Made by a program: the position numbers and the translations under genes. Under the pieces are notes generated by a model, which was given only the letters and a program-made list of their open reading frames with translations, did no database searches and was not told the DNA's origin. A stretch of DNA of 64,000 bases from Terebella lapidaria. Its lineage: Eukaryota; Annelida; Polychaeta; Terebellida; Terebellidae. Each line of letters starts with the position of its first letter. Within the stretch, counting starts at the first letter, position 1. The DNA is taken from contig OX424570.1 in NCBI GenBank assembly GCA_949152475.1, positions 9,846,181 through 9,910,180 of the forward strand, in the 5' to 3' direction. Below, piece after piece: positions 1-64,000 of this stretch.

Positions 1-753
1 GGTGTCATGATTGACCAGCGTGGTTGAGGAATCAGTCAGCCATTGATGGAAGTTGAAAGTGAAATAGGTAAGAAAACCCTAAAAAATTGTATGTCTTGAA
101 GATATTGTGAAGGAGTGCATCTGTGTACAAGAGGCCTTGCAACCTCTCTCGTTCTGCATCCCAATGCCAAAATATTGTATGAATGAGCCAAAAGTGGCAT
201 GGAACCTAAGATTTTTTCCGGCAGTGAATAGCAATAGGTTGTATTTTTGGTGGCCTACGATACCTAATGTCCCATAATAACAAATAATTGAGTTCTGACC
301 CATCTTGGGCTGTAACACTGAACTGCCCATTTGTGTCTTTTTCATCAATGATCATTTAAGATAACCGGAAACTCTCAAGCACTTCCGTCCCGATGAAAGA
401 ATCATTTGATACATGATACATTTGATACATGATACATTAGTTATCATCTATGCTCAAGATACATACACTATATACCTCCCTAGACCAACTGAATTTACGA
501 ATACTTCCCAGGCATGATTGAAACATTCCCCGGCACCCCAGACCCAATACGTCGGACCCCATTTTCTCTATTCCTCAGATCTACCCCTGTAATTATGCTA
601 AGCACTGATGTTTTTTTTTCAGAAAATCTCACAGGACAATTGGAGATGGCAACGATATAACTCTAGTACAATAGGCTACATGACCACTATGATGACATAA
701 TAGAGTAGACAGTTCACATTGAAAAAAGAAAAAAAATTCACCGAGGTACTCAC
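1..753. other. Intron sequence of CTLR-0
   Basis: This aligns with the intron between the leader exon and the first lectin exon of CTLR-A (about 15592-16027) and, more weakly, of CTLR-B. It contains a short 'gatacatttgatacat' repeat near 410-435. The open frame on the minus strand at 79-348 matches intron sequence in the other copies and is not supported as coding. I see no gene here. Confidence 0.5.
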
Positions 754-793
754 CGAGAATAGATTGATAGAGGACTACATTCTTCAACTCCAT
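754..793 (-). CDS. First coding exon of a CTLR gene that runs off the left edge (CTLR-0)
   Basis: A 40-bp exon starts with ATG (cat at 791-793), reads MELKNVVLYQSIL and ends in phase 1 at a GTGAGT donor. It is nearly identical to the first exon of CTLR-A at 16028-16067 and similar to that of CTLR-B at 45149-45188. In those genes it splices to the first lectin exon about 0.6-1.2 kb further along the minus strand. Here that exon would fall before position 1, so only the leader is in the window. The peptide is short and only modestly hydrophobic. I call it a leader because of its place and the ATG, not because it is a textbook signal peptide. Confidence 0.6.
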
Positions 794-1733
794 TGTTAAA
801 ACACATCAACATACGTCTCTGGCTACAACTGTTTGCAATGTTGTGGATACTTCACTCCATATTATATACACTCCATCTAATATACAGACAAAGACCTCTA
901 AGAATATACGTTGAATACCTTGACGGTGGCCCTATTTATTTTTAAACTAACCTAAAAGCATTCTCCGTCTGATGCTGTTATTATGTGGTGGTATGAGCGC
1001 TGGTGCAGTAAGTACACCAGTGATAAAATGCTTAACAATTTTTAACCTGTTACCTAAACATGTTCTGAATAAAAAACTTGATTAATGTTGACATAGTACA
1101 TATAAATCACGACAGAATGGCAGGCGTCGTAATGCATTGCTGTAATTTATTTCAACAAAACCAGACAGTGTAATTGTGTCCAAATACTTAAAATGTATAC
1201 ATTGTTAAAATGTCCAGATGAGACGTATATTGTCATGAAATGCCACGAAATCACAGGTCGATCTAAGAAGAGTATCAGCAATATTATTGGGAATAACACA
1301 AAAAAACTGTATATTCGAAAGCAAGTAATTATGATCAAAGCGCAAGAAATATAAAACATTATGAAGTTTTTATCGTCCGTCCTGTGGTAGCATTGATATA
1401 GGCATGCCCGACATATTTTTCGTTATCATTTCACAGTAACTACATGTATGATTCAATCAATTCAGGCACAAAAATAAAATCATAAATCTACTCACTTAGG
1501 AAACTCTTGCTGTATGACATTTTTGAAAGTATATAACACTTGTTGTTCAGAAATATATGTGTGAAAATTCCAGTGATACATATCTTCATGAACACACCAA
1601 AAGTAACAAAATTCAATGAATAAGCATGGTTGTTATGATAAGGTCATTGTCCCAAATTCAGCCATTGTACAGCAACATAATGTCATCTGGAATATTCTAT
1701 ATCTAGAGTCATCAAATCCAAATTTGCTCATTA
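794..1733. other. Intergenic spacer and 3' UTR of IgR-A
   Basis: This is the stretch between the IgR-A stop codon and the next CTLR leader exon on the same strand. A minus-strand AATAAA (tttatt at 1147-1152) is conserved at the matching place in units B (near 16420) and C (near 45540). It is a fair candidate polyadenylation signal for IgR. Spacers this short (under 1 kb) recur between each IgR and the following CTLR. The hydrophobic open frame at 1147-1359 overlaps that signal, is not conserved as a frame and is not called. Confidence 0.4.
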
Positions 1734-4700
1734 CTAAGGTGTTGTACCCTTCGTCTCCTCGCCAGATTTAGTGGTGATGTACTCGCTGTCAGGTTCGTTC
1801 TGTGCTATCCGTCTCAGCCGGCCATTGACGTACTCCAAGTCCCTCTGTGCAAATCTTTGCACGTCAGTGATCAAGTATATATCCCGTATCATGCTGGATG
1901 CATGACGCGTTGAATTCTCCCCATGCTTGTCATCCCCATCGTGTGTAATGTATTCATCAGGCTTCTCTGCTATCGGCGCTGTGATTTCTATCCTGGGCAC
2001 GGCTGCCCGTCTAGCCCTGCGGATGCATGCTCTGGGGGTGGATGGTGATGATTGAAGAAGTGGGGACGTTTTCCCAGGTCGCGTAGCATGGCTGGTAGTG
2101 TGCTGGTTGGCATGTATGTTGAAACGTGATACTTTCGGGCTATTCGATTCCTTCGGCGTCTAGTAATAGAGGGTTATAAAATAAATATAGGCCTATTTAC
2201 CTACATTTTGATGGAAATTGACAAGCTGTTTTCTGATTTCGAGAGGTTTAGTATTGATACACCTTTCCAACATCTTCAAAACAGAGTAAGGCAAACGAGG
2301 TTCACAAAGCCAAGGTCTCCGAGGTTCTTGCAAAGAATTTTTCATCAGTATGCGAATATATTTTAGTTCATATTATTTGCCCTGATTTCAAGCACATGCC
2401 TACAATTAGTCCAAGCACATGCTTTGTAGTGTATACTCACTAGGTATCCAGCCTGGTCGTTCAAGGCCACAGCGATCTGCTCTGGGGAGACCTCCATGGA
2501 GGCCATGATCTCCAGATATATTGTGTCATCTCTGTCCTGAGTCCCATTCTGTTGTGTATTGGGCAGCGTGTCACGTGGTAATGATGGCAACGGTGGCTGT
2601 GTCTCTTCTGGGCAGCTCTTTTTGAATTTTGGGCCACATTTCTCGGGGAGCTTGCAGACTTTTGGTTCCATTTCGTAGATGGATACATTTTCTGTCCGTT
2701 CTCGAAATTTCCGTCGTTTTCTACTTGAATTTTGAAGAGAACAAATGTATCCCTTGACCTAATGATTATAATTGTATGATAGTTGTGTACCATTTACGTG
2801 AGATGAATACAAATGCTACTCACGTGATTACACAGACCACAATATTCACAACGCCTATGAGGAACACGATAGTACCGACTGTTGCCAAAGCAACCACCAG
2901 CGAGTTTCCACCTGCACGTGGTAGTATCAAATACACTAGATGCGATGATACCAGAGAAAAAATGTTCACTGCACAAGGGACTAGCTTCTGATGTGCATAG
3001 ACAAGGCTGTTTTACTTTAATAATATATCATAAAAAGTCACTGGTTATTCATTGGTAGTGTCCACGGTTAGTAGTGGTACTACCCATTTTCACTAGGCCT
3101 TTTCTTCGAGTCAGGTGGGGCAGGCGTTCTTGACATGCCTTAACAAATTGAGGATTAGAAAATATCATATATATGTTCACAACCATAAAACAGATTCGAA
3201 AATCACAAAATGCTAACAAAAACTTACCAGTGTATAATACCAATTTTTTTAGTTATACCTATTTCTTGAGTAGTCGTGTTGCTATCTTGGCTGTTCTCGG
3301 TATCTGGCATCGGTTTCAGCAGGTCTGCGTTTAGGTCACAGGAATTGAAATATACTTTTGTATACTGTCATATTTACTGTGATGTTTACCTTAATGTTCA
3401 GTTCGAATTCCACCTCAGATTCAATCAGTAATTACTGGATCACCTCCTCACCTGACACTTCTTGAGACCACTCAACCATACTTTGAGAGGCGAGCTTATG
3501 ACTAGCTCCTTGTTCCAAGGCCAAACAGGCATACTCCGCACTACAGTCCTCTTTGTACACTGGGGACACCTTTAGCTCCGAACCCTCTACTGTGTGATGC
3601 TCTACCGTGATATCTGTCAGGTTAACGCCCAATCTGTTTTGATTGTCAAATAAAAATGATTGTTGTTGGTGGATATTATGATGAATTATTCCATGCAGTG
3701 AAGGCTAGTAGGTTTGTGGGGGTACTTGTTTGATGGTATTTTATTCACAGTTCACCCCATATACTAGATGATGACCACCAGAGCTTGAAATTTGTAACAA
3801 TGTAGCAGTTGTAGCTCTGTCAGGCTCGAAGAGTAATTTTCGAGAAACTACAAGAGTTGTGAGCTTCCGTTTGCAGCAATTTTTACATTGATGATGTCAT
3901 TTGTGTTTTGCCACATAATGCGTATTGCTGTTGTGAAAATTACCTGAACCAGGAGTACTGAATTGGCAGCCTATCCCGGGCCGGGAGAGATGTAGAATTG
4001 GAATGACAGGTCAATCTTAGATTTTGGTGTGTGACTCCCAGGTCAAGAGTGATTTCAGGAGTCGTTGGTTGTTCTACAATACAGAATCCTCAGGTGTTCA
4101 AAACTATATCGAGACGAGTGATATGTATTCTGATTGCTATAAAACTAAATAAAACTAAATTTATCTCGCAGTATCATATATGAAGATGACAAATCTGACA
4201 TGAGAATCGCTCGCATATGCCGCTTACAACATTATGATATTTTCCAGTTATGTTATTTGCTAAATGTATCATCATGTCACCATCTCACAGCTCTCCACTA
4301 ACTATAGATGAAAAACCGAATGGCGTCCGAAGTGATGCTGCTAGACGAACAGCATCTAAACGCTACTCTGGTCTCGTCATCTTTCACGTCCTTCAACGTC
4401 AATGTCGCCATTTTGGTTTGGGGATCAAACGTGCAATTCTCCAAGCTGATACCATATTCGGGTGTCATCACGCAGTCCCCATGCCCTGTGGTGTCTACCA
4501 TTGTGGCAAGGACAAGTGGCGCTCCAGCAATCCCGAGAATTGCATTCTCAAGATCAAAGACATAAAATCGTAGAATGTCTGTCACGTCACTTCGAAGAGT
4601 CCATGTGAGTTGCACGAGAGTAGTGTTTGACACTCTATGCAATCGAACTGAACCTGCATGTGTGTTCAACAGTTGTGTGATCGGTATAATCTGAAGTTCT

Positions 4701-5531
4701 TCGAACATCATGATTTCAACATAATAAGTAATGAGACTCAATTTGAATCACACAATGATTATAACACAAATATTGATATTAAATGTTGATGTTGAATGTC
4801 CTATTCATTTTGGAATAGGAATATATTTTTACGCTATATACTTGTAGCAGAGAGTAAAGAAAAATTCGTAGTAATAATTGTTAAATTAATTACTCAAGCG
4901 AGGTTAGCTCATCTGGTGTTGAAAGGTTTAAAGTGGAATAATCAGTTTTTAGTTTTCTGGTTGAAAGTGATCAACAGCTGTTCCCATTGCTACTGTACGG
5001 TACAAAGGTTCCAATGCGCACACAACTTGTCTAAGTTTGACATTGAAAATCGGATTTTGAAAATAGTTTCGCAAGGAACAGTTCCCTTGCAGTGATGCAA
5101 AATTAACAAGAATAACTGAAAATATAGAAAAATACACAGCCCTATCACACTTGAAACTCGTACATATATATGGGATATTATAGTGACGGAATCCCAAAGT
5201 TTGATTTTTTTGTGTTGCAAATAATGAAAACACAGGGAAATTCATGTCTTTGTTTATGTTAGCGCAGATGTAAACATTTCGGTCACATCATGCGTTTTTA
5301 CGGTATGTTCAAACTACGTTCGATGGTCATGCGGACGTATTTCGGGGGTTGTAACGGTGCTATGTCATCTAATATATGCCAGCCAATTGAATGATAATGA
5401 ATTTCAAAACCCGATTATTCCATTATTTTAGTAAACTAAACATCGTACGAAAATATGAATGTCTGTACCATACCTATTAATAGTACCAACTCGCATACAA
5501 CCAGTAAATATAATAGTGCCCTTTTATCCAT
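1734..5531 (-). CDS. IgR-A: two-Ig-domain transmembrane receptor with ITSM-like tail
   Basis: Predicted exons: 5474-5531, 4303-4698, 3944-4073, 3452-3633, 3259-3324, 2824-2911, 2441-2723 and 1734-2159, giving 1629 bp or 542 residues. Residues 1-19 (MDKRALLYLLVV...) are a signal peptide. Residues 20-151 form a first Ig-like domain on one exon. Residues 152-255 form a second Ig domain split over two exons, with LTCHS and a Trp before the junction and SAEYAC after it. A short Asn/Thr stalk is followed by a helix near 280-306 (VVALATVGTIVFLIGVV) and the stop-transfer RKRRK. The tail holds TIYLEI (Tyr376, ITSM consensus TxYxxI), LEYVNG (a Grb2-type YxN), DIYLIT and SEYITT. Phases agree at all joins. 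The weakest call is the AAG acceptor at 4699, chosen because it alone keeps frame with the signal peptide. The role, an inhibitory-type cell-surface receptor, is inferred; the ligand is unknown. Confidence 0.78.
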
Positions 5532-8006
5532 GGTGTCCTGGCAGCCTGGTTCCTTTTTGTGAAACATTGAAATATTCCAAGCATGGTGAATAGGACGATG
5601 CACATATATGTATCCACTAATGTACCCATCGTTCCAACGAATTATATCAGAATTAAGCCTAAAACTGTTGTGCCCTGTATAGTCCTAAAGACATGAATCT
5701 TGCATTCCTTGTATGCACACGAATGAGGGCAGCTCTCCATATATGTTGTGTTTGTCCAGTAATTATATGTCATTCCTTCAGCTACCACGCTCCAATATAA
5801 TAAACTGTTTACTGCGCTGTCACCAAGCTATGTTGTGTGACCTTGATGACACAACTGATTCATGAGCGAAGTAAATACCATATCTGTTTGTCTTGTGTTT
5901 TGTAAGCAATATAACTTGGCGAAAAATGGACACAGTGATACTTGTGTGCTGCAGTTTATTTTTGGTAGTCTTGTATATACATGCACATATTCATCATATA
6001 CTGTATCCTCTAAATATCCATCTTTAATCACATATTTTGTTCTCCATTTCTCTCAACACTTTTTCGCTTTGTTGAGGTACTCATTTTTAAAACTGATTTA
6101 TCAAATGGATGAGTCACATTAATCGCCAACTGGTTTTACCTAATCTGAAATCGATTGGATTTATCAATGATAACATATGGTAATTGTTTAAATTATACTG
6201 ACACCAGCAACACCAGCAAGACTATCGTCTAGCAAAAGAGTAGTGGCGCCACAGTATAACACAAATGTGCTTATTCACTTAGACATGTAAGCTGATTGAT
6301 GGAGCCCCAGTGATAGGGTGTATATCTTCATCGTGTGGTCGCCGAACTTTACGTTATTCGCGTAGCTTTCGAGCTAATGACCTTTTATGTCCGCGTCGGC
6401 CCCCGCTGTTGACAGTCATTTGTGAGCTTATATAGATGCTTTCAGGAAATTCTATGGACGTCATCACAATCCCGTTGATAAGTAGACAGATTCTGGGGTC
6501 AACTTGACCAGACTGATATGGTTGAACGGTGGCATACAGTTGACACGTGTTGTTTGCTAACACAGACAACATGTTTACTTGAAATTTGATTTGAAGCAAT
6601 ACATCTGCAGTACGTGATGAACTGTCTGCCAGGGTATTGCCAGGAACAAAGGAAGAATTGTTAATTTTCATATTGTATTGACACTGTGATTCGAACACAG
6701 AAAATCAATTCCAATCACTGATTAAAATTGTTAAGATTATTTCTTACCGGGTCTGTGTCGTATTCAGTATTCTGTCCAAAATATCTATACAGCAGAGCCT
6801 AACTATAAACAAAATGCTAAGGTTAAGGTCAAGCTCTAGTGAGGAACCCACTCAGAGAGGTTAAAATGTGAAATTGATTTTTTCAGGACTTCCAACTCAT
6901 CATCAACATGTCAATGTTTCTACCATACATCTGATGGAATTAGTATACAAGTGCCCAACGTACTAGGAAAATAATTTAGAAATCCGAAATAAACCACCTG
7001 GAATATATGTATGCCAGGTAAATAAGTACCTGATTACATGTCAAAAGGCTACTGATTTCATGGTCAGACCTTTTGCCATTTCACCTACTGTCTGACCTTA
7101 ATCCCGCAAGAATATATATTACGTTTGCTGGTGTCATCATTAAAATCTAGTTCTATTGGTGGTATTAAGTTCAAACTTCAGGTCTGTTGTATATACCAAT
7201 AATGGTGTCACTTGAGCGATATGATTGATTAAATGTGTACAATATTACATGTACTCAACCACTACTGTACTTATGAATACGTTTGTTTAAATTTTATGCA
7301 GTTTTTCGCTGATTTGTGGTAGGAAGAACCATACTGCATGCATGGTCTGCAACTCATTTCGTCTGGTGGAACAAGGGTAGAATTCGGTATAAATCTTTCC
7401 TGGGACTTTGTTTCTGTTCCAAAATTACTCTTAGTGTCGCTTCTGTCAAAATGAATTGATTCCTTTATTATTGGTATTGATTCCTTTATTATTGAATATT
7501 GGTCATAGGACCATCTGTTATACACCACATGGTCGCGAATCAGATTGGCCAAAGTAAAATACAAAAAAAATTGAAAAACTAATATTAATTAGAACAGGAG
7601 TTATTACCAATTTTCACTTTTTATGTGATTTTCATCATGTTAATTGTTCAGTCGATCGGATCATTTGTTTTCGAGTTATGCATGTTGACAGACAAACAGG
7701 GAGACTGACAGGCAAACAAACGGACAGAGCCAAGTGCAATACTATCTCTCCCTATCAGGAGATTATACCCTTTCCCCCCTCATTGGGTGCTTTATTCACA
7801 ATGATTATAACACAAATATTAGTTGATGTTTTCATTCTAGAATGGGAAGATGTTTTACACCATATACTTGTAGCTGAGACTAAAATATCACAATAATATT
7901 TGTTAAATTAATTATTCAAGTGAAGTCAGAAAGCATCATCTCCTTCGGTGTTGAATGGTTTGAGTAAAATATACATCGTACGAATATATGAATGCCTGTA
8001 TCATAT
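5532..8006 (-). other. Unassigned module, copy 1 of unit A (exon-like ORFs, partly decayed)
   Basis: This lies upstream of the IgR-A signal-peptide exon. It is repeated at about 8065-10700 in the same unit, twice in unit B and once in unit C, so it behaves as a 2.5-kb tandem module. It holds minus-strand exon-like frames at 6354-6698 (Asn-rich, two Cys, ...NNTCQLYATV...) and 7271-7564 (ending ...MSCRPCMQYGSSYH...). It also holds a decayed relative (near 5828-6160) of the frame that is open in unit B at 21088-21438. I cannot join these into a supported gene or name a family. Confidence 0.3.
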
Positions 8007-8064
8007 CTGCTGATAGCACCAGCTCACTTACAACCAGGAAATCAAATAGTGTCCTTGTATCCAT
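8007..8064 (-). pseudogene. Extra IgR-type signal-peptide exon with damaged donor
   Basis: This 58-bp exon (ATG at 8062-8064, reading MDTRTLFDFLVVSELVLSA) is a duplicate of the IgR signal-peptide exon at 5474-5531 and has the same length. The splice donor expected at 8005-8006 reads AT instead of GT. The matching exon in unit B (23293-23350) keeps GT. No Ig exon follows before the next signal-peptide exon. The copy is therefore an orphan of the module duplication, or the start of an unrecognised gene in the module. Confidence 0.45.
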
Positions 8065-9572
8065 GGTGTCCTGGCAGCCTGACTCCTTCGTGTGGAACAT
8101 TGAAATATTCCAAGCATGATCAAAAGAATAATGCACATTTATGCATACAATATTGTGTACCCATCGTTCCAACGACTTATATTAGAAATAAGCCTACAAA
8201 TGTTGTGGTCTCAGCAGTTTTAAAGACTTGAAACTTGCACTACCCGTAAGCACGTGAATCGCACCTCAGAGCACGTGCTTACGCACCTAGTGCTTGTGTT
8301 TGTCCAGTAATTTGTCCAGTAATTACATGTCATTTCTTAAGCTACCACGCTCCAATATGTTCAACTGTTTACTGTGCTGTCACCAAGCTATGTTGTGTGA
8401 CCTTCATGACACAACTGATTTATGAGCGAAGTGAATACCATAAGTTATATGTTTGTGTTTTGTAAGCAATATAACTTGGCGAAATATGGACACAGTGATA
8501 TTATAATTGTGCTGCAGTTCAGTTTTGGTAGACTTGTATATACGTGTACATATTTATCATATACATATTCTCTAAATATCCATCTATAATCATACATTTT
8601 GTTCTTCATTGATCTCAACACTTCGCTTGTTCAGGTACTCATTTTTAAAACTAAATTTTCAAATGGATGAGTCACATTAATCACCAGCTCATTTTTAGTT
8701 AATCTGAAATCGATTGGATTTACCAATTATAATGTATAGTAATTGTTTATATTGTATACTGACACCAGCAACACAAGACTATCATAAACCACTGCAGCAA
8801 TGTGACGTGTTTTAGCTTCAAAAGTACTGGCACCACAGTAATAACACGAATGTGCTTATTCACTTAGACATGTAAGATGATCGGTGGCACCCCAGTAATC
8901 GGGTGTACACCTGGGTCGCCAATCTTTACATTGGTGCTGTAGTTATTGAGCCAATGTCGGTTTTATGTTGGCGTCGGCCCCAACTGTTGACGCACATCAT
9001 ATGTGAGCTCTGTAACAGCTTTCAAGAAATTCTATGGACATCATCACGATGTGGTAGAAGTACACAAAATCTGTCACCAGTATGCCACAGGACCTGTTTG
9101 CATGTTAGTGTTTTGGAATTCATGGCGGGTGCCACATGTGGGGCAGGAAAGGCTCACTCTTCCCGGAATTTTGTCTGACAATGGACTTTGATATTGCATA
9201 ATGATTCAGGTTTTTTTTCCTTCGGATTACTTTGTACTTGGGTACTGGTTCCATATTCATCATTTTGCTGCTCTCTGACCACAGACAGGTAAAGCACTTG
9301 TCTGGAGCTCTTAAATAGGTGATCAACTTGAGACAATATTTCATCCATTTTTTTTTCAATGCACAATGTCATATTGGTGATTGCTTCTTAAAACAAGTCT
9401 TAAAACAATCAAAGGACATTTTAGCTCCTGTAAGTTTCAACGATAGAAGAAATTAATCATATTAATCTGATTCCAGTCTATTTACCATGACGGCACTCTG
9501 AATTTACCAGTTTCTCGCCCGTCTGCTGACATTTTCCATCATGTTATTGATGGCCGCATACTGGAGCGGTAA

Positions 9573-9931
9573 ATAGACAATTTTACCTGGTTTTTCCAGT
9601 ATGTCACCTGATATTTGCCCGAGATCCCCAGTAATGGCCCGAGCCCGAGGGCAAATGCCGGGATCAGGGGCAAATATCGGGGCACATGCTGGAAAAACCA
9701 GGTGATGTTGTGTTTATCATATACCGTGAAAATGATAAAGTAAGGAACAATAGAACGCGCAAATGTGTTGTTTCAGTAACGTCATTCAATGCGCATGAGC
9801 GATCGTTGACAGCAGCCAGGATACCGGCCAGTATTTGCCCTGATATTTGCCCTCGTATTTGCCCGCTCACCGTTGTTATCGCACAGGGCACAAACAGGGT
9901 TATCCGGACAAATAACATCGCAGGTATATAA
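9573..9931. mobile_element. About 359-bp insertion with internal hairpin, unit A only
   Basis: Units B (near 24820) and C (near 50915) read straight through 'ggtaatgatcag'. Unit A has about 359 extra bases here, flanked by TAA on both sides (9570-9572 and 9932-9934), a likely 3-bp target duplication. The left part is a long imperfect palindrome: 'acctggtttttccag' near 9584 pairs with 'ctggaaaaaccaggt' near 9689. The right part has three close copies of 'atttgccc'. There is no coding potential. It is a small non-autonomous DNA element or foldback. The 3-bp TAA flank would fit a Harbinger-type element, but the ends are not diagnostic. Confidence 0.55.
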
Positions 9932-9933
9932 TA

Positions 9934-10125
9934 ATGATCAGTATTTATTATAATCGTTTGCCTGCTCAGACCTGCGTTATTACAGTAGCAAATCTTCCGG
10001 GCACACAGACACCATCCATGACCGAGCACCTCGTCATCATCAGTAGCCCGGGCATCGAAAAAGTCTATCATCAATCGCAGGCAGAGAACACAAATAGATT
10101 GACGCACCGCCCGCTGGTTCAATAA
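9934..10125. other. Conserved block of unknown role, open on both strands
   Basis: This block is about 95% conserved among A (9934-10125), B (24823-25020) and C (50917-51108). It is open on the minus strand (...GHGWCLCARKICYC...) and on the plus strand (TCVITVANLPGTQTPSM..., with a TAA that overlaps an AATAAA). Minus fits the strand of the neighbouring genes, and the Cys pattern looks extracellular. The acceptor (AACCAG) and donor (CAG|GTCTGA) are both weak. I report conservation, not function. Confidence 0.3.
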
Positions 10126-11250
10126 AGCAACCTCCTATGTGAATGTGACATATTGTCCTCCGTAACAAAATAAATAAAGCTAATACATGAATGTTACAAA
10201 TTATCCTCCATGACAACACTTACCTTGATCTTAAAAACTATGGACCACAGAAAATGAGCTCGTTTCCTAAATTTGTGGGTTTGTCTTTTGTCATTCAATC
10301 GATAAGACAAAGATTGAGTTTGAGTTTTGATACTTTTGATACCACTTGATGAGAATACAGTCATGAATTCCATATTAATATAAGTATGCTAATTCCTATT
10401 TGCAGGAGGAATTTACATTAACTAAGACAAGCACACAATTCAGATTTATCTACATGTATAATGAGATGACCAGATATGATCGGTACATACATACACATGA
10501 GCCATTAGTATAATCCATATCGTCCGCATTCGAGTTCCACCACTTATCGATATTTCTCTCCACTTGGACCACCATATAACAACCATCGACCACATGTGCA
10601 CTTTAGATTTTGTTTGGTGAACATGTTTAATCAAATGTTATAATTTGAAAAAAAAATGTTCGATTATGCCAGTCATTATATCATAAGCACGTCAATATTT
10701 ATTGGCTGATATATTCCGGTGTACATGTATTCGTTAGTTGTTGAAACATATACGATACGATTGGTTATTAACGCACATATTAGTTTCCAAATACCACTGC
10801 ATCAATGAAAATACGTTAGCAAAATATATATCCATGAGTACATATATACACATTTCTTCAACAATGGAAAAGCTGCAAAAAGTGTTTGTATTTTCAACAC
10901 ATGTATAGTTATTATTCACAATGTAAAGCATTGTCATTGGCGTGTTTTTGTGTTATATTTTGATGTCCATTTATGTTCCGGTATATTAGCGAAATTGATG
11001 AGTGTTCAACAACATACTATGTACATATGGGATCTCACCGTTATGAAGCGTTCAATATCTACGAAAAGGTCACAGACACAAATTGGTGTTCATGTGTATT
11101 GTTGAAACATTTACAAATGCATGGTCTTTGTCCAAAAATCCAATGAACATTCAATATGAATTATGGATTTTCTTCAATGAATAATATAACAGATACACCA
11201 TGGACACTGCATGCAGAGGTTATCATCTCATGGTTCAAACATTGGATATT

Positions 11251-11548
11251 CTACCCCTGCAGCTTATCATATACACTCGGTTGTTCCACGATATTGACAT
11301 ATTTACTTGGTTTCTCATATTGATTGTCATTTGCTACATTCTGGCCTGCTTCCATGTCATGTCTGACAGTATCAGGATCATCGTAAAGAACAATTCGGCG
11401 TCTGGGTGGATCACGTGATACATCTGCTGAAGAACCAATCACGTCCTCGTATTCAGTCACTACAGGACTTGATGACATCATTGTTTCATGTGTCCGTTCG
11501 CCTATCTGACAGTTTCCTCTCCCTGCGTTTTTCGAAGCCGTTCGTCCC
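11251..11548 (-). other. Cytoplasmic-tail exon of CTLR-A with tyrosine motifs
   Basis: The last coding exon carries the whole cytoplasmic tail. Motif positions on the plus strand: ITSM-like TEYEDV at 11440-11457, ITIM-like SKYVNI at 11290-11307, ITIM-like SVYDKL at 11260-11277. The last lies three codons before the stop. The YVN of the second motif could also bind a Grb2-type SH2 domain. All three are kept in CTLR-B. The C and D copies lose some or all of them. Confidence 0.75.
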
Positions 11549-14500
11549 CTAGAAACATTAAAAATAATACTGTAATTTTCAGCACTTAGTGCTGGAAAAT
11601 CTTACCAACTCTCGTCTCACAATCTCTTACCTAATCACATATCCGATTCCAATTCCTGCACCCAACATAACCAAACTGACAACCACGAGAACTATTATAG
11701 CTGAAATAAGACCAAAATAACATTACAAACACAAAATATAATGTCCAAGTTGTTCGCCTATATAACCCCCCATGATGCAATAATGAAACACCAAACTTCA
11801 GAGAATAAACAAAAATACCATCATACCAGTGTCAGGAAATGCGTCATCAGTGACTGCCGCTTGGTGGCCATCTAGGTGGGCTGTTGTTGGGGATTGTAAG
11901 GCTGTGGTAAAGCAGATATATCTTTTGGTGCGGAACCAAATTTAATACCCGCAGTTCCAATTTGGAACTTGAAATACCTTAATTATAAATGTTTCATTTT
12001 AGTTGCAGACTCGAAATGACACGGGCGAATGTAACAATAAATATTGTTGTGTTACGCAATGGGTATGTTACTGTGATCCAAACTGATCAACATCTGTTTC
12101 TTTGTAGAAAAAATCAGCGTTAGGTGCCCACATCCAATATCGGAGACATAGTAATGGAGGTTATGAAGTACATTCCTGAGAAGATCCCAGGTCTTGTTGC
12201 GTCTAAGCTAGAGGACTCACTTGTGGTTCTTGCTGGTGTACTCTGTTCTGTTGTTGTGCTTGGTAAGACATGATTAGGTTGCATTCCTGGCCATGTGATC
12301 TCAGCTTGTGTTGTGTCCAGGCTCGTGTCTTCGCTTGTTGTTTTCGCTGGTATATTCTGTATGATACTTGTTGGGATTGGTGTATCCGGTGTGGTTTGTG
12401 TAAATATCTTGGTTATGTGTGATATGTGAGATGCTTCTCCTGGATAGCTGTCATCATCTGAAAGAGTATCAAAATGTTATGTGTTAATTTAGGCTCGTCA
12501 TCTGTGAGAATAACAAACCATGTTCGTAGGGATTCCCTTGTCAGCTCTCTACGGGATACAAATCTATTGGGCTAAAATCACAGAAACCACCAAAAATAAT
12601 AATGCCAGTCGCCTAGTGTCATTGCGGAAGTCTGTCATTCACTTCGAATGGGCTCATATAACACGGGAGGGTCAGTTACATAGCAAACAAAGTCACAAAG
12701 GGGAAAAGGAGTACATCGGCAACGTTATTTCATGGATGCACTAATGGTGATACATGTATGTTTCTGTGAATCATGATACACTATACATGTAAACATTTTA
12801 CTTCATAATTTTACTTCATAATCAGGGAGAAGTGGAGTGGACGAACTACAGTGGATTGGAATCTATTGCTAGAAAACTTTTAGATCTGGTATGCACAAGC
12901 TGTTATGATCTCGGCCAGAGCATGTCAATGGAGTCTGGTCTCTCTGGAAAAAAAGGAAAGTACAAAATTGTATATTATTCGTCACAGTTATTTCAGTGTT
13001 CTATGTAGCCAGCACACTGACAGTGTTAGTTGTCAGGAGGTGGGGAAGGATAGTTGGTATGGTAGGCTCGGTAAAAACCATCGATGAGGAGGAGTGTTTA
13101 TTTTTAGTTGATTGGGTTTTTAGGCCAGGGCATTGGTAATATCATGGTTACATGACTGCGCATCACTGGTGTTATTACCTGTTTTAGATAATACATTTTT
13201 TGAAGAAAAAAAAATTGGAACAAATATTTTTTTTTCCAAATGATCCAACAGCAATTTGATAGAGGGACTGCCTCTTGTAGTGAGTCCACTGTATGCTATC
13301 GATGGTGTATATCCAACTGCAGTAGCGGATTTAGTGGGGGAAGCGGTGGCCTACGTCTCCTACCCCCTGTCCCCAACATGGCTCAATTTTGGGAAACCCA
13401 CCCAGGAATCATATGAAATTCTACAAATTCCATTTTTTTCTCGGGGGGCCTTAAGGCCCTCGAAATTCCCAGACTGCAATGTCCATAAATTTCAAAATTT
13501 TTAAACTGCATAAGTACAATTGTAGACTACATCTCAGAAATCATCTAAAATACTATCAAATCCCCGAATTCCTCTTGGGGTTCTTATTATGGAGGATTGT
13601 GAACCCTCAGAGTGGGAGGAGTTACGCTCCCTCCTCTCAGTCCCCTGGCTCCTCTCCTGCACTGATCCTCCCCCCCCCCCCAGCCCAATTCCTTGATGCG
13701 CCCCTGTATATGATGCGCCCCTTCATAGGTACCCCCCCCCCCCCCTCTGACAAAATCCTAGATCCGCCCTTATCCAACTGGCGGGTCCTCAAAGTGAAAT
13801 AGTTTCAAACTTGGATGAAACACTTAATGTTTGGAAGCAGCATAAAAACCAACCAGAAAGTAAAATTTTGAGAGTCGAAGTGTGTCGGCACAGTGTGTGA
13901 GGTGTTCATTTAGTTACGTTGTATCACAATTTGAGCTTCCAATCAACGAAGTATAGTTTCATGATGATACTCACGGCCAGAGCATCTCCCTTACGCGTTA
14001 TTGGTTCTCAGCAAGTGGCGACTAAACACAAATTGATATTTCAACGCATCTTACTTTCAGTTTTCACTGGATATTGCAACTTCATAGCACAATATCACAA
14101 TTCCACCATCCTACCTATTTTTAAAGCTAACAAATATATAATATTAAGAAACATTCTTGACATTAAGACTCAGAACAAACATGTTACAATATGGGCATAC
14201 GTACGATGTTGACACAGTAAATAACGCAACCTCTGGGTTGAAGTAGCACTAATCCACTTGAATCGATTGTTGGTATCTAGACTGATCAACATGTGACGTC
14301 TGTGCTCATGGGACTCGGCATCAGATGCCCACATTCCCGGAACCCAGGCAAACTGGCTCACTGGTGAACCTGTGTAATGTGAGGAAGTTCTACTGAGTGT
14401 CCAACATAGTATATTACTAGTGCAACAACTGTCTGTCTGTTTCTATCAACACTCATTTCTTCAACAGATAGCAGTCACGGAAAGAATAATTGAGAGGGAT

Positions 14501-16067
14501 CTAACAATTCCACTCTGTGTGCGTACCACTCAGAGAATCACAATGCCTTTCAGTGTCATGAAATATGATGAAAAAGCACATACCATTTTCCCAAAGCCAT
14601 GGGTACCTGAGAATCCCAACCCACACCAGGTGATTGTATCTTGTTATGACTCCTCCCCTAAAAGTTATATTGTTGATGTGTGTATAAGCCAGATCTCCAC
14701 CGAACTGAGTGTGGCAGAAGGTTTGAGCGTCATACCAGTCACCTCTCCCAGGCTTGTCGGTATGGACGTAATGACACATACCAGAGAAGTAGAATCCAGT
14801 GTAATTGCCGATGACGCAAGTATTATCTGTAACGGAATTATATAATGAAACAAACTGCCAAAAAATCCAACCATGTCACCTATACAATACTACTCAAGCA
14901 ACTCAAACACAACGTTACGTACCTGATTGTAAATATTGACAAAGTGCAAAGATTTTGCCTGTTGTTTCATCACAATTGTCCGCGTAAATATTCTCATTTA
15001 CATTCATGTAGATACAGAACTGTCCACTCTCCTGGCCTGTTATCACTTTAGGACCTGTGATAGGAGGATAGCACGTGGTTTGTATTGCTAGGGGTTTGTC
15101 CCTCCAATACTTGAATATGCAGTGAAAACCTACCAGAAAGGGATGCTCCATTAATCAGTCTCCATGTTCCATCCTCACTCCTCCTGCCACCAATCCACAC
15201 CCCGTGTGTATATGGATCATCATATAACACAGGGACAGACTCCAGCACAGCCTCCACCTGAGACTGTACAGCCGGGTCTGTGATTGACGCAAGGGCGGCA
15301 TTCTCTCCTATACAGGCCTCTCTACTCTGATCCCAGGTGATACCATCAGTCTGATTGGTGCCGTAGACAACCAGACAGAACCCAGTAGAATTACACCATC
15401 TGTTAGCTGTGTACAACGCCTTCATTCCAGTAAAGTGAAGAGCTGTTGAAAGTCATGAGTCGTTTTGAACAATGAGGTGGATGTCTCTAATCATGAACTT
15501 AATGGAGAGCAATTTTTGGATTCACGACAATCAACGTGAACTTCTTCTTGAGTTTAAATGTTCAGCATGATGTACATATTCGAATGTTAGGATGTGTCGT
15601 GATTGACCCGCGTGGTTTTCATCAATGATCATTTAAGGTAACTGGAAACTCTCAGCCCGTCCGTCCCGATGAAAGATTCGTTTTTTGATTTTCTTCAATG
15701 CTCAAGATACATGATACATTGATTATCATCTATGCTCAAGATACATGCACTATATACCTCCCTAGACCAAATGAATTTACGAATAATTCCCAGGCATGAT
15801 TGAAGCATTCCCCGACACCCCAGACCCAATACCTCAGACCCCATTTTCTCTATTTCGCGGATCTACCCCTGTAATTATGCTAAGCATTGATGTATTTTTT
15901 CAGAAAATCTCACAGGACAATTGGAGATGGCAACGATATAACTCTAGTACAATAGGCTACATGAGCACTACGATGACATACTAGAGTAGACAGTTCACAT
16001 TGGAAAAAAATTCACCGAGGTACTCACCGAGAATAGATTGATAGATGACTACATTCTTCAATTCCAT
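11251..16067 (-). CDS. CTLR-A: tandem C-type-lectin-like receptor with ITSM and two ITIM motifs
   Basis: Predicted exons: 16028-16067, 15134-15442, 14923-15054, 14584-14826, 14205-14369, 12221-12457, 11827-11901, 11631-11700 and 11251-11548, totalling 1569 bp or 522 residues. After a 13-residue leader come two C-type-lectin-like domains, each on two exons. Residues 14-160 have GVWIGG, a Trp and paired Cys; residues 161-296 have DWYDAQTFC, GDLAY, WVGI, WLWENG and LLCQ. Neither shows the EPN/QPD or WND calcium-sugar motifs, so the ligand need not be sugar. A Thr/Ser/Pro-rich stalk (297-400) resembles a mucin-type stalk. A helix (IIVLVVVSLVMLGAGIGIGYV) precedes a 99-residue tail with TEYEDV (Tyr457, ITSM), SKYVNI (Tyr507, ITIM) and SVYDKL (Tyr517, ITIM). 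Every junction keeps phase with GT-AG sites. The inhibitory role is inferred from family knowledge of SHP-recruiting tails. Confidence 0.82.
12520..12744 (+). other. Antisense ORF of unknown nature inside CTLR-A intron
   Basis: A plus-strand frame of 74 codons (MFVGIPLSALYGIQIYW...) lies in the intron between the stalk exon and the second lectin exon. It is repeated at 40212-40436, 54191-54385 and 62108-62329 with different lengths. The following plus-strand stretch (12827-13140) is a broken copy of the 102-codon frame that is open at 54441-54749 and 62385-62693. It may be an old insertion carried by all copies. No family is recognised. Confidence 0.2.
13320..13772. mobile_element. Non-autonomous hAT-like element, unit A copy
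   Basis: The element is flanked by an 8-bp direct repeat TCCAACTG (13312-13319 and 13773-13780), the length typical of hAT insertions. It begins CAGTAGCGGATTTAG; the reverse complement of its other end carries AGGGCGGATCTAGG. Both fit the 'CAGxGGCGGATC' style of hAT terminal repeats. The interior is non-coding with long poly-C runs near 13670 and 13730. It sits in the CTLR-A intron between lectin and stalk exons. The same insertion site is shared by B, C and D, so it predates the duplications. Confidence 0.75.
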
Positions 16068-16986
16068 TGTTCAAACACATCAACATACGTCACTGGCTAC
16101 AACTGTTTGCAATGTTGTGGATACTTCACTCCATAGTATATACACTCCATCTAATATACAGACAAAGACCTCTAAGAATATATGTTGAATACCTTGACGG
16201 TGGCCCTATTTATTTTTAAACTAACCTGAAAGTATTCTCTGTCTGATGCTGGTGTTATGTGGTGGTATGAGCGCTGGTGCAGTAAGTACACCAGTGATAA
16301 AATGCTTAACAATTTTTAACCTGTTACCTAAACATGTTCTGAATAAAAACCATGACTAATGTTGACATAGTACATATAAATCACGACAGAATGGCAGGCG
16401 TCATAATGCATTGCTGTAATTTATTTCAACATAAACCAGACAGTGTAATTGTTTCCAAATAGTTGAAATGTATACATTGTTAAAATGTCCAGATGAGACG
16501 TATATTGTCATGAAATGCCACGAAATCAGCTAGATCTAAGAATAGTATCAGCAATATTATTGGGAATAACACAAAAAAGCTGTATATTCAAAAGCAAGTA
16601 ACTATGACCAAAGAGCAAGAAATATACAACATTATGAAGTTTTTATCATCCGTCCTGTGGTAGCATTGATGTAGGCAAGCCCGACATATTTTTGGTTATC
16701 ATTTCACAGTAACTACATGTATGATTCAATCATTTCAGGCACAAAAATAAAATCATAAATCTACTCACTTTGGAAACTCTTGCTGTATGACATTTTTGAA
16801 AGTATATAACAATAGTTGTTCAGAAATATAGGGGAAAATTCCAGTGATACATATCTTCATGAACACACCAAAAGTAACAGAATTCAATGAATAAGCATTG
16901 TTGTTATGATAAGGTCATTGTCCCAAATTCAGCCATTGTACAGCAACATAATGTCATCTAGCATATTCTATATCTAGAGTCGTCAA
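16068..16986. other. Spacer between IgR-B stop and CTLR-A leader exon
   Basis: This must hold the IgR-B 3' UTR and the CTLR-A promoter. A minus-strand AATAAA lies near 16420, in the same place as in units A and C. The same spacer occurs at 794-1733 and 45189-46110. No coding frame is supported. Confidence 0.4.
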
Positions 16987-19900
16987 TTACTCAGGTGTTG
17001 TACCCTTCGTCTCCTCGGCAGATTTAGTGGTGATGTACTCGCTGTCAGGTTCGTTCTGTGCTATCCGTCTCAGCCGGCCATTGACGTACTCCAAGTCCCT
17101 CTGTGCAAACCTCTGCACGTCGGTGATCAAGTATATATCCCGTATCATGCTGGATGCATGACGCATTGAAGTCTCCCCATGCTTATCACCCCCATCGTGT
17201 GTGATGTAATCATCAGGCTTCTCTGCTATCGGCGCTGGGATTTCTATCCTGGGCACGGCTGCCCGTCTATCCCTGCGGATGCACGCTCTAGGGGTGGATG
17301 GTGATGATTGAAGAAGTGGGGACGTTTTCCCAGGGCGCGTAGCATGGCTGGTAGTGTGCTGGTTGGCATGTATGTTGAAACGTGATACTTTCGGGCTACT
17401 CGATTCCTTCGGCGTCTAGTAATAGAGGGTAATAAAATAAATATAGGCCTATTTACCTACATTTTGATGGAAATTGACAAGCTGTTTTCTGATTTCGAGA
17501 GGTTTAGTATTGATACACCTTTCCAACATCTTCAAAACTGAGTAAGGCAAACGAGGTTCACAAAGCCAAGGTCTCCGAGGTTCTTGCAAAGATTTTTTCA
17601 TCAGTATGCGAATATATTTTAGTTCATATTATTTGCCCTGATTTCAAGCATATGCCTACAATTAGTCCAAGCACATTCTTTGTAGTGTATACTCACTAGG
17701 TATCCAGCCTGGTCGTTTAAGGCCACAGCGATCTGCTCTGGGGAGACCTCCATGGAGGCCATGATCTCCAGATATATTGTGTCATCTCTGTCCTGAGTCC
17801 CATTCTGTTGTGTATTGGGCAGCGTGTCACGAGGTAATGATGGCAATGGTGGCTGTGTCTCTTCTGGGCAACTCTTTTTGAATTTTGGGCCACATTTCTC
17901 GGGGAGCTTGCAGACTTTTGGTTCCATTTCGTAGATGGATACATTTTCTGTCCGTTCTTGAAATTTCCGTCGTTTTCTACTTGAATTTTGAAGAGAACAA
18001 ATGTATCCCTTGACCTAATGATTATAATTGTATGATAGTTGTGTACCATTTACGTGAGATGAATACAAATGCTACTCACGTGATTACACAGACCACAATA
18101 TTCACAACGCCTATGAGGAACACGATAGTACCGACTGTTGCCAAAGCAACCACCAGCGAGTTTCCACCTGCACGTGGTAGTATCAAATACACTAGATGCG
18201 ATGATACCAGAGAAAAAATGTTCACTGCACAAGGGACTAGCTTCTGATGTGCATAGACAAGGCTGTTTACTTTAATAATATATCATAAAAAGTCACTGGT
18301 TATTCATTGGTAGTGTCCATGGTTAGTAGTGGTACTACCCATTTTCACTAGGCCTTTCCTTCGAGTCAGGTGGGGCAGGCGTTCTTGACATGCCTTAACA
18401 AATTGAGGGTTAGAAAATATCATATATATGTTCACAACCATAAAACAGATTCGAAAATCACAAAATGCTAACAAAAACTTACCAGTGTATAATACCAATT
18501 TTTTTAGTTATACCTATTTCTTGAGTAGTCGTGTTGCTATCTTGGCTGTTCTCGGTATCTGGCATCGGTGTCAGCAGGTCTGCGTTTAGGTCACAGGAAT
18601 TGAAATATACTTTTGTATACTGTCATATTTACTGTGATGTTTACTGTAATGTTCAGTTCAAATTCCACCTCAGATTCAATCAGTAATTATTGGATCACCT
18701 CCTCACCTGACACTTCTTGAGACCACTCAACCATACTTTGAGAGGCGAGCTTCTGACTAGCTCCTTGTTCCAAGACCGAACAGGCATAATCCGCACTACA
18801 GTCCTCTTTGTACACTGGGGACACCTTTAGCTCCGAACCCTCTACTGTGTGACGCTCTACCTTGATATCTGTCAGGTTAACGCCCGATCTGTATTGATTG
18901 TCAAATAAAAATTATTGTTGTTGGTGGATATTATGATGAATTATTCCATGCAGTGAAGGCTAGTAGGCTTGTGGGGGTACTTGTTTGATGGTATTTTGTT
19001 CACAGTTCACCCCATATACTAGATGATGACCACCAGAGCATGAAATTTGTAATAATGTAGCAGTTGTAGCACTGTCAGGCTCGAAGAGTAATTTTCGAGA
19101 AACTACAAGAGTTGTGAGCTTCCGTTTGCAGCAATTTTTACATTGATGATGTCATTTGTGTTTTGCCACATAATGCGTATTGCTGTTGTGAAAATTACCT
19201 GAACCAGGAGTACTGAATTGGCAGCCTATCCCGGGCCGGGAGAGATGTAGAATTGGAACGACAGGTCAATCTTAGATTTTGGTGTGTGACTCCCAGGTCA
19301 AGAGTGATTTCAGGAGTCGTTGGTTGTTCTACAATACAGAATCCTCAGGTGTTCAAAACTATATCGAGACGAGTGATATGTATTCTGATTGCTATAAAAC
19401 TAAATAAAACTAAATTTTTCTCGCAGTATCATATATGAAGATGACAAATCTGACATGAGAATCGCTCACATATGCCGCTTACAACATTATGATATTTTCC
19501 AGTTATGTTATTTGCTAAATGTATCATCATGTCACCATCTCACAGCTCTCCACTAACTATAGATGAAAAGCCGAATGGCGTCCGAAGTGATGCTGCTAGA
19601 CGAACAGCATCTAAACGCTACTCTGGTCTCGTCATCTTTCACGTCCTTCAACGTCAATGTCGCCATTTTGGTTTGGGGATCAAACGTGCAATTCTCCAAG
19701 CTGATACCATATTCGGGTGTCATCACGCAGTCCCCATGCCCTGTGGTGTCTACCATTGTGGCAAGGACAAGTGGCGCTCCAGCAATCCCGAGACTTGCAT
19801 TCTCAAGATCAAAGACGTAAAATCGTAGAATGTCTGTCACGTCACTTCGAAGAGTCCATGTGAGTTGCACGAGAGTAGTGTTCGACACTCTATGCAATCG

Positions 19901-20786
19901 AACTGAACCTGCATGTGTGTTCAACAGTTGTGTGATCGGTATAATCTGAAGTTCTTCGAACATGATGATTTCAACATAATAAGTAATGAGACTCAATTTG
20001 AATCACACAATGATTATAACACAAATATTGATATTAAATGTTGATGTTGAATGTCCTATTCTTTTTGGAATCGGGATATATTTTTACGCTATATACTTGT
20101 AGCAGAGAGTAAAGAAAAATTCGTAGTAATAATTGTTAAATTAATTACTCAAGCGAGGTTAGCTCATCTGGTGTTGAAAGGTTTAAAGTGGAATAATCAG
20201 TTTTTAGTTTTCTGGTTGAAAGTGATCAACAGCTGTTCCCATTGCTACTGTACGGTACAAAGGTTCCAATGCGCACACAACTTGTCTAAGTTTGACATTG
20301 AAAATCGGATTTTGAAAATAGATTCGCAAGGAACAGTTCCATTGCAGTGATGCAAAATTAACAAGAATAACTGAAAATATAGAAAAATACACATCCCTAT
20401 CACACTTGAAACTCGTACATATATATGGGATATTATAGTGACGGAATCCCAAAGTCTGATTTTTTTGTGTTGCAAATAATGAAAACACAGGGAAATTCAT
20501 GTCTTTGTTTATGTTAGCGCAGATGTAAACATTTCGTTCACATTATGCGTTTTTACGGTGTGTTCAAACTACACTCGAGGGTCATGCGGACGTATTTCGG
20601 GGGTTGTAACGGTGCTATGTCATCTAATATATGCCAGCCAATTGAATGATAATGAATTTCAAAAACTGATTATTCCATTATTTTATTAAACTAAACATCG
20701 TACGAAAATATGAATGTCTGTACCATACCTATTAATAGTACCAACTCGCTTACAACCAGTAAATATAATAGTGCCCTTTTATCCAT
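16987..20786 (-). CDS. IgR-B: two-Ig-domain transmembrane receptor with ITSM-like tail
   Basis: Predicted exons: 20729-20786, 19558-19953, 19199-19328, 18707-18888, 18514-18579, 18080-18167, 17697-17979 and 16987-17415, totalling 1632 bp or 543 residues. The architecture is that of IgR-A: signal peptide, Ig1 on one exon, Ig2 over two exons, short stalk (DLLTPMPD...), one helix, then a tail with TIYLEI and LEYVNG. All inner exons match the IgR-A lengths exactly; only the last differs, by one codon (a Glu before the stop). Several Ig2 changes separate it from IgR-A (for example VERHTVEG for VEHHTVEG, and SADYACSV for SAEYACLA), while the transmembrane and proximal-tail exons are almost unchanged. 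No in-frame stop is seen. The unassigned module lies upstream and the CTLR-A leader under 1 kb downstream. Confidence 0.78.
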
Positions 20787-23292
20787 GGTGTCCTGGCAGC
20801 CTGGTTCCTTTTTGTGAAACATTGAAATATTCCAAGCATGGTGAACAGGACCATGCACATATATGTATCCACTAATGTACCAATCGTTCCAACGACTTAT
20901 ATTAGAATTAAGCCTAAAACTGTTGTGCCCTGTAGTCCTAAAGACATGAAACTTGCACTCCTTGTATGCACACGAATCGCGCCTCAGGGCAGCCTTCCAT
21001 ATATGTTGTGTTTGTCCAGTAATTATATGTCATTTCTTCTCCTACAACGCTGCAATATGTTAAACTGTTTACTGCGCTGTCACCAAGCTATTTTGTGTGA
21101 CCTTGATGACACAACTGACTTATGAGGGAAGTAAATACCATGTATGTTTGTCTTGTGTTTTGTAAGCAATATAACCTGGCGAAATATGGACACAGTGATA
21201 TTATACTTGTGATGCAGTTTATTTTTGGTACTCTTGTATATACATGCACATATTCATCATATACTGTATCCTCCAAATATCCATCTATAATCACATATTT
21301 TATTCTCCATTGCTCTCGTCTCGTTTTCGCTCTGTTCAAGTACTCATTTTTCAAAACTAAATTATCAGATGGATTAGTAAACTTAATTGCCAACTCATTT
21401 TCATTTTCAATTACTCTGAAATCGAATGGATTTATCAATGATAATATGTAGTAATTGTTAATATTATGTTATACTGACACCAGCAACACAAGACTATCAT
21501 AAACCACTGTAGCAATGTGACGTGTTTTAGCAAACAAGTAGTGGCACCACAGTTATTACACAAATGTGCTTATTCACTTAGACATGTAAGCTGATCGATG
21601 GCAGCCCAGTAATAGGGTGTATATCTTCATCGTGTGGTCGCCGAACTTTAGTTATTGGCGTAGCTTTCAAGCTAATGACCGTTTATGTCGGCGTCGGCCC
21701 CCGCTGTTGACACAAGTCATTTGTGAGCTTATAAAGATGCTTTCAAGAATTTATATGGACGTCATCACAATCTGGTTGATAAGTAGACATAATCTGGGAT
21801 CAACTTGACCAGACTGATATGGTTGAACGGTGGCATACAGTTGACACGTGTTGTTTGTTAACACAGACAACATGGTTACTTGAAATTTGATTTGAATCAA
21901 TATATCTGCAGTACGTGATGAACTGTCCGCCAGGGTATTGCCAGGAACAAAGGAAGAATTGTTAATTTTCATATTGTATTGACACTGTGATTCATACACA
22001 GAAAATCAATTCCAATCACTGATTAAAACTGTTAAGATTATTTCTTACCGGGTCTGGGTCACATTCAGAATTCTGTCCAAAATATCTATACAGCAGAGCC
22101 TAACTATAAACAAAGTGTTAAGGTTAAGGTCAAGCTCTAGTGAGGAACCCACTCGGAGAGGTTAAAATGTGAAATTGACTTTTGTAGGACTTCCAACTCA
22201 TCATCAACATGTCAATATTTCTACTATACATCTGATGGAATTAGTATACAACTGCCCAACATCCTAGGAAAATAATTTAGAAATCCGAAATAAACCACCT
22301 GGAATAGATGTATGCCAGGTAAATAAGTACCTGATTACATGTCAAAAGGCTACTGATTTCATGGTCAGACCTTTTGCCATTTCACCTACTGTCTGACCTT
22401 AATCCCGCAAGAATATATTACTTTTGCTGGTGTCATCATTAAAATCTAGTTCTATTAGTGGTATTAAGTTCAAACTTCAGGTCTGTTGTATAATAATGGT
22501 GTCACTTGAGCGATATGATTGATTAAATGTGTACAATTTTACATGTACTCAACCACTACTGTACTTATGAATACGTTTGTTTAAATTTTATGCAGTTTTT
22601 CTCTGATTTGTGGTAGGAAGAACCATACTGCATGCATGGTCTGCAACTCATTTCGTCTGTTGGAACAAGGGTAGAATTCGGTATAAATCTTTCCTGGGAC
22701 TTTGTTTCTGTTCCAAAATTACTCTTAGTGTCGCTTCTGTCCTTTATTATTGGTATTGATTCCTTTATTATTGAATATTGGTCATAGGACCATCTGTTAT
22801 ACACCACACGGTCGCGAATTGGATTGGCCAAAGTAAAATACAAAATAAAAATGAAAAACTAATATCAATTAGAACAGGAGTTATTACCAATTTTCACTTT
22901 TTATGTGATTTTCATCATATCAATTGTTCAGTCGATCGGATCACTTGTTTTCGAGTTATGCACGTTGACAAACAAATAGGGAGACTGACAGGCAAACAAA
23001 CGGACAGAGCCAAGTGCAATACTATCCCCCCTCCCCCTATCGGGGAGATTAAACCCTTTCCCCCCTCATTGGGTTCTTTATTCACAATGATTATAATACA
23101 AATATTAGTTGATGTTTTCAATCTAGAATAGGAAGATGTTTTACACCATATACTTGTAGCTGAGACTAAAATATCACAATAATATCTGTTAAATTAATTA
23201 TTCAAGTGAAGTCAGAAAGCATCATCTCATTCGGTGTTGAAAGGTGTGAGTAAAATATACATCGTACGAATATATGAATGTCTGTACCATAC
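20787..23292 (-). other. Unassigned module, copy 1 of unit B
   Basis: This is the counterpart of 5532-8006. It carries minus-strand frames at 21088-21438, 21751-21999 (Asn-rich, ...NNTCQLYATVQPYQ...) and 22565-22843 (...SCRPCMQYGSSYH...). A pyrimidine-rich CAACAG acceptor inside the last would join in phase to the signal-peptide exon at 23293 and give a peptide of about 50 residues with three Cys (DEMSCRPCMQYG... to a stop). That join is a guess. I see no transmembrane helix in the module. Confidence 0.3.
21088..21438 (-). CDS. Exon-like ORF, tyrosine-rich, family unknown
   Basis: A minus-strand frame starts just after a TTTCAG acceptor-like site and reads FRVIENENELAIKF... then YVIIDGYLEDTVYDEYVHVYT. 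A second open copy lies at 23782-24000 with several amino-acid changes but the same core. The copies in units A and C are damaged. Two open copies among five suggest possible selection, but the exon ends and family are unclear. The strand pattern is loosely like half of an FN3 domain; I do not claim that. Confidence 0.3.
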   Translation of the reverse strand: MINPFDFRVIENENELAIKFTNPSDNLVLKNEYLNRAKTRREQWRIKYVIIDGYLEDTVYDEYVHVYTRVPKINCITSIISLCPYFARLYCLQNTRQTYMVFTSLISQLCHQGHTK

Positions 23293-23350
23293 CTGCTAAT
23301 AGCACCAACTCGCTTACAACCAGAAAATCAAATAGTGTCCTTGTATCCAT
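23293..23350 (-). CDS. Second IgR-type signal-peptide exon in unit B
   Basis: This 58-bp exon (ATG at 23348-23350) reads MDTRTLFDFLVVSELVLLA and ends in phase 1 at an intact GTATGG donor. It duplicates the IgR-B leader at 20729-20786. Because the donor is intact, unlike 8007-8064, it could start a transcript of the unassigned module or serve as an alternative first exon for IgR-B. Which it does cannot be told from sequence. Confidence 0.4.
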
Positions 23351-23781
23351 GGTGTCCTGGCAGCCTGACTCCTTCGTGTGGAACATTGAAATATTCCAAG
23401 CAAGGTCAACAGAATCATGCACATTTATGCATCCAATATTGTGTACCCATCGTTCCAACAACTTATATTAGAATTAAGCCTACAACTGTTGTGGTCTCTG
23501 CAGATTCGAAGACTTGAAACTTGCACTACCCGTAAGCACGTGGATCGCGCCTCAGACCAGCTTTCGATGTAGTGCTGTGTTTGTCCAGTAATTTGTCCAG
23601 TAATTTCATGCCATTTCTTCAGCTACCATGCTCCAATATGGTAAACTGTTCACTGTGCTGTCACCAAGCTATGTTGTGTGACTTTGATGACTCAACTGAT
23701 TTATGAGCAGAGTAAATACCATATATGTTTGTCTTGTGTTTTGTGAGTGATATAACTTGGCGAAATATGGACACAGTGATA

Positions 23782-24000
23782 TTATACTTGTGCTGGTAGT
23801 CTTGTATATACATGCGCATATTCATCATATACTGTATCCTCTAAATATCCATCTATAATCACATATTTTATTCTCCATTGCTCTCGACTCGTTTTCGCGT
23901 TGTTCAAGTACTCATTTTTCAAAACTAAGTTATCAGATGGATCAGTAAACCTAATTACGAACTCATTTTCAATTACTCTGAAATCGAATGGATTTATCAA
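23782..24000 (-). CDS. Second open copy of the tyrosine-rich exon-like ORF
   Basis: This parallels 21088-21438: FRVIENEF..., then YVIIDGYLEDTVYDEYAHVYT. The frame follows the same TTTCAG site. It is slightly shorter at the distal end and lacks the two-residue 'NE' repeat near the start. It belongs to module copy 2 of unit B. Function unknown. Confidence 0.3.
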   Translation of the reverse strand: MINPFDFRVIENEFVIRFTDPSDNLVLKNEYLNNAKTSREQWRIKYVIIDGYLEDTVYDEYAHVYTRLPAQV

Positions 24001-26244
24001 TGATAATATATAGTAATTGTTTATATTATATTATACTGACACCAGCAACACAAGACTATCATAAACCACTGCAGCAGTGTGACGTGTTTTAGCTACAAAA
24101 GTAGTGGCACCACAGTAATAACACCAATGTGCTTGTTCACTTAGACATGTAAGATTATCGGTGGCACCCCAGTAATCGGGTGTACACCATTATCGTGGGG
24201 TCGCCAATCTTTACATTGGTGCTGTAGTTATTGAGCCAATGACGGTTTTATGTTGGCGTCGGCCCCAACTGTTGACGCACATCATATGTGAGCTCTGTAA
24301 CAGTTTTCAAGAAATTCTATGGACATTATCACAATGTGGTAGAAGTACACAAAATCTGTCACCAGAATGCCACAGGACCTGTTTGCATGTTAGTGTTTTG
24401 GAATTCATGGCGGGTGCCACATGTGGGCAGGAAAGGCTCACTCTTCCCGGAACTTCATCTGACAATGGATTTTGCATAATGACTCGGTTTTGTTCGCTCG
24501 GAATACTTTGTACTTGGGTGCTGGTTCCATATTCATCAGTTTGCTGCTCTCTGTCCACACACAGGTAAAGCACTTGTCTGGGGGCCCTCAAATAGGTGAT
24601 CAACTTGAGAGAATATTTCATCCATTTTTTTCAATGCACAATGTCATATTGGTGATTGCTTGGAAGTCTTAAAACAATCAAAAGACATTTTTAGCTCCTC
24701 TATGTGGGCCCCTCACTAGGGCTTGTCCTCACTACTCTTTTTTTTAACGATACAAGAAATTAATCTGATTCCAGTCTTTTTACCATGACGTTATTGATGG
24801 CTGCATTCTCGCTGCTTATGGAGTGGTAATGATCAGTATTTATTATAATCGTTTGCCTGCTCAGACCTGCGTTATTACAGAAGCGAATCTTCCGGGCACA
24901 CAGACACCATCCATGACCGTGCACCTCGTCATCATCAATAGCCCGGGCATCGAAAAAGTCTATCATCAAATGCAGGCAGAGAACACAAATAGATTGACGC
25001 ACCGACCGCTGGTTCAATAAAACAACCTCCTATGTGAATGTGACATATTGTCCTCCGTAACAAAATAAATAGAGCTAATACATGAATGTTACATATTATC
25101 CTCCATAACAACACTTATCTTGATCTTAAAAACTGTGGATCGCAGAAAATGAGCTTGTTTTCTAAATTTGTGGATTTGTCTTTTGTAGTTCGATTGGTAA
25201 GACAAAGATTGAGTTTGAGTTCTGATACTTCTGGGATATAATTGATTTTGTGTGTAATTTACAAAACAGTTACCTTTTTGTGTTATCAACCATAATATGT
25301 TATGAAACACGAGATGTGTGCATACCACATCAAAATAAATCAATGAAATTAATCATTGAGCACACTTGGTGAGAATACAGTCATGAATTCCATATTAATA
25401 TAAGTATGCTAAGTCTGATTTGCAGGAGGAATTTACATTAACTAAGACAAGCACACAGCTCAGATTTATCTGCATGTATAGTGGGATGACCGGATATGAT
25501 CTGTACATACATAGGCATGAGTCATTAGTATAATCCTTTTCGTCGGCATTCGAGTTCCAAGACTTGTTATATTTCTCTCCACTGGAGCCACCATATAATA
25601 ACCATCGGCCACATGTGCACTTTAAATTTTGTTTGGTGAACATTTTTAATCACATGTTATAACTTGAAATGAATTGCTCGATTATGTCAGTCATTATATC
25701 ATAAGCACGTCAATATTTATTGGCTGATAGATTCTGGTGTACATGTATTCGTTAGTTGTTGAAACATATACGATATAATTGGTTATAAGTGCATATATGA
25801 GTTTTCAAATACTACTGCATCAATGAAAATACGTGTGCAAAATATATATTCATGAGATATTATACATTACTTCAACCATGGAAAAGCTACAAAAAAGTTT
25901 TTCAACACATGCATAAACTATTCTTCACACTTTAAAGCACTAGCATAGACGTGGTTTTTGTGTCCTATTTTGATGTCTATTTATGCCCCGTATACTAATA
26001 AAATTCATAAGTGTTCAACTAAATACTATGTACATATGAAATCTCACCATTATGAAGCATTCAATATCTACAAACTGTTTCAAACAAAAATTTGTGAATT
26101 GTTGAAACATTTACAAATGCTTGGTATGTGCTCAAATTCAATGGTCATTCTTTATGAAATGATGAATTTTCACCAATGAATAATAGATACACCATGGACA
26201 GTGTATGCAGAGATTACCATGTTCTGGTTCAAACATCCGATATT
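24001..26244 (-). other. Unassigned module, copy 2 of unit B, and 3' region of CTLR-B
   Basis: This has minus-strand frames at 24307-24621, 24760-25017 (...GHGWCLCARKIRFC...) and 25395-25643 (KCTCGRWLLYGG..., ...NDSCLCMYRS...). The CxC pattern of the last is conserved in unit C at 51540-51693, where the frame ends ...SSHCTCR and a stop. The GTAAGT donor present near 10225 and 51205 is ATAAGT here. The frames are conserved Cys-bearing segments, but I cannot assemble a gene. Confidence 0.3.
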
Positions 26245-29200
26245 CTACCCCTGCAGCTTGTCATATACACTCGGTTGTTCCACGATATTGACATAATTAC
26301 TTGGTTTCTCGTATGGGTTGTCATTTGCTACATTCTGGCCTGCTTCCATGTCATGTCTGACAGTATCAGGATCATTGTAAAGAACAATTCGGCGTCTGGG
26401 TGGATCACGTGATACATCTACTGAAGAACCAATCACGTCCTCATATTCAGTCACTGCAGGACTTGATGACATCATTGTTTCATGTGTCCTTTCGCCTATC
26501 TGACAATTTTCTCTCCCTGCGTTATCCGAAGCCAATCGTCCTCTAGAAACATTAAAAATTATACTGTAATTTCCAGTACTTAGTGCTGGAAAATCTTACC
26601 AACTCTCATCTCATAATCTCTTACCTAATCACATATCCGATGCCAATTCCTGCACCCAACATAACCAAACTGACAACAACGAGAACTATTATAGCTGAAA
26701 TAAGACCAAAAAAACATTACAAACACAAAATATATGTAAGAAAGTTGTATGTGTGTACATGTACCGATCTTATTATTTTTGCACTATACAGGCCTAGTAT
26801 TTCATTATTGTATTCGTTGTTGACGGTTTATCTCTGGTGTGACCGCCCGTTTGAATAACTCGCATGGTGACCACTGTTGCACACGAGTTGCCCAGCCCAG
26901 TCTGAGTTCATCACTCTGTACTGGTCATCCTGACACGCCTCACTGATCAGGAACCAGGAGTCGACAGCTCCGACACATGGCTGACACGAGTGATACTCCA
27001 TTCAACATGATACCCAGACCACCAGGCTTTGTATACCGAAATGTGCTCTTATTTCATTCGCATGTATTGCTCTGGCATACTCCACACAACTCACTACCAA
27101 TAACACCACACCACTCCTTTGCAAACACCAATGACGCACGTCACGTAGTCACAATCTGAGCCTCTATATAAACTCTGGGAGCCCAGACTTGGGGAGATTC
27201 ATCTGGTGACGGGTTGTCACGCTGACACCCCTCACCACGACACCACTCGGCAGCATATGACGACAGCTCTTGAGGAACGCGGCCCTCAACGACTCCTGAG
27301 ATGCCTCAACCTGGATGAACATGGAGTTCTCGCAAGAGTTCATCCCCCGGTTCTAGAGTTCCGTGGCACGGGAGGCACCGAAACTATGACCCGTTGGTTG
27401 GAGTTTACACCGATTTGTAACTCAGCACATACCAAATACACCGATATAATATATAATCCGGCCCAAGGATTTAGGAGCCCACGGACGTGGGGACCTTCTG
27501 TTGGAGTGTTATACTTCAGTCAGGAGATCAGGGATTTCGCCTCCCTCCCTGGATTCTCGGCCTACCCCGACACAACGAGAATAAACTATACCTGTAACGT
27601 GAGGTCAATGATGATATTGGTAGCTGTCACAATCTATGTAATTGTGAGTGTAGTCGCTACCCTGTCTGAGTCCTCACTTCGTTACATTGGTGCCGTGACC
27701 AGGATGTATATCCTTGATATTTTGTCGGAAATAAACCCGTTCCACTCTCTGATAAGTGTTGAGATTATCTATTCCGTGCTGATGTACCAACCCGCACATT
27801 GCATATCCCGGTTCTACTCCCGTTGTTTAAGAAAAACTAAAGTTTTTTTCTTAGACGAGCGCTTGATTTCAACCTTGAAAGGGAAGCTGAGGATTCGCTC
27901 CCTATGATGAATCATGGCTCAAACAGATCAGAGAATAACCCCCGAGACCTCCGATCAAGATCTGGAGGCAAAATTATTTAGTAACCCCCGATTTAAACAA
28001 GTAATGGAGAAAAGTGAACAAGTGGAGTCACAGATTTCTTCATCAGTCCCCCGTACAGAACGGAAAATGAGAAGGCACCTGTCTCGATCAGCCCCGGCAA
28101 AACCCGAGCAGTCTGTCTCTGATGAGAAAATAGCTGAACTAATGGCTAGTAATCTTGCTCTACAGACTAAACTTCAGCGTGTGGAGGAAAAGTTTGAGAT
28201 CGAGAGAAAAGCTATGCAAGGTGAAATTGATGCTACGCATCAACGCTATCTCTCAGAATATTCTGGTTTCCTGGCTGCTTATGGCAAAAGTCCGCATTAT
28301 GTTTCGAGAGCCAATGTAAATTATAACCGAGGTGGTGGTGCTACCACACCTGTGTTTTTACCTGATAGTAAGCCTGTTGGTACTCCAGTTAATGCCACGC
28401 AGGATGCTAACGCCGGAACACACAGCACTGTGAAAAACCGAGTATCTACAACCCCATCCGCTCTCGCAAAATACCGAAAGTTACTAGAAAATATTCCCGT
28501 GTCTATGGCCTGTGAGCATATTAACGCCCTGAAGGAGGCAGGAGTTATTACTCAAGAACAATGTCTAGAGTTGGGCATGGAAATGTTGAATTCTTCTCCT
28601 GTAGATAATGCTGGCGATGCCAATGTAATGGCTACAGATGAACGGAAGTCCCGAAATCTCGACAAAGCAGGAGGTTCCAAATGGCCTCACGCTGGATTTT
28701 CCCCGATTTCAGACAATAACCCGGAGTATCTAGAAAACCGTAATAACGAAAATTTGTTTGCTTCAACCCCGCATAATCGTAAGCCAAAAATGTCGAAATC
28801 ACGACACAGACGATCAAAATCATACCGACGATACCCGAATTCTGACGTTGATAGTGATTCGTCTAATGAGCACAATTTTGACGTTACCCGAGATGAGAAA
28901 TCGTATGCCCAGATGCTGAATCACCTTTCATTCGATGGTGAGGACAAGTCTCGAGGACATTCGTGGGAATCATTTCACCAGCGGATCAAAATGATTTTTG
29001 ATCAAACCAACTGGCCTGATTCCTTCAAAGTTTTGAAGTTGTTACATTGCTTGAAAGGTCGAGCCGCACGTGCTATTGAGGTACTCGGCTCAAACCCGAG
29101 TTTTACTCAGTGTATTTCCCGTCTAACTGAATTATACGGAGCTTCCAATAAGGAGGCGCTATATGAGCTGAAATTGCAAAAGCTACGACGCGATGTTAAC

Positions 29201-32200
29201 AAAGAAGATCCTGTAACCTTCATGGAGACAACCCGCTATCTCTGTAAATATGCATTTCCACGCTCCAGCGAGTATGATCTTGACCAACAAATCAAGAGGT
29301 ATTTTGTTATGGCTCACCCGAAGGAGTACCGTACTCACCTCAACTCGGTAGATCGAACCGTTCATGGGACTGATGCTCTATTGAGAGCGGCCAGACAATA
29401 TGAACAAGCCTTGATTCATCAGTCGCTCTCAAGCTCTAAACCTGTCCATACAATAAAAGCCAAAACTAAAACTCAATATGGCAATGAGTCCAGTGTTGGT
29501 TATGATATTGGCAGTCCCGACATTAGTGATAGTGATATGAGCGTTTCTGACCCATCTTCTTGGACTGAGAACGAGGTTGTGTATAGAATAGCCCGTGATT
29601 TCAAAGCTAAAAAGCAGAGAAAACTACATAAATCCGACAAGAAGGTGAAAACCCCAAAGCCTAGTTTCACCCAAGTTGTTCAGCGAACAATAGAAAAGTG
29701 TGTAAAATCTGCTTTACCCGCTCCCGGTGCTAACGAGGTATGTGCAGCACAGGAAACAGCTCCCCAAACTACACCCAACAAAACTCCGCGATTTTTACCA
29801 TCAAACACAATATGTTACTACTGTGGCTGTACTGGTCATATGTTCCGAAATTGTGTTAAACTCGTGGAGGACCGAGCTGCTGGCCGTGAAAAGTGGAAAC
29901 ACCCAAGGCCAAAACGTCAGTTTGTCAATCTTGTTGAGGGAACATACGCTGTTACCGACCCTGATAATCTGGACTTAATTTATCCATCGCAGCGTTCCGA
30001 TCACCATGTGCCCGCGATTGAATACAATATGACATCTTCTCCTGCCAGCCCAATAACGTCTGAGCCATCTCCCTCAATAGGAATGGACAACTCGTTAAAT
30101 GCAGGAGGGGCGATCGCTTGACCAACGGTTGTCCCGAGAATGCTGAAGAAAACGCACCAAATGAATCCCGGGACACGTCTTGTCCAAAATCTAGTGCCAC
30201 TGTATCAACACAGTGTGGGACACCGAAGGTGGATAGAAAGGTCTATTCCGACAATACGGAGTGTTTAGAATCTCTTTTAAATAAAGTTAAACCCGCACCG
30301 CATATCGAATCGTATGTCCGGAAGATTCTACCCGATAAATCCAGCCTTGATTTCTTCTTAGGAACTGATTCAACTATCCCGAAGCTTCCGGCTGAATCTT
30401 CCGACAGTTGGTATGTTCCAGTCCAAATTGGGGAACGAACGTTTAATTTTCTCCTGGATACTGGCTCTACAGTCACGATTATCAGTCGCAAGTGTTTCCG
30501 CCAAATTCCCGTAAAATGTAAAACCGGCCTGGCTGAAACTGCAACTACCCTCAAATCAGCATCAGGAGATAAAATCCCCACAGAAGGTGTCTGCATTGCA
30601 GAACTAGTTTTGGGTGGAACTCCAATGTTGGCAAGGGCCATGGTTGCTAAAATATCCTGTGCTGGGATATTGGGATCCAATTTCCTAGAGTTCTTCCGTT
30701 GCAAATTAGACATGTCCTCCGGTCTGCTGCAATTTCCCCATGGCTCTGTTTACATGGCAAAGGGTCGTAAACCCCTGGTTTGTCAGGTCATTACATCAGC
30801 AGATGTTACGATACCTGGTAACTCGCAGGTGGTCCTTTGGTGTCATGTGAAGAGACCTGGTCTTATGACTAGTGCTGTTGGGGTGATAGACCCACTGGGG
30901 CGAGTGAGTGATCGATACGGTGTACTTGTAGGTAGAAGCCTGGTCAGCACTGGCAAACATGTACCTGTATTGATTCTCAACCCCAGTAAAGCCCCGGCTG
31001 AAATACCCCGGGGTGGAAAAATCGCATTGCTGAAGCCCATTGGCTATGTTCAGAATGTATCCCGTGATCGTGCAGAGAGGCATGAGGTAAAGGTGGTTTC
31101 CCAAGAGGGTGGAGATCCCTCCTCGTTTGATAACTGCGAGAAGTTGTCTGATATTGATGACCTTGGGAGTGGGGATCACTCTCCGGTGGATAGCTCCGTG
31201 AAGTTATCAATTAGCGGAGATGAGTCTGTGCCTGCTAGCGACACATTCACTTCGGAGCGTTCAGAACCCGACAGTGCGAATGTGTTCCTGACCCATGACT
31301 CGAACCCACAATCTACCCTGAAATACTCCAAATCGTCTTCACAACCGTATGGTGATTACCATCATCACTGGTCCTTGGACTTTCCGTTCAGTATGAGACC
31401 CCCCAGTCCTGTACATCCTTCCATGGATTCTATGGATAGCGGTCCCAAACCGGAACGGGTAGCCCTCGGATCCTCGACCATGGAACTATCTGGTTCTGGT
31501 GGGGAACATATTGTTGGTGAAGAAACCCCTGTAACTGTCAATAGTTTACCCGTTTGCAGAAATTTATTTGCAAATCCGAAATCGAGGCCGGAAGTAAATT
31601 CCTTAAAACCTTCTGGACCGTCAAATATGAACCCATATGTGTATGACACACACCCCGATCATGTGTCCGCTGAGTCATCCTGTTTGTCTGATTGGCCAGA
31701 TTGGACCTCTGGTGTGAATTCCTCTGACAGCGATTGGCCCGATTGGTCCTCAGCTGACAGTGATGCTCCTGAGAGTCCAGAGATGGGAAGTTCTGAATCC
31801 GAGGAGTGGATCCGTGAAGTTCAATCACGCTGGTGTGATGAACAAGGTGATACTATAGAGCTTCCCGGGCACTTGGCAAACCTGATACCCGAAAATATTA
31901 TACCAGGTGATCAATATTCCTTGGCAAAAACGTTGAAACATTATTCTGATGTATTTATGGGTCCCGATGATCAATTGGGTCGCACGAGTATCGTTAAACA
32001 TGACATTGATACCGGTGAACACAAACCCATCAAACAACCCGCCAGACGACTTGGCCCTGTAAAGGATGATATTGTAGAAGCTGAAGTACAGAAGATGCTT
32101 CAAGCCGGGATAATTGAACCCAGCGATAGCCCGTGGAGCTCACCCGTTGTTCTGGTAAAAAAGAAGGATGGCTCCATTCGTTTTTGTGTCGACTATCGTC

Positions 32201-35200
32201 AACTCAATAATATCACCCGAAAGGATGCTTACCCTCTCCCGAATATTGAGGACGCATTCACTGTCCTGGCAGGAGCGAATTATTTTTGTTCCCTGGATTT
32301 GGCAAGCGGTTATTGGCAAATAGGATTATCAGAAAGTGCAAAACAGAAATCTGCATTTTGTACACGTAATGGACTCTACCAATTCAACGTCATGCCGTTT
32401 GGCCTCGCCAACGCACCCGCTACATTCGAACGTCTCATGGAATTATGTCTGAAAGGTCTCTGTTGGCGTCACTGTGTCGTGTACATAGACGATGTGATCG
32501 TCTTTGGAAAGACATTCCATGATTGTCATGCCCGACTTGAAAATGTGTTTTCCCGTTTGAGAAACACTAACCTGAAATTAAAACCTAAAAAATGTCACTT
32601 ATTCCAGCCTTCGACTATATATCTAGGATTTAAAGTATCCGGAGATGGAATTGAACCCGACCCCGCAAAAGTTGAATCCGTAAAAACATGGAACCCACCT
32701 TGTACTGTGAAAGGAGTCAGGGCGTATTTGGGTTTTGTTGGCTATCATAGGAGATTTATCCCGCATTTTTCAGATATCGCTGAACCTCTGAATGTATTAA
32801 CCCGGAAAAAACAACCCTTCGTGTGGGGAAATGACCAACAAAGGGCATTCGAAACGTTAAAGTCTTCCCTCATGACAACTCCGGTACTTGCACATCCTTT
32901 ACCCAAAGGTGACTTTATATTAGACACTGATGCGAGTATGTCCGCGATAGGAGGTGCTTTATACCAGATTCAAGATGGTGAAGAACGATTAATTTCGTAT
33001 GCCAGTAAAAGCTTGACAAAAACCCAGAGAAACTACTGTACAACAAAACGCGAACTTTTGGCAGTAGTTCGCATGATTCACCATTTCCGCCACTATTTGT
33101 GGGGAAGACCCTTTTTAATCCGGACTGACCACGCATCCTTGCGATGGTTACTCAATTTCAAAGCGGCGGAAGGGATGCTCGCCCGATGGATAGTAAAATT
33201 ATCCGAGTATGATTTCCAGATCCGCTACCGGGAGGGTCGATTGCATGCGAATGCTGATGGCTTGAGCCGCCGGCGCTGTCATGGTTGTACCCGTGTAGAT
33301 TGTCCTGATAAATTAATGCCTATTGATGAATTGAGTTCTTCTGATGATGATAATTTGTTTCCCGGGAACAACAGTGACACGTATAACCAAGTCTGTGTTA
33401 ATGTATGTAATATACCCGAAAATCATCCCGATGATGCATCAGATAACCCGCAAAGTAATATGGAATTTGTATATTCTATAAACGGAAATACCGGTGTCAC
33501 TAATTTCGAGAAACTCTCCCGTGATCAGTGGTTCCGTGGTCATAGCCACGATGATTTATATCTAGCCCAATTGAAAGATAATGATATTTCCCGTGTGTTA
33601 ACCTGGAGACAGGAATCAAGTGAACCGCCTTCACAAGGCATAGCTGTCATGGAAAGTAGTGAAGTCCAAGGTCTACTTGCTCAGTGGAAACGCTTAATTG
33701 TCGTCGATAAAATATTATACCGTACACCGGCAGTTAATAACCTAGATGGTCAGACAAAGCTGCAGTACATAGTTCCCCGTTCATACCGTCTAGATGTGAT
33801 GCATCTGGTCCATGATCTCCGTCTCTCTGGTCACTTAGGTGTCGCAAAAACTCAGGCACGTGTTGCTGAGAGATTTTTCTGGCCTGGAATGTATGAAGAT
33901 GTCCAGAGATGGGTAGCTTCTTGTCCCCCGTGTAGGCGCCGCAAGGGTGCCGCTGCCCCGAACCGTAGCCCGCTCCTGAAAATGTTAATTGGGGCACCAT
34001 TCCAACGGATTAGTATGGATGTTCTGGATACCCGTCATCGTAGCCGCCGTGGTAATCGCGTCATAATCGTTCTTGTGGATTATTTCACAAAATGGACAAT
34101 TGCTGTGGCGCGTCCCGACCACAAAGCAGCCACGTGTGCTGATGTCATTATGAATAATTTCGTTTGTCAGTTTGGTGTACCACTAGAAATCCTAACCGAC
34201 CAGGGGCCAGAGTTCGAAGGAAATCTTTTCCAAACTCTCTGTGACTTGCTGAGAATTAATAAAATCCGCACTAGCCCGTATCGCCCGCAGACAGATGGAT
34301 TGACGGAAAGAGCAAATAGAACGATCATAAGTATGATCGCTAAATTTGTCAACGAAAAAGTAACGGATTGGGATGATCACCTGCCTTATCTGATAATGGC
34401 TTACAACACTTCGCGTCACCTCAGCACAGGTGCTTCGCCCTTTTCTATGGTATATGGCAGAGAAGCCAATTTACCCGTTGATCTGATATATCCCCCGACC
34501 GATCCTTTCCCTAATCACTTTGTGAGCGGCGTAGAATATATTGAATTTCTGAAGAATTCAATGTCTAAAGTTCACGAACACGCTCGAGAACAGCTGCATA
34601 AAACCGCTTTGAGACAACGAAGATATTATGACGTTAGAGCCCGATCTAAACCCGCTTTCAAAGTTGGTGATGTTGTCCGATACTTTTACCCGCCCCTGAG
34701 AGTGTCGAATAAATTTGCTAGTCAATGGATTGGCCCGTACACTATTATTTCCCGCGAAACCGATGTAGATTATCAGATAAAAGGCTCTTTGAGATCAGGC
34801 AGTGAGGATATCAGAGTTGTCCACATGGATAATCTCATTTATTATGAGGCCGATCGCAATAACTTGTTTGAAAAATATATTGACCCCGATATATCCGATT
34901 TTTGTTATTCGCAGACAACGTCCACTGACGTTGAACTGAGTGACGTGCATAGTACTGATGATAACACGGTTAGCGAACAACGCCGTGACCCGTTATTACC
35001 CGACTTTGCTGAAATGGCCAGTGATGCTGGTACCAGCACCGAGTTTCCTCCCTTCGATGGCCATGTAGGTGCTGGGGAAAACAGTGGTTCTTTAAATCTC
35101 AGGAAGCGGCCCTCCCGTAAAACACGCAAACCCGACTGGTACAGACCTGGCCCGTAATATTCTACTATAGTCTGTGTCACGTGTATGTGACATACAGTTC

Positions 35201-38200
35201 ACGAAGACATGCAAACTCATGCGAAAACCTCTCGCGCCGGGAAAAAAAAAATGTATCGATCGTTTCCCGGGAATTGTTATTACACCCCAGTGTACGAATA
35301 CTCTGCTGTCCAGTCTGAGTTCTCGGCGGCGTGCTGTAATTGCTCATCAGTATATACATTTCACTCACGGCAAGAGTCATCACTTGGGCCATCCCACACA
35401 TTTATAGGGGTGCTCCTTTAATCCATTTATTATTTGGTTTATCCGATACTGATTTTTCCTAAAACAAATGCCCCGAATAAAGTGATATTATTTGATACAA
35501 AGTATCCATTCTAAGCATATTCCTGTGCGCACCCGCTTCTAATTAAATTATCTGCATGACACTATGCCGACTTAGGACCGGTGTAATACTGACCCCTGTC
35601 ATGAAATAGTAGGTTCAGCCCAAGGGGATGGTCGGGCGGGAGCATAACCCGTCGGCGCGCCCTAATAAATTGCCCACACGTGGAAAGTTTTTCACACAAC
35701 CAGTTGCAACTGTTCAATGCCAACGATGACAACCGTTACAAAATCAGAATCCTCCGAGTTGAGCGACACGCCGACCGTAGACTGGAGCGCCGCCATGGAT
35801 GTGGACCCGACCCCAGGGGCTGAGGCGAGTCAGACTACGCCACCCCCGGGCGTTCCCGACTCATCCCCCGCAGGTAATAACATACCCGTAAATATACACG
35901 ACCCTGACGAGGCCTCAATTTGTATGGCAATTACCGATTATTGCCAGGAGCCGGTCTCCAGTATTTCTGCGAATCAAAATACCGAAAGTATTCCGATGAC
36001 CCTTCCAGAAGTTCCCCAGAATACCTCCCCCGTCAAGACCGAGTCTGCGCAGGAGGCCAACGGCGACCGTCCCGACTCCAGTCGAGCGCCCCAATCACAC
36101 ACTAACCCCGAGGCCATCCAGGTCTGGTATGGCCGGCCATCCGCCGCGAAGGTGAGCAACACAGCCAGGTACGACCCTGACGGAGGATACAGGATCCGGC
36201 TAGCCGACCAGTTCCGGTCGAGGTGGTCAGCGGTCAGAGCTGGGCTCCAGTCTACTCTGGGCGCCTTTGGCACAATGGAACTCTATCCCGCGGCAATCAC
36301 CAAGATGGTAGCCTTCCCGTTCGCATCTACCCCCGCTGGCTTGCAGTGTCCTCACTGTGACGCGATTTTTGAGCGACCTCCGCAGGTGGTAAGGGACGTT
36401 CAAACGTGTCATTACCCGTTTATCGCCTTGTGGGTATGTCCCGAAGACTCCTGCAAGGCGAAGACGTGGTACAGGCGCGATCTGCTCCGAGCACACTACA
36501 AGCAAGCCCACCCCTCTCGCAGTGGCGCACAGCTGGTGTGCAATTACGTCACCCGTTACAACACCCGATATTTGCCCCCTCGCCCAGCAGGACGTACACC
36601 GTTTCCTTTCCTGCAGGAAGTCATGAGGGACTTTGTCGAGCTGTGGCCCTCGCTCCAGAGGGACGCGAACTTTAGATTACCCCTGGCGCAGTTGGAGGGT
36701 GCCCCGGCGCTGGCCCCTCACGCCCGGCCAGAGATTGACTACCCCGTCGTCGACGTTCCCCGTGGCCAGCGATCTCGTCCGGTTGGGCAACGGAAGGTAT
36801 CGCCGTCATCCGCTACAGCAGGCAAACCGGGGCGTTCTCGTGACGAGCAAGCGACATCTGCTCAGCCCGAGGCTAAGCGGGCCAAGCTGCAGAAAGAGGC
36901 TGGACGTGTCGCCCTCGGCCATGACCCCGTAGCCGGCCCATCGCGCACGTCCACCTACGATGTGGAGAGTCTCCCGCCGGCCGTACAATTGGCGTTACAG
37001 GAACGTGACATGTTCTGGACCTGTCTGGTTCAGATCCAGGCCAAAATGCAGGTATCTAATCAGAACGCCGACGTCATTGTCAATAGTCTTATCGGTGAAC
37101 TCTTCCTGCGACTGGGGACGGCCGACGATGTGCAGAGGTTACGCGGGGACGCCCGAAGCGACCTGTATAAGCGGTTCTGCACAGCCGTCGCTTCGCAGCG
37201 TCAGGAGTTTCAGTGATAATGCATCCCGAAAATAAACGATTATGCGGTGAATAGCGTTGTGTGTTTTACTATACCTCTGTCGGTAAATCATTCAAGGCAT
37301 TCATCGCGTCTGTTATTTGGAGGTATTGCCCACCGCATCCTCTTCCCGAGACAGACAAAATGATATTGGTGGCTCAGGAATACTCCTATTGTATCCTAAT
37401 TTCATATTATATAAATGCTAAATTTAGTTATGTTTGGAATTTTTACCTTCATGGTTATTTTCGGACAGAGGGTGTTTCCAACCTAAACCACCAAACATAA
37501 CGCTCTTCTAAATTGGTGTGTATTATATTTCAGATCGAGCCATCAATTTCCAAAATTGAAACATTTAGTATGTTTCCAAATCAAAATTACCGGTCTCCAA
37601 TCAAGAGATCATTCCTTAGATATTTTCTTTGACCAGATTCTTTGTATGATTATTTGTCATACCAAAATTGTATATATACAATGTCATAGGGTCTTTTTAG
37701 CCGCGTTTTGGTAAGGACTGGTCCTAAGGATTTTATTTTTACCCTGTATAGGTACTTGCTCCGCGTTTTGGCCAATTTTGGAGTGTAGACCATTCCCCCT
37801 GTTCTGCTCTCATCGTTTATTAGTCGGCTCATTTCTATTTCACACTTCATCATTTTATAAACCACTTAATATTGTTATACAGCGGTATACCTACTTATGG
37901 TACAACTTATCCCGTGTTTCAGTCTGCTACTGAATATATTCACCTGACTCCGTGTACATTCTGAGCTTGCCTATTTCACCAAGAGACACCTCGTGGTCCG
38001 AGCGTCTGATTGCATAAATATCAAGTAGTTTTCCCCATCATAACCCGTGTTTTTTTATAATTGTGTTAGCCCGAATAACCTACATGAGGGTCTGTAACCC
38101 TGGTCGCTGTGCTTAGTTGGCCAGGTACTGAATCACGAACAAGAATTGCCTTTAGAGCATGAGAGCACACGTTCGTAATTGTGTGTCGTGATTAATATAT

Positions 38201-41200
38201 ATCCACAAGACGCACTGGCTTCACGTGCACATCGTGAAAGTATTTTGGGGAATGGATGCTATTCCCTTAGGCCACGTTACAAAAGTATATATATATTTTA
38301 GTGGACTCTGCAGATACATGTACTGTTTAGGAATAGACCCAGCATAGGTTTTTGCTAGCAATCAATTTTATTTTACTACTTGATTTCCCCGTATCTGAGT
38401 GCTTTCTGAATAGGCAGAACTCAACGTGAGTGTATAAAGATGACCCCCCTGGCTCATCTTTAGGAGGGAGGTGTAAGAAAGTTGTATGTGTGTACATGTA
38501 CCGATCTTATTATTTTTGCACTATACAGGCCTAGTATTTCATTATTGTATTCGTTGTTGACGGTTTATCTCTGGTGTGACCGCCCGTTTGAATAACTCGC
38601 ATGGTGACCACTGTTGCACACGAGTTGCCCAGCCCAGTCTGAGTTCATCACTCTGTACTGGTCATCCTGACACGCCTCACTGATCAGGAACCAGGAGTCG
38701 ACAGCTCCGACACATGGCTGACACGAGTGATACTCCATTCAACATGATACCCAGACCACCAGGCTTTGTATACCGAAATGTGCTCTTATTTCATTCGCAT
38801 GTATTGCTCTGGCATACTCCACACAACTCACTACCAATAACACCACACCACTCCTTTGCAAACACCAATGACGCACGTCACGTTGTCACAATCTGAGCCT
38901 CTATATAAACTCTGGGAGCCCAGACTTGGGGAGATTCATCTGGTGACGGGTTGTCACGCTGACACCCCTCACCACGACACCACTCGGCAGCATATGACGA
39001 CAGCTCTTGAGGAACGCGGCCCTCAACGACTCCTGAGATGCCTCAACCTGGATGAACATGGAGTTCTCGCAAGAGTTCATCCCCCGGTTCTAGAGTTCCG
39101 TGGCACGGGAGGCACCGAAACTATGACCCGTTGGTTGGAGTTTACACCGATTTGTAACTCAGCACATACCAAATACACCGATATAATATATAATCCGGCC
39201 CAAGGATTTAGGAGCCCACGGACGTGGGGACCTTCTGTTGGAGTGTTATACTTCAGTCAGGAGATCAGGGATTTCGCCTCCCTCCCTGGATTCTCGGCCT
39301 ACCCCGACACAACGAGAATAAACTATACCTGTAACGTGAGGTCAATGATGATATTGGTAGCTGTCACAATCTATGTAATTGTGAGTGTAGTCGCTACCCT
39401 GTCTGAGTCCTCACTTCGTTACATATAATGTCCAAGTTTATCGCCTATATAATGCCCCACGATGCAATAATGAAACACCAAACTTCAGAGAATAACAAAC
39501 AAAGATACCATCATACCTGTGTCAGGAAATGAGTCATCAGTGGTCGCCCCTTGGTGGCCATCTAGGTGGGCTGTTGTTGGGGATTGGAAGGCTGTGGTAA
39601 AGCAGATATATCTTTGGTGCGGAACCAAATTTAATACCCTCAGGTCCAATTTGGAACTCAAAATACCTTAATTATAAATGTTTCATTTTCGTTGCAGACT
39701 CGAAATGACATGGGCGAATGTAAACAATAAATATTGTTGTGTTACGCAATGGGTATGTTACTGTGATTCAAACTGATCAACATCTGTTTCTTTGTAAAAA
39801 AAACATCAGCGTTAGGTGCCCATATTAAATATCGGAGACATAGTAATGAAGGTTATGAAGTACATTCCTGAGAAGATCCCAGGTTTTGTTGCGTCTAGAC
39901 TAGAGCACTCACTTGTGGTTCTTGTTGGTGTACTCTGTTCTGTTGTTGTGCTTGGTAAGACATGATCCGGTTGCATTTTTGGCCATGTGATCTCCGCTTG
40001 TGTTGTGTCCAGGCTCGTGTGTTTGCTTGTTGTTTTTGCTGGTGTATTCTGTATGATACTTGTTGGGATTGGTGATTCCGGTGTGGTTTGTATAAACATC
40101 CTGGTTATGTGTGATATGTGGGTTGCCTCTCCTGGGTAGCTGTCATCCTCTGAAAGAGTATCAAAATGTTATGTGTTGATTTAGACTCGTCATCTGTGAG
40201 AATAACAAACCATGTTCGTAGGGATTCCCTTGTCAGCTCTCTACGGGATACAAATCTATTGGGCTAAAATCACAGAAACCACCAAAAATAATAATGCCAG
40301 TCGCCTAGTGTCATTGCGGAAGTCTGTCATTCACTTCGAATGGGCTCATATAACACGGGAGGGTCAGTTACATTGCAAACAAAGTCACAAAGGGGAAAAG
40401 GAGTACATCGGCAACGTTATTTCATGGATGCACTAATGGTGATACATGTATGTTTCTGTGAATCATGATACACTATACATGTAAACATTTTACTTCATAA
40501 TTTTACTTCATAATCAGGGAGAAGTGGAGTGGACGAACTACAGTGGATTGGAATCTATTGCTAGAAAACTTTTAGATCTGGTATGCACAAGCTGTTATGA
40601 TCTCGGCCAGAGCATGTCAATGGAGTCTGGTCTCTCTGGAAAAAAAGGAAAGTACAAAATTGTATATTATTCGTCACAGTTATTTCAGTGTTCTATGTAG
40701 CCAGCACACTGACAGTGTTAGTTGTCAGGAGGTGGGGAAGGATAGTTGGTATGGTAGGCTCGGTAAAAACCATCGATGAGGAGGAGTGTTTATTTTTAGT
40801 TGATTGGGTTTTTAGGCCAGGGCATTGGTAATATCATGGTTACATGACTGCGCATCACTGGTGTTATTACCTGTTTTGGATAATACATTTTTTGAAGAAA
40901 AAAAAATTGGAACAAATAATTTTTTTTCCAAATGATCCAACAGCAATTTGATAGAGGGACTGCCTCTTGTAGTGAGTCCACTGTATGCTATCGATGGTGT
41001 ATATCCAACTGCAGTAGCGGATTTAGTGGGGGAAGCGGTGGCCTACGTCTCCTACCCCCTGTCCCCAACATGGCTCAATTTTGGGAAACCCACCCAGGAA
41101 TCATATGAAATTCTACAAATTCCATTTTTTTCTCGGGGGGCCTTAAGGCCCTCGAAATTCCCAGACTGCAATGTCCATAAATTTCAAAATTTTTAAACTG

Positions 41201-44200
41201 CATAAGTACAATTGTAGACTACATCTCAGAAATCATCTAAAATACTATCAAATCCCCGAATTCCTCTTGGGGTTCTTATTATGGAGGATTGTGAACCCTC
41301 AGAGTGGGAGGAGTTACGCTCCCTCCTCTCAGTCCCCTGGCTCCTCTCCTGCACTGATCCTCCCCCCCCCCCCCCCCCCAGCCCAATTCCTTGATGCGCC
41401 CCTGTATATGATGCGCCCCTTCATAGGTACCCCCCCCCCCCTCTGACAAAATCCTAGATCCGCCCTTATCCAACTGGCGGGTCCTCAAAGTGAAATAGTT
41501 TCAAACTTGGATGAAACACTTAATGTTTGGAAGCAGCATAAAAACCAACCAGAAAGTAAAATTTTGAGAGTCGAAGTGTGTCGGCACAGTGTGTGAGGTG
41601 TTCATTTAGTTACGTTGTATCACATTTTGAGCTTCCAATCAACGAAGTATAGTTTCATGATGATACTCACGGCCAGAGCATCTCCCTTACGCGTTATTGG
41701 TTCTCAGCAAGTGGCGACTAAACACAAATTGATATTTCAACGCATCTTACTTTCAGTTTTCACTGGATATTGCAACTTCATAGCACAATATCACAATTCC
41801 ACCATCCTACCTATTTTTAAAGCTAACAAATATATAATATTAAGAAACATTCTTGACATTAAGACTCAGAACAAACATGTTACAATATGGGCATACGTAC
41901 GATGTTGACACAGTAAATAACGCAACCTCTGGGTTGAAGTAGCACTAATCCACTTGAATCGATTGTTGGTATCTAGACTGATCAACATGTGACGTCTGTG
42001 CTCATGGGACTCGGCATCAGATGCCCACATTCCCGGAACCCAGGCAAACTGGCTCACTGGTGAACCTGTGTAATGTGAGGAAGTTCTACTGAGTGTCCAA
42101 CATAGTATAATACTAGTGCAACAACTGTCTGTCTGTTTCTATCAACACTCATTTCTTCAACAGATAGCAGTCACGGAAAGAATAATTGAGAGGGATCTAA
42201 CAATTCCACTCTGTGTGCGTACCACTCAGAGAATCACAATGCCTTTCAGTGTCATGAAATATGATGAAAAAGCACATACCATTTTCCCAAAGCCATGGGT
42301 ACCTGAGAATCCCAATCCACACCTGTCGGTTGTATCTTGTTATGACTCCTCTCCTAAAAGTTATATTGTTGATGTGTGTATAAGCCAGATCTCCACCGAG
42401 CTGAGTGTGGCAGAAGGTTTGGGCGTCATACCAGTCACCTCTACCAGGTTTGTGTGTATGGGCGTAATAACATATATCAGAGAAGAGGAATCCGGTATAA
42501 TCGCCGACGGTGCAAATATTATCTGTTGAGGGATTACAAATTAAAAAGCAAAACATCTCACCACATCATATAGCATACTTTTGAAAACTCAAACATAACA
42601 CTCCTTGCCTGGTTGTAAATATTGACAAAATGCAGAGATGTCACCTCTTGTTTCATCACAGTTGTCAGCGTAAATATTCCCATCTACATGAATGTAGCCA
42701 CAGAATTGTCCACTCTCCTGGCCTGTTATCACTTGAGAACCTGTTAGGAGGATAATGTGTGGTTTATATTGTTAGATGTTAGTCCCTTCAATATTTGAAT
42801 ACAAGGGCGCAACCAGAGTTTAAAAGCTGGGGGGGGGGGGGGGGGGGGAAATAATTGAAGAAGTTCGCAATCTACTGCAATATTAAAATAAGTCCTATCA
42901 TTGACCTTTTGGGTCCACACACGATTTTGTGCATTTTTCGCTTTTGTAATGTTGTGATCTTTCAAAATCAACATGTTTGTGTAGAATAAGCTACGCCTCT
43001 AGTGTGTCTTTTGCTCCAAAATTATATAGCAATACTTCGAATCCTGATAGATGTAAACATGACCGAATCTCTGAATATGCTCAGATTCCAAACTTATCGT
43101 TTTGGGTTCAAATGTAACATAGAAATAGTTTGCCAACTTTTTTTAATTTTCGGGATAGAAGTCTGAAATTCGATAGAAAATGGCCGTTTGATTCCCGGGT
43201 GAAGTATGCCAAGGTATAGTATGATACCATTAAGCATCGCGTAAATATCAGCAACAAACAGTGTAAACGAATTAAGAAAACCAGCATAATACGAGGTCAT
43301 AAAAATTGGTGTTCAAAAACAAAATATATACAGACATTATGGTGTGCACATATTGCGTCTTGATACAAACACCAATACCGTAATGATGCAGTTGGTGATG
43401 TATTGTTGTGTATTTTGTAACTTCCATCAGACTTATCTGAATATTCACTTTGAAAGTTGGGGGTGTCCTTCCAAAAATTTGGGGGCTCACATCAAAATTT
43501 GGGAGAGGGGTGTGTTCCGGATCTTCTTCAAGCATGTACATATTCACAGAATCTGACAGCTGATTAATATGCAATATTAAAACATGCTCTTCAAAACCTA
43601 CCAGACGGGGATGCTAGATTGATCAGTCTCCATGTTCCATCCTCACTCCTTCTGCCACCAACCCACACCCCGTGTGTATATGGATCACCATTTAACACAG
43701 GGAGAAACTCCAATACAGCCTCCACCTGAGACTGTACAGCCGGGTCTGGGATTGACGCAAGGGCGGCATTCTCTCCTATACAGGCCTCTCTACTCTGATC
43801 CCAGGTGATACCCTCGGTCAGGTCTGTGCCATAGACAACCAGACAGAATCCAGTAGAGTTACACCGTCTGATCGCAGTGTATAATCCCTTGGTTCCAGTA
43901 ATGTGATGAACTGATAAAAGACCACGAAAGAACAAGAGTAGTTTTGAAAAATAATTGTGAGTATGTAATCATGAACATATTGGAGAGTATTTTTTTGGTT
44001 ATGTGTATCCCATCTCTCGCACTGCATCCGTATGCCAAACTGTTGTATGGATGAACTAGCAGTGGCATGATTTAAGAGTTCAATAATCGGCGAGATGAAT
44101 GCTATCCATTCAACCACACACTGATCATCATGCAGGTTTTTCATACCTAAGATCACATAAAAATGCCAGGTTGGTCTATGGAATCATGTCGTACGAAAAA

Positions 44201-45188
44201 TTGTTTTAATTTCTTTATCTGAATGTCCACTAGGATTTTTAAGGTTGTATTTTGAAGAGAAATCGAAAAGACTATATGATTATTTTCAAACTGTATTTTT
44301 TGTCTGAATTCGCTGCTCGAATTGTAGGATTTTTACATACTTTGATCACTATTAATTGAATATTCTTTCCTTCTTGACGAACGAATGAATACTATGAAAT
44401 AATTTTATATTTATGACTGCCATTCATACAATAAAAAATTGTAATAAATAATGTATGATTTGCATGTATGGATTTTGCAAAAGAAAAACTGCAAACCAAC
44501 TTTGAAGCTCAGTGTGCCCTAGTGTATTCATGCAACTTACAAACGTTAAAAAAATGAACAGAACATTTGAATTACCGGTTGAAATGAACAACTATGTTGT
44601 GTGGATAATGCAGGTCTCCACAAACAAATTATTTGTATTTGTGCAATTAATGGGGCACAAGTTGAAGGTCAAATCAAGGTTGAGTTTGTTTCCGCGAGCC
44701 ACAACCCCTACCCTTGAATCCTGCATCGATCAGTATGCTGGTATCGAAAGCTCACGAACGTGGTTGTCAGAACACTGCTCATGGGGAAATCTGGTCGGAA
44801 CCCCCGCCTGCGACCCACAGCATTGCCACAAATGCTGACTATCAAAAGGTCTCTAATGCTTGGGATACGTACGCCAGATATCTCTCTAAACCCACAACTG
44901 AATTCACAAAATAATTGGGGGTCCTCAAGCCATTCTCTAAAATCCAGACATAATACCTTCGACTCCACTTCTTTAAATTTCTGGATCTACCCCCGGAACA
45001 GTAAGCAAACACATTAATATTTTTTGTATATATTACCTCAGTAAAATAATGTATGGTAAAAATATGAGAATAACAGAATTCTAATTAGTACGGAAGCTTA
45101 CATCACTACTCTGGTGGTATAATTAACTAGAACAGGGATAACACTTACCTAGAATAAAGTGACAAAGAACTATGTTCTTAAAGTCCAT
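26245..45188 (-). CDS. CTLR-B: tandem C-type-lectin-like receptor with ITSM/ITIM tail, split by an LTR element
   Basis: Predicted exons: 45149-45188, 43602-43910, 42609-42740, 42280-42522, 41901-42065, 39913-40149, 39517-39591, 26625-26694 and 26245-26542, totalling 1569 bp, each exon the same length as in CTLR-A. The layout is leader (MDFKNIVLCHFIL), two lectin-like domains, Thr/Ser/Pro stalk, one helix, and a tail with TEYEDV, SNYVNI and SVYDKL. The intron between the stalk and transmembrane exons is about 12.8 kb because a Gypsy-type element sits in it in antisense. One donor (after exon 3) reads CAG|GCAAGG, a GC-type donor where CTLR-A has GTACGT. The first lectin domain differs from CTLR-A in many residues (for example FCGYIHVDG for FCIYMNVNE), while the second is much closer. 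No in-frame stop is seen. Whether the large antisense insertion allows normal splicing is unknown. Confidence 0.75.
26731..26734. repeat. 4-bp target duplication (TATA), left
   Basis: TATA directly precedes the 5' LTR and recurs at 39424-39427 directly after the 3' LTR. The matching, uninterrupted site in unit A (about 11735-11745) and unit C (about 53335-53345) reads 'aaaatataatgtcc' with a single TATA, which confirms the exact ends. Confidence 0.9.
26735..27686 (+). repeat. 5' LTR
   Basis: 952 bp, TGTAAG...GTTACA. It contains a TATA box (27165-27172) and an AATAAA (27580-27585), consistent with U3, R and U5 order. The open frame at 27206-27907 runs through the LTR into the leader and is not taken as a gene. 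Confidence 0.93.
27688..27705 (+). promoter_or_regulatory. Primer-binding site, tRNA-His type
   Basis: One base after the LTR the sequence reads TGGTGCCGTGACCAGGAT. The first 12 bases and the later GGAT match the complement of the 3' end of animal tRNA-His (CCA, then discriminator and acceptor stem) as I recall it. Other primers sharing this end are possible. Confidence 0.6.
27914..30121 (+). CDS. gag: Gag polyprotein of the LTR element
   Basis: 735 residues from the first ATG after the leader. A charged, coiled-coil-like N-terminal part (about 70-120) is followed by a retrotransposon capsid-type region (about 345-490, WESFHQRIKMIFDQ...LKGRAARAI) and one CCHC zinc knuckle at about 634-647 (CYYCGCTGHMFRNC), before a Lys/Arg-rich stretch. 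It forms the particle and binds the element RNA. Pol begins in the -1 frame over a short overlap at the Gag end, as in elements that make Gag-Pol by frameshifting. Confidence 0.9.
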   Translation: MAQTDQRITPETSDQDLEAKLFSNPRFKQVMEKSEQVESQISSSVPRTERKMRRHLSRSAPAKPEQSVSDEKIAELMASNLALQTKLQRVEEKFEIERKAMQGEIDATHQRYLSEYSGFLAAYGKSPHYVSRANVNYNRGGGATTPVFLPDSKPVGTPVNATQDANAGTHSTVKNRVSTTPSALAKYRKLLENIPVSMACEHINALKEAGVITQEQCLELGMEMLNSSPVDNAGDANVMATDERKSRNLDKAGGSKWPHAGFSPISDNNPEYLENRNNENLFASTPHNRKPKMSKSRHRRSKSYRRYPNSDVDSDSSNEHNFDVTRDEKSYAQMLNHLSFDGEDKSRGHSWESFHQRIKMIFDQTNWPDSFKVLKLLHCLKGRAARAIEVLGSNPSFTQCISRLTELYGASNKEALYELKLQKLRRDVNKEDPVTFMETTRYLCKYAFPRSSEYDLDQQIKRYFVMAHPKEYRTHLNSVDRTVHGTDALLRAARQYEQALIHQSLSSSKPVHTIKAKTKTQYGNESSVGYDIGSPDISDSDMSVSDPSSWTENEVVYRIARDFKAKKQRKLHKSDKKVKTPKPSFTQVVQRTIEKCVKSALPAPGANEVCAAQETAPQTTPNKTPRFLPSNTICYYCGCTGHMFRNCVKLVEDRAAGREKWKHPRPKRQFVNLVEGTYAVTDPDNLDLIYPSQRSDHHVPAIEYNMTSSPASPITSEPSPSIGMDNSLNAGGAIA
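30118..35157 (+). CDS. pol: Pol polyprotein of the LTR element
   Basis: 1679 residues in one frame, with no ATG of its own at the start, so it is expected to be made as a Gag-Pol fusion. Order of parts: aspartic protease (LLDTGST near 110), a long acidic Ser/Pro-rich linker (about 340-560), reverse transcriptase (about 640-830, YIDD near 788), RNase H (about 930-1050, DTDAS), HHCC integrase zinc domain (about 1231-1275), integrase core (about 1300-1450) and a GPY/F-type C-terminal region (WIGPYTI near 1536). I see no chromodomain. The linker between protease and RT is unusually long for Gypsy elements. Confidence 0.93.
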   Translation: MTNGCPENAEENAPNESRDTSCPKSSATVSTQCGTPKVDRKVYSDNTECLESLLNKVKPAPHIESYVRKILPDKSSLDFFLGTDSTIPKLPAESSDSWYVPVQIGERTFNFLLDTGSTVTIISRKCFRQIPVKCKTGLAETATTLKSASGDKIPTEGVCIAELVLGGTPMLARAMVAKISCAGILGSNFLEFFRCKLDMSSGLLQFPHGSVYMAKGRKPLVCQVITSADVTIPGNSQVVLWCHVKRPGLMTSAVGVIDPLGRVSDRYGVLVGRSLVSTGKHVPVLILNPSKAPAEIPRGGKIALLKPIGYVQNVSRDRAERHEVKVVSQEGGDPSSFDNCEKLSDIDDLGSGDHSPVDSSVKLSISGDESVPASDTFTSERSEPDSANVFLTHDSNPQSTLKYSKSSSQPYGDYHHHWSLDFPFSMRPPSPVHPSMDSMDSGPKPERVALGSSTMELSGSGGEHIVGEETPVTVNSLPVCRNLFANPKSRPEVNSLKPSGPSNMNPYVYDTHPDHVSAESSCLSDWPDWTSGVNSSDSDWPDWSSADSDAPESPEMGSSESEEWIREVQSRWCDEQGDTIELPGHLANLIPENIIPGDQYSLAKTLKHYSDVFMGPDDQLGRTSIVKHDIDTGEHKPIKQPARRLGPVKDDIVEAEVQKMLQAGIIEPSDSPWSSPVVLVKKKDGSIRFCVDYRQLNNITRKDAYPLPNIEDAFTVLAGANYFCSLDLASGYWQIGLSESAKQKSAFCTRNGLYQFNVMPFGLANAPATFERLMELCLKGLCWRHCVVYIDDVIVFGKTFHDCHARLENVFSRLRNTNLKLKPKKCHLFQPSTIYLGFKVSGDGIEPDPAKVESVKTWNPPCTVKGVRAYLGFVGYHRRFIPHFSDIAEPLNVLTRKKQPFVWGNDQQRAFETLKSSLMTTPVLAHPLPKGDFILDTDASMSAIGGALYQIQDGEERLISYASKSLTKTQRNYCTTKRELLAVVRMIHHFRHYLWGRPFLIRTDHASLRWLLNFKAAEGMLARWIVKLSEYDFQIRYREGRLHANADGLSRRRCHGCTRVDCPDKLMPIDELSSSDDDNLFPGNNSDTYNQVCVNVCNIPENHPDDASDNPQSNMEFVYSINGNTGVTNFEKLSRDQWFRGHSHDDLYLAQLKDNDISRVLTWRQESSEPPSQGIAVMESSEVQGLLAQWKRLIVVDKILYRTPAVNNLDGQTKLQYIVPRSYRLDVMHLVHDLRLSGHLGVAKTQARVAERFFWPGMYEDVQRWVASCPPCRRRKGAAAPNRSPLLKMLIGAPFQRISMDVLDTRHRSRRGNRVIIVLVDYFTKWTIAVARPDHKAATCADVIMNNFVCQFGVPLEILTDQGPEFEGNLFQTLCDLLRINKIRTSPYRPQTDGLTERANRTIISMIAKFVNEKVTDWDDHLPYLIMAYNTSRHLSTGASPFSMVYGREANLPVDLIYPPTDPFPNHFVSGVEYIEFLKNSMSKVHEHAREQLHKTALRQRRYYDVRARSKPAFKVGDVVRYFYPPLRVSNKFASQWIGPYTIISRETDVDYQIKGSLRSGSEDIRVVHMDNLIYYEADRNNLFEKYIDPDISDFCYSQTTSTDVELSDVHSTDDNTVSEQRRDPLLPDFAEMASDAGTSTEFPPFDGHVGAGENSGSLNLRKRPSRKTRKPDWYRPGP
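35717..37216 (+). CDS. Third ORF of the LTR element, putative zinc-finger protein
   Basis: 499 residues downstream of pol and upstream of the polypurine tract. The N-terminus (1-130) is acidic and Pro/Ser/Thr-rich. The centre (about 212-270) has Cys/His pairs, CPHC...H, then CPEDSC...H....H, like two C2H2-type fingers. The C-terminal half holds a basic linker (PEAKRAKLQKE) and a Leu-rich end. I see no signal peptide, helix or cleavage site, so it is not envelope-like. It is clearly more GC-rich than gag and pol, which suggests separate origin. A role in nucleic-acid binding is a guess. Confidence 0.75.
   Translation: MPTMTTVTKSESSELSDTPTVDWSAAMDVDPTPGAEASQTTPPPGVPDSSPAGNNIPVNIHDPDEASICMAITDYCQEPVSSISANQNTESIPMTLPEVPQNTSPVKTESAQEANGDRPDSSRAPQSHTNPEAIQVWYGRPSAAKVSNTARYDPDGGYRIRLADQFRSRWSAVRAGLQSTLGAFGTMELYPAAITKMVAFPFASTPAGLQCPHCDAIFERPPQVVRDVQTCHYPFIALWVCPEDSCKAKTWYRRDLLRAHYKQAHPSRSGAQLVCNYVTRYNTRYLPPRPAGRTPFPFLQEVMRDFVELWPSLQRDANFRLPLAQLEGAPALAPHARPEIDYPVVDVPRGQRSRPVGQRKVSPSSATAGKPGRSRDEQATSAQPEAKRAKLQKEAGRVALGHDPVAGPSRTSTYDVESLPPAVQLALQERDMFWTCLVQIQAKMQVSNQNADVIVNSLIGELFLRLGTADDVQRLRGDARSDLYKRFCTAVASQRQEFQ
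37217..38461 (+). other. Non-coding 3' internal region of the LTR element
   Basis: About 1.2 kb between ORF3 and the polypurine tract. It is AT-rich with only short open frames. Long 3' untranslated stretches occur in several Gypsy lineages. Confidence 0.5.
38462..38471 (+). promoter_or_regulatory. Polypurine tract
   Basis: AGGAGGGAGG directly precedes the 3' LTR and is the expected plus-strand primer site. Confidence 0.85.
38472..39423 (+). repeat. 3' LTR
   Basis: 952 bp, the same length as the 5' LTR, with one difference noticed. TATA box at 38902-38909. It is followed by the right TATA target duplication at 39424-39427, after which unit B sequence resumes exactly where it stopped at 26734. 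Confidence 0.93.
40212..40436 (+). other. Antisense ORF inside CTLR-B intron, copy of 12520-12744
   Basis: This is almost identical to 12520-12744 in unit A (one residue differs, HSKQ to HCKQ). It is of unknown origin and not supported as a gene. Confidence 0.2.
41012..41468. mobile_element. Non-autonomous hAT-like element, unit B copy
   Basis: Same insertion as 13320-13772, with target duplication TCCAACTG at 41004-41011 and 41469-41476. It differs mainly in the length of the poly-C runs (near 41362-41380 and 41430). It sits in the same intron of CTLR-B. Confidence 0.75.
42800..43570. mobile_element. About 0.77-kb insertion in CTLR-B intron, with G tract
   Basis: Unit A reads directly from 'tacttgaata' to 'tatgcagtg' (about 15105-15125). 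Unit B has about 770 extra bases between matching flanks. The left end has 'agggcgcaaccagag' and a run of about 18 G (42831-42848). The right end has 'gttgggggtgtcc' and 'tttgggggctc'. There is no long open frame. It is probably a non-autonomous transposon; ends and target duplication are not clear enough to name a family. Confidence 0.45.
44000..45148. other. Intron sequence of CTLR-B with a repeat-like block
   Basis: This is the intron between the CTLR-B leader exon and its first lectin exon. The block at about 44640-44900 ('cgcgagccacaacccc', 'ggaacccccgcctgcgac') is richer in GC and absent from the matching A intron. It looks like an inserted element of unknown type. No gene is supported. 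Confidence 0.35.
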
Positions 45189-46110
45189 TGTTGAATTTGT
45201 TCAAATACACCAACATATGTTAATGTCGAGAGGTAATTGCGCTGTTTGAAATACCCCATTTCCATAAGATCTCCGACAACTAATATACACAACAAAGACC
45301 TTTAAGAAAATGCGTTGAATGTCTCCACTGTGGCCAGATCTATTTTTAAAGTAAGTTATTGCGATCTCTTTCTGATCCTGGTATCATGTGGTGGTATGAG
45401 CACTGGTGCAGTAAGTACACCAGTGATAAAATTCTTTATTTTTAACCCGTTACCTATGCAGGTTTTGAAAAAAAAACTAATGTTGACATAGTGCATATAA
45501 ATTACGAAATAATGGCAGGCGTTATAGTGCATTGCTGTGATTTATTCAGCATGAATGGAACAGTATGGTTGTATCCAAATAGCTTGCATACATGACAATA
45601 ATATTGACTTAAGATGTCCACGTGAGACGTGAAATGTCATGAAATCAAGACTTATCTAAGGAGAGTATAAGCTAGAAAATACTATTGGAAATACCCCTAA
45701 AGCCGCATATTAATACACTCAAAAGCACATAATCATGAACAATGATGATTAAATAATAATCAACATGATTTTTTGGCATGCGTCCCCTGGTAACATACAT
45801 GTAGGCACGCCTGTCATATGACTGGTTATCATTTCACACTAATTATGATTCGATCATTTAGATAAGAAAATACCAAGTTACTCTTGGAGCTTTTGCTGCA
45901 TGACGTATTCGAAAATATATACACAATATATTGTTAATAACTATGTGAAATTATTAGTAATACATATCTTGGATAGGTCAAAAGTAACAAATTTCAATAA
46001 ATCAGCGTTGCAATTACGATATTGTCATTGTCCCATATGCAGCCTCTGTACAGCACTATATTGCCATCCGAAATATTAAATATCCCCAGAATCGTCAAAC
46101 CCACATTTGC
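45189..46110. other. Spacer between IgR-C stop and CTLR-B leader exon
   Basis: Counterpart of 794-1733 and 16068-16986, more diverged. A minus-strand AATAAA (tttatt near 45541) is conserved. No coding frame. Confidence 0.4.
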
Positions 46111-49100
46111 TCATTTTTCAGATGGTGTTCCCTTCGTCTCCTCGGCAGATTTAGTGGTGATGTACTCGCTGTCAGGTTCGTTCTGTGCTATCTGCCTCAG
46201 TCGGCCATTGACATATTCCAAGTCCCTCTGTGCAAACCTCTGCACGTCGGTGATCAAGTATATATCCCGTACCATGCTGGACGCATGACGCGTTGAACTC
46301 TCCCCACGCTTGTCACCCTCATCGTGTGTGATGTATTCATCAGGCTTCTCTGCTATCGGCGCTGTGATTTCTATCCTGGGCACGGCTGCCCGTCTAGCCC
46401 TGCGGATGCATGCTCTAGGGGTGGACGGTGATGATTGAAGAAGTGGGGACGTTTTCCCAGGTCGCGTAGCATGGCTGGTAGTGTGCTGGTTGGCATGTAT
46501 GTTGAAACGTGACACTTTCGGGCTACTCGTTTCCTTCGGCGTCTAGTAATAGAGGGTTATAATATAGATATAGGCCTATTTACCTACATTTTGATGGAAA
46601 TTGACAAGCTGTTTTCTGATTTCGAGAGGTTTAGTATTGATGCACCTTTCCAACATCTTTAAAACAGGGTAAGGCAAACGAGGTTCACAAAGCCAGGGTC
46701 TCTGAGGTTCTTGCAAAGATTTTTTTATCAGTATGCAAATATATTTTAGTTCATATTATTTGCCCTGATTTCAAGCATATGCCTACAATTAGTCCAAGCA
46801 CATGACTTGTAGTGTATACTCACTAGGTATCCAGCCTGGTCGTTCAAGGCCACAGCGATCTGCTCTGGGGAGACCTCCATGGAGGCCACGATCTCCAGAT
46901 ATATTGTGTCATCTCTGTCCTGAGTCCCATTCTGTTGTGTATTGGGCAGCGTGTCACGTGGTAATGATGGCAACGGTGGCTGTGTCTCTTCTGGGCAATT
47001 CTTTTTGAATTTTGGGCCACATTTCTCGGGGAGCTTGCAGACTTTTGGTTCCATTTCGTAGATGGATACATTTTCTGTCCGTTCTCGAAATTTCCGTCGT
47101 TTTCTACTTGAATTTTGAAGAGAACAAATGTATCCCTTGACCTAATGATTATAATTGTATGATAGTTGTGTACCATTTACGTGAGATGAATACAAATGCT
47201 ACTCACGTGATTACACAGACCACAATATTCACAACGCCTATGAGGAACACGATAGTACCGACTGTTGCCAAAGCAACCACCAGCGAGTTTCCACCTGCAC
47301 GTGGTAGTATCAAATACACTAGATGCGATGATACCAGAGAAAAAATGTTCACTGCACAAGGGATTAGCTTCTGATGTGCATAGACAAGGCTGTTTTACTT
47401 TAATAATATATCATAAAAATTCACTGGTTATTCATTGGTAGTGTCCACGGTTAGTAGTGGTACTACCCATTTTCACTAGGCCTTTTCTTCGAGTCAGGTG
47501 GGGCAGGCGTTCTTGACATGCCTTAACAAATTGAGGGTTAGAAAATATCATATATATGTTCACAACCATAAAACAGATTCGAAAATCACAAAATGCTAAC
47601 AAAAACTTACCAGTGTATAATACCAATTTTTTTTAGTTATACCTATTTCTTGAGTAGTCGTGCTGCTATATTGGCTTTTCTCGCTATCTGGCATCGGTGT
47701 CAGCAGGTCTGCGTTTAGGTCACAGGAATTGAAATATACTATTGTATACTGTCATATTTACTGTGATGTTTACTGTAATGTTCAGTTCAAATTCCACCTC
47801 AGATTCAATCAGTAATCACTGGATCACCTCCTCACCTGACACTTCTTGAGACCACTCAACCATACTTTGAGAGGCGAGCTTCTGCCTAGCTCCTTGTTCC
47901 AAGGCCGAACAGGCATACTTCGCACTACAGTCCTCTTTGTACACTGGGGACACCTTTAGCTCCGAACCCTGTACTGTGTGACGCTCTACCTTGATATCTG
48001 TCAGGTTAACGCCCGATCTGTTTTGATTGTCAGAGAAAGATTATTGATAGTGGATATTATGATGAATAATTCCATGCAGTGATGGCTAGTAGGCTCGTGG
48101 GGGTACTTGTTTGATGGTATTTTGTTCACAGTTTACCCCATATACTAAGATGATGACCACCAGAGCATGATACTTGTAATAATGTAGCAGTTGTAGCACT
48201 GTCAGGTTCGAAGAGTAATTTTCGAGAAACTACAAGATTGTTGTGAGCTTTTGTTTGCACCAATGTTTACATTGATAATGTCTTTGGATTTGCGCCTGAA
48301 AAGGCCTTTATAAATCATTTGTGTTTTGCCACAGAATGCGTATTGCTGTTGTGAAGTTTACCTGAACCAGGAGTACTGAATTGGCAGCCTATCCTGGGCC
48401 GGGAGAGATGTAGAATTGGAACGACAGGTCAATCTTAGATTTTGGTGTGTGACTCCCAGGTCAAAAGTGATTTCAGGAGTCGTTGGTTGTTCTACAATAC
48501 AGAATCCTCAGGTGTTCAAGACTATATCGAGACGAGTATATGTATTCTGATTGCTGATTGCTATAAAACTAAATTTGTCTCGCAGTATCATATATCAAGA
48601 GCACAAATCTGACATGAGAATTGCTTACATATGCCGCTTACAACATTATGATATTTTCCAGTTATGTTATTTGCTAAATGTATCATCATGTCACCATCTC
48701 ACAGCTCTCCACTAACTATAGATGAAAAGCCGAATGGCGTCCGAAGTGCTGTTGCTAGATGAACCACATGTAAACACTCCTCTGGTCACGTCATCTTTCA
48801 CGTGCTTCAACGTCAATGTCGCCATTTTGGTTTGGGGATCAAAGGTGCAATTTTCCAAGCTGATACCATATTCGGTTGTCATCTTGCAGTCCCCATGCCC
48901 TGTGGTGTCTACCATTGTGGCAAGAACATGTTGCTCTCCAGCAATCCCGAGACTTGCATTCTCAAGATCAAACACGTAAAATCGTAGAATGTCTGTGACG
49001 TCACTTCGAAGAGTCCACGTGAGTTGCACGAGAGTAGTGTTTGACACTCTATGCAATCGAACTGAACCTGCATGTGTGTTCAACAGTTGTGTGATCGATA

Positions 49101-49400
49101 TAATCTGAAGTTCTTCGAACATCATGATTTCAACATATTAAGTAATGAGACTCAATTTGATTCACACAATGATTAAAACACAAATATTAATATTAAATGT
49201 TGATGTTATCATTCTGGAATAGGAATATATTTTAACACTATATACTTGTAGCTGAGACTAGAGAAAAAATCGTAGTAATATTCGTTAAAGCAATTATTCA
49301 AGCGAGGTTAGCTCATTTGATTCTGAAATGTTTGTACCATACCTACTAACAGTACCAACTCGCTCACAACCAGTAAATCAAATAGTGCCCTCTTATCCAT
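46111..49400 (-). CDS. IgR-C: two-Ig-domain transmembrane receptor with ITSM-like tail
   Basis: Predicted exons: 49343-49400, 48717-49112, 48362-48491, 47836-48017, 47643-47708, 47207-47294, 46824-47106 and 46111-46542, totalling 1635 bp or 544 residues, in frame. Exon lengths equal those of IgR-A and IgR-B except the last (two codons longer than A, ending ...TPSEK). Signal peptide MDKRALFDLLVVSELVLLV. The first Ig domain is the most changed part (EQHVLATMV for APLVLATMV, CKMTTEYG for CVMTPEYG, VFTCGSSS for AFRCCSSS). The helix and membrane-near tail are unchanged, with TIYLEI and LEYVNG kept. The diversity is thus concentrated outside the membrane. Only one module copy and one leader exon precede it, unlike A and B. 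Confidence 0.78.
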
Positions 49401-51775
49401 GGTGCCCTGGCAGCCTGGTTGCTTCATGTGGAACATTGAAATATTCCAAGCATGGTGGACAGGACCATGCACATATATGTGTCCACTAATGTACCAATCG
49501 TTCCAACGAATTATATCAGAATTAAGCCTAAAACTGTTTTGCCCTGTTTATCCTGAAGACATCAAACTTGCACTCCTTGTATGCACACGAATCGCGCCTC
49601 AGGGCAGCCCTCCATATATGTTGTGTTTGTCCAGTAATTACATGTCATTTCTTCTCCTACAACGCTGCAATATGTTAAACTGTTTACTGCGCTGTCACCA
49701 AGCTATTTTGTGTGACCTTGATGACACAACTGACTTATGAGGGAAGTAAATACCATATATGTTTGTCTTGTGTTTTGTAAGCAATATAACTTGGCGAAAT
49801 ATGGACACAGTGATATCATAATTGTGCTGCAGTTTAGTTTTGGTAGACTTGTATATACATGTACATATTTTTCATATATATATTCTCTAAATATCCATTT
49901 ATAATCATATATTTTGTTCTCCATTGATCTCAACACTTCGCTTATTCAGGTACTCATTTTTAAAACTATATTATCAAATGGATGCGTCACATTAATCACC
50001 AACTCATTTTTAGTTAATCTGAAATCGATTGGATTTACCAATAATAATGTACAGTAATTGTTTATATTGTATTATACTGACACCAGCAACACAAGACTAT
50101 CAAGACTATCGTCAATGTGACGTGTTTTAGCTACAAAAGTAGTGGCAACATAGTTATAACACAAATGTGCTTATTCACTTAGACATGTAAGAATATCGGT
50201 GGCACCCCAGTAATCGGGTGTACACCTTTATCGTGGGGTCACCAAAACTTTATATTGTTGCTGTAGTTATCGAGCTAATGACGGTTTTATGTTGGCGTCG
50301 GCCCCCACTGTTGACGCACATCATATATGAGCTGTGTAACTGCTTTCAAGAAATTATATGGATATCATCACAATGTGGTTGAAAAGTACACAAAATATTA
50401 ACAGTATGCAATAGAACCTGTTTGCATGTTAATGTTTTGGAATTCATGGCGGGTGCCACATGATGGGCAGGAAAGGCTCACTCTTCCAGGAACTTTGCCT
50501 GACAATGGACTCTGATATTGCATAATTACTCGGTTTTTTTCGCTCAGAATACTTACCAGTACTTGGGTACTGGTTCCATATCCATCATTCTGCTGCTCTC
50601 TGACCACAGACAGGTAAAGCACTTCTCTGGGGCACTCAAATAGGTGATCAACTTGAGAGAATATTTCATGCATTTTTTTTTCAATGCACAATGTCGTATT
50701 GGTGATTGCTTGAAAGTCTTAAAACAATCAAAAGACATTTTTAGCTCCTCTATGTGGGCCCCTCACTAGGGCTTGTCCTCACTACTCTTTTTTCAACAAT
50801 AGAAGAAATGAATCCTATTAATCTGATTCCAGTCTATTTATCATGACGACACTTTATCATCGCCCGTCTGCTGACATTTCCCATCATGTTATTGATGGCC
50901 GCATACTGGAGCGGTAATGATCAGTATTTATTATAATCGTTTGCCTGCGCAGACCTGCATTATTACAATAGCAAATCTTCCGGGCACACAAACACCATCC
51001 ATGACTGAGCACCTCGTCTTCATCAGTAGCCCGGGCATCGAAAAAGTCTATAATCAAACACAGGCAAAGAACACAAATAGATTGACGCACCGCCCGCTGG
51101 TTCAATAAAACAACCTCCTATGTGAATGTGACATATTGTCCTCCGTAACAAAAAAAATAAAGCTAATACATGAATGTTACATATTATCCTCCATAACAAC
51201 ACTTACCTTGATCTTAAAAACTATGCACCGCAGAAAATGAGCTCGTTTTCTAAATTTGTGGGTTTGTCTTTTGTAGTTCAATCGGTAAGACAAAGATTGA
51301 GTTTGAGTTCTGATACTTCTTAGATATTATTAATTATGTGTGTAATTTACAAAATAGTTACAACAATTTCGTGGTATCAACCATAATATCTTATGAAACA
51401 CGATATGTGTGCATATCACACCAAAATAAATCAATGAAATTATTCATTGAGCACACTTGATGAGAATACAGTCATGAATTCCATATTAATATTAGTATGT
51501 TGATTCTGATTTGCAGGGATAATTTACATGAACTAAGACAAGCACACAATTCAGATTTATCTGCATGTACAGTGAGATGATCGGTACATACATAGACATG
51601 AGCCATTAGTATAATCCATTTCGTCGGCATTCGAGTTCCAAGATTTGTGATATTTCTCTCCACTTGGGCCACCATATAATAACCATCGGCCACATGTGCA
51701 CTTTAAATTTTGTATGGTGAAAATGTTTAATCAAATGTTATAACTTGAAATGATTTTCTCGATTATGTCAGTCAT
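49401..51775 (-). other. Unassigned module of unit C (single copy)
   Basis: This holds the counterparts of the exon-like frames of A and B: 49703-49936 (decayed tyrosine-rich frame), 50398-50691 (...SQVDHLFECPREVLYLSVV..., here with a clean GTAAGT donor at 50546-50556), 50884-51105 (...SHGWCLCARKICYC...) and about 51540-51693 (KCTCGRWLLYGG..., ending CTCR and a stop). A strong GATCAAG|GTAAGT donor lies near 51205. This copy has the best-kept splice sites of the set, yet the protein family remains unknown. Confidence 0.3.
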
Positions 51776-52322
51776 TTTATGTGAGTCCAGATACATAGGT
51801 AATAATTAAACCAGAAATCATGTCTGATGATAAGGGTTAATATTTATTGACAATGGAAATATTATTATAAAATGATAATGTAGATAATATAAGATATGAT
51901 ATACAGAAAAGAAATACATCAGACATGTGCAGAATAAATTGATATATAACATAATATAGTGATAATTATACGATACAATGAATAGAAGTATGAATAAACT
52001 TATAATTTCACAGTATTGAACAAATATATGAACACAGTATATTTTTACGTAGATGGGGTATGAATAAACTTATAATTCACAGTATTGAACAAATATATGA
52101 ACATAATATAATTTTACGTGGATAAATACCATAGTATAGTGATAACTATACGATAATGAATAGAAGTATGGATAAACTTATAGTATTGAACAAGTATAGG
52201 AACATAATTTAATTTTACGTGGATAAAGTAGGTCATAAAGTAGGTGGAAAGGAACAGATACAATTAACGGAGGTGAAATGGGGACGGACGGTGGGTCATT
52301 TAACAACATGAACAGAACAACA
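51776..52322. repeat. Unit-C insertion with about 95-bp AT-rich tandem repeats
   Basis: Units A and B run from 'gtcagtcatt' to 'acatgtattcgttag' with only about 70 bases between. Unit C has about 545. From about 51955 to 52235 it repeats a motif with 'gaataaacttataat', 'cagtattgaacaaat' and 'ttttacgtggataaa' roughly three times. No coding frame. It is probably satellite-like DNA or the body of a small element. Confidence 0.55.
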
Positions 52323-52842
52323 TGTATTCGTTAGTTGTTGAAACATATACGATACAATTGGTTATAAGTGCATATATGAGTTTTCAAGTACTACTGCATC
52401 AATGAAAATACGTGAGCAAAATATATATCCATGAGATAAGATACTTTACTTCAACCATGGAAAAGCTACAAAAAGTTTTTCAACACATGCATAAACTATT
52501 CTTCACACTTTAAAGCATTAGCATAGACGTGGTTTTTGTGTCCTTTTTTGATGTCTATTTAATTTATGCCCCCGTATACTAATAAAATTCCCCCGTATAC
52601 TAATAAAAGTGTTCAACTAGATACTATGTACATATGAAATCTCACCAGTATGAAGCATTCAATATCTACAAACTGTTCCAAACAAAAATTTGTGAATTGT
52701 TGAACCATTTACAAATCCTTGGTATGTGCTCAAATTCAATGGTCATTCTTTATGAAATGATGAATTTTCACCAATGAATAATAGATACACCATGGACAGT
52801 GTATGCAGAGATTATCATGTCCTGGTTCAATAATCCGATATT

Positions 52843-54110
52843 CTACCCCTGCAGCTTGTCATATACACTCGGTTGTTCCACGAAATTGACATAATTACTT
52901 GGTTTCTCATATGGGTTGTCATTTTCTACATTCTGGCCTGCTTCCATGTCATGTCTGACAGTATCAGGATCATCGTAAAGAACAATTCGGCGTCTGGGTG
53001 GATCACGTGATACATCTACTGAAGAACCAATCACGTCCTCTTATTCAGTCACTGCAGGACTTGATGACATCATTGTTTCATGTGTCCTTTCGCCTATCTG
53101 ACAATTTTCTCTCCCTGCGTTATCCGAAGCCAATCGTCCTCTAGAAACATTAAAAATTATACTGTAATTTCCAGTACTTAGTGCTGGAAAATCTTACCAA
53201 CTCTCATCTCTTACTAGATCTAATGTCTTACCTAATCACATATCCGATGCCTATTCCTGCACCCAACATAACCAAACTGACAACAACGAGAACTATTATA
53301 GCTGAAATAAGACCAAAATAACATTAGAAACACAAAATATAATGTCCAAGTTTTTCGCCTATATAATCCCCCACGATGCAATAATGAAACACCAAACTTC
53401 AGAGAATAACAAACAAAAATACCATCATACCTGTGTCAGGAAAGGCGTCATCAGTGGTCGCCCCTTGGTGGCCATCTAGGTGGGCTGTTGTTGGGGATTG
53501 GAAGGCTGTGGTAAAGCAGATATATCTTTCGGTGCGGAACCAAATTTAATACCCTCAGTTCCAATTTGGAACTTAAAATACCTTAATTATTGTATGCTAC
53601 ATTTTGGTTAATTATGTATGCTTCATTATGCTTCATTATGATTAACCCTGACACGGGCGAATTAACCATGACACGGGTGAATGTAAACAATAAATATTGT
53701 TGTGTTACGCAATGAATATGTTACTGTGATTCAAACTGATCAACACCTGTTTCTTTGTAAAAAAAAAAATCAGCGTAAGGTGCCTACATTCATTATCGGA
53801 GACATAGTAATGGAGGTTATGAAGTACATTCCTGAGGATATCCCAGGTTTTGTTGCGTCTAGGCTAGAGCACTCACTTGTGGTTCTTGCTGGTGTACTCT
53901 GTTCTGTTGTTGTGCTTGGTAAGACATGATCAGATTGCATTCCTGGCCATGTGATCTCCGCTTGTGTCGTGTCCAGTCTTGTGTGTTTCCTTGTTGTTTT
54001 TGCTGGTGTACTCTTTGTACTTATTTGGATTGGTGTATCTGGTGTGGTTTGTGTAAATATCTCGGTTATGTGTGATATGTGGGTTGCCTCTCCTGGATAG
54101 CTGTTATCCT
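52843..54110 (-). pseudogene. CTLR-C: lectin-less CTLR relic with early stop at the ITSM tyrosine
   Basis: Matching exons: stalk 53877-54110 (one codon shorter than the others), stalk 53431-53505, transmembrane 53232-53301 and tail 52843-53140. In the tail the codon for the ITSM tyrosine (TAC in CTLR-A, TAT in CTLR-B) is TAA (tta at 53041-53043), so the reading would stop after VTE and lose all three tyrosine motifs, although the downstream frame is still open. No lectin exon is found upstream: sequence similarity to A and B ends near 55300 inside the hAT-like element. It could encode a signalling-dead or decoy membrane stub if joined to exons I do not recognise. A pseudogene is the simpler reading. 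Confidence 0.7.
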
Positions 54111-54440
54111 CTGAAAGAGTATCAAAATGTTATGTGTTGATTTAGACTCGTCATCTGTGAGAATAACAAACCAAGTTCGTAGGGATTCCCTTGTCAGCTG
54201 TCTACAGGATACAAGACAAGATCACGACAACCACCGAAAATAATGATGCCAGTTGCCTAGTGTTACTGCAGAAGTCTGTCATTCACTTCGAATGGGCTGA
54301 TATAACACGGAGGGTCAGTTACGTTGCAAACAAAGTCACAAAGGGGAAAAGGAGTACAATGCATTTATGTTTCTGTAAATCATGATATTCTATACATGTA
54401 AACATTTTATTTCATAATTTTACTTCATAATCAGAGAGAA

Positions 54441-54749
54441 GTGGAGTGGACGAACTACAGTGGATTGGAATATATTGCTAGAAAACTTTTAGATCTGGTA
54501 TGCACAAGCTGTTATGATCTCGGCCAGAGCATGTCAATGGAGTTTTGGTCTCTCTGGAAAAAAAGGAAAGTACAAAATTGTATATTATCCGTCACATTTA
54601 TTTCAGTGTTCTATGAAGCCAGCGCACTGACAGTGTTAGTTGTCATGAGGTGGGGAAGGATAGTTGGTACGGTAGGCTCGGTAAAAACCATCGATGAGGA
54701 GGAGTGTTTATTTTTAGTTGATTGGGTTTTTAGGGCAGGGCATTGGTAA
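54441..54749 (+). CDS. 102-codon antisense ORF of unknown function, unit C
   Basis: A plus-strand ORF (MEWTNYSGLEYIARKLLDLV...) with a hydrophobic stretch (LSVTFISVFYEASALTVLVV), preceded by a TCATAATCAG acceptor-like site. It is open and identical in sequence at 62385-62693 (unit D), but broken in A (12827-13140) and B (40519-40830). The identity may only reflect the recent C/D duplication. No family is recognised. Confidence 0.25.
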   Translation: MEWTNYSGLEYIARKLLDLVCTSCYDLGQSMSMEFWSLWKKRKVQNCILSVTFISVFYEASALTVLVVMRWGRIVGTVGSVKTIDEEECLFLVDWVFRAGHW

Positions 54750-54920
54750 TGTCATGGTTACATAACTGCGCATCACTAGTGTTATTATCTGTTTTGGATA
54801 ATACATTTTATAAAAAAAAAAATTGGAAGAAATATTTTTTTTCCAAATGATCCAACAGCAGTTTGATAGAGGGATTGCTTGTGAGTCCACTGTATGCTAT
54901 CGATGGTGTATATCCAACTG

Positions 54921-55300
54921 CAGTAGCGGATTTCGTGGGGGGAAGCGGTGGCCTACGTCCCCTATCCCCCGCCCCCCCCCCCCCCCCCAACATGGCTCAA
55001 TTTCGGCGTCCAACACCTCCGGAAACCCACCCAGGGATCATATGAAATTCTACAAATTCCATTTTTTACTCGGGGGGGGGGGGGGGGGGGGGGCCTTAAG
55101 GCCCTCGAAATTCCCAGACTGCAATGTCCATAAATTTCAAAATTTTCAAACTGCATAAATACAATTGTAAACTGCATCTCAGAAATCATCTAAAATACTA
55201 TCAAATCCCCGAATTCCTCTTGGGGTTCTTATTATGGAGGATTGTGAACCCTCACAGTGAGAGGAGTTATGCTCCCTCCTCTCAGTCCCCTTGCTCCTCC
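54921..55300. mobile_element. hAT-like element, unit C copy, right end replaced
   Basis: It begins as in A and B after TCCAACTG (54913-54920). Similarity stops near 55300 and neither the second end nor the right target duplication is present. It contains a C tract (54970-54988) and a run of about 22 G (55072-55093). The break coincides with the loss of the lectin exons. Confidence 0.65.
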
Positions 55301-56330
55301 CCTTCCAGTCAAGAATTGATATTTCTATATCACAGAAAAGTCATATACTTATCGTACGTGTGACATCTGATATTTGACATCATAATGATATCATAAATAT
55401 GATATCATACGTCTGACATCATAAAGATGTCATAAAAATATCATAAAACCGCATGCCACTGAAGGTGGCGCCTCAGTAGATCTCGCGCACGGCTTGGAAA
55501 CAACATCAGCAGAACAGTGAAAAATCGAAGACAAGAAGCAGACATTGTAAGGTTGTTCAGCATCAGAACGAGAGTAATTGGGAACTACTAATTTCACATG
55601 ATGTTTGCAGATATAAAAAATAGAAGCTGTAATGTGGTTTATCTTCAGTGCAAAACACAGTTGAGCGATAATAGATCTAGCTAGGGTAGGTGAAGTAACT
55701 TCCCAGTGGGTGATTACCCGACTTCACTGGGTCGGCAGTAGACACCCTCACGGTGATGTCACTTTACCTATAGCTAAGGGAACAATAAGTCAACACTGAG
55801 AGCGAATGAAACATACGTTATTTTTGGACGGTCCGATAACCTATTGGCATGGTAACTTAGGGCAGCCAGAGCAATGTTATTGGCATGGTGTTGCGTCCGT
55901 CGTCGGCGTCGTCCATTCAGATTTTTATCTTTAAAGTTTACAATTGGATCTTTCTGAAATTTTGCACAAAAATAGATCTATCTAAAAGTATTTCAAGTAC
56001 TTTTACTACCTAAAAGTATTGTATTTTAATTTTTTAGTTTTGCATTTTTTTCAAAATGGAGGACATTTTCGATGTGAAACAGCCAATTTCTGATTTGGCG
56101 GCCATTTTTGTTTCAAACGATTCCCCTCATATACCTCTGTCACGGCTCTGTGATGTGTATAAGTTTCGTTGGCCTTGAATCCACAATCTGCATGTGGCGG
56201 CCATTTTGATTTTTTGACGGGTCCTAAATGGCACTTTCCCATGTTAAATTCTCCTATGCTTTAAAATGGGACACATTATTCCTAGTATCTCACTTAATTT
56301 TGAGATTAGAGATCAGGAGTATATTGTGAA
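55301..56330. other. Flank shared by C and D, repeat-rich
   Basis: AT-rich 'gatatcat' palindromes (55380-55445) lead to a small minus-strand frame at 55441-55545 (MSASCLRFFTVLLMLFPSRA..., 34 residues, signal-peptide-like, also at 63377-63481). A roughly 125-bp inverted-repeat block follows (tagctagggtaggtgaa near 55678, ttacctatagcta near 55773), then a 'gcgtccgtcgtcggcg' repeat. The whole stretch recurs at 63240-64000. No gene is firmly supported. Confidence 0.35.
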
Positions 56331-56740
56331 CATATAGGAAATTATATATGCTGAATATTCTCATGACTTTGAAATTTGAACTGTAGGAAATGGTATATGC
56401 TGAATATTTTCATGACATTGAACTTGACCTTCGACCTCATTTTCAAGGTCAAAGCACAAAATGGCTAATATCTACTTTATCGACTTTACAGCTTGGGAAT
56501 AAATTGTGGACATATAGGAAATGATATGTGCTGAATATTCTCATCCTCTTGAGTTTGACCTTTGACCTCATTTTCAAGGTCAGAGCACAAAATTGCTAAT
56601 ATATTTTTTTATTTAATTTACAGCTGAACAATCAATTGTGGACTTATAGGGATTGATATATGCTGAACATCCTTGTCACTTTGACCAGTGACCTCGTTTT
56701 CAAGGTCACGGGATAAAACAGCTAATATCTAAAGTATAAA
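56331..56740. repeat. Tandem repeat, about 125-bp period, about 3.3 copies
   Basis: Each copy contains 'ggaaatgatatatgctgaat', a TGACCT...CAAGGTCA block and 'gcacaaaatggctaat'. Copies start near 56336, 56388, 56517 and 56648, the first being partial. The everted half-sites (TGACCT and AGGTCA, 8 bases apart) resemble nuclear-receptor half-sites, but this motif is a widespread repeat and no regulatory role is implied. Confidence 0.65.
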
Positions 56741-57014
56741 ACATAAATTGTCTGGTACTCTTTTTTAGCCTTTGGACTAATTTTTACCTTCCGAAGTAGC
56801 AGAAATTTATATTTTCTTCGTTTGTAATTCATGTTTGCTCTTTTTTTAGTTGAATTTGTGCCAGGACCTTATTTCTGTCTATTGGAAATACAAACAAAGA
56901 TGCGAAGATGATGATCGGTAATCATACATCCATCGTTCAAATTGAAACTCAACCCATGAATATCTTTTATTATTAGTCATGCATTGAATGCAATGAATTT
57001 TATTCACTGCCAGG

Positions 57015-57530
57015 TTTGCTTCAAAGAGTTGTAACCTCTCAGGAGGAAATGAAGGAGGACTTGAAGTTCCCGGGAACTGTAGTGGCCAAACTTCAGTCCA
57101 ACATCATGCAGACGGTGCCAGGTGATGATGTCGAGGATATATTTACCGTTCTGCAGTTCAGCTCTGTGGAGGAGTTCGAGGAATTATGCGTCAAGCTGGA
57201 CGACACGCAATGCAGGAGGAATGTGGTGAATAATGTGTGCTTCCATGCAAATATGTACCAGAAATATATGTGCAGAGTTGTCTAATTGTTTAAACTGATG
57301 CTTATAATGATATTTCTTCCCTTCAAGTGTCAAAGGTTTAACGAACAAGTACGGCCAAAAGGATGTGGGCGACTGCGTACGGGTCATCTTGAAAAATACC
57401 ATGACTGACAGCCTGCGTATGGGTCATCTTGAAAAATACCATGACTGACAGCCTCATGCTGCAGTATAATCGTACTGGTGTGGGGAAAAAAAACTTTCCC
57501 TGCTTTGGTGGAAAAGTGCATTTACGGTAA
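57015..57530 (+). pseudogene. DUF4806-like domain remnant
   Basis: Two plus-strand blocks resemble a DUF4806 domain as I recall it. The first is 57015-57285 (...DIFTVLQFSSVEEFEELCVKLDD..., the 'VEEFEELE' helix region). The second is about 57336-57490 (NKYGQKDVGDCVRVILKNTMTD..., then LQYNRTGVGKKNF, the 'WTGRGGKK' end). An intron-like gap with TTTCCC...AG separates them. A 40-bp tandem duplication (57375-57414 and 57415-57454) shifts the frame inside the second block, so this copy is broken. DUF4806 proteins are often linked to transposons. Family assignment is by pattern only. Confidence 0.45.
57375..57454. repeat. 40-bp direct tandem duplication
   Basis: Two adjacent 40-bp copies, from GCGTACGGGTCATCTTG to CTGACAGCCT, differ by one base. 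It lies inside the DUF4806-like remnant; 40 is not a multiple of three. Confidence 0.9.
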
Positions 57531-58015
57531 GTGGCAGTCTTATATATAATTCACATATGCTGATACAGCGTCCTAAATATACCAGTGTGACTATTGGCTT
57601 TGTAATATACTAGTATAATAAATCTGCTGAAGAACCAATCACGTCCTCGTATTCAGTCACTGCAGGACTTGATGACATCATTGTATCATGTGTTCGTTCA
57701 CCTATCTGACAGTTTTCTCTCCCTGTGTTATCCGAAGCCATTCGTCCTCTGGAAACATTAAAAATTATACTGTAATTCTCAGGAATTAGTGCTGGAATAT
57801 CTTACCAACTGTTACAGGGTTCGGAAAAGGGTGTCAGTCATGGTTATATGCATGTAGTTTGGTCATTTGGTTTGTCATTTCACCATTTGTATATATTCAT
57901 ATCAAGTCATTGTATATATTTATTAATATCGTTACAGGGTAAATTTGATAGACAATAAACCCGTCAAACTCCCGATGTGTCTTGATGCGCTAATTACAAC
58001 ACAACCCTGAAACAG

Positions 58016-58055
58016 TGGAGCCTCCAGGGAGGATCGAACTCCCGACCCCTGGTTT
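58016..58055 (+). promoter_or_regulatory. Primer-binding site with long tRNA-like complement
   Basis: One base after the left terminal repeat, TGGAGCCTCCAGGGAGGATC begins a stretch whose reverse complement reads like the 3' third of a tRNA: a T arm of five paired bases around TTCGATC, a seven-base acceptor strand, a discriminator T and CCA. The match seems to extend past the usual 18 bases. The amino acid is not identified. Confidence 0.5.
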
Positions 58056-58186
58056 TCGTCTTTCCCGTCACCAGAGAAGCTCTCAAGTGGTCCATCACCG
58101 ACAAGTTCCACGACTATCTGTACGGGAGCAAGTTTCAAGTCTGGACGGACATCAATCCTCTGACCTACGCCCTCACAACCGCGAGG

Positions 58187-59803
58187 TTGGATGCAACAGG
58201 ACATCGTTGGTTAGCTCGTCTAGCCATGTACAACTTCTCCATCCATTACAAGACTGGAAAGACCAATGTGGATGCCGATGCCCTGTCTCGTCTTCCGGAA
58301 GTCTCCGAGGATGTCGTCCAAGCCGTCTGTAGTGTGGAGGAAGTACGGACAAACTACATATCTAGTCTCCCTGTGTCGGCTGATGTTGTTGACCATATAT
58401 TTGTGTCCGATGTCGTCGACCCTCTGGATGTTCAGCAGATTCAACTGAACGACACCGATGTGGGCTGTGTTCTACAATGGAAGCTGGATGGGAAGCGACC
58501 TTCTGATGAGACCTTGGCCACCAAGTCCAAAGAAGTCAAGCTGTTGAGTCGACAGTGGGATTCTCTCCTCGTCATCGATGGGATCCTTTATCGCCAATCC
58601 GGAAGTGGACTCCCAAGGTCGAAACAGATTGTCATTCCGTCCAGTTATCGGGACCATGTGATGACCAGCCTACACGAGGAACTTGGACATCCTGGAAGGG
58701 ACAAGACCATCACCTTAATCAAGCAGCGCTTTTACTGGCCTGGACTAACATCTGATGTTGACAACAAAGTCTCCAGATGTCGGCGTTGTCTCTGCCGGAA
58801 GTCCCATGGTCAGAAAGCCCCACTAGTACCGATTTTGACAACTCAACCAATGGAATTGGTCTGCATCGACTACCTTCTCGTGGAACCGTCACATGGCTTC
58901 GAACATCTTCTCGTCATCATCGACCATTTCACCAAATTCGCTCGGGTAGTGCCAACACGGAATGAGTCGGCAAAAACCACCGCAAAGGCACTCCTGGAGA
59001 ATTTCATCAACCTCTATGGTTATCCTCGCTCCATCCATTCTGATCAGGGTCGGAATTTCGAGTCATCGATCATCAAGGAGTTGTGTTCTTTAACTGGGAT
59101 TGCAAAATCCAGAACCACTCCTTATCATCCCATGTGTAACGGAGCCTGCGAGAAGATGAACCAGACTTTATTGAAGATGCTCGGGACTCTGCAGAATGAG
59201 AAGAAGACAAGGTGGAAGGATTATTTGAGTACATTGGTCCATGCTTACAACTGTATTCCGCATGAGACCACAGGATTCGCTCCATACGAACTCATGTTTG
59301 GCAGAGTTCCATCACTTCCGATCGACCAGGAGTTTCAGCTCAGGGGAGAGGGTACAGTCGGTGACTGTACACAGTACATTCGGGACTTGCGGGAGCGGAT
59401 CTCCTACTCCCACAAGATGGCTGCGGAGAAGATGGCTCAGAAAGCCTCCACTCTGAAACCAAGGTGTCGTCCTGCAGCAGTCCTGAATGTCGACGATGAG
59501 GTTCTTGTACGGAAGCTTGTGCTGACCGGCAGGAACAAGCTGGCCGATAGATGGGAGGATGATGTATATGTCATCTTGGAACAGCCCAACCGGGACATCC
59601 CTGTCTATCGTCTAAAACCCAAGCATGGCAAAGGTCGAGTCAGGACACTCCATAGGAATCTCCTTTTGCCACTTGGTACCGTCAGCTCTGAACATGAGTC
59701 TGACCGCCAGTCACTCATTGTTGAGGGGAAGACGTCGAGACCTCCATCTCGTCCACCACCATCACCACCGAGATCAGTACCTCCAGCTCGACGACCACCA
59801 TAG
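58187..59803 (+). pseudogene. Pol remnant (RNase H end and integrase) of the broken element
   Basis: The frame, which is open a little further upstream, carries the RNase H tail (YKTGKTNVDADALSRLP), an HHCC integrase zinc domain (HEELGHPGRD...RCRRCLCRK), the integrase core (IDYLLVEP, HSDQGRNFES, NGACEKMNQT) and a C-terminal region ending in a Pro/Ser-rich tail. It groups with Gypsy elements but differs clearly from the integrase of the element at 26735. It is a fossil; no gag, protease or RT is seen. Confidence 0.8.
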
Positions 59804-60280
59804 CCACCGAGGTCGACTCCCCCTACAAGGACTCCTCCTCCACCACCTCCAAGTTCCGGGAGTGAGGACCAACTATGTGTTGAGTCCAGTGATTCCGACG
59901 ATCAGACTGTGAAGACGTCATCTTCCTCTGACGGCAATGCTTCCGTTCGACGGTCCAAGCGCCGGAGGAAGCCACCTGACCGTCTTCAGCCTGCTATGTT
60001 CCAGCAGGAAGCGTCGGTTTCATTCAACGACAAGTCTCGGTTCATTCTCCAACTGGTGGATCGAATGTTTCCTTGAGGCGTCGCTCTTGAATATGAAATT
60101 GAATTGGACCACCGATTTGGAAACCGTCTAGAATCTTCGACTACGGATAACGGACATTGATTTGTCAGCCTGGATTTATTTGTTTATTTATTTTGTGATC
60201 CTTGCATGAGGCTTACACTTCTTTCCATTTTCATTCCAGATTCATTTCTTTCCATCTCCATTTCAGTTTGTCATCCTAAA
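59804..60280 (+). other. 3' internal region of the broken element
   Basis: Ser/Pro/Arg-coding-like low-complexity sequence follows the integrase and runs up to the presumed right LTR. No domain is recognised. Confidence 0.4.
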
Positions 60281-62107
60281 TGTCGGGACGACATTTTTCA
60301 TTCGGGGGAAGCATGTGATAGGATCACCCAACCGCACATTTTAAATGACACCTCCCCATTTAGCGTGACGCTTCATGTCGGTGTTTCCCCCTAGCAACTT
60401 CGCGCTGTTGCACAAACAAACGACGCAGTTCGCCATTTGGGAGTGACCGGACAACATCGTTGCTTAAGTTTAGATCCAAAATCTGACTTTCACCGGTCCT
60501 CCCATCTTACAGCAACACGGAAATCAGCTGCCGGTAAGTGGAATCAACATCATCGTCTGATTATCTGTGTATTTTGTTCATATTCCCACTTCGAAGTTAG
60601 GATTCTTGTCTTTGTTGTCGAAGCCAGTTTCCCGCCATTTGCCGATTATCGCTCGGCCTTTGTTTACATTAAGTTCTCGATAACTGATCCATAGGTAATT
60701 CCCATTTAAACATCTGAACCTAAAACAACATTCAAACATCAATAGCGATTACAATTCAGGTAAACAGATTTAAACCAGAACCGTCATGGTTGCGTTATGA
60801 TCATCCATTGTTTCAATCGTCATCAATCATCTGCACTGTGTGTATAATTGTGATTCTTTTATCCAGGTTGTGGGCTTGACACCTTTTATCGACCATCGGC
60901 CGTTTACCCCCTCGGCATATTTTAACATCACCAGGGGTAAGATCTCGTTTGGGTTCATTCATATGTATTTATTCTTTCATCCCTTTGAGTCATATTTCGT
61001 ACTTATTAGTTATCATTCATATTTTGTTATGCATTAGTTATATGCATGTAGTTTGGTCATTTGGTTTGTCATTTCACCATTTGTATATATTCATATCAAG
61101 TCATTGTATATATTTATTAATATCGTTACAGGGTAAATTTGATAGACAATAAACCCGTCAAACTCCCGATGTGTCTTGATGCGCTAATTACAACACAACC
61201 CTGAAACACAACTCTCATCTCATAATCTCTTACCTAATCACATATCCGATACCAATTCCTGCACCCAACATAACCAAACTGACAACAACGAGAACTATTA
61301 TAGCTGAAATAAGACCAAAATAACATCACAAATTGTTCGCCTATATAATCTCCCATGGTGCAATAATGAGACATCAAACTTCAGAGAATAACAAACAAAA
61401 ATACCATCATACCTGTATCATGAAAAGTGTCATCAGTGACCGCCGCCTGGTGGCCATTTAGGTGGGCTGTTGTTGGGGATTGTAAGGCTGTGGTAAAGCA
61501 GATATATCTTTTGGTGCGGAACCAAATTTAATACCCTCAGTTCCAATTTGGAACTTAAAATACCTTAATTATAAATGTTTCATTTTGGTTGCAGACTCGA
61601 AATGACATGGGCGAATGTAAACAATAAATATTGTTGTGTTACGCAATGGGTATGTTACTGTGATTCAAACTGATCAACATCTGTTTCTTTGTAAAAAAAA
61701 AATCAGCGTTAGGTGCCCACATCCAATATCGGAGACATAGTAATGAAGGTTATGAAGTACATTCCTGAGAAGATCCCAGGTCTTGTTGCGTCTAGACTAG
61801 AGCACTCACTTGTGGTTCTTGTTGGTGTACTCTGTTCTGTTGTTGTGCCTGGTAAGACATGATCAGATTGCATTTGTGGCCATGTGATCTCAGCTTGTGT
61901 CGTGTCCAGGCTCGTGTGTTTGCTTGTTGTTTTGCTGGTGTATTCTGTACGATACTTGTTGGGATTGGTGTATCTGGTGTGGTTTGTGTAAACATCCTGG
62001 TTATGTGTGATATGTGGGTTGCCTCTCCTGGGTAGCTGTCATCCTCTGAAAGAGTATCAAAATGTTATGTGTTGATTTAGACTCGTCATCTGTGAGAACA
62101 ACAAACC

Positions 62108-62329
62108 ATGTTCGTAGGGATTCCCTTGTCAGCTCTCTACAGGATACAAATCTATTGGGCTAAGATCACGACAACCACCGAAAATAATAATGCCAGTTGC
62201 CTAGTGTTAATGCAGAAGTCTGTCATTCACTTTGAATGGGCTGATATAACACGGAGGGTCAGTTACGTTGCAAACAAAGTCACAAAGGGGAAAAGGAGTA
62301 CAATGCATTTATGTTTCTGTAAATCATGA
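62108..62329 (+). other. Antisense ORF, unit D copy of 12520-12744
   Basis: 73 codons (MFVGIPLSALYRIQIYWAK...), diverging in frame from the A and B copies at the end (...THLCFCKS type). Unknown origin; not supported as a gene. Confidence 0.2.
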
Positions 62330-62384
62330 TATTCTATACATGTAAACATTTTACTTCATAATTTTCCTTCATAATCAGAGAGAA

Positions 62385-62693
62385 GTGGAGTGGACGAACT
62401 ACAGTGGATTGGAATATATTGCTAGAAAACTTTTAGATCTGGTATGCACAAGCTGTTATGATCTCGGCCAGAGCATGTCAATGGAGTTTTGGTCTCTCTG
62501 GAAAAAAAGGAAAGTACAAAATTGTATATTATCCGTCACATTTATTTCAGTGTTCTATGAAGCCAGCGCACTGACAGTGTTAGTTGTCATGAGGTGGGGA
62601 AGGATAGTTGGTACGGTAGGCTCGGTAAAAACCATCGATGAGGAGGAGTGTTTATTTTTAGTTGATTGGGTTTTTAGGGCAGGGCATTGGTAA
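62385..62693 (+). CDS. 102-codon antisense ORF of unknown function, unit D
   Basis: Identical in translation to 54441-54749. It lies antisense inside the CTLR-D relic. See that entry for features; there is no independent evidence of expression. Confidence 0.25.
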   Translation: MEWTNYSGLEYIARKLLDLVCTSCYDLGQSMSMEFWSLWKKRKVQNCILSVTFISVFYEASALTVLVVMRWGRIVGTVGSVKTIDEEECLFLVDWVFRAGHW

Positions 62694-62864
62694 TGTCATG
62701 GTTACATAACTGCGCATCACTAGTGTTATTATCTGTTTTGGATAACACATTTAAAAAAAAAAAAAATTGGAAGAAATATTTTTTTTCCAAATGATCCAAC
62801 AGCAGTTTGATAGAGGGATTGCTTGTGAGTCCACTGTATGCTATCGATGGTGTCTATCCAACTG

Positions 62865-63240
62865 CAGTAGCGGATTTCGTGGGGGGAAGCGGTGGCCTAC
62901 GTCCCCTATCCCCCGCCCCCCCCCCCCCCCAACATGGCTCAATTTCGGCGTCCAACACCTCCGGAAACCCACCCAGGGATCATATGAAATTCTACAAATT
63001 CCATTTTTTCCCCGGGGGGGGGGGGGGGGCCTTAAGGCCCTCGAAATTCCCAGACTGCAATGTCCATAAATTTCAAAATTTTCAAACTGCATAAATACAA
63101 TTGTAAACTGCATCTCAGAAATCATCTAAAATACTATCAAATCCCCGAATTCCTCTTGGGGTTCTTATTATGGAGGATTGTGAACCCTCAGAGTGAGAGG
63201 AGTTATGCTCCCTCCTCTCAGTCCCCTTGCTCCTCCCCTT
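62865..63240. mobile_element. hAT-like element, unit D copy, right end replaced
   Basis: It starts after TCCAACTG (62857-62864) and breaks off at the same internal point as the C copy, so the break predates the C/D duplication. C and G homopolymer tracts (62917-62930 and 63015-63029) are shorter than in C. Confidence 0.65.
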
Positions 63241-64000
63241 CCAGTCAAGAATTGATATTTCTATATCACAGAAAAGTCATATACTTATTGTACGTGTGAC
63301 ATCTGATATTTGACATCATAATGATATCATAAATATGATATCATACGTCTGACATCATAAAGATGTCATAAAAATATCATAAAACCGCATGCCACTGAAG
63401 GTGGCGCCTCAGTAGATCTCGCGCACGGCTTGGAAACAACATCAGCAGAACAGTGAAAAATCGAAGACAAGAAGCAGACATTGTAAGGTTGTTCAGCATC
63501 AGAACGAGAGTAATTTGGGACTACTAAGTTCACATGATGTTTGCAGATATGAAAATAGAAGCTGTAATGTGGTTTATCTTCGGTGCAAAACACAGTTGAG
63601 CGATAATAGATCTAGCTAGGGTAGGTGAAGTAACTTCCCAGTGGGTGATTACCCGACCTCACTGGGTCGGCAGTAGACACCCTCACGGTGATGTCACTTT
63701 ACCTATAGCTAAGGGAACAATAAGTCAACACTGAGAGCGAATGAAACATACGTTATTTTTGGACGGTCCGATAACCTATTGGCATGGTAACTTAGGGCAG
63801 CCAGAGCAATGTTATTGGCATGGTGTTGCGTCCGTCGTCGGCGTCGTCCATTCAGATTTTTATCTTTAAAGTTTACAATTGGATCTTTCTGAAATTTTGC
63901 ACAAAAATAGATCTATCTAAAAGTATTTCAAGTACTTTTACTACCTAAAAGTATTGTATTTTAATTTTTTAGTTTTGCATTTTTTTCAAAATGGAGGACA
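63241..64000. other. Repeat-rich flank of segment D, up to the window edge
   Basis: Copy of 55301-56060 with few differences. It includes the small signal-peptide-like frame at 63377-63481 on the minus strand and the inverted-repeat block near 63600-63720. No gene is firmly supported. Confidence 0.35.

Follow-up and report, generated by a model that had tools for sequence, protein, structure and literature searches.

An alternating array of immunoglobulin-type and lectin-type receptor genes with tyrosine-bearing tails in Terebella lapidaria

The minus strand of the region analysed here carries receptor genes of two kinds, one with two Ig domains (IgR) and one with tandem CTLDs (CTLR), which alternate head to tail in units of about 15 kb. 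We interpret the region, with a probability of roughly 0.58, as part of a multigene complex in which two recognition receptors that signal through phosphotyrosine were amplified together, with a CD22-like tail layout. The receptor pair probably has an immune or self-recognition role. The observed core of this account is formed by the gene models, the alternation, the constraint on the second tail exon of IgR, and the motif counts.

Gene models and copy status in the window

The window, that is, the whole stretch of 64,000 nucleotides that was analysed, corresponds to G000:C17:9846181-9910180 in the 761.6-Mb assembly; feature positions below are those of the window, and all genes are on its minus strand. 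The exons of copy A were modelled first, projected onto the other copies, and then translated. All internal boundaries of copy A were AG/GT with matching phases, and the projected exons in IgR-B and IgR-C were the same as in copy A, with no gaps. Splice sites and phases were consistent across copies; an earlier sequence-only reading had taken the exon phases and lengths as support for real genes.

Every modelled exon of the three IgR copies was open, and the signal exon was present in each of them. IgR-A (1734-5531) consists of a putative signal-peptide exon (5474-5531; MDKRALLYLLVVCELVLLI, with a GTATGG donor), the first Ig domain (4303-4653), the 5' and 3' halves of the second Ig domain (3944-4073 and 3452-3633), a stalk exon (3259-3324), a transmembrane (TM) exon whose core has no charged residue (2824-2911), tail exon 1 (2441-2723; SIYEME, TIYLEI and GYL), and tail exon 2 (1734-2159; DEYITH, DIYLIT, LEYVNG, SEYITT and the stop codon). 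In IgR-B (16987-20786), the corresponding exons are signal 20729-20786, V 19558-19908, C2 19199-19328 and 18707-18888, stalk 18514-18579, TM 18080-18167, and tail 17697-17979 and 16987-17415; in IgR-C (46111-49400), they are signal 49343-49400, V 48717-49067, C2 48362-48491 and 47836-48017, stalk 47643-47708, TM 47207-47294, and tail 46824-47106 and 46111-46542.

CTLR-A (11251-15442) was open, with CTLD1 encoded by a 5' exon (15134-15442) and a 3' exon (14923-15054), CTLD2 by a 5' exon (14584-14826) and a 3' exon (14205-14369), followed by a Ser/Thr-rich stalk exon (12221-12457), a TM exon (11631-11700), and a tail exon (11251-11548; TEYEDV, LYDDP, QYEKP, SKYVNI, SVYDKL and the stop codon). 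We rejected a candidate 27-nt 'micro' exon in CTLR-A (11827-11853) because its acceptor is not retained in any of the copies B, C, and D. CTLR-B (26245-43910) was also open, with one GC donor. Its CTLD exons (43602-43910, 42609-42740 with the GC donor, 42280-42522, and 41901-42065) and stalk exon (39913-40149) span 39913-43910, and its TM (26625-26694) and tail (26245-26542) exons span 26245-26694. The gene is interrupted in the intron between stalk and TM by a 12.7-kb LTR retrotransposon on the plus strand (26735-39424), Gypsy-type by domain order. Since the 953-bp LTRs of this element differ at a single position, the insertion is recent. A signal exon was searched for in CTLR-A and CTLR-B and was not found, which counts against the explanation that we favour.

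The sequence-only reading had counted copies A, B, and C for both families. This holds for IgR; CTLR appears to have just two usable copies, A and B. CTLR-C (52843-54110) retains only stalk (53877-54110), TM (53232-53301), and tail (52843-53140) exons, with TAA at the tyrosine of TEYEDV; its CTLD exons were not found within the window, and the own-genome search with CTLD1 gave no match between the CTLD1 of CTLR-B and that of CTLR-D. CTLR-D (57619-62045), a fourth, partial CTLR not named in that reading, has a stalk with a 1-base deletion (61810-62045), a TM exon (61234-61303), a partial tail (57619-57748) matching over 43 residues only, and, beyond the window, a stop in CTLD2. CTLR-C and CTLR-D look dead. 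Half of the window's four CTLR copies are therefore decayed, which likewise counts against our preferred explanation.

Extent of the array and related genes

The repeated unit was seen in self-comparison (A versus B, 93.7% over 9.2 kb). The alternating array is about 205 kb long, of which the window covers about one third, and it sits within a CTLD region of about 1 Mb. The extent was assessed by own-genome matches to the tails, the V exon, and CTLD1, all of which are lower bounds. The CTLR tail had at least 19 matches: at least 14 on the minus strand of C17 at 9.633-9.904 Mb (one of them partial and one with a stop), at least three on the plus strand inside the same stretch, and at least two outlying at 8.93 and 9.03 Mb. 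At least 10 matches were obtained with the IgR V exon (at least nine at C17 9.716-9.919 Mb and one on C5), and at least 38 with IgR tail exon 2 (11 on C17, 26 on C5, and one on C6). The CTLD1 exon had at least 51 matches (21 at C17 9.628-9.915 Mb, 23 at C17 8.92-9.39 Mb, and seven elsewhere). Beyond the window, CTLR-D is followed by a further IgR gene, of which signal, V, C2, and tail exons are present.

Counting one tail per gene, the gene order from 9.7136 to 9.9161 Mb is ICICICICICICICICCI, in which 16 of 17 adjacent pairs consist of genes of different kinds (P 0.0004 by permutation). Not counted were two additional tail exons (9730177 and 9748673), a CTLR on the plus strand (9774980), and the stretch below 9.70 Mb, which has CTLR only. 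The gene models and the alternation support the claim of the sequence-only reading that two unrelated single-pass receptor families with tyrosine-bearing tails form a head-to-tail alternating array. Tandem copying of two genes as one unit yields such a pattern, and we infer that the unit amplified was an IgR-CTLR gene pair inside a CTLD cluster. The expectation that the two genes of a pair have diverged in step was not borne out: IgR and CTLR divergences were uncorrelated across eight units (Mantel r -0.12, P 0.60), also after removal of the outlying unit (r 0.36, P 0.12). Since simple pair duplication does not predict this, later exchange would have had to mix the two genes among units.

C5 carries a larger related IgR family (at least 26 matches to tail exon 2), with 25 of the 26 matches within a 646-kb stretch (24.93-25.57 Mb). 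The remaining match, at 24.17 Mb, belongs to a gene whose V-like, second-Ig, TM, and tail regions follow one another as in IgR. For one gene of the 646-kb stretch, open frames of two Ig-type domains were found upstream of the tail. In the four sequences aligned, the second Ig domain from C5 has, like that of IgR, the motif STSxPxxxRLPIxYxW (or one residue off) and the Cys pair.

Tails, ectodomains, and candidate modes of signalling

The tail of CTLR-A contains three ITIM-like motifs, TEYEDV, SKYVNI, and SVYDKL, versus 0.24 in shuffled sequences (P 0.0004), and that of IgR-A contains a single motif, TIYLEI, with P 0.27 when counted as ITIM-like and P 0.06 when counted as TxYxx[VI]. Motif conservation was then compared among paralogues of one genome, so the 18 IgR and 15 CTLR tails used are not independent. 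The 18 distinct IgR tails comprised the three window copies, for which the first tail exon is known, out of 11 copies in the array, and 15 of 19 C5 loci; three incomplete C5 tails, one identical C5 tail, seven further C5 matches, and the C6 match were left out. For CTLR, 15 of 19 tails were used, with the omission of one identical tail, the stop-bearing CTLR-C, the partial CTLR-D, and L019, which is nearly the same as L018. Among the IgR tails, four tyrosines were invariant and two more were present in 17 of 18, and 40 of 212 ungapped columns were invariant. YVN was found in all 18 IgR tails and YxN in all 15 CTLR tails. YxN is the consensus for Grb2-type SH2 domains. In a single tail it is not beyond chance (P 0.26-0.27), and the case for YxN therefore rests on its conservation among related paralogues. 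At least one ITIM-like motif was present in 12 of the 15 CTLR tails; an ITIM-like or TxYxx[VI] motif was present in three of the 18 IgR tails, all three from the window. The sequence-only reading had assigned ITSM/ITIM-type tails to both families, with TxYxx[VI] in each and two SxYxx[IL] in CTLR. The copy A motifs are as described and the ITIM-like character stands for most CTLR tails; neither extends to IgR as a family. In these tails, the constant feature of the two families is YxN, not ITIM/ITSM.

These counts bear directly on whether the array encodes classical inhibitory receptors, whose ITIM/ITSM tails would recruit SHP-type phosphatases and restrain immune cells in the manner of NK and LILR receptors. 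The excess of ITIM-like motifs in CTLR-A, their spread over the CTLR tails, and the uncharged TM fit such receptors. However, 15 of the 18 IgR tails have no ITIM/ITSM, and the three plus-strand CTLR tails have no ITIM-like motif, so we consider this explanation unlikely. The output of these tails may be either inhibitory or activating.

Under the explanation that we prefer, a co-amplified pair of phosphotyrosine-signalling receptors, IgR would be a single-pass type I receptor with a V-like domain, a C2/I-type Ig domain, a TM segment, and a tail of about 235 aa, and CTLR a single-pass type I receptor with two CTLDs, a Ser/Thr-rich stalk, a TM segment, and a tail of about 98 aa. No charged residue was found in the TM segments looked at; adaptor pairing is thus not suggested, and the tail itself should signal. 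The make-up of the tails suggests that ligand engagement would lead Src/Syk-type kinases to phosphorylate the tail tyrosines, which may then dock SH2 proteins, the partners being predicted from the motifs. YxN, found in every examined tail, would make a Grb2/Drk-type adaptor the core common to both families, and ITIM-like sites may provide additional docking of the SHP type, in CTLR for most tails and in IgR for the window copies alone. With these motif counts, what had been a loose 'ITIM' analogy becomes a specific prediction, namely, a Grb2-type adaptor on both receptors.

As for the ectodomains, CTLR-A matched Pfam Lectin_C (E 1.2e-16, two stretches), and the best match of the tandem CTLDs among solved structures was the macrophage mannose receptor. 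No EPN/QPD signature was found in CTLR-A or CTLR-B, except that B has a single QPD where the two domains join, and a looser search for WND in these two copies gave just WIS in CTLD2; by these sequences, the CTLDs of A and B appear to be without the usual Ca-dependent sugar-binding signatures. The second IgR domain is a C2/I-type Ig domain with paired Cys and Trp; Cys-Trp-Cys was invariant across four aligned sequences. Its profile matched axonin-1 (E 1e-4 for the whole sequence, with no single stretch passing alone) and Pfam Ig_3 (2.7e-5, yet 25 bits against a cut-off of 30). The first domain is V-like by a low-confidence model, with the B-strand cysteine absent by inspection, and its profile had no match among solved structures. 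Searches of a large protein collection gave no homologue, an outcome of little weight because even the CTLD query was without a match and the collection seems poor in animal proteins.

Within the array, IgR tail exon 2 was under purifying selection (pN/pS 0.31; nine distinct of 11 copies). No purifying selection was detected in the second Ig domain (pN/pS 1.04; nine copies), and the values for the V-like domain (0.54; seven distinct of nine) and for the CTLR tail (0.56, with an interval spanning zero; five distinct of six close copies) were not significant, so that for the CTLR tail purifying selection is no more than suggested. For the second Ig domain, three copies without synonymous change had hinted at positive selection, but this hint vanished with nine copies. 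A large clustered Ig receptor family in which the tail exon is constrained and the second Ig domain less so would also suit an array for allorecognition or self-recognition resembling the Hydractinia complex, in which Ig-type receptors engage matching partners on adjoining cells and for which 40 Alr/Alr-like genes are described on one chromosome in the passages drawn on here (PMC11876637). We nevertheless regard this as improbable, because the array's V exons, at 85-100% identity to that of copy A, are not hypervariable, and because it gives no reason for the lectin partners. Most improbable are endocytic or scavenger receptors with tail tyrosines acting as YxxPhi sorting signals for AP-2 and not as SH2 docking sites: YEDV, YVNI, YDKL, and YLEI fit that consensus and the mannose receptor match agrees, but the invariant IgR sites EYVNG, EYITT, and YLITD do not fit it wherever compared across the 18 tails, and the invariant EYVNGRLR extends beyond a four-residue signal.

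Comparison with known systems

The co-amplified receptor pair that we propose shares features with several invertebrate systems. The Biomphalaria GRC and PTC2 are likewise clusters of single-pass transmembrane genes, tied to schistosome resistance and with strong allelic divergence; the GRC genes have beta-rich ectodomains, and the extracts cited mention neither Ig/CTLD alternation nor tyrosine tails (PMC4361660, PMC7494358). Oyster CgIgIT2 and CgSiglec-1 are molluscan Ig-type immune proteins, and the receptor CgIgIT2, which spans the membrane and bears a tyrosine motif, has been linked to ERK phosphorylation; unlike IgR, CgIgIT2 has five Ig domains and an ITAM and CgSiglec-1 has two I-set domains, and the parts of their descriptions cited here give no array with lectins (PMC11999971, PMC5877582). 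Large repertoires of C-type lectins are reported for bivalves in a survey whose main text does not contain the word 'tyrosine' (PMC10140915). Hydractinia Alr, compared by description only, also comprises about 40 clustered Ig-type genes, some of them potential pseudogenes; lectin partners are not named in the passages cited (PMC11876637, PMC11999971). An alternating lectin/Ig receptor array was not described among the matches listed from the open-licence PMC literature, including that on invertebrate receptor arrays and ITIM receptors, which is not proof of absence.

Among the systems compared, the best-documented analogue of the tail layout would be CD22 (Siglec-2), for which we know of no alternating lectin gene. 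This vertebrate receptor also has an Ig ectodomain, a single TM segment, and a multi-tyrosine tail, with six conserved tyrosines including three ITIMs and a Grb2 site in the passages cited (PMC5302901). In contrast to CD22, most IgR tails are without ITIMs, and the V-like domain of IgR is, by inspection, without the B-strand cysteine.

Vertebrate NK-type recognition rests on clusters of lectin and Ig receptors with common tyrosine tails. The receptors of the NKC and LRC carry tyrosine motifs, and the NKC lectins are type II proteins, unlike CTLR with its tandem CTLDs and predicted type I topology. In the text drawn on here, the mammalian NKC/LRC are described as clusters of lectin-like and of Ig-type receptors (PMC1193534). 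The two kinds are in separate clusters there, whereas they alternate gene by gene here. We entertain, tentatively, the possibility of an obligate lectin and Ig pair that has converged on an invariant YxN, with both receptors feeding one SH2 adaptor, and that is coupled to the larger C5 Ig cluster, as an interleaved counterpart of the separate vertebrate NK/leukocyte complexes. The locus is compact enough for testing ligand diversity, pairing, and SH2 coupling, and, if our interpretation is true, such a linked, co-amplified invertebrate array would show how readily NK-type recognition systems arise.

Tails of the plus-strand CTLR loci

Three tails of CTLR, the tandem-CTLD receptor family, lie on the plus strand at G000:C17:9648665-9776698 (loci L015-L017). 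Each carries YEN and YVN, and the last tail tyrosine is replaced by Phe in all three; an ITIM-like motif was found in none of the three.

Additional IgR exons and a related family

A diverged second copy of the putative signal-peptide exon of IgR (the two-Ig receptor family), together with about 1 kb around it, was located upstream in unit A (window positions 7959-9073) and in unit B (23251-24358) of the repeat array; unlike in these, none was seen in unit C. The GT donor of the copy is kept in B and lost in A, and the copy is possibly an alternative first exon. Two units (G000:C17:9730177 and 9748673) have the last IgR coding exon, tail exon 2, in duplicate, with the copies ~3.5 kb apart, an arrangement that could provide alternative tails. 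A related two-Ig receptor family has at least 25 tail matches in a 646-kb stretch of another contig (G000:C5:24925736-25571800).

LTR-type insertions in CTLR genes

The CTLR-B intron contains an LTR element (window positions 26735-39424) on the strand opposite to the gene, which is young as judged by a single difference in 953 between its LTRs; when the LTR ends are read as TG...CA, TATA stands at both flanks. A Pfam search with its 515-aa open frame (35669-37213) gave no match up to an E-value of 1. In CTLR-D, a decayed copy, the remaining TM and tail sequences are separated by a second LTR-type insertion (57843-61208); its 172-bp repeats are identical to one another, and it includes an integrase-bearing frame (57986-59800).
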